From positions 1 to 25,202 of the IMG/VR virus record IMGVR_UViG_3300050125_000043: DNA of 25,202 bases; one strand, written 5' to 3'. This document shows, piece after piece, positions 1 through 25,202 of this stretch; within the stretch, counting starts at the first letter, position 1; the number at the start of each line of letters is the position of its first letter. This stretch comes from a virus. The notes below the pieces were generated by a model. That model worked only from the letters and a program-made list of their open reading frames with translations, was not told the origin of the DNA and made no database searches. Both the position numbers and the translations under genes were made by a program.

Positions 1-2
1 GC

Positions 3-992
3 GCCAGGGTACAGAGTAACCAAGCCCTGACTATCAGCTTTGCGAAAGATCCCGAATTTAACCTGGTGTTTGTCCGGGTAAATAATAGCTATCTCGAATG
101 TTGGGCGCGGGAATTTAAGACTAATGGTCAGGTTAAACTTATTTGTAACTCTAAAGCTATAACCTTCTATAGCGAGATTGTCAGTTACCTACGCTTAATC
201 AGTAACCTTAAATCTATCTGCTTTGTAAAATCTGATATTCGGATAACTGATAGCCTGAAACGGGAATTGAACCAGGGTTTACACATTACTAAAAACCCCA
301 TAAAGCTAATTAGTAATAATCCCCGGGATTTATGCATCGCCTATATCAATTTAACCCAGTATAAACCCGGGAAATACGACACCTGGCAGGATTTTATGAA
401 CCAGTTTCACCTACATATGCACCAAGAGCTATTTATGGCCTGGATTTATGGCTTATTCGTTGACTCCGACTTTAACCGGCAAATATTGTGGGTATCGGGT
501 GTAGGATTTAGTGGGAAGTCGACCGTCATGAGTACCATAGCCAAGATACTCTCTGCCTACAATGAGGATTTGGTTAAAACCATCACCGGCCAAGTCTTTT
601 TTGATAAATTTAGCCTGGAGGGTTTCGATACCTGCCGATTAGCCATTTTTGCCGATGCTGACGAGTATGATTTCTTTGCCCGGCGTGACGTTCTCACCAT
701 GACGGGTGGTGATTTTGTCACTATTAATCGTAAGAATAAACCTCAACAATCTAAATACCTGAAAAATAAAATAGCCGTGTACTCCAATTACCCACCTACA
801 ATTGACCGAAAGGCCATACACCAAACTACCCGCCTACTGCATGTGTGGATTGATAAGGAGAAGGTGGATAAGGCTTTTAATAAGGGTAAGCAGCAAATAG
901 CTTTTGAGCTGGAGGCACAATTCCCGGCGTTCATGGCACAAGCCGGTGAGTTCTATCATAAACATTTGGATAAAGACGGAATGCTGAAGTAA
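3..992 (+). CDS. SF3 (D5/P4-primase type) replicative helicase, C-terminal part
   Basis: The frame is open from base 3 with no stop, so this is the 3' part of a gene that begins left of the window; the GTG at 66 is probably an internal valine rather than the start. A Walker A motif (GVGFSGKST, about bases 498-524) is followed by an acidic Walker B segment (LAIFADADE, 639-665), an asparagine sensor in AVYSNYPP near 786, and a candidate arginine finger in QTTRLL near 831. This order and spacing match superfamily 3 helicases of the D5/P4 primase family, which unwind phage or plasmid origins as hexamers and often carry an N-terminal primase domain; any such domain would lie outside the window. 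The stop overlaps the next start (TAATG), suggesting translational coupling. Family assignment is fairly sure; the exact replication role is inferred. Confidence 0.82.
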   Translation, partial: ARVQSNQALTISFAKDPEFNLVFVRVNNSYLECWAREFKTNGQVKLICNSKAITFYSEIVSYLRLISNLKSICFVKSDIRITDSLKRELNQGLHITKNPIKLISNNPRDLCIAYINLTQYKPGKYDTWQDFMNQFHLHMHQELFMAWIYGLFVDSDFNRQILWVSGVGFSGKSTVMSTIAKILSAYNEDLVKTITGQVFFDKFSLEGFDTCRLAIFADADEYDFFARRDVLTMTGGDFVTINRKNKPQQSKYLKNKIAVYSNYPPTIDRKAIHQTTRLLHVWIDKEKVDKAFNKGKQQIAFELEAQFPAFMAQAGEFYHKHLDKDGMLK

Positions 993-1564
993 TGACTAAT
1001 ATAGTACCTATAGACAAACGTCAATATAAGCAATCCTTATACACCGATATGATAGCCCTATTCTATAAGCATAAGCGCAATCTATCTGACACCGAGCTAC
1101 TCGAGTTTGTCATCCGCTATACATTCACTCTACTTAAGTTAGATACCACCATCAAGACTGAGTACAACGAAGCCTATTGTGATCTATTCCTTAAATACGC
1201 TAAAGAGAATGTTAACCCGGAGGGATTCTGGGGTGAATACCTGATAGATGCCGGATGTAAAAAACAATGGATGCTGGAATCGCATAAGTTTAAGCAGACC
1301 ATGAGTATTATCCCGAACTTAACCGCTAACCTTATCAACAAGGGTTTTAAATCGATTACCGATATAGCCGGGGATTCAGGGGATATGAAAATACTTAGTC
1401 AATTATTGTTAAAGGTAATGGATGTGCAGTATCGCGGGGATAAGGACTCAGGTGTAATTAAAGAACGCGGGCGTGAACTTGCCGGGGCTAAAGAGCGTAG
1501 CCCTACAGAAATAGACGAAGCCGCCGCACAAGAAGCCGAAGAATATTTAAAACGTCAGGAGTAA
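992..1564 (+). CDS. hypothetical protein downstream of helicase (possible small terminase or replication accessory)
   Basis: This 190-residue product starts on the ATG overlapping the helicase stop. I do not recognise it. It is mostly predicted helix: a hydrophobic/aromatic N-terminal half, a central helix pair (about residues 105-145, including DIAGDSGDMKILSQLLLKV), and a charged, alanine/glutamate-rich C-terminal tail (about residues 150-190). Small terminase subunits often have this type of helical core followed by a charged tail, and none is otherwise obvious upstream of the large terminase, so that is one option. A helicase partner or loader is equally possible because the gene is coupled to the helicase. 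Function is not established by the sequence. Confidence 0.7.
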   Translation: MTNIVPIDKRQYKQSLYTDMIALFYKHKRNLSDTELLEFVIRYTFTLLKLDTTIKTEYNEAYCDLFLKYAKENVNPEGFWGEYLIDAGCKKQWMLESHKFKQTMSIIPNLTANLINKGFKSITDIAGDSGDMKILSQLLLKVMDVQYRGDKDSGVIKERGRELAGAKERSPTEIDEAAAQEAEEYLKRQE

Positions 1565-1565
1565 T

Positions 1566-1907
1566 ATGGAAATACGTACCCTGTACCCCTACTACTATGA
1601 TCTATCTAATAGGAAATATTGGGTAATTACCCTGACTAAAATCATCGCCAGCGCCCAGTGTGCTAATCGTATCCGGCCATTAAAAGCCCGAATCATTCTC
1701 ACCTATTCCAAAAAAGCTACCAAGAATAACCATGTTTACCAAAGACACTACTGGACAGACGAGGAATTAATCGGAATTTATAAAGAAGTCCTGCAACGCA
1801 TATTCCTGTGTAGTACCCAGATAGTTAAATGGGATGTCCGCGAAGGCTATCCACAATATATACCTCAAGTGCATTTACGGGTAATCGAACTGCGGAAATC
1901 TGAATAA
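1566..1907 (+). CDS. hypothetical protein
   Basis: A 113-residue basic protein rich in Tyr, Arg and Lys, with a good ribosome-binding site (AGGAG, inside the end of the previous gene) before the ATG. It begins one base after the previous stop, so it is the last gene of the upstream (replication-side) operon. No motif is recognised. The net positive charge and the RPLKARIILTYSKK stretch (about residues 37-50) would allow nucleic-acid binding, but this is only a suggestion. The parS-like palindrome follows two bases after its stop codon. Confidence 0.65.
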   Translation: MEIRTLYPYYYDLSNRKYWVITLTKIIASAQCANRIRPLKARIILTYSKKATKNNHVYQRHYWTDEELIGIYKEVLQRIFLCSTQIVKWDVREGYPQYIPQVHLRVIELRKSE

Positions 1908-1909
1908 AT

Positions 1910-1925
1910 TGTTTCACGTGAAACA
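1910..1925. promoter_or_regulatory. parS-like palindrome, copy 1
   Basis: The 16-bp perfect palindrome TGTTTCACGTGAAACA lies between the replication-side genes and the late module. It is identical to the consensus parS site bound by chromosomal ParB proteins. It sits 6 bp upstream of the first promoter-like element (1932). The sequence match is direct; binding by a ParB protein is inferred. As an RNA hairpin it would have only a 6-bp AT-rich stem and no U-tract, so a terminator is unlikely. Confidence 0.75.
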
Positions 1926-1931
1926 TTCCTA

Positions 1932-1965
1932 ACTTAAAACTTCAACTAAATTCAAGTGCTAATAT
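1932..1965 (+). promoter_or_regulatory. late promoter-like element P1
   Basis: The element ACTTAAAACTTC (1932-1943; one mismatch to the other four copies) is followed after 16 bp by TAATAT (1960-1965), a good -10-like hexamer. The same arrangement occurs at 6447, 9107, 20281 and 24148. It would drive the late genes from 2016 onward. The upstream element is not the usual TTGACA, so a phage activator or alternative sigma factor may recognise it. Confidence 0.65.
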
Positions 1966-2015
1966 CAAGAAAATATCAGGGATGTTAAATGCCGACCAGG
2001 AACAGGAGTAAAACG

Positions 2016-2333
2016 ATGTATGCGCTTTTTAAAAACAATAAGTTTGTAAAAATATGCCCGGCTATGCTGCTTGACGAATACATCAACGACAAAAATTATA
2101 TGCACTATCGCTTAAGGCCGGAACAGTCCAGTCATGGGGTAAATCACGATGACTACTATTATGACCTGAATATCGAGGGTAAATTAATTGTAATGCCAAA
2201 AAGCTCATATTGGGAAAAGATATACCGGGATACCCTGGATGCTGAGAAGCGCCACTATGATGCATTGGTTAAGCAGTTAGTAGGCATGACATTTACACAA
2301 CGGCTCATTGCATTATTTAGGGGTTACAGATAA
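2016..2333 (+). CDS. hypothetical protein, first gene of late operon
   Basis: This 105-residue protein (starting MYALFKNNKF) is given the ATG at 2016 rather than the in-frame ATG at 1989, because an AGGAG ribosome-binding site (2004-2008) lies 7 bases before it and nothing comparable precedes 1989. It is rich in Tyr, Lys and Arg. The N-terminal phrase resembles short phage proteins that read 'YALF/KNGK', but I assign no function. Its stop overlaps the next start (TAATG). It is the first gene after promoter-like element P1, two genes before the large terminase, a place where small terminase subunits or small head proteins are common. Confidence 0.7.
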   Translation: MYALFKNNKFVKICPAMLLDEYINDKNYMHYRLRPEQSSHGVNHDDYYYDLNIEGKLIVMPKSSYWEKIYRDTLDAEKRHYDALVKQLVGMTFTQRLIALFRGYR

Positions 2334-2581
2334 TGGATTTACAAGCGACATTGGCGGCCTTAACTACAGCAAGCGTACAAAATGGGGTTATCGCACAGCT
2401 TACGAGGCAAGCCTATATCAATCCTTTTGTTAACGAGATAAATTACTCTCAATTTTTACCCATAGTATATTTTAATATCATAGAACAGACCATCTCAATC
2501 TCGAATACCACAACTATTAATTTTACCCCATCGGACATTTTTAGTGCTACCGACTGGATTTTATTAAATGCCACTCTCTAA
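2333..2581 (+). CDS. hypothetical small protein upstream of terminase
   Basis: An 82-residue protein coupled to the previous gene through a TAATG overlap. It is rich in Ile, Thr, Asn and Ala, with almost no charged residues, and has a moderately hydrophobic stretch (about residues 40-55) that is too polar to call a membrane helix. No motif is recognised. It ends only four bases before the large-terminase start, and the terminase lacks a clear ribosome-binding site, so translation of this gene may deliver ribosomes to the terminase. Confidence 0.6.
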   Translation: MDLQATLAALTTASVQNGVIAQLTRQAYINPFVNEINYSQFLPIVYFNIIEQTISISNTTTINFTPSDIFSATDWILLNATL

Positions 2582-2585
2582 ATAA

Positions 2586-4244
2586 ATGGAATACAAGGCT
2601 AGGTTAACCGAGATACTCGAAAAACGTAGGTCAGGCGTATTAAACCTACAAGATAGTGAGGACTTTGCCAAGATAACCCGCTATATAAAAACTAAGGATT
2701 ATCCAAGTTATTGTAAGGCAATCCGGCCAACGTATAAATGGGCGTGGTTTCAGGAATATACACAACAAAGATTAAATAATGCCTTTGAAAAAAAGAATGG
2801 CCGAGTAATAGGATTACAACATCAGCAAAGTGCAAAAAGCGAGTTGTACGCTAGATGCGCAGTAAGTTACTGTTTTGGCAAGTTTCCAGAATGGAAAATA
2901 CTCTATTTAACCTACTCCGATACGCGGGCTAAAGTAGTGGCCGGAGATATTTTAGGACTGATAACTACATCGGAATATAGCGACATATTCCCTGAAGTAC
3001 AGTTAAAGGATGATGTTAGAGATGAGGTTCGTACCGCTAAAATGCGCAGACAAAAACTCACAATCAGCAACTTTACCAACATGGCTAGTAAGCGTGGCGA
3101 ATTTTATGCTACAGGTATTGAAGGCTCTTATAATGGTTTTGATGCCAATTTGATAATCCTGGATGATTTCTTTTCAGGATATGAGGAAGCTAATAGCCCT
3201 ACTATCCGCGATAAGCGTTGGCAAGCTTTTGTGAATAATATTATTACCCGGCAGCAAAAAGATACGGTAATCCTAGTAATGAGTACAAATTGGCACGCGG
3301 ATGACATTATCGGGCGATTAAAGGATTATATCAAAAACAAACCTGCTAATACCCCGGATTGGGAAGTAATACAGTTCGATGCCCTCAAGGATGAGCGTGA
3401 TTACCCATATGACCCCAGGCTACCAGGTGAATACCTCTGGCCGGAGCAGCGTATGGATGTGTACTTAGAGAAACAGGCATTAGACCCTATTGGTTGGATG
3501 ACTACCTATCAAAATATACCGCCTACAACCTCCGGGGTAATCTTTGATGCTTCATGTTTTCGTTGGTATGACGAGCCGGTTAATCCTAAAGGTATGCAGA
3601 TCGTAATTAGTATTGATCCGAATTACAAAAAAGATTCCAAGCAAGGTGATGAGGCTGCAATTGTGGTACTCGGCTTTCAGGCCAATAAAGTCTATTTACT
3701 TGATTTCTCAGCAGTTAACAAGGTAGATATATTGGATAACTGCCAGCGCATTAAACAATACATTATTAAATACCCTAACTACTATGCTGTCCTTGTGGAA
3801 GTCAAAGGCCAGGGTGAGGACATCGTTACGTTGCTCAACGATGAGGGTATTGGCAAAGTTAATAGCTATGACCCTAAGAACATCGGTAAATTATACCGGG
3901 CGCAAGTAATGATTCCTTACTGCCGAGCCGGACAATTCCTATTACCCAGTCCTGAATTAAAAGACAGCATGGGCTTTCCAGTCTGCCCGAATATACAAAA
4001 ATACGTCAATGAATTTATGCGCTTTACCGGTTTTGAGGGCGGCATTGATAACTGCGTTGATGCTACCAGTCAGGCATTTATCGAATACGGCTACCTTCTT
4101 GAACCAATAAAGATAAGTATGGGTTCTTATCATATTAAGAATGAAATGGGTATCGGACGTGGCCTCACCCAACTTAGCAATCCTATGAAAAGGTTAATGG
4201 ACAATGGCAATAAGAAAAAACCAGCGTGGGCTAACCGCCGATAG
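2586..4244 (+). CDS. terL: terminase large subunit (packaging ATPase/nuclease)
   Basis: The 552-residue protein has the two-domain build of large terminases, which cut concatemeric DNA and pump it through the portal into the prohead. In the ATPase domain a Walker A-like loop (QHQQSAKSE, residues 78-86) has Ala where Gly is usual, a variation known in other terminases; Walker B is LIILDDF (189-195) and the coupling motif is STNWHADD (233-240). The RNase H-like nuclease domain begins near 338 with ISIDPN (Asp344), then VLVEVKGQG (Glu405) and an aspartate pair in IDNCVDATSQAF (Asp488/Asp492), as expected for the metal-binding acidic residues. The 3' end overlaps the portal start by 41 bases. Length and order match the family well. 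Confidence 0.95.
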   Translation: MEYKARLTEILEKRRSGVLNLQDSEDFAKITRYIKTKDYPSYCKAIRPTYKWAWFQEYTQQRLNNAFEKKNGRVIGLQHQQSAKSELYARCAVSYCFGKFPEWKILYLTYSDTRAKVVAGDILGLITTSEYSDIFPEVQLKDDVRDEVRTAKMRRQKLTISNFTNMASKRGEFYATGIEGSYNGFDANLIILDDFFSGYEEANSPTIRDKRWQAFVNNIITRQQKDTVILVMSTNWHADDIIGRLKDYIKNKPANTPDWEVIQFDALKDERDYPYDPRLPGEYLWPEQRMDVYLEKQALDPIGWMTTYQNIPPTTSGVIFDASCFRWYDEPVNPKGMQIVISIDPNYKKDSKQGDEAAIVVLGFQANKVYLLDFSAVNKVDILDNCQRIKQYIIKYPNYYAVLVEVKGQGEDIVTLLNDEGIGKVNSYDPKNIGKLYRAQVMIPYCRAGQFLLPSPELKDSMGFPVCPNIQKYVNEFMRFTGFEGGIDNCVDATSQAFIEYGYLLEPIKISMGSYHIKNEMGIGRGLTQLSNPMKRLMDNGNKKKPAWANRR

Positions 4245-5895
4245 GCGTGTTACCTCGGATGAGCCTTATATAGATAAAGACAATAAAATTGTCATACCTG
4301 TAAAGAAGGGTACACCCTTTACGCAACAAGTAAAAAACTTGCTCATGGGTAAATATTCTAATGACCTAAATGTAAGCAACAAAGAGGTGTTTTCGACATT
4401 TCTTGATGTAAATGCCCTGATTGATGCAGAAGAAGGTACACGTATCCCCTTTGTATCTACTCTCTATGGCAATTTCTTAATCAATCCAAGCTCGGTAAGC
4501 ATCGGCACATTCCAAAAGATGTTGCAGATTGATGATGTTGTACGTAGATGTTATGAATTAGATGTAGCGACTATTGTTGATGGAATAGGTGAATATTATC
4601 ATGACGTACCAGAAATACAAGAATTTATTAGACGCTCTTTTAAGATATTACGTGGTGGCAAAGACGAGCTAGTCAGGAAAGCCTTATCCGCAATGTGGGC
4701 AGGATTCTGGTGCGGCCTTATGATGACTAAAAAAGATAACGATGGCTATACGGTAATTGAGGATGTCATGCACATGCCACAGCTATCAATACAGTTTACG
4801 GCCACACCGCAGGGTGATGTTGACGATATATACCAGTATGTATATAACTACCCATACGCAGGTACGCAAAACGCCTTAAGCATTATGTATAGCTCTATTA
4901 ATAATTATGACTATTCAGTAGGCGGTGGTGCAACAGGTCAGGGATTTGGTAACAATTTTGGTATAGATAGCCAGGCATCCCTGGGTGACATGGACTATCC
5001 GTTCCGTACCAATTTCATAAATACCTTTGGCCTGGTTAAGTTAGATAAAAAGCGCATAATGCACTTTATATACGATAAGCACAACGGCAAAATTAATCCC
5101 TATGGTTATTCACTATTCCGGGATTTCTACCAAATATGGATACGTAAAACCCTCACTGTCAGACTCCAGACATCAGCTATGCAACGTTGCGCCAATCCAG
5201 TATTAATCGGTTATGCCGATGCCAAAAAGGTAATTGATACACCAATGGGTATGATGCCAATAAATGCAGTGGACGCGCTTTATAATACCTTGCAGACCTA
5301 TACCGAGGAATCAGCGGTTATCTTGCCAGGATTAAAAGGACAAATGTTTGAGGTTGACGTTGTTGACTATGTAGCTAACTTTGATGTGTACGATAAAGCA
5401 CTAGCCTATCAAGACCGTGGTATTGAATCAGCATTGTTTGTGCCAGAGGGTATATTCAGCGGTGGCGGCAGCTATGCAGCAGCTACAGCCCAGAATAGCA
5501 TATATGCCCGGATGATGAACTCCATATCGAATGAGGTCGAGCATTGCATACTAACCCAATTTGTAGCATTTTTAATACATGAGAACTTTGATGAAAAGAC
5601 GTTGGACTTTGGCCGGTTTGAGAATAAGTTACAGAATCTTGATGATCAGATTAAACAAGTCAAGATATATGAAACACTTACCTCACAAGGGTATATGTCC
5701 CCAAAAGTACAATCTCAGGCCAATATCGTATTAAAGACCGTTGGCTTACCGGAACTGGATGATGCCGAGTTTAAAGAACTCCAGGCGGCCAATGAAGCCA
5801 AAGAACCTGAATCACCAAGTGACACTACAAAAAAAACTAATACTAAATCAGCCAGTGACCACTACACCAATCGTAGCAATGCAGAAATTAACTAA
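4204..5895 (+). CDS. portal protein (Mu gp29-like, DUF935 type)
   Basis: At 563 residues this is typical of phage portals, the dodecameric ring at the special vertex through which DNA enters and to which the neck attaches. The region from about residue 280 to 345 (HFIYDKHNGKINPYGYSLFRD, then a helix with paired Trp/Lys/Arg and CANPVLIGY) resembles the Mu gp29/DUF935 signature where a 'PYG.' turn precedes a helix and a 'G.P...G' strand. A later segment (about residues 365-385, ESAVILPGLKGQ) also fits. The final 35 residues are rich in Lys, Ser, Thr and Glu and probably disordered. The start lies inside the terminase gene with AAAAGG upstream. Directly after TerL and before the protease, its position supports the call. 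Confidence 0.88.
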   Translation: MAIRKNQRGLTADRRVTSDEPYIDKDNKIVIPVKKGTPFTQQVKNLLMGKYSNDLNVSNKEVFSTFLDVNALIDAEEGTRIPFVSTLYGNFLINPSSVSIGTFQKMLQIDDVVRRCYELDVATIVDGIGEYYHDVPEIQEFIRRSFKILRGGKDELVRKALSAMWAGFWCGLMMTKKDNDGYTVIEDVMHMPQLSIQFTATPQGDVDDIYQYVYNYPYAGTQNALSIMYSSINNYDYSVGGGATGQGFGNNFGIDSQASLGDMDYPFRTNFINTFGLVKLDKKRIMHFIYDKHNGKINPYGYSLFRDFYQIWIRKTLTVRLQTSAMQRCANPVLIGYADAKKVIDTPMGMMPINAVDALYNTLQTYTEESAVILPGLKGQMFEVDVVDYVANFDVYDKALAYQDRGIESALFVPEGIFSGGGSYAAATAQNSIYARMMNSISNEVEHCILTQFVAFLIHENFDEKTLDFGRFENKLQNLDDQIKQVKIYETLTSQGYMSPKVQSQANIVLKTVGLPELDDAEFKELQAANEAKEPESPSDTTKKTNTKSASDHYTNRSNAEIN

Positions 5896-5904
5896 GGAAT
5901 AGAA

Positions 5905-7236
5905 ATGCAAAAACCAATAATTTTACAAAACTGCGGATTCAGTGTAGGGGTAGCCAAAGACGATAACACCACAATGGATGTGAACGTCCAGGCATTGCAT
6001 ACCGGTATATTCGTTGATATGAATGGTACTGAGATTATCATTGATAAGGCCATGCTGGAAAATCTGGTTAAAACCTATAATGAGAGTGCGGCTGTAACCT
6101 ATGCGATTGATGCCGAAACCGACCCCTCAGTTAAAGATATAGCCCTGGAAGATTTCGACAATCGCAATGCGCCGAACCAGGTTAATCATAATGCAACCGA
6201 TGCTAATTTAACCGTGGGTCATGTTGTTGGCCTAATGGAACTTAAAGAGATAAATGGCAAGACATACCTATTTTGTAAAGTCCGGGTTAAGGGTGAGGAG
6301 AATGTTGCCAAAGTCCGGGATAAACGCTTCCGTAACGTGTCAATGCAATTTAATCCTGAAACATACGACTTTGTAGAAATATCCTGGGTAGTCAAAGGTG
6401 CAGCCTTTGAATCCCATACGATTCTTGGCAAAAGTGAAAACCCAATACTTAAAACTTTAGATGTTGATATTGATAATATTCTTACAAAGCAAAAGAATAT
6501 TGCTGTCATGAAACGTGAGTTAGATGCAACCAAGCATTTAATAGCATTGTCAGTAAATGGGCGAATAAACAGAGTTCAGTTAAACAAGGTGAAAGCTAGT
6601 TTATCCAAGTTTAATGACCCAAAAGCAGTAATAGAATTAATGGAAGAAGTTTTACCCGATACCGAGTTTAAACCGAAAGTCATTAATAACCAGATTCTCT
6701 TAAAAGAACTATTAAAGGGTAAAACAATTATGCCAGCAAATGTAAATGCTTCTCAATCAAAAAATCCAATTGATGCATTGAAAAATGCTCAAACGGTTGT
6801 CATGGGGGATATGGGTGATATTCAACATTCTAACATCGGCAAAGATGATGTACTGGCCTACTGTGACGCGGCTGATAAACATATGGAACTCATGGCAATG
6901 TCTGCGGATGGCTATGAAAAAGGCGATATGGAAATGGGGCGCAAGTATGGTGAAATGGCTAAAAAACTAGCTATGGACATGAAGGGTGGTAAGGCCAAAA
7001 TGTCTGACTATGACATTGACAAAGATTCCGCTAAGTCGGATGAAGTCAAGGAAATGGGTAAACGCATCAAGGCAGCCGAGGAAGAAGTCAAAAAAGAAGT
7101 CGAAGAAAAACTTGCCAAGTTTGAAGAAAAAATTACCGTAATGTTAGCTAATCATAATCAAGCAACTACCAGTGAAATGAAAGATGTCAAAGATGCCATC
7201 TTATTGCTCACTAAAGTTGCCACAGGGAGTAAATAG
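5905..7236 (+). CDS. prohead protease joined to a probable scaffold domain (Mu gpI-like)
   Basis: This 443-residue protein begins after a clear AAGGA site. Residues about 30-175 resemble prohead maturation proteases of the Mu I / U35 kind: a histidine in VNHNATD (His95) followed by TVGHVVGL, and a serine in NVSMQF (Ser146) followed by a VEISWVVKGAAF strand, the usual 'itEiSlv..PA' place. I take His95 and Ser146 as the catalytic candidates. Residues about 276-443 are Met-, Lys- and Glu-rich with a strongly charged coiled-coil-like helix near 390-415, typical of a scaffold that fills the prohead and is then digested. A promoter-like element lies inside the gene at 6447 and a ribosome-binding site precedes the internal Met276 (base 6730), so the scaffold may also be made on its own, as in lambda C/Nu3 and Mu I/Z. 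Confidence 0.82.
   Translation: MQKPIILQNCGFSVGVAKDDNTTMDVNVQALHTGIFVDMNGTEIIIDKAMLENLVKTYNESAAVTYAIDAETDPSVKDIALEDFDNRNAPNQVNHNATDANLTVGHVVGLMELKEINGKTYLFCKVRVKGEENVAKVRDKRFRNVSMQFNPETYDFVEISWVVKGAAFESHTILGKSENPILKTLDVDIDNILTKQKNIAVMKRELDATKHLIALSVNGRINRVQLNKVKASLSKFNDPKAVIELMEEVLPDTEFKPKVINNQILLKELLKGKTIMPANVNASQSKNPIDALKNAQTVVMGDMGDIQHSNIGKDDVLAYCDAADKHMELMAMSADGYEKGDMEMGRKYGEMAKKLAMDMKGGKAKMSDYDIDKDSAKSDEVKEMGKRIKAAEEEVKKEVEEKLAKFEEKITVMLANHNQATTSEMKDVKDAILLLTKVATGSK
6447..6479 (+). promoter_or_regulatory. internal late promoter-like element P2
   Basis: A perfect ACTTAAAACTTT (6447-6458) is followed after exactly 15 bp by TAATAT (6474-6479). It lies inside the protease coding sequence, right after the protease-like domain. 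A transcript from here would start near 6486 and cover the scaffold-like part, the decoration-like gene and the major capsid gene, giving extra mRNA for the most abundant head proteins. It is the only one of five copies inside a gene. Confidence 0.6.
6714..6732 (+). promoter_or_regulatory. candidate internal translation start for scaffold
   Basis: AAAGGG (6714-6719) lies 10 bases before an in-frame ATG at 6730 (Met276). Initiation here would give a 168-residue, charged, helix-rich protein made of just the scaffold-like C-terminal part. Another in-frame ATG at 6508 (Met202) is closer to promoter P2 but has a weaker ribosome-binding site. This is inference from sequence only. Confidence 0.4.
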
Positions 7237-7238
7237 AC

Positions 7239-7703
7239 ATGGCTTTCTTTCCAATTGTTAATCAAGACTTCGCAAGTCTGGCGTTCTCGCCTACTTGGGG
7301 CTATGGTGACGTTCCCGTTACCATGCAGTTTCAGTTAGATAATTTACCAATACCGTCCACACAAACATATGCTATCGGTACTCTGCTTGGACAAAGCGCA
7401 GCTACTCCGGGTAATCTGTGTATCTACGATTATACCCTGCAAGATACCCAACCGTTTAAAGCTGTATTCTTTGACGAAACAGCACCAGTGGAAGTTGCCG
7501 GGGTTCAGTTTGGCTTTATAAATTGCGCTATTAACGACAGGCCAAGTACGTTATGGCTCTATTCGATTATTAACGGTGCAAATAGCGGTACTGCCGATAT
7601 TGACAACTTAGTTACTTTGGGATGGGCAAGTATTGTCTATCAGTATGAAAATGGTAATGCAATCAAATTAGTCCAATTCAAGGGCATGGGAACAGGGGCA
7701 TAA
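7239..7703 (+). CDS. capsid decoration-like protein
   Basis: The 154-residue product follows a GGGAG ribosome-binding site and lies directly between the protease/scaffold and major capsid genes, the usual place of a head decoration or stabilisation protein. It is beta-rich, low in charge, and contains the pattern AIGTLLGQ (about residues 46-53) followed by Gly/Pro-rich strands and a small-domain end; trimeric decoration proteins of the lambda D type have a comparable 'aGtvlg' strand near the N-terminus. The identification rests mainly on position, size and composition rather than on a diagnostic motif. If P2 is active it would be made in the same amounts as the capsid protein. Confidence 0.6.
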   Translation: MAFFPIVNQDFASLAFSPTWGYGDVPVTMQFQLDNLPIPSTQTYAIGTLLGQSAATPGNLCIYDYTLQDTQPFKAVFFDETAPVEVAGVQFGFINCAINDRPSTLWLYSIINGANSGTADIDNLVTLGWASIVYQYENGNAIKLVQFKGMGTGA

Positions 7704-7704
7704 T

Positions 7705-9027
7705 ATGACAACTCAAGCAACAAATCCGATAGTCGCACTATCCGCACTTAGGAACGCCAGTCGTTCCGACAAAGCCCTGGGGATTGAAGAAGCATTAAAA
7801 TATGGTGGCGTTAGAAAAGCCTCAGATATTGTTAATACCAGCTTCTCCTCATCCAAAAACCTATTTATGGCATCCGACAATGTGCAGAAAAACCTCATTG
7901 CCCTGGGTGCTACCGGCGACCCTTTATTAAATGGTACGAGTTTGATTACCGGTGTTATGGAACAAGTAACGCCATATATCCAAATGACTACCGTGCGTGA
8001 GCTATTCCCCGAAGCCGAGTATGCCAGCCAACGCTTGTTACTAGACATCTTCGACCCAATTACAGGTATGACACATAATACTGCATTGGACGAACCTGTA
8101 CCGGTTATTCAAAAACGAGGTATCGTAACCGAAGAATTTCAACCAGCTACCTCTCAAGAAGTATTAGAGATCAGCCAGGAAGAAATACTATTTTTACGTA
8201 ATCCTGGCGACCAAAATATCTCTGTGCGTGGCCTAGCTACATACATGGCTATGTGGTCAGAACAGTTATCCCATCGTGGCTTAGTTAAGCAATTGAATGA
8301 CATCTACACGGCATTATTTACCAATCAATATACCTGGAAAAACAAGGTTATCAGTTATGGTATCCCAGGTGGTAATACCATTGATACCAGTGCATTATCG
8401 GGTAATTGGGGTACGATTACAGCATCGAACATTACACCAAATCCATTAGCTAACCCAATTTTGGACTTGTCAATCATCCTTAACAACATCTTAAAAATGT
8501 ACCGTGGCTTAAAGATGAAGTTAATCATGAATTATAATACCAATCAGTTGATTTGCCAAAATCCTAACGTTATCAGCCGTGTACCATTTATCTACGCTAA
8601 CAATAGCCTGGTAAGTCCGGCAATGACGGGTGGTGTTACTGCGGATACCTTACTTAAATACTTCCTGGGTGGTGATTTGGGTGTTGAAGTTATTATTGAT
8701 AATTCTACCTACATTGCTGACGTAAATGACCCTAATGGTTATTCAGCCGGTGCGGTTAATCCAATTCTGCCTAATTATATGATTTGGGTATATATTGATA
8801 CTGACGGCTTCGGTAAACCTTTGGGCGAATATGCTTATACCCTGGCTGTACAAAATGGCGGCACAGCTAATCCTAAAGCGGGTAAATACTTCTACCTGGT
8901 TGATACGAGTATTAGCCAGACTATAGATGGCATTAGCCAGCCCAGGATTTTCTTAGGCCACGGCTGGAATGGCTCACCTCGGATAATGCGTCCGAATGAT
9001 ATATGGCATATTTACGTGGGTAGTTAA
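7705..9027 (+). CDS. major capsid protein (HK97 fold)
   Basis: A 440-residue protein in the position of the major capsid protein, after protease/scaffold and decoration genes and before a strong terminator. The N-terminal 50 or so residues are helical and polar and could be a cleaved delta region. The stretch from about residue 70 (PLLNGTSLITGVMEQVTPYI) to 115 resembles an N-arm/E-loop start, and the helix near 175-205 (GLATYMAMWSEQLSHRGLVK) looks like the long spine helix. The later region (270-440) carries the alternating strands and helices of an A-domain. No catalytic motif is expected. The assignment is strong by context; the fold is inferred. Confidence 0.85.
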   Translation: MTTQATNPIVALSALRNASRSDKALGIEEALKYGGVRKASDIVNTSFSSSKNLFMASDNVQKNLIALGATGDPLLNGTSLITGVMEQVTPYIQMTTVRELFPEAEYASQRLLLDIFDPITGMTHNTALDEPVPVIQKRGIVTEEFQPATSQEVLEISQEEILFLRNPGDQNISVRGLATYMAMWSEQLSHRGLVKQLNDIYTALFTNQYTWKNKVISYGIPGGNTIDTSALSGNWGTITASNITPNPLANPILDLSIILNNILKMYRGLKMKLIMNYNTNQLICQNPNVISRVPFIYANNSLVSPAMTGGVTADTLLKYFLGGDLGVEVIIDNSTYIADVNDPNGYSAGAVNPILPNYMIWVYIDTDGFGKPLGEYAYTLAVQNGGTANPKAGKYFYLVDTSISQTIDGISQPRIFLGHGWNGSPRIMRPNDIWHIYVGS

Positions 9028-9052
9028 AACGATTCAACGGTGCTTGTGTCTA

Positions 9053-9083
9053 AATAGGTGGTTTAATGGCCACCTATTCTTTT
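9053..9083 (+). terminator. intrinsic terminator after capsid gene
   Basis: AATAGGTGG (9053-9061) pairs perfectly with CCACCTATT (9070-9078) across an 8-base loop, giving a 9-bp stem followed by CTTTT. It lies 26 bases after the capsid stop and just before promoter-like element P3, so it separates the head operon from the connector/tail operon. Confidence 0.75.
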
Positions 9084-9106
9084 ATCCGTGTTCTATCTGC
9101 AAATCC

Positions 9107-9140
9107 ACTTAAAACTTTAGACAACATGCAATGTTAATAT
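9107..9140 (+). promoter_or_regulatory. late promoter-like element P3
   Basis: A perfect ACTTAAAACTTT (9107-9118) is followed after 16 bp by TAATAT (9135-9140). It lies right after the terminator and 33 bp before the next gene, so it is the natural start of the connector/tail operon. The rest of the 145-bp gap (9028-9172) holds only this, the terminator and an AAGGA ribosome-binding site. Confidence 0.7.
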
Positions 9141-9172
9141 TATCAAAATAATAAATCATTTAAGGATACACA

Positions 9173-9649
9173 ATGGAAGCGACACAAGCAAAAAAAGATA
9201 GCAAAGCCAAACCAGCAAGAGCGGTAAAAACCTTTAAAGGCCAGGAGTATTTGGATGCTGAGTCAAGTATTGCGGATGAAGTTACCAAGCCGGATGATAT
9301 TATCAAGATTAAGTTTAATCACCCTATGCGGAACGCTAAGATTACCCCACAGGAGTTTAAGCTATGCCAGCAAGAATACTTGGTAGGGATTGAAAAGGAA
9401 CACGGGCGTAAGATCGCTTTCCCAAATGAGCAGCAAATGGTAGAAATGTATATTCAGGAAAAGCATGGTCAGCCATATATTTACCTGGTAGGCATGGAAT
9501 ATGAAATGAGTCGCACCGATGCAGAGCCGTATCTGGCTAAAACCCGGCAAATGATAGACCCGAAAAAACAACGTTATATTGGTGATGTAAAAGCCGACTT
9601 ACACAGATACCTGGTTGATTTCCATTTTGCGGAAATTGTAGTAGCCTAA
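9173..9649 (+). CDS. hypothetical protein, first gene of tail operon
   Basis: A 158-residue soluble protein with an AAGGA site upstream. The first 30 residues are rich in Lys, Ala and Glu and probably flexible; the rest is a charged alpha/beta protein containing FNHPMRNAKITPQEF (about residues 48-62) and a C-terminal helix. I do not recognise a family. It lies between the major capsid protein and the gp36-like connector, a place that often holds a small head-completion or capsid-associated protein, but the sequence shows no motif that proves this. Confidence 0.7.
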   Translation: MEATQAKKDSKAKPARAVKTFKGQEYLDAESSIADEVTKPDDIIKIKFNHPMRNAKITPQEFKLCQQEYLVGIEKEHGRKIAFPNEQQMVEMYIQEKHGQPYIYLVGMEYEMSRTDAEPYLAKTRQMIDPKKQRYIGDVKADLHRYLVDFHFAEIVVA

Positions 9650-9651
9650 TC

Positions 9652-10287
9652 ATGACTAATAACTCAAGCCTGTATAGCCCACAATATACCTCACTCGAAG
9701 AAGTGAAGTTAGAGCTTGAGGGTAAGATTAATTTTGATAATGTGAATCCTACCGCTGTATCAGACAATGAAGTTTTAGACAATATTGAGGATGGCGAGGC
9801 AGCAATCGAGTTAAAGCTATCCCGGCAATACCTGACTCCATTTGTAGGATGGGATGCAATTACCGGAATGCCGGACATACCATTTGACAACATCGTACCC
9901 AAATCAACGATTAAATACATTACCAAACTATGCCTGTTAAAGACCTGTATCTTGATAATGCAGACGGTGTTTGGTAAGTCTGAGGGTGTCCGGGGTTCAA
10001 CTTATCTGGCAACCTATGAGGCCGAATTAAAAGCATTACTCGATGAGATTGTCCAGGTTGACGAGAAGTCAGGCCAATACCTTAGTCCACCATTACCCGG
10101 ATTAGCATGGAATCCCTATGCCTCATGGTTTCGCCCAGGTATCCCTATGCCACGTACAGCCGTTATAGGTATAGCCAGTGGTTCATATGGTAATCAGATA
10201 CTAGGCAGACAGCCTAATGCGGTAAGCAATTGGTTCTTTAGGGGATGGGGTTACAACTGTAATGGATATAGACGGGGCAATAGATAG
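9652..10287 (+). CDS. head-tail connector (Mu gp36-like, DUF1320 type)
   Basis: The 211-residue protein opens with a 'YTSLEEVKLELE' helix (about residues 11-22), then a segment with NEVLDNIEDGEAAIELKLSR (43-62), QYL and a proline-rich turn, which is the pattern of the DUF1320/gp36 connector family, in which a short helix set is followed by 'ai.dA...id.yl...y..P'. Such proteins form the ring that joins the portal to the neck. The last 65 residues are Pro/Gly/Trp-rich, beyond the usual family length, and may be an added docking tail. The next gene starts inside its last 26 bases. Confidence 0.72.
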   Translation: MTNNSSLYSPQYTSLEEVKLELEGKINFDNVNPTAVSDNEVLDNIEDGEAAIELKLSRQYLTPFVGWDAITGMPDIPFDNIVPKSTIKYITKLCLLKTCILIMQTVFGKSEGVRGSTYLATYEAELKALLDEIVQVDEKSGQYLSPPLPGLAWNPYASWFRPGIPMPRTAVIGIASGSYGNQILGRQPNAVSNWFFRGWGYNCNGYRRGNR

Positions 10288-10660
10288 GGCTTTAGTTCAG
10301 TTAGCTATAGAAATTGAAGAAGTTAAGCGCAGTTATTTTAGTGAACAGGGTAAACCCGGGGCGAATTGGCAACCATTAAAACCCAATACGATTAAGTACA
10401 AAAAAGCCAATAAGAACAAGTTTAATACTGAAACCGGATTACTTCGTGACAGCATTAAGATAGATGTTAGGCGTTATGGCGATAGTATCTACATTAATTG
10501 TGAAATGGAACACCGGGAAGGTGATGAGGCCATAGATCAGTTGATATACGAATATGGTAGGGATTTCTTGAACTTTGATGATAAAGACCAGGAATGGATA
10601 ACTAGCCGGTTAGGTGAGTTAATAGGGAAAGAATTGAGTGGCAGCACAGCAGTTCCTTAA
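10262..10660 (+). CDS. virion morphogenesis / tail completion protein (Mu gpG-like)
   Basis: A 132-residue protein starting within the previous gene. It has an N-terminal helix, then GANWQPLKPNTIKYKK (about residues 37-52), NTETGLLRDSIKIDV (58-72) and a GD-containing strand. This order (a 'G..W.pL...T....', then 'TG.LrdSi') is characteristic of the gpG/HK97 gp10-like tail completion family, which sits at the head-tail junction. It overlaps the next gene by 23 bases. The call is fairly firm from these motifs and the location. Confidence 0.72.
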   Translation: MDIDGAIDRALVQLAIEIEEVKRSYFSEQGKPGANWQPLKPNTIKYKKANKNKFNTETGLLRDSIKIDVRRYGDSIYINCEMEHREGDEAIDQLIYEYGRDFLNFDDKDQEWITSRLGELIGKELSGSTAVP

Positions 10661-11810
10661 TGCCAATGATTCATTGGTGGCAATGACTGAATACAATTGG
10701 ATGACATATTTACCGTCCAACCGAATATGCAGCGCATTAGCTACTACACTTGCTGCCAATAAATATATTAACCAGGTATTTGGTTTATCCATAGCATCAT
10801 ATAGGCGGGATGACTTTACCACTAAGGAACTACCTGCATTGTCGATTTACGAACCTACGGATGCTGGTAAGAGCCGGTTTTTCCCGTTAAATGGTTCAAT
10901 AATATTTGATATATATTTACCGATAAGAATAACCCGGCAGGAAACAGAACGAATATTTAATACATTAGGCCAGGCAGTAGTGTTGATATTTCAGCAACCA
11001 TCATTCTTTTATAACCTGGGGCAGAACATGATACCGCTGCCACCAACTACGAGCCAGATTTATAACGATGTTTTAACGTATAAACAAGAACATGGCTGTC
11101 CATTAGTTAACATCGGGGATAACTACGAGATTACTCAGCCGGTAAAAGCGAGTATAGGAACAGACCAGGGAATTGCCGATGCTTGGAAACAGCAGATTAG
11201 GTTTACTTACCAAACGGATTTAAGTAACTTCTATGCGATGTTAGAAGGCTTCGGGATTAGCTTTGACTATGATCCTAACACTATAGTGTTTGAACCATTG
11301 GATGACTTTGCAGTAACAATTACACCGGAGTCCGCGATAGTACCTATAAGTGAGTCATTAACTGCGTATATTGTAACTACAGCCGAGGGGTATTCGGATA
11401 ATGGATTACTGGTTATCCCGGAAGGCATTACCTATCAAGGTATTTTGCTTGGTAATAATTCGGTGGAGTTTCGTGTACCGTTGGCCTTATCGCCGCCTGT
11501 ATATGGAAAAGTCAGTTACTACTATGTAAATGTAGTTACTAGCAGGTATCTGTCAACTGGTGTCTTGATGATAGCTAGTCCGGCAACAACAGGATATGGT
11601 GCGGTATTAATTGGCGATAATGGTTATGTTTATAATGTTACATATGATGGCACTGTGTTTTATCCGCAGAGAGTTTATATCTCGGCTGTAACAGCATCCT
11701 CTGTGTATCCGGTGAATGGCACATTATTAAGTAAAGCATATGCCACTGTAGGCAATGCACAAATACTTTTTGGTATTGACGGAAATATTTACACAATTAT
11801 TGTACCTTAA
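10638..11810 (+). CDS. tail terminator-like protein with a large beta-rich C-terminal extension
   Basis: The 390-residue product starts at a GTG inside the previous gene with AGGGAAAG upstream; an in-frame ATG at 10683 (Met16) is an alternative. Residues about 20-210 (LPALSIYEPTD, a long beta segment, then helices) look like a gpU/Mu gp37-type neck or tail terminator protein: strands flanking 'P.lsIYe', a helix with QETERIFNTLGQAV, and a closing strand. From about residue 215 there is a second part of some 175 residues, Gly-, Thr-, Val- and Tyr-rich and beta-like, containing a repeated 'GxLLxxxYATVG' style pattern; terminators of this kind are normally under 200 residues. Position before the sheath fits a terminator. 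Family level is uncertain; the two-part build is clear from composition. Confidence 0.6.
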   Translation: MAAQQFLNANDSLVAMTEYNWMTYLPSNRICSALATTLAANKYINQVFGLSIASYRRDDFTTKELPALSIYEPTDAGKSRFFPLNGSIIFDIYLPIRITRQETERIFNTLGQAVVLIFQQPSFFYNLGQNMIPLPPTTSQIYNDVLTYKQEHGCPLVNIGDNYEITQPVKASIGTDQGIADAWKQQIRFTYQTDLSNFYAMLEGFGISFDYDPNTIVFEPLDDFAVTITPESAIVPISESLTAYIVTTAEGYSDNGLLVIPEGITYQGILLGNNSVEFRVPLALSPPVYGKVSYYYVNVVTSRYLSTGVLMIASPATTGYGAVLIGDNGYVYNVTYDGTVFYPQRVYISAVTASSVYPVNGTLLSKAYATVGNAQILFGIDGNIYTIIVP

Positions 11811-11827
11811 TTTTAAAGGATTAAATC

Positions 11828-13771
11828 ATGGCATCAAGCCCATTTGTTATCAATACGCGGATTCCGTCAGTACAAGGGAATCAGGCAATCCAAGCCACGC
11901 CTCCATTGCCTACGCCACAAAATAATATCTTTGTCTATGGCAATCAGTTTACTAAAACATATTCACCTAATGATGGTACTCCGGTATTAGCCCCGACTGT
12001 GGGATACCCTAGATATGAGTTCTATAAAACATATAAATTACCGGCTAAGTATCTTAATGACCCATTTGGCGCATTGTCATACTTTGATTTATGTGGTTTC
12101 ACTGTAGGCTATGGCTATACCTATACAGAAACACTCCTTAATGCTGCCGCCGTAGATATTACTACCTATGCAGCAAGTGATAATGTAATTGTTTATTATA
12201 CTGCATCGTCAGCGTTGATTGCGCCTATGGTCGGTGCGGCAGTTACCGGCACATTTGATGATACGACCCAATCAGTTACCGGCACATTTGTATCGGCAGC
12301 CGTTGGTACATTCGTTAATCCACCAAATACTACAGCCGGTACATATGATAGCTACGTTATCCTACATAGTTCTAGCTTTGCAACCGTAGCCGCCGCTGAT
12401 ACAATTGTTATTACATTTACCAATGCCGGTTTATTAACGCCTGACCCAACTCAGACCGACCCGTTCCTAATGAATATGTATCAGACGTTACAGGCTGCAT
12501 TGATACCGATTAATGCCAATTCTACAGTAGCAACACCAAATGTATGGTTCTCATTATTGCCTCAAGCTGGAGTCAGTGGCTACTTTGGGGCAACAGCAAG
12601 TGCAGAAACATTGACAGGATGTACCTCAGTTGGTTCACTAGCGAGTGGCAATCAACAGATTATATTTGCCTTACCATCTTTAAATGCCAATCTTGTGCCA
12701 TTAAGTCCATTAGGTGCAACAACCATTACCCAGGCAACCAGTTTGGCATCTGGTACGGTGAGTTCAGCATCTATTAATGGGGGTAATCTGGTCGTGCAAA
12801 TGACTGGCGTAACAACAGCATTTGTGGATACTGACGTATGCACATTACATTTAGATGCTACGCAAACTATCTTTACATTCCAACAGGCTTTGTTTGCTAA
12901 TCAAAATTTATCATTGCAACAATTGCCATGTATCTACCCAATATTGAGTAATACTAATCTTACTACAACATATTTACCAATCTTCACCTATGTGGCTGCA
13001 CTGAACGAACCAGCTACAGCCCAGAATGGTCAGGCTATTTGCCAAGTACCATTTGCCAACATTACGATAGCCTTAAACCTGGCGGCAACTACATTACCGT
13101 CAGCTACTAATAGCTGGCAGTATGAGCCTATCTATTATCCATATGTGCCGCAAGTGGGTGATTTACCATTAACAACCGGACAATTAGCCTGTGCCTATGC
13201 AATGGTGGTCGGTTCTAATGTAGCACCATTAAACCCACAAGCAGGGGTAGTTATAAATGGCTTGCCGGTATTAGCTAATACTGCAAATTATGTATCTACA
13301 CAGATTAATGGCATTGCTGATCAGGTTATGCAACTTGGCTGGAATGTGATTGCGGTTAATAATAATCAACAGGCATATGTGGTAAATCCATTAACCGGAC
13401 AAACTACATTGCCAGGCTTGCCTACGCCGGATGTGGAATTTTTCTATGAATATGTATGGCAAACTGTAGATTATCTGCGTAAGGGTATTACCTTAATCTG
13501 TCAAGGAATTGGTTTAGGCCAGGTACGGCAAACATCCAGCGTAATAGCTACGCTGAAAGCACAGATTATATCATTCATGCTGGACATGCAAACCCAGGGT
13601 ATGTTGTTAAATGTAGCACAAAATGAGGCATATCTAACTATTGTGCAAGACCCGACAAACCCACTTGGTATAGATATTGGCGTACCTACTCAAATCGTAC
13701 CGGGCTTAGAAGATATTTACTATACGCTCAATATTTTCTCCAGTACAGTTACTTTACAAACAGCGGCATAA
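11828..13771 (+). CDS. tail sheath protein with internal beta-rich insertions
   Basis: The 647-residue protein lies immediately upstream of the tube gene, as sheath genes of contractile phages do. The C-terminal 115 residues (from VEFFYEYVWQTVDYLRKG near 535, then an arginine-containing helix, a long helix ending near 590, and the closing strands) fit the sheath C-terminal domain that forms the contractile mesh; the segment near 440-530, with AYAMVVGSNVAPLNPQ and NVIAVNNNQ, fits the 'gv.a..D....P.n' and 'v.v' core. Between about residues 105 and 330 is a Thr/Val/Ala-rich region with near-repeats, probably Ig-like or surface-exposed beta domains. It starts after AAAGGA. It is longer than compact sheaths such as Mu gpL (about 500). 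Confidence 0.75.
   Translation: MASSPFVINTRIPSVQGNQAIQATPPLPTPQNNIFVYGNQFTKTYSPNDGTPVLAPTVGYPRYEFYKTYKLPAKYLNDPFGALSYFDLCGFTVGYGYTYTETLLNAAAVDITTYAASDNVIVYYTASSALIAPMVGAAVTGTFDDTTQSVTGTFVSAAVGTFVNPPNTTAGTYDSYVILHSSSFATVAAADTIVITFTNAGLLTPDPTQTDPFLMNMYQTLQAALIPINANSTVATPNVWFSLLPQAGVSGYFGATASAETLTGCTSVGSLASGNQQIIFALPSLNANLVPLSPLGATTITQATSLASGTVSSASINGGNLVVQMTGVTTAFVDTDVCTLHLDATQTIFTFQQALFANQNLSLQQLPCIYPILSNTNLTTTYLPIFTYVAALNEPATAQNGQAICQVPFANITIALNLAATTLPSATNSWQYEPIYYPYVPQVGDLPLTTGQLACAYAMVVGSNVAPLNPQAGVVINGLPVLANTANYVSTQINGIADQVMQLGWNVIAVNNNQQAYVVNPLTGQTTLPGLPTPDVEFFYEYVWQTVDYLRKGITLICQGIGLGQVRQTSSVIATLKAQIISFMLDMQTQGMLLNVAQNEAYLTIVQDPTNPLGIDIGVPTQIVPGLEDIYYTLNIFSSTVTLQTAA
12241..12290 (+). repeat. 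direct repeat in sheath gene
   Basis: AGTTACCGGCACATTTG occurs at 12241-12257 and again at 12274-12290, a 33-bp (11-codon) period, encoding two copies of a VTGTF strand. It lies in the inserted region of the sheath and may reflect local duplication in a surface-exposed beta domain. Confidence 0.7.
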
Positions 13772-13772
13772 A

Positions 13773-13788
13773 TGTTTCACGTGAAACA
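13773..13788. promoter_or_regulatory. parS-like palindrome, copy 2
   Basis: TGTTTCACGTGAAACA, one base after the sheath stop and 19 bp before the tube start. With copy 3 it shares the 20-bp identity AATGTTTCACGTGAAACAAT, so these two differ from copies 1 and 4 in flanks. The site is canonical parS by sequence; the binding protein is not in the window. Confidence 0.75.
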
Positions 13789-13807
13789 ATTTTAAGGACA
13801 TATTATT

Positions 13808-14254
13808 ATGGCTACAAGTGCAATAGGTTTCTATTTCGACCGATTCCGGGTTCTGGTTGGTGGTCAGGATTTCGCCCAGGCCCCGGGTAATATTCTAAGT
13901 CTTGCTGTATCACAAGATGGTGGATTAACGTGGGTAGATGGGTTCAGTCCTAATCACATGCCTCAAGGTGTACTCCGGGCGAATACCCATACCGTGTTTC
14001 GGATTACCGAGAATCTGCAATACAATGTAATCCCGATAGACTTCTCAGCTATTGATTACAGCGCATCGAGCGTGGATATTCAGTTGATAGCGCCGAATAG
14101 TCAGTATGCTGCGGATGTGTATGCCGGTGGTAGTGTGTATCTTTTGAAGTCGGTAGCTTGGGCGGCTGACAGCTTAGGGGCGCAATATGCGGTTAATGTT
14201 CGCAGGGATTTAGATTTCTTCGTAGTAGGTGGAAGTTATTGGCTGACGGTGTAA
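13808..14254 (+). CDS. tail tube protein
   Basis: A 148-residue protein directly after the sheath gene, the standard position and size of a contractile tail tube subunit. The sequence is almost all beta: strands near 8-25 (FYFDRFRVLVGGQDF), 28-45, 60-80 and 95-148, with no strong helix, ending in VVGGSYWLTV. Tubes stack as hexamers inside the sheath. Good AAGGA ribosome-binding site. The gene is flanked on both sides by parS-like palindromes 484 bp apart. Identification rests on position, size and composition. Confidence 0.75.
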   Translation: MATSAIGFYFDRFRVLVGGQDFAQAPGNILSLAVSQDGGLTWVDGFSPNHMPQGVLRANTHTVFRITENLQYNVIPIDFSAIDYSASSVDIQLIAPNSQYAADVYAGGSVYLLKSVAWAADSLGAQYAVNVRRDLDFFVVGGSYWLTV

Positions 14255-14256
14255 AA

Positions 14257-14272
14257 TGTTTCACGTGAAACA
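14257..14272. promoter_or_regulatory. parS-like palindrome, copy 3
   Basis: TGTTTCACGTGAAACA, two bases after the tube stop and 28 bp before the chaperone start. It is 484 bp from copy 2. Between here and the chaperone start there is only an AT-rich leader with an AAAGG ribosome-binding site. Confidence 0.75.
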
Positions 14273-14300
14273 ATATTGAATAAAATATAAAGGTAAATAA

Positions 14301-14993
14301 GTGGCTGACAAAAAGCAAGGGTGGAATAAACAGGAATGGATAAATGAGTATTCCAAGCAGGATAAACGACTACAATCATCAGCAGTACAGCGTGAGTTAA
14401 TTGCCAATGATGCCGGGATTAGTCTTGAGCGAACGGCTAAGATAGGTCGTGGAGTACGTGAGATACACGATGTGCAGATATTTGGCGATACCGTACCTAT
14501 GCGCGTATTATCCATGGATGAGGAACGTAGGCTACGCCATGCAACCCATATAGACATGAAGGCATACCCGGAGTTTGATAAACAATCTAATGAGTTTGCC
14601 ATTGAATTTAATAAACAATTGCTGCGTAAAATGGTGAGTTTATCCACAAGCCCATGCCCTGAATATGTATCTGACGAGATGAGATTCTTTACTGAACGGG
14701 ATATAGGGGCATTACCGGCCACTACATTTGCTGAACTAATTAATATATACCGTACCTTTGAACTGGAATACAACCCGGACGTGAACCAGATTGACGAAAA
14801 GGAGGTATTGACGTTAATTGGCGAACTACGCGACCCTGAAAAAAAGTCAGCATTGATACGTGGTATGACATTCTCTCAGCGTGGGGCAGTTCTGAGCAGA
14901 TTGTTAGAGATAGACACCGAACAAGAGGACAATTCACATTTATCGAGCTTATTGAACGACTCAAATCTCGACAAAAAGACCGAGCTACCTTAG
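14301..14993 (+). CDS. tail assembly chaperone
   Basis: The 230-residue protein starts with GTG and an AAAGG site. It is charged, helical and lies between the tube and tape-measure genes, where tail assembly chaperones sit in nearly all long-tailed phages (lambda G/GT, P2 E/E'). No enzymatic motif is visible. The chaperone is usually made in two forms by a -1 ribosomal frameshift; here a -1 frame reading through to 15061 without a stop supports that. A perfect AAAAAAG heptamer (14840-14846) and a CAAAAAG (14972-14978), both in the correct phase, are candidates for the slip. The unshifted product ends at TAG 14991-14993. The assignment is from position plus the frameshift signature. Confidence 0.72.
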   Translation: MADKKQGWNKQEWINEYSKQDKRLQSSAVQRELIANDAGISLERTAKIGRGVREIHDVQIFGDTVPMRVLSMDEERRLRHATHIDMKAYPEFDKQSNEFAIEFNKQLLRKMVSLSTSPCPEYVSDEMRFFTERDIGALPATTFAELINIYRTFELEYNPDVNQIDEKEVLTLIGELRDPEKKSALIRGMTFSQRGAVLSRLLEIDTEQEDNSHLSSLLNDSNLDKKTELP

Positions 14994-15061
14994 AACAAGG
15001 CAGGAAAGTTTTAGATCAATTAGCAGCGACTAGCAAGGATAGGCGTAATGGCAACCAGTAA
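14840..15061 (+). CDS. -1 frame extension of tail assembly chaperone
   Basis: In the -1 frame relative to the chaperone, reading is open from 14840 (just after a TGA at 14837) to a TAA at 15059-15061, overlapping the tape-measure start by 14 bases. The later part (from about 14933) reads as a good helical protein, including FIELIERLKSRQKDRATLEQ, and has no start codon or ribosome-binding site of its own, so expression by frameshift is the simplest explanation. Either slip site would make a product of 253 residues: from AAAAAAG at 14840-14846 with 71 residues in the new frame, or from CAAAAAG at 14972-14978 with 27. The sequence alone does not decide between them. Confidence 0.58.
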   Translation, partial: KKVSIDTWYDILSAWGSSEQIVRDRHRTRGQFTFIELIERLKSRQKDRATLEQGRKVLDQLAATSKDRRNGNQ

Positions 15062-16844
15062 TACAATACACATAGATGTTCAAACATCGGGCGCTGGTGT
15101 AGCAGCCGGTGGCCTATCCAATCTTGACAGTAATAAACTATCATCAGCAGTAGATGCCTTAGTAAAAGGCATGTCGAGTTTTGATGAAGCCGTCAAAAAC
15201 TTTAAGACTGCAACCGAAAAACAAACAAGTACACAACAACCCTATGGCAAACAACAGCACCAAGAAGCAATGACCGAGCGGGAACGACTTAGATTAGAGA
15301 ATAAGCAAGTTGGTAGTGAGGGCGCAACTAATGTGCAACAACAACGTAATTTCAAAGGTTATCAAGATGCCGTTACCCGGGCTAACCTGGAGAAGCAAAG
15401 ACATGACAATAAGATAGACCAGGAAGCGGCTAAATTTGATATATGGAATCAAAAGCGCGATCGGATGCAAGAAGAACGAGTAGCTAGACGGGGAAACTTT
15501 TGGGGTGCTATCGGTACTGTAGCTGGCGTAGCATTAGCCTCTACAGCACAAGCTAATTATTTCACTGCACAAAAAGATATAGGTTTGGCTTTAATGCAGA
15601 ATCCCATGCAAAATGGCTATAACTATGGCGGCACGTATGAAGATATTACCAATATAAATGCCCGGCAGAAGTTTGGCGCTGTCACAGCAGGACTAACTGG
15701 CGCTGGTGGACTTATAGGATTAGCCTTAACACGTAGTAAATCAGGAGCGTTAGCCGGTGCAGCAATTGGCGGTGGCATAGGTGACGTATTTGGAACATAT
15801 GGGTTAGGCAGGACTGAGCAACAATCCCACGCCCGGAGCATAGCCTTAAATAACACAATGCGGATGGAATCATTACGCGGCACAGATATACCTGCCTATA
15901 CTATTGCATCCGGTGCAATGAATACCCATAAGATGACTGATATTGAAGTGCCGTTTATCCAGGCCGTATCTAAGGCGGTAGGTGTATATAATAATAACAG
16001 CACAGAAATGGCAAAGCTCACTAAGCATATTGTCAATCTATCCCAGGCTGCGCAGTGGGATGTTGGTACTACCACACAGGTTGCCAGTGCATTGGGTTAC
16101 ATGTCCAAACAAAGCGGATTTAACTATGACAATATTACCCGGACATTTGCCGGAGCTGGTGTCACGGATTATGCCGGGGGATTGCAAACCGCCATAGGGT
16201 TACAGCAATCAGGATTTAGCGCACCCCAAGCAATCAAGATGGCAGCACAATATCAGCAAATGACCCCACAGTTTGCCGGAGCAGCTACTAATTACTTTAG
16301 TGATATATCTGGCCGGGGTACGTCACAAATGTTAAGTAAAGCAACCGGGTTTAACTTCGATGCCATATTAGACCCCGGAGCTAAAGGACACCATGCAGCG
16401 TTATTACATGCCGAGCAAGCCCGGGATGAAGCCGTCACCGCTTTAAATAATGGCAATCCGACTCAAGCTATATTTTTAGATAAATTATTCCAAACCGCGT
16501 CACAAAATAAAATAAACTTAACTACATTGCCGGTAACGGGTACGGATTTTGAATCAGTGGCCGTAGCGTCAGGCAAGATTGGTACAACCGGTAGGCAGGC
16601 CGGATTAAATGCCATAACTAACCAGGTAACTGCCGATGCACAAGTAGGCATAGTAAATGGTAAAGCGGCTACAGCATTGAACGCAATGGTTGACAATATT
16701 ACCGCAGCTAAAGATTCATTGGGTGGAATGTCACCGGTAGTTAATAGTGCAACGCTATCCTTACAGAATTTTATAAAAGTGCTTAATCAAGCTACAGCAT
16801 TTGCGGTAGCGGGTTCTACAGGCAGCATGTATAGCCCAAAATGA
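15048..16844 (+). CDS. tape measure protein
   Basis: The 598-residue protein follows the chaperone and precedes the hub genes. Residues about 70-148 are charged and coiled-coil-like; a hydrophobic segment with GAIGTVAGVALAS (about 153-165) is followed by two Gly/Ala-rich segments (211-228 and 233-249) that could span a membrane, as in other tape measures. From about 280 it is Ala/Gln/Gly-rich and mostly helical. Tape measures set tail length and sit inside the tube; at roughly 1.5 angstrom per residue, 598 residues would give a tail of about 90 nm (inferred, not measured). The AAGGA ribosome-binding site is good and the stop overlaps the transglycosylase start (ATGA). Confidence 0.82.
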   Translation: MATSNTIHIDVQTSGAGVAAGGLSNLDSNKLSSAVDALVKGMSSFDEAVKNFKTATEKQTSTQQPYGKQQHQEAMTERERLRLENKQVGSEGATNVQQQRNFKGYQDAVTRANLEKQRHDNKIDQEAAKFDIWNQKRDRMQEERVARRGNFWGAIGTVAGVALASTAQANYFTAQKDIGLALMQNPMQNGYNYGGTYEDITNINARQKFGAVTAGLTGAGGLIGLALTRSKSGALAGAAIGGGIGDVFGTYGLGRTEQQSHARSIALNNTMRMESLRGTDIPAYTIASGAMNTHKMTDIEVPFIQAVSKAVGVYNNNSTEMAKLTKHIVNLSQAAQWDVGTTTQVASALGYMSKQSGFNYDNITRTFAGAGVTDYAGGLQTAIGLQQSGFSAPQAIKMAAQYQQMTPQFAGAATNYFSDISGRGTSQMLSKATGFNFDAILDPGAKGHHAALLHAEQARDEAVTALNNGNPTQAIFLDKLFQTASQNKINLTTLPVTGTDFESVAVASGKIGTTGRQAGLNAITNQVTADAQVGIVNGKAATALNAMVDNITAAKDSLGGMSPVVNSATLSLQNFIKVLNQATAFAVAGSTGSMYSPK

Positions 16845-17296
16845 TGTGCCCCGTTGGGGGCGTAGCCAAAATGATAAGAATGGGTAAGTCCACCAAAGAC
16901 ATGCTCAAATCAATAAACAAGACCTATGGAACATTGATAATGAAAGCACATAGAGCATACCCGGATGTACCAGCAGATTTGATAGCCAAAGTAATAGCTT
17001 TAGAATCCAGTGGCCGGGCATGGATAACTTCACCAGATAAGGGGATGGGCTTAATGCAGTTGATGCCAGGTACGGCCAGGGATTTAGGTGTTATTAATCC
17101 ATACAATCCAGAGGAGAATATTATGGGAGGGGCTAAATATCTGAGTCAGTTGGAAAAACATTATCAGGGTGATACGGATAAGGTATTGGGTGCTTACAAC
17201 GCCGGACAAAATAGAGTAGATAGAAGTGGGCTAGAACATGTACCCACTATCACTAAGACATACATTAAACGCTATCATGATTTGGATAATTTATAA
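16841..17296 (+). CDS. tail-associated lytic transglycosylase (SLT/goose-lysozyme-like)
   Basis: A 151-residue enzyme that cleaves peptidoglycan during infection. All parts of the soluble lytic transglycosylase domain are visible: the catalytic glutamate in ALESSG (Glu55), GLMQLMPGTA (70-79), NPEENIMGGAKYL (89-101) and AYNAG (118-122). There is no signal peptide, and it lies between the tape measure and hub genes, so it is probably a virion or tail-tip enzyme rather than a host-lysis endolysin. The first ATG overlaps the tape-measure stop; in-frame ATGs at 16844, 16871 and 16880 are alternatives, and a GC-rich hairpin lies between (16848-16861). The stop overlaps the next start (TAATG). Confidence 0.9.
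   Translation: MMCPVGGVAKMIRMGKSTKDMLKSINKTYGTLIMKAHRAYPDVPADLIAKVIALESSGRAWITSPDKGMGLMQLMPGTARDLGVINPYNPEENIMGGAKYLSQLEKHYQGDTDKVLGAYNAGQNRVDRSGLEHVPTITKTYIKRYHDLDNL
16848..16861 (+). other. GC-rich hairpin at transglycosylase start
   Basis: GCCCC (16848-16852) and GGGGC (16857-16861) pair around a GTTG loop, in an otherwise AT-rich genome, just after the first ATG of the transglycosylase. It could lower initiation at 16841/16844, or favour the later in-frame ATGs at 16871 or 16880. It codes for part of a CPVGG segment, so it may simply be coding sequence. Confidence 0.35.
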
Positions 17297-18660
17297 TGGC
17301 TTTACAATCACTCGATGGCACTCTAGGGGTATTATCCGAAGCTAATATAATAGCTACGGAACTCGGTATAGATAATTGGCAAATAGTCCAGGGGTCGTAC
17401 AATGGCTGTGTATTCCATGTTGTGCAATCCATAGCCAGCCGCTTGAATGATACACTTAATCCTGCAGCCGGGATTATAGATTCAACCACTGCATTAATTG
17501 GTGCGAGTACCGAAGAACCGGGCATATCCGATAATTCCAACTTACCCTATGGCACATCAACTACCAGTACCAATATCCTGGATATGGGGCGGCGTAAATT
17601 AGTTATCCATCAATTACCCAATAATGAGGACGTATTTGAAGATTTAGGCTGGAATGGTGAGATATTCATAATTCAGGGTATTATCTTTGGCGCAGCATAT
17701 TCCCAGGCATTAAATAATATCCTTAACGTCTTTCTTAATGATTCTAAAGCCCTGGCTAATCAGCGGAATGTACTGATACATCCAATTCTAGGTACAATAC
17801 AAAGCCCGACCTATTTAATGGCCTATAAGCGTATCCATGCACCAAATTGCTGGCGTAGCTGCATGTATGAGTTTGTATTCAGATCGGCAGCACCAGTTAG
17901 CTTATTATCCAATGTAACCAATACATCAGTGTTCAATCTTAATAATGCGATTAGTTCTACACTATCTATTGGCACATCGCTATTGAATACCTGGAGTACC
18001 GTTACCGCATTACAAGAAGCCTTAAGTACCAGTTCGAGTAATACATTGCCTACCTATACAGTTAACCCTAATTCATTTTCCAATACGGGTAATAGCTATA
18101 CGGTGCAACAATACCTGGCAACATTCCAAAGTGCAATACAAGCAGCGGTGAATACCAGTATCACAACTGCACAGCTAATGGCGAATAATTTACAACCTGC
18201 CGGATACCAGAATGTTGCATTAAACCAGTATCCGACTACACCTACAACCGAGATACCGTCATATTTCTACTTTATAAGCAACATGACACCATCGGATGTG
18301 AATAGTATTATCAACAACAATAGCGAAGTTATCACCGCTACAATAACTACAATGCAGACGATTAATGATAATGTAATTTACGATAGCATAAGTAATCTCA
18401 ACGCATTACAGGCTGCTATTATCAATCTGGCAACCATCTTGCTTAATAGTTATTATGGCACTATCCGGCAATATACTACCCCATACGATATAGACTTAAT
18501 CAGTGTATGTGTATTAAATAACCTCGACCCGACATCCCAAAGTAACATAATCTACATGTTGAATAAAGCCCTTATTGACAGTGCTAACTACATACCTAAA
18601 GGAACTATATTAACCATTCCAGTCAGCCAGAATATCAGCGGCCAGGTTATTACCCAATGA
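17296..18660 (+). CDS. DNA circularisation / baseplate hub protein (Mu N-like) with a LysM-like or gpX-like C-terminal end
   Basis: Residues about 99-190 carry the signature of the Mu N (DNA circularisation) family: KLVIHQLPNNEDVFEDLG (101-118) and then an insertion-free GEIFIIQGIIFG strand, with a later LIHPILGTIQSP (160-171) matching the family's 'tLvHPwlG...v'. N-like proteins occur in the tail hub of Mu. The middle (about 210-390) is Thr/Asn/Ser-rich helix and loop. The final 55 residues (near TPYDIDLISVCVLNNL through KGTILTIP) resemble the LysM or gpX fold, 'D.l..i...n......i.pG..l.iP', which in other phages is a separate small hub protein. The stop overlaps the next gene. Confidence 0.78.
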   Translation: MALQSLDGTLGVLSEANIIATELGIDNWQIVQGSYNGCVFHVVQSIASRLNDTLNPAAGIIDSTTALIGASTEEPGISDNSNLPYGTSTTSTNILDMGRRKLVIHQLPNNEDVFEDLGWNGEIFIIQGIIFGAAYSQALNNILNVFLNDSKALANQRNVLIHPILGTIQSPTYLMAYKRIHAPNCWRSCMYEFVFRSAAPVSLLSNVTNTSVFNLNNAISSTLSIGTSLLNTWSTVTALQEALSTSSSNTLPTYTVNPNSFSNTGNSYTVQQYLATFQSAIQAAVNTSITTAQLMANNLQPAGYQNVALNQYPTTPTTEIPSYFYFISNMTPSDVNSIINNNSEVITATITTMQTINDNVIYDSISNLNALQAAIINLATILLNSYYGTIRQYTTPYDIDLISVCVLNNLDPTSQSNIIYMLNKALIDSANYIPKGTILTIPVSQNISGQVITQ

Positions 18661-20279
18661 GCGTACAAAATATTTCACAAATTCTTTACTCATTTTCAAT
18701 CGAACCAATATTAACAGGCGGTGTATCTGGGGATGCTGGTAAATTCCTAACCCTGGGGGATGGACAAAAGGTTACAAGCATTAATTGGTTTATCATAGAT
18801 ACCCAACAAGCCATGCAGATCATGAGTAATGGTGCGGATATATCAGATAGCTATGATGAGATAAAGTTCGAGAGCTTTAACATAACGAATAGCATCTTTA
18901 GTCCAATTGGCGTATCCACATTCAACTGTATTATAGATGCATCAACTACCGGCTCAACCTACAATTATGGCAACCCGATTATAGATGTTATCCGTGAAGG
19001 TGACATATTCCGGGCATACTATGACAGCATCAGTAACAATAACCCGCAGCAATTAATGGTAGGTACGATTGAGAATATATCCATAACTTATAATCTGGGG
19101 GGATGTAAAATTACCTTCAATGTAGGCTATTTACCCAACATCTTAGCACGTAGCCAGTTAGTGCAAACCCAGGCACAAGCCCAGGTAACAGGTACAACAT
19201 TACAAGGCTTTGCACCACAACAAGTAGTATTTGGCACGTTCCTCCATGAACTACTCAGTGAAACCTATATCAATCAAACTACCGGTAATACCTATTATTA
19301 TGGTGGTAAAACAGGTGGAGTGTTTGAAGTGGTCGCAGCGGGAATGGCAACAGCTAATAGCCCAACAGCTACATCCGGGAGTGCTATTAATGCCGACTCG
19401 TATGTATTTGCGGTAACTGCACCGACTGAGAGTAAGTTATCCACCATCTTACAAATCCTCTATCCATACCAACGGGTGTTTTATGTAGATACCAATGGCG
19501 ACTTAAACATTACCCCACTAACAACCTTTTATGATAATACCGAGCAGTGGTCATTAGATATTAACGGTAATCCCAATGCCATACCGTGCGATAGTATAAC
19601 GCTTAACAAAAATACGACTGTATTACAAAACCGGGCATATTGTGCCATGAATCAATTATTGGTGCAATTCGTAACCCAGGGTATAACCGGGGCAAATCCG
19701 GCAGCAACCGGCGTGGCTATAGCTACCCCAACCGGACAGGCGGCAACATTATTCCCCCGCGCCTATGACATGGTACAAAGTGGGTTAGGCTTACAAACAG
19801 CTTTCTCGGTTCAATCATTTAATGGCGATTCTATCTTGCAAAATAGTGGATTATTAAATACCGCCGTTGCATTAGGCCAGCAATCCTTACAAGGTATGAA
19901 GATATTATTTAATATCAGTAATCAAAATGTGGCCGCAACATCATCATACCTTGCTACATTAGACCCACTTAAATACATGATGTCGGTATATGCCGGACGA
20001 CAACTGGCCGAGTCATTAATGAATGACTTATTGGTTGATATAACCATAGATACGATCTTAACCTATAACGACAATTTAGGGCGGTTCAGGAAAATACCAC
20101 TTAACCAAACAGTCACCGTGCCACCGGTAAGTAATAAAAACTATGATGGCCAGGCAAACCTATTTTGCTATGGCTTTAACTTATCATTTGCTATGGGCGA
20201 TGGTTCTAAAACTACCCTCAATCTGTGTAAACCATATGTCTATACCTGTGCCTGGTGCGATGAGCTTTATTCAGTCTAG
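18657..20279 (+). CDS. baseplate hub protein (Mu P/gp44-like, T4 gp27-like)
   Basis: The 540-residue protein lies between the N-like gene and the spike gene, the position of the Mu P / T4 gp27 hub, which forms the ring joining tube, hub and spike. It is beta-rich: strands flanking IDVIREGDIFRAYYD (about 105-120) and MVGTIENISITY (136-147) fit the first tube-like domain of the gp27/gp44 fold, where a 'G..v.v....' strand precedes '..G.i..i....'. The region 155-250 is Gln/Thr-rich, and later segments (about 290-345 and 420-510) could form the second barrel. No enzymatic motif is seen. Translation is coupled to the upstream gene by an ATGA overlap. Confidence 0.68.
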   Translation: MSVQNISQILYSFSIEPILTGGVSGDAGKFLTLGDGQKVTSINWFIIDTQQAMQIMSNGADISDSYDEIKFESFNITNSIFSPIGVSTFNCIIDASTTGSTYNYGNPIIDVIREGDIFRAYYDSISNNNPQQLMVGTIENISITYNLGGCKITFNVGYLPNILARSQLVQTQAQAQVTGTTLQGFAPQQVVFGTFLHELLSETYINQTTGNTYYYGGKTGGVFEVVAAGMATANSPTATSGSAINADSYVFAVTAPTESKLSTILQILYPYQRVFYVDTNGDLNITPLTTFYDNTEQWSLDINGNPNAIPCDSITLNKNTTVLQNRAYCAMNQLLVQFVTQGITGANPAATGVAIATPTGQAATLFPRAYDMVQSGLGLQTAFSVQSFNGDSILQNSGLLNTAVALGQQSLQGMKILFNISNQNVAATSSYLATLDPLKYMMSVYAGRQLAESLMNDLLVDITIDTILTYNDNLGRFRKIPLNQTVTVPPVSNKNYDGQANLFCYGFNLSFAMGDGSKTTLNLCKPYVYTCAWCDELYSV

Positions 20280-20280
20280 C

Positions 20281-20313
20281 ACTTAAAACTTTGAAAATTC
20301 CCTATGATACTAT
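20281..20313 (+). promoter_or_regulatory. late promoter-like element P4
   Basis: A perfect ACTTAAAACTTT (20281-20292) starts one base after the hub stop. After 15 bp comes TACTAT (20308-20313), with TATGAT five bases earlier as an alternative -10. It would drive the spike/wedge operon beginning at 20335. No hairpin terminator is visible before it. Confidence 0.65.
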
Positions 20314-20334
20314 TGCAAAAACAGAGGATGCACA

Positions 20335-20967
20335 ATGTCTAGCTTTAATGGATATATTACTAAAAGCCAACTAAATTTAGGTACGGGCAACCCGGTTGTA
20401 TCTTGCACATTAAATTACAACACCCTGGATGGCTATGCTGTAGATAATATGCCGCTCATTCAGCCCTATGGCTATACATCCTTGCCACCGGATAATACCT
20501 CATGTACCTATACCAGCTCCGGCAATGGCTATTATGATGCCTTTGTCAGCGGATTTACCAATCAACAGGCTGATACCAGCAATCTTGATGGCTTGGTAGC
20601 AGGTGAATCAGCAACCTGGAATAGCACTAATTTTACCCGGCAACTAAAGCTCGGGGGAGCGTTTGATTGCTTTACAGGTGCGATGGCGAAGATAACTACG
20701 GCGGCAATAAACGGTGGCAATACCAATAAGGTTCTGATTGATTTATGCGCTGAAATAACGGCATTAGAATCATACATTAATGATTTTGTTACGGCATATA
20801 ATATTCATATCCACAGTGGTGTTACGACAGGTAGTGGCGATTCAGCAGTTCCAACTGTTACAGAAACAGGATATACGCCAACATCAGATTTCAATACGGA
20901 TAGCACGTTCCTGAATCAATCACCGATTCAAAACTACATTGACTCTAATGGCAAGGTACTTACATAA
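20335..20967 (+). CDS. baseplate spike / assembly protein (Mu gp45-like, gpV-like)
   Basis: A 210-residue beta-rich protein. The segment PLIQPYGYTSLPPDN (about residues 40-54) matches the Mu gp45 pattern in which an OB-domain region contains '..qpyGf.s.PP'. The C-terminal part carries an H-x-H motif (HIH, 158-160) followed by a Ser/Thr/Gly segment, like the metal-binding motif at the apex of P2 gpV-type spikes, where a bound iron ion stabilises the tip. Spikes of this type pierce the host membrane. Its length fits gp45. Next gene starts on its last base (TAATGG). The call is good from motif and order. Confidence 0.75.
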   Translation: MSSFNGYITKSQLNLGTGNPVVSCTLNYNTLDGYAVDNMPLIQPYGYTSLPPDNTSCTYTSSGNGYYDAFVSGFTNQQADTSNLDGLVAGESATWNSTNFTRQLKLGGAFDCFTGAMAKITTAAINGGNTNKVLIDLCAEITALESYINDFVTAYNIHIHSGVTTGSGDSAVPTVTETGYTPTSDFNTDSTFLNQSPIQNYIDSNGKVLT

Positions 20968-21341
20968 TGGCTACCCTCAGTACATATATCTCAGCCCAAA
21001 CCGCAGATTACCAATTATTAAATGGTAAGGTGGTATTTGCAAATGAACTTGCGACCGAAGCTTATAGCCGGATTGTAACACCGCTAGGTACGTACATATT
21101 CGACCCGACCTTTGGCTGTGAGATACCCGGATGGTTTAATACCCGGATAAAAGTGAGTGCCAATCAAGTAGTGACAGCGGCCAATAACGCATTGCAACCC
21201 ATGGTAACACAAGGTAGGGCATTATCTGTGGCTACTACGTGCAACAGCATAACCTTAAACTCGGTAAATTTCACGTGTAATATTGTGGATACGAATAACA
21301 ACAGCTTTCAATTTAGTGTACCGTATATCTCAGGAGTATAA
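20967..21341 (+). CDS. baseplate wedge protein (gp25-like; Mu gp46-like)
   Basis: A 124-residue protein that starts on the spike's stop. It has the gp25/gpW-type pattern: an N-terminal 'D.qll.g....a.el..ea..ri' helix region followed by a VTPLGTYIFDPTFGCEIPGWFN segment (about residues 37-58), in which 'tp.Gt....p.yG..l..' is the family signature, then a C-terminal strand set. Such proteins join the wedges to the tube/sheath start and trigger sheath polymerisation. Its position before the J gene is typical. Confidence is high for family, less for details. Confidence 0.8.
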   Translation: MATLSTYISAQTADYQLLNGKVVFANELATEAYSRIVTPLGTYIFDPTFGCEIPGWFNTRIKVSANQVVTAANNALQPMVTQGRALSVATTCNSITLNSVNFTCNIVDTNNNSFQFSVPYISGV

Positions 21342-21343
21342 AA

Positions 21344-22774
21344 TTGGCAACACCGCAAACATTCGCCCAATTATTACAAGTTTATTACAACACCTATATC
21401 GGGCTTAATCCAAATACTGCGCCAAGCATCCCGGGAACTGACCCATACTTTAAGGGTAATGCTGTAGCACAAGTAGCAGCTAACGCTATTCAAGATACCC
21501 AGATTTTGCAAAATAACATCTTTGCGGCATCAAGTAGTGGCGTATTTTTAGATAAGTTCGCCGGTAGCCTGGGTATGACTCCGCGTATGCCAGCATTACC
21601 AGCACAAGGATATACTACAGGCTTAACCGCTAATTCCGGTACTACGGCAGCAGCAGCCTTTACCATCCCGGCCAACACCAAGTTAACCAGCAGCACAACT
21701 AATCAAACCTACATCGTTCTCCAATCTGTATCTGTTACTATTAGTGCAGTCCTCGCCGATGTGGTTATGCAGGTGCAAGCGGTTAATTTAGGTGCAGGTA
21801 CGGATAGCCCCGAAGGTGATACACTCACCTTAGTAACTCCATTCGATGTGCCGACCACAAGCCAGATAATATTGTCAGCTACAGTAGCAACCACAGGCAT
21901 GACAACCGGCTCGGACATAGAGTCAGATAATTCATTAGCCTTACGCATATTCCAGTTTATGATTAATCCGCGTGGTGGTGGTAGTGCAGGTGATTATATT
22001 AAATGGTGCTTCCTTGGTTCACCAAATGTTACCCAAGCTGCATGTATAACTACCGCCGCAGGTAATAGCGGTATATTATATCCGATTATCTTTGAAGGTA
22101 GTCCAGACCCTAATTTCTATATAGATGGTAATGCCAACAATGATTATATGCCAACCGCAGTACCAATTAATCGCACAGCAATATTAGCTGATATAACGGC
22201 AGTTCAGACATACATTACCGGTGTTAGGCCAGTTAATGACAACCCTAATGTGCAAACTGTGTCAACCTATGAATTAGCCGCTACGGATTCGGTACTTGGC
22301 ACATCCAGCAATTCATTTACATTAAATGTTTCATTAAGCCCAGGGGTATCTTTAACTACCAACATATTGATACCGAGTAACAACACTTACTTAACTGTAT
22401 CTCAATTAATACAACGTGAATTTAGACGTGCTATTATCGCAACAGTGGCGGGTGGTACTACTATAGCTTACAGTGGCTATGTATCGAGCAGCCCGGCTAT
22501 AACTACGCCTAATCAGTATATTTTAGTCAGTGACATAGAACGCACAATATTATTAGGACTTGCCAATAGTAATACATTCCAGGGTAACTATGCCTCGGTG
22601 ATTGTAGCAATGGAACTAGAGTATTTCTACAATGGTTCGGGTACAGCCACATACTATGTGCCAGTGCCAAGTTTACAATCCGGTAATCTATTTCAAAATG
22701 TAGGTGGGCAATATCAGGCATATTATGTGTATGATATTAATACCGCGATGGTTAATATTAATGTGGTAACTTAA
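21344..22774 (+). CDS. baseplate protein J-like (Mu gp47-like)
   Basis: The 476-residue protein begins at a TTG with AGGAGT upstream, which fits the family start. The feature PRGGGSAGDYIKWCFLG (about residues 208-224), followed by a strand and VTQAACI, is the hallmark 'p.GG...dY..wa....gV..a.v' of the baseplate J family. The region 75-200 is a beta-rich, Thr/Ala-rich domain preceding it. J-like proteins form the wedge body of contractile baseplates. It follows the gp25-like gene and precedes the gp48-like gene, as in Mu and P2. Confidence 0.85.
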   Translation: MATPQTFAQLLQVYYNTYIGLNPNTAPSIPGTDPYFKGNAVAQVAANAIQDTQILQNNIFAASSSGVFLDKFAGSLGMTPRMPALPAQGYTTGLTANSGTTAAAAFTIPANTKLTSSTTNQTYIVLQSVSVTISAVLADVVMQVQAVNLGAGTDSPEGDTLTLVTPFDVPTTSQIILSATVATTGMTTGSDIESDNSLALRIFQFMINPRGGGSAGDYIKWCFLGSPNVTQAACITTAAGNSGILYPIIFEGSPDPNFYIDGNANNDYMPTAVPINRTAILADITAVQTYITGVRPVNDNPNVQTVSTYELAATDSVLGTSSNSFTLNVSLSPGVSLTTNILIPSNNTYLTVSQLIQREFRRAIIATVAGGTTIAYSGYVSSSPAITTPNQYILVSDIERTILLGLANSNTFQGNYASVIVAMELEYFYNGSGTATYYVPVPSLQSGNLFQNVGGQYQAYYVYDINTAMVNINVVT

Positions 22775-22775
22775 T

Positions 22776-24098
22776 ATGCTTAACACCCTAGTATTATATC
22801 TGTTAAACAATCCGGCCTATCTCAACACACCGCAATATTTTCAGATCGGCTATATTGGAACGGATGCATCTTTAAGTGATGTAACATCATCATGCACTAT
22901 AGAGATATTGCAACCAACCGGGGCTATAATAGTTGATACCAATTATCTACTCTACAATAGCGAGTTACAATATGCAACGATAGAATTAGCTGTAACCTAC
23001 TCTACATTGCCTATATTCTATTTTCAGTTATGCTTAGTTAGGCCATTCTATTCAGTTACCCAAAAGAACTTGTATAACACCTATCGTAAATATCTACCCC
23101 AGAATGTATATACTTCAAGTCAGAGTTCAACATCGCCAGTATTCCTTGATGATACATCTTTAACTACGGTACTGGAACAGATATATGATAATAGCGCAAC
23201 AGCAGACCCGGCATTTGTTGATCTCAATACCATTGTTAGCCGCTTCTTTCCTGATAGTGGTTATCCGGCCTGGGAGCAATACCTAGTTGGCACTAACTCT
23301 TTATACCTTCAAGAAAATGCCGGGTCGAATTATCCATTGTTATTACAAGAGTTTTACCAAACAAATATTAACAATAATACCAATCCGTATTTCCTGGCAT
23401 TGTCCATATCGCAATATATTTATTACCGATTAGGTGATTTATATTATGTCTATATTGGCGAGGATGTATTTAATATAACTGATGCATTTATCCTTAATGA
23501 AAATAGCTTGGGGCATTGCATATTATCCGGTTCAGCTAATGGTTCAACACCCACATTAGTAATAATCTACATTATGAATGGTAGCGGATTATCCTCACAA
23601 TTTCAAACTGAATTGTATAACTTCGTGCGTAGGATTATGCGTGCCGGAGCTTTAGTACAACTCGATTACACCCATACATTCACTGACTTTGGATTAGCAA
23701 CTATTGGTAATACCTATTGGCATGACCCTCGGCAGAATAATACATATTGTTTACAATGGAATCCAGGAGATTTAGCCCAAGCATTAGGCTATGCCGGGGG
23801 TGGTTCTACAATTACGGTCGTGAGCTTTACGGTAGTTCTAAGTGGTGGGATAGGTACAGGCACAACCCTAGCGCCGAATACTACCTATACAGTAACTATT
23901 ACACCTGTATTTAGTACACCAACATTATTACCGCTTCCCGCCGATTTATATACCTATTTCTATTCTGAGAACTATGCCGTAATGACCACATTCTTATCTG
24001 GCGAAACTATGAACTTTCAAACATTTTCAGCCGGAACAGTAACGATGCAGATATATCTGGGAACGATATTAAATACCATAACCTATACCATTACCTGA
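22776..24098 (+). CDS. baseplate protein, probably gp48/gpI-like
   Basis: The 440-residue protein follows the J gene, the place of Mu gp48 or P2 gpI, which closes the wedge and anchors the fibres. It has FFPDSGYPAWEQYLVG (about residues 157-172), like the 'PdsG.awe' phrase of the gpI/gp48 (DUF2313-type) family, within a mostly helical region. It is about twice the length of Mu gp48, with a Tyr/Asn-rich first part (1-150) and a Thr-rich, Ig-like tail (about 355-440). Family is supported mainly by order plus this phrase. Translation begins two bases after the J stop. Confidence 0.6.
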   Translation: MLNTLVLYLLNNPAYLNTPQYFQIGYIGTDASLSDVTSSCTIEILQPTGAIIVDTNYLLYNSELQYATIELAVTYSTLPIFYFQLCLVRPFYSVTQKNLYNTYRKYLPQNVYTSSQSSTSPVFLDDTSLTTVLEQIYDNSATADPAFVDLNTIVSRFFPDSGYPAWEQYLVGTNSLYLQENAGSNYPLLLQEFYQTNINNNTNPYFLALSISQYIYYRLGDLYYVYIGEDVFNITDAFILNENSLGHCILSGSANGSTPTLVIIYIMNGSGLSSQFQTELYNFVRRIMRAGALVQLDYTHTFTDFGLATIGNTYWHDPRQNNTYCLQWNPGDLAQALGYAGGGSTITVVSFTVVLSGGIGTGTTLAPNTTYTVTITPVFSTPTLLPLPADLYTYFYSENYAVMTTFLSGETMNFQTFSAGTVTMQIYLGTILNTITYTIT

Positions 24099-24113
24099 TA
24101 TTCCCCTCAAATA

Positions 24114-24129
24114 TGTTTCACGTGAAACA
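24114..24129. promoter_or_regulatory. parS-like palindrome, copy 4
   Basis: TGTTTCACGTGAAACA between the gp48-like stop and promoter-like element P5, 18 bp upstream of the latter. Its right flank (TT) matches copy 1, which also lies just upstream of a promoter-like element. Confidence 0.75.
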
Positions 24130-24147
24130 TTTATTAAACTACAGTGT

Positions 24148-24180
24148 ACTTAAAACTTTAGTCACAAAACCTAATATGAT
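24148..24180 (+). promoter_or_regulatory. late promoter-like element P5
   Basis: A perfect ACTTAAAACTTT (24148-24159) is followed after 15 bp by TATGAT (24175-24180); TAATAT begins three bases earlier. It would drive the fibre gene that starts at 24209. The 110-bp gap (24099-24208) holds this element, parS-like copy 4 and a weak GGAT ribosome-binding site. Confidence 0.65.
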
Positions 24181-24208
24181 AGGGTAAATCTATTATATTG
24201 GATACTAA

Positions 24209-25202
24209 ATGTCAGCACCTTTATTCACTAGCCAAATATTTGCGAACCTGGAGAATGTATCCCAGTCCAACATGAATAATTTTTGGGTAGATGTCAGCGC
24301 AAAACTAACAGCATATTTTGATAATGTTCCGTGCATATGTAGTGGAGTTGGTAATCTTTATACTAACTATGGTCAATCCGGCACAAGTAATACATTTGTA
24401 TTTACTACTGGATATATAAGATTCCCTGATCAAGACACTATTTTAGGTTCAGAGGTAGTATCTACATTTACCCAATTAACCGGTTCATCAGTAACCATAA
24501 CCGCTGCATCATCAGCCTCTCAACTGTATGTATGCGCAGAGTTAACCCAAGTAGCATTAGATAGCTACCAAGTAAATAATACAGTTGCAATTAATACCAC
24601 GGCACAGTTATTATCAGCTACATCCGATACTTTAATACCTTTGTTTGCTATTACCAATATCGCTGGAGTATATACAATATTCACTGACGTTAATTGTGCT
24701 TATAACTATGACGGTGTAGTATTACAACAAACCTGTTCTGACTTTAATCGAGAAACCACACCCACACTGGTAAGTAATGCGTACACGTTGAGAATATCTG
24801 ATACATTTTCATTAATGAACTTTAGTGCCGCAACTGCCGATTTTGCCATTAATTTCCCTGGCGACCCATCAACATTATTTCAAACTGGATACACAGCTTG
24901 TATTCTTGATTCTACCAACGGCTATACAGGTACATTGAATGTACCGGTAGCTGCCTCTAATATTACCGCTACCTATTTAGTAGTTGGTGGTGGCGGCGGC
25001 GGCGGCGGTTCTGGCGGTACAGGTCATACTGGTGCTAATGGGACTGATGGTGGTAATTCTGGTATAACTGGTGGAGCTTTATCCATACCGCTTGCTTATG
25101 GTGGTGGTGGTGGCACAACTTGGGATATTAACGGAGTGATAGGTGGTTCTGGCGGCGGCGGCGGCGGTAATTCTACTGCGGGTGGTAATGGTATTGCTGG
25201 AC
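24209..25202 (+). CDS. tail fibre / receptor-binding protein, N-terminal part
   Basis: The frame is open from the ATG at 24209 to the window edge (331 codons), so the gene is partial. The first 60 residues (MSAPLFTSQIFANLENVSQS start) are probably the baseplate-attachment part; residues about 60-255 are Thr/Ser/Val-rich and beta-like, as in fibre shafts. From residue 260 (base 24986) it becomes glycine-rich, with a run of eight glycines after YLVV, then GTGHTGANG-type turns and further poly-Gly blocks. That layout is known from phage fibres ending in a glycine-rich tip domain. It has its own promoter-like element (P5), so it may be regulated separately. Confidence 0.78.
   Translation, partial: MSAPLFTSQIFANLENVSQSNMNNFWVDVSAKLTAYFDNVPCICSGVGNLYTNYGQSGTSNTFVFTTGYIRFPDQDTILGSEVVSTFTQLTGSSVTITAASSASQLYVCAELTQVALDSYQVNNTVAINTTAQLLSATSDTLIPLFAITNIAGVYTIFTDVNCAYNYDGVVLQQTCSDFNRETTPTLVSNAYTLRISDTFSLMNFSAATADFAINFPGDPSTLFQTGYTACILDSTNGYTGTLNVPVAASNITATYLVVGGGGGGGGSGGTGHTGANGTDGGNSGITGGALSIPLAYGGGGGTTWDINGVIGGSGGGGGGNSTAGGNGIAG
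24986..25202 (+). repeat. glycine-rich low-complexity region
   Basis: A GGT/GGC run (24986-25009, eight Gly codons) is followed by more Gly-rich blocks near 25100 and 25149-25167. In protein this is the glycine-rich tip of the fibre. At the DNA level it is slippage-prone, which could allow length variation of the tip. Confidence 0.75.

Follow-up and report, generated by a model that had tools for sequence, protein, structure and literature searches.

Four exact copies of the chromosomal parS consensus between genes of a contractile-tailed phage fragment, and a probable role for host ParB

Partition sites on phage and other mobile DNA

The CTP-dependent clamp protein ParB is loaded onto DNA at parS, from where it slides along and recruits SMC. 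The parS consensus of Bacillus subtilis is TGTTNCACGTGAAACA, and the site of Hyphomonas neptunium is given as TGTTTCACGTGAAACA (review table, PMC7022226). Among phages, the closest described case is that of phi29, in which the entrapment of the genome in spores is mediated by the host Spo0J (ParB), according to Meijer et al. 2005 as cited in PMC9437464. A related arrangement has been described for SGI1, whose parS mimics bind the ParB of the helper plasmid and stabilise SGI1 (PMC10954446). A centromere-like site on the phage genome is also found in the RedRock-type mycobacteriophages, P1, N15 and cyanophage Mic1, which encode their own ParA and ParB; the RedRock parABS sites are 8-bp repeats and the Mic1 site is a different palindrome, neither of which fits the chromosomal consensus.

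The window analysed here is a whole IMG/VR record of 25,202 bases (IMGVR_UViG_3300050125_000043), in which TGTTTCACGTGAAACA, a perfect 16-bp palindrome, occurs in four exact copies. The 16-mer fits TGTTNCACGTGAAACA and is, letter for letter, the Hyphomonas site, which bears out the sequence-only reading of this DNA, where it had been equated with the ParB-binding consensus of bacterial chromosomes. Chromosomal parS sites cluster near the origin, whereas the copies in the window are spread over the late genes of a phage genome. With phi29, a phage without parA or parB (no PF02195 match), the record shares four dispersed sites of chromosomal type. The two differ in that recruitment of the host ParB is experimental in phi29 (Meijer 2005, as cited in PMC9437464) and predicted here; in that phi29, which infects a spore-former, is short-tailed and protein-primed whereas the tail of the window phage is contractile; and in that all four phi29 sites have the one-mismatch form TGTTCCACGTGAAACA, permitted by the B. 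subtilis consensus, three of them inside genes, whereas the window sites are perfect and all four lie between genes. The likeness to SGI1 is that of a mobile element with parS mimics and without partition proteins, for which the ParB of another replicon serves its own stability; however, SGI1 is not a phage, exploits the parABS system of an IncC plasmid rather than a chromosomal ParB and also destabilises its helper (PMC10954446). Unlike the phages that encode ParA and ParB, the window fragment has no recognisable par gene. An element of this kind is already known from phi29; of interest here are the lineage, the perfection of the sites and their intergenic position, and the range of phage types over which the pattern extends.

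Four palindromes between the genes of the fragment

The ORFs of the record run off both ends, such that it represents a fragment of a phage genome, and its gene content (Table 1) identifies this phage as contractile-tailed. Besides the products listed, family matches indicate a lytic transglycosylase, a DNA-circularisation-type tail protein and baseplate proteins; family searches with ORF 13808-14254 returned no match. Structure models computed without an alignment were too poor for use (mean pLDDT of 43 for ORF 992-1564 and of 30 for ORF 13808-14254). No close relatives of the phage turned up in IMG/VR, among 50,697 isolate-phage records or in a species-level collection of bacterial genomes when the proteins of the head (major head protein and portal), the terminase, the primase/helicase, the sheath and the baseplate served as queries. 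The matches to isolate phages were limited to distant terminase, portal and baseplate proteins, with less than about 30% identity.

Table 1. Positions of the palindromes, promoter-like elements and main genes in the 25,202-base window
Feature	Position	Strand	Evidence or context
Primase/helicase, phage, C-terminal part (incomplete)	3..992	+	PHROG DNA primase 2.6e-10; PF19263 1e-06
parS copy 1	1910..1925	.	2 bases past stop of ORF 1566-1907; gap upstream of terminase region
ACTTAAAACTT, candidate phage promoter element	1932..1942	+	6 bases after parS 1
Terminase large subunit	2586..4244	+	phrog_38 1.7e-72
Portal protein, Mu-like	4204..5895	+	PF06074 1.2e-17; phrog_113 6.9e-21
Head maturation protease	5905..7236	+	phrog_976 2.6e-07
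Major head protein	7705..9027	+	phrog_29 3.1e-07
Tail sheath (contractile tail), candidate	11828..13771	+	Weak PF17482 match, E 0.00025, under curated cut-off; position agrees
parS copy 2	13773..13788	.	Between tail-sheath gene (stop 13769-13771) and ORF 13808-14254
148-aa gene flanked by parS copies 2 and 3; candidate tail tube	13808..14254	+	Position only (after sheath gene)
parS copy 3	14257..14272	.	Between ORF 13808-14254 and ORF 14301-14993
parS copy 4	24114..24129	.	Gap ahead of last ORF 24209-25201
ACTTAAAACTT, candidate phage promoter element	24148..24158	+	18 bases after parS 4
Last ORF, Gly-rich, fibre-like, open-ended	24209-25201		

The 16-mer, its four copies and their coordinates proved exact as the sequence-only reading had listed them. 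That reading had advised a search for further copies, and scanning the record with up to three mismatches allowed recovered only the four, with no additional or decayed copy among the matches; in dinucleotide shuffles, the mean number of matches at up to three mismatches was 0.11, and four were never reached. The number of exact copies expected in the window under Markov models of order 1-4 is between 1e-6 and 2e-5, in agreement with the earlier estimate of about 6e-6. All four sites lie outside the main ORFs, as had also been claimed; the 16-mer fits wholly between genes at only 1.7% of the start positions, and the chance of four out of four intergenic placements is accordingly small (P about 8e-8). 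The distance from the stop codon to the start of the site is 2-3 bases for sites 1-3 and 16 bases for site 4. Because the flanks of the four sites are AT-rich and otherwise unlike each other, the 16 letters themselves are the constant part. An origin by chance or from base composition was rejected, given the shuffles, the Markov expectation and the control palindromes described below.

parS in other phages and the source of ParB

Phages contain exact parS far more often than comparable palindromes. In IMG/VR, the 16-mer was found in at least 120 stretches, whereas of two controls, the palindrome read backwards was found in 1 and a shuffled half-site in 20. Among isolate phages, 392 records matched a query of 30 bases around parS, compared with 8 for the reversed-palindrome control; the 392 include near-copies, such as those in HunterDalle and Ashes, where the outermost base differs, and some Listeria records among them are unannotated contigs that are possibly bacterial DNA. 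The carriers are diverse. Six exact copies are present in an inovirus genome of 6.2 kb (whole-record count), two each in the phi29-like Glutamicibacter phage Voltaire, Lactobacillus phage Iacchus and Gordonia phage Woes, and one each in the microviruses SpV4 and phi-CA82, Enterococcus phage Athos, Bacillus phage B103 and Listeria phage A511. Uncultured records that were assigned as phi29-like from PHROG matches for polymerase, terminase and capsid hold 4, 6 and 5 parS copies (4-6 in records of 18-19 kb), and two more such records hold 3 and 2 exact copies. Marine phages are also found among the exact-parS carriers. The view that late genes are an unusual place for such a locus is only partly justified, given that phi29-like and other phages also have sites between or inside structural genes. 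Our search of the open-access literature, with subscription papers and preprints outside its range, found no survey of parS in phages.

In a marine terminase family related to Pelagibacter phage HTVC027P, 12 contigs have parS at a distance of 18-136 bases ahead of the terL ORF, and the DNA around the site has diverged among them. Among the 71 usable terL upstream regions of this family, 10 contain a full-consensus copy, none contains a copy with 1-2 mismatches, and 61 have no site. This all-or-none pattern fits a site that would be useful only when intact and would be lost or gained by lineage. No exact consensus copy occurs in the isolates HTVC027P and HTVC023P or in two further complete relatives, although HTVC027P does have a single one-mismatch copy at another place in its genome. 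A fixed link between parS and terL was rejected, the association being lineage-specific and absent from most family members.

The sites are held far above chance in carrier genomes, both by the window statistics and by the counts in the phage collections relative to the controls. The assignment of the palindromes to chromosomal-type parS is well supported, by the exact consensus, the perfect symmetry, the enrichment in phages relative to two controls and the lack of decay intermediates in the marine family.

The sequence-only reading had noted that no parA or parB is present and had proposed a search for a parB- or noc-like gene. ParB_N (PF02195) has no match in the 25-kb record, a fragment with open ends, and no match to a ParA family was found among the genes of this fragment that were examined by general family searches; the finding is that no phage-encoded parABS, with parA and parB on the phage, is apparent within these 25 kb. 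The same holds for PF02195 in 34 of 35 carrier records, the exception being Microbacterium phage Quhwah, and in all six phi29-like or related records (two of which are also within the 35). PF02195 is absent from 13 of the 14 whole isolate-phage records in which the site or a one-mismatch copy occurs, and because these 13 genomes are whole and without ParB_N, a host protein would be the simplest reader of their parS. For the window phage, the record of which is a fragment, host ParB as the reader is an extrapolation.

We propose that the four palindromes are functional parS sites at which, after infection, the clamp of the host chromosomal ParB would load and from which it would slide onto the phage DNA. 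Loaded ParB would couple the phage genome to the host ParA/SMC machinery of segregation and condensation, and this coupling would most likely keep the phage DNA with the nucleoid or deliver it to daughter cells or spores in a slow, deferred or carried infection. Built on sites that are exact, non-random, intergenic and consensus-matching, and that are enriched across unrelated phages, usually without a phage ParB, this chain from functional parS through host ParB loading and coupling to the retention of phage DNA is, as a whole, moderately probable in our judgement. Within it, ParB binding at the window sites is what we infer by analogy, and the benefit may be the retention or segregation of phage DNA while the infection is slow, deferred or carried. 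Four roles had been suggested from the sequence alone, and among these, hitching onto host ParB is the best supported, because complete carrier genomes are nearly always without ParB and because phi29 provides an experimental precedent; the part of that suggestion that concerns binding stays at the level of prediction. The other three, namely, carriage as an extrachromosomal prophage, a part in packaging and a ParB/Noc of the phage, found no direct support in the window.

The open ends of the record leave room for a different source of the protein, namely, a ParB/Noc-like gene of the phage itself, encoded outside the contig, in which case the sites would belong to a partition or genome-organising system complete in itself, like those of phage-plasmids. 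Phage Quhwah, with a parS copy and a ParB_N gene, and the phage parABS systems of the RedRock-type mycobacteriophages and Mic1 are consistent with this possibility. However, given the 13 of 14 whole isolate-phage records without PF02195, and the use by RedRock and Mic1 of site sequences other than the chromosomal consensus, we consider it unlikely.

The distribution of the sites over hosts also bears on host ParB as the reader. Mycobacterium phages, with at least 466 isolate records in one terminase family, are absent from the ten names with the most parS matches (each with at least 8 records), yet the Mycobacterium host possesses ParB (PMC7022226), which argues that host ParB alone is insufficient to explain the carriers. 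Phages of Escherichia (at least 338 records) and Klebsiella (at least 448) are, in this uncontrolled comparison, absent from these ten names as well. These two hosts are not known to have a chromosomal ParABS, and the absence of their phages from the top names fits this.

Other roles for the sites and implications

Apart from parS, the record contains a repeated motif, ACTTAAAACTT, that looks like a phage promoter box and occurs in four gaps (at 1932, 9107, 20281 and 24148) and, in a fifth copy at 6447, within a gene. Two of the parS sites lie 6 and 18 bases upstream of this motif, and every site is at a gene junction, as could be expected if host ParB acted there as a regulator or roadblock of late transcription that tunes genes such as the one between sites 2 and 3; in Pseudomonas, as reported in PMC5521831, a higher ParB level led to stronger repression of the promoters beside parS3 and parS4. 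The two elements, however, are not tied to each other: they are found together in two gaps, whereas parS 2 and 3 are without ACTTAAAACTT, and two gaps with ACTTAAAACTT are without parS. Because each is found without the other, parS is not simply an operator of ACTTAAAACTT, and a general role of this kind was rejected. Moreover, three of the four phi29 sites are inside genes. A function in late regulation is quite unlikely.

The occurrence of many copies in the small, high-copy genomes of unrelated phages (six in the 6.2-kb inovirus, 4-6 in the phi29-like genomes of 18-19 kb) would suit decoys that titrate host ParB off the chromosome, such that host segregation, division or sporulation is disturbed to the benefit of the phage. 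Many phages, however, have a single site, and four sites per genome would titrate ParB only with a high phage copy number; such a role is very unlikely. An aid to genome packaging, or to the condensation of replicated phage DNA before packaging, is suggested by the position of the site ahead of terL in the 12 marine contigs and by that of window site 1 in the gap that precedes the terminase region; given that most upstream regions of the marine family have no site, and that window sites 2-4 are far from terL, this function appears highly improbable. Finally, that the palindrome is something other than parS, whether RNA hairpin, leader peptide or operator for a different regulator, has next to no likelihood: its RNA can fold into a hairpin of 6-7 bp, and at three sites an A just before it completes an ATG that opens a short frame beginning MFHVK, but these hairpins are of low stability (-4.7 to -6.6 kcal/mol, z of -0.5 to -1.5), none of the sites is in the list of terminator-like structures (the scanned stretch covered three of the four), and the letters, identical in loop and stem at four places as an RNA hairpin would not need, exactly match a known binding site. 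The terminator or RNA-hairpin reading was rejected on account of the weak folding and the absence from that list of the three scanned sites.

Beyond the window phage, which would be one instance, the carriage of host parS may be a cis-acting strategy that is widespread among bacterial viruses of unrelated lineages, a viral centromere parasitism via host ParB/SMC that extends beyond spore-formers and was gained independently many times. The lineages concerned are filamentous, single-stranded DNA icosahedral, phi29-like, SPO1-like and marine phages, together with the contractile-tailed lineage of the window. We advance this generalisation tentatively, as a possibility somewhat short of an even chance.

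If host ParB does load at these sites, many phages would share a simple, testable means to place, condense or retain their DNA via the chromosome machinery of the host, and the phi29 case would extend to non-sporulating hosts and to single-stranded DNA phages. The single 16-bp element would then provide a mutable handle on the use of host ParB by phages, and the presence of parS in a phage sequence would help to predict deferred or carrier infections.

Short reading frames and a promoter-like repeat in the window

At three sites in the window, an A preceding the parS palindrome creates an ATG and, with it, a short reading frame starting MFHVK; identical letters open a longer ORF in other phages, for example in the phage records L264 and L245. 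The sequence ACTTAAAACTT is repeated in four intergenic gaps, each with TAATAT-like letters about 17 bases downstream, and a further copy lies inside a gene. This pair probably represents a phage-specific late promoter. A fibre-like ORF that is cut off by the edge of the contig ends in glycine-rich repeats (GGT/GGC runs).

Coordinates of the features
Feature	Record	Position
MFHVK frames	window	13772-13795, 14256-14279, 24113 onward
Longer ORF, same opening letters	L264	2848
Longer ORF, same opening letters	L245	2193
ACTTAAAACTT, intergenic	window	1932, 9107, 20281, 24148
ACTTAAAACTT, inside gene	window	6447
Glycine-rich repeats	window	24981-25202
Stretch given for Quhwah entry	NC_047993.1	49574-49831

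Exact parS copies in other phages

In 12 marine phages related to HTVC027P (L022, L030, L032, L045, L069, L086, L096, L100, L104, L114, L122 and L123), the terL ORF is preceded, at a distance of 18-136 bases, by an exact parS; in L100, another copy, reading TGTTCCACGTGGAACA, stands immediately before it. Uncultured phi29-like phages (L013, L054, L264, L265 and L293) contain two to six exact copies per record, and no ParB gene was found in these five records. Microbacterium phage Quhwah (L137) carries its own ParB_N-domain gene, and its parS copy is located within a gene annotated as a DNA-binding protein.

An inovirus carrier

The 6.2-kb inovirus genome L126 (PQ006097.1) harbors six exact parS copies. 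Because filamentous phages persist inside living cells, this inovirus is well suited to testing retention through the host ParB.
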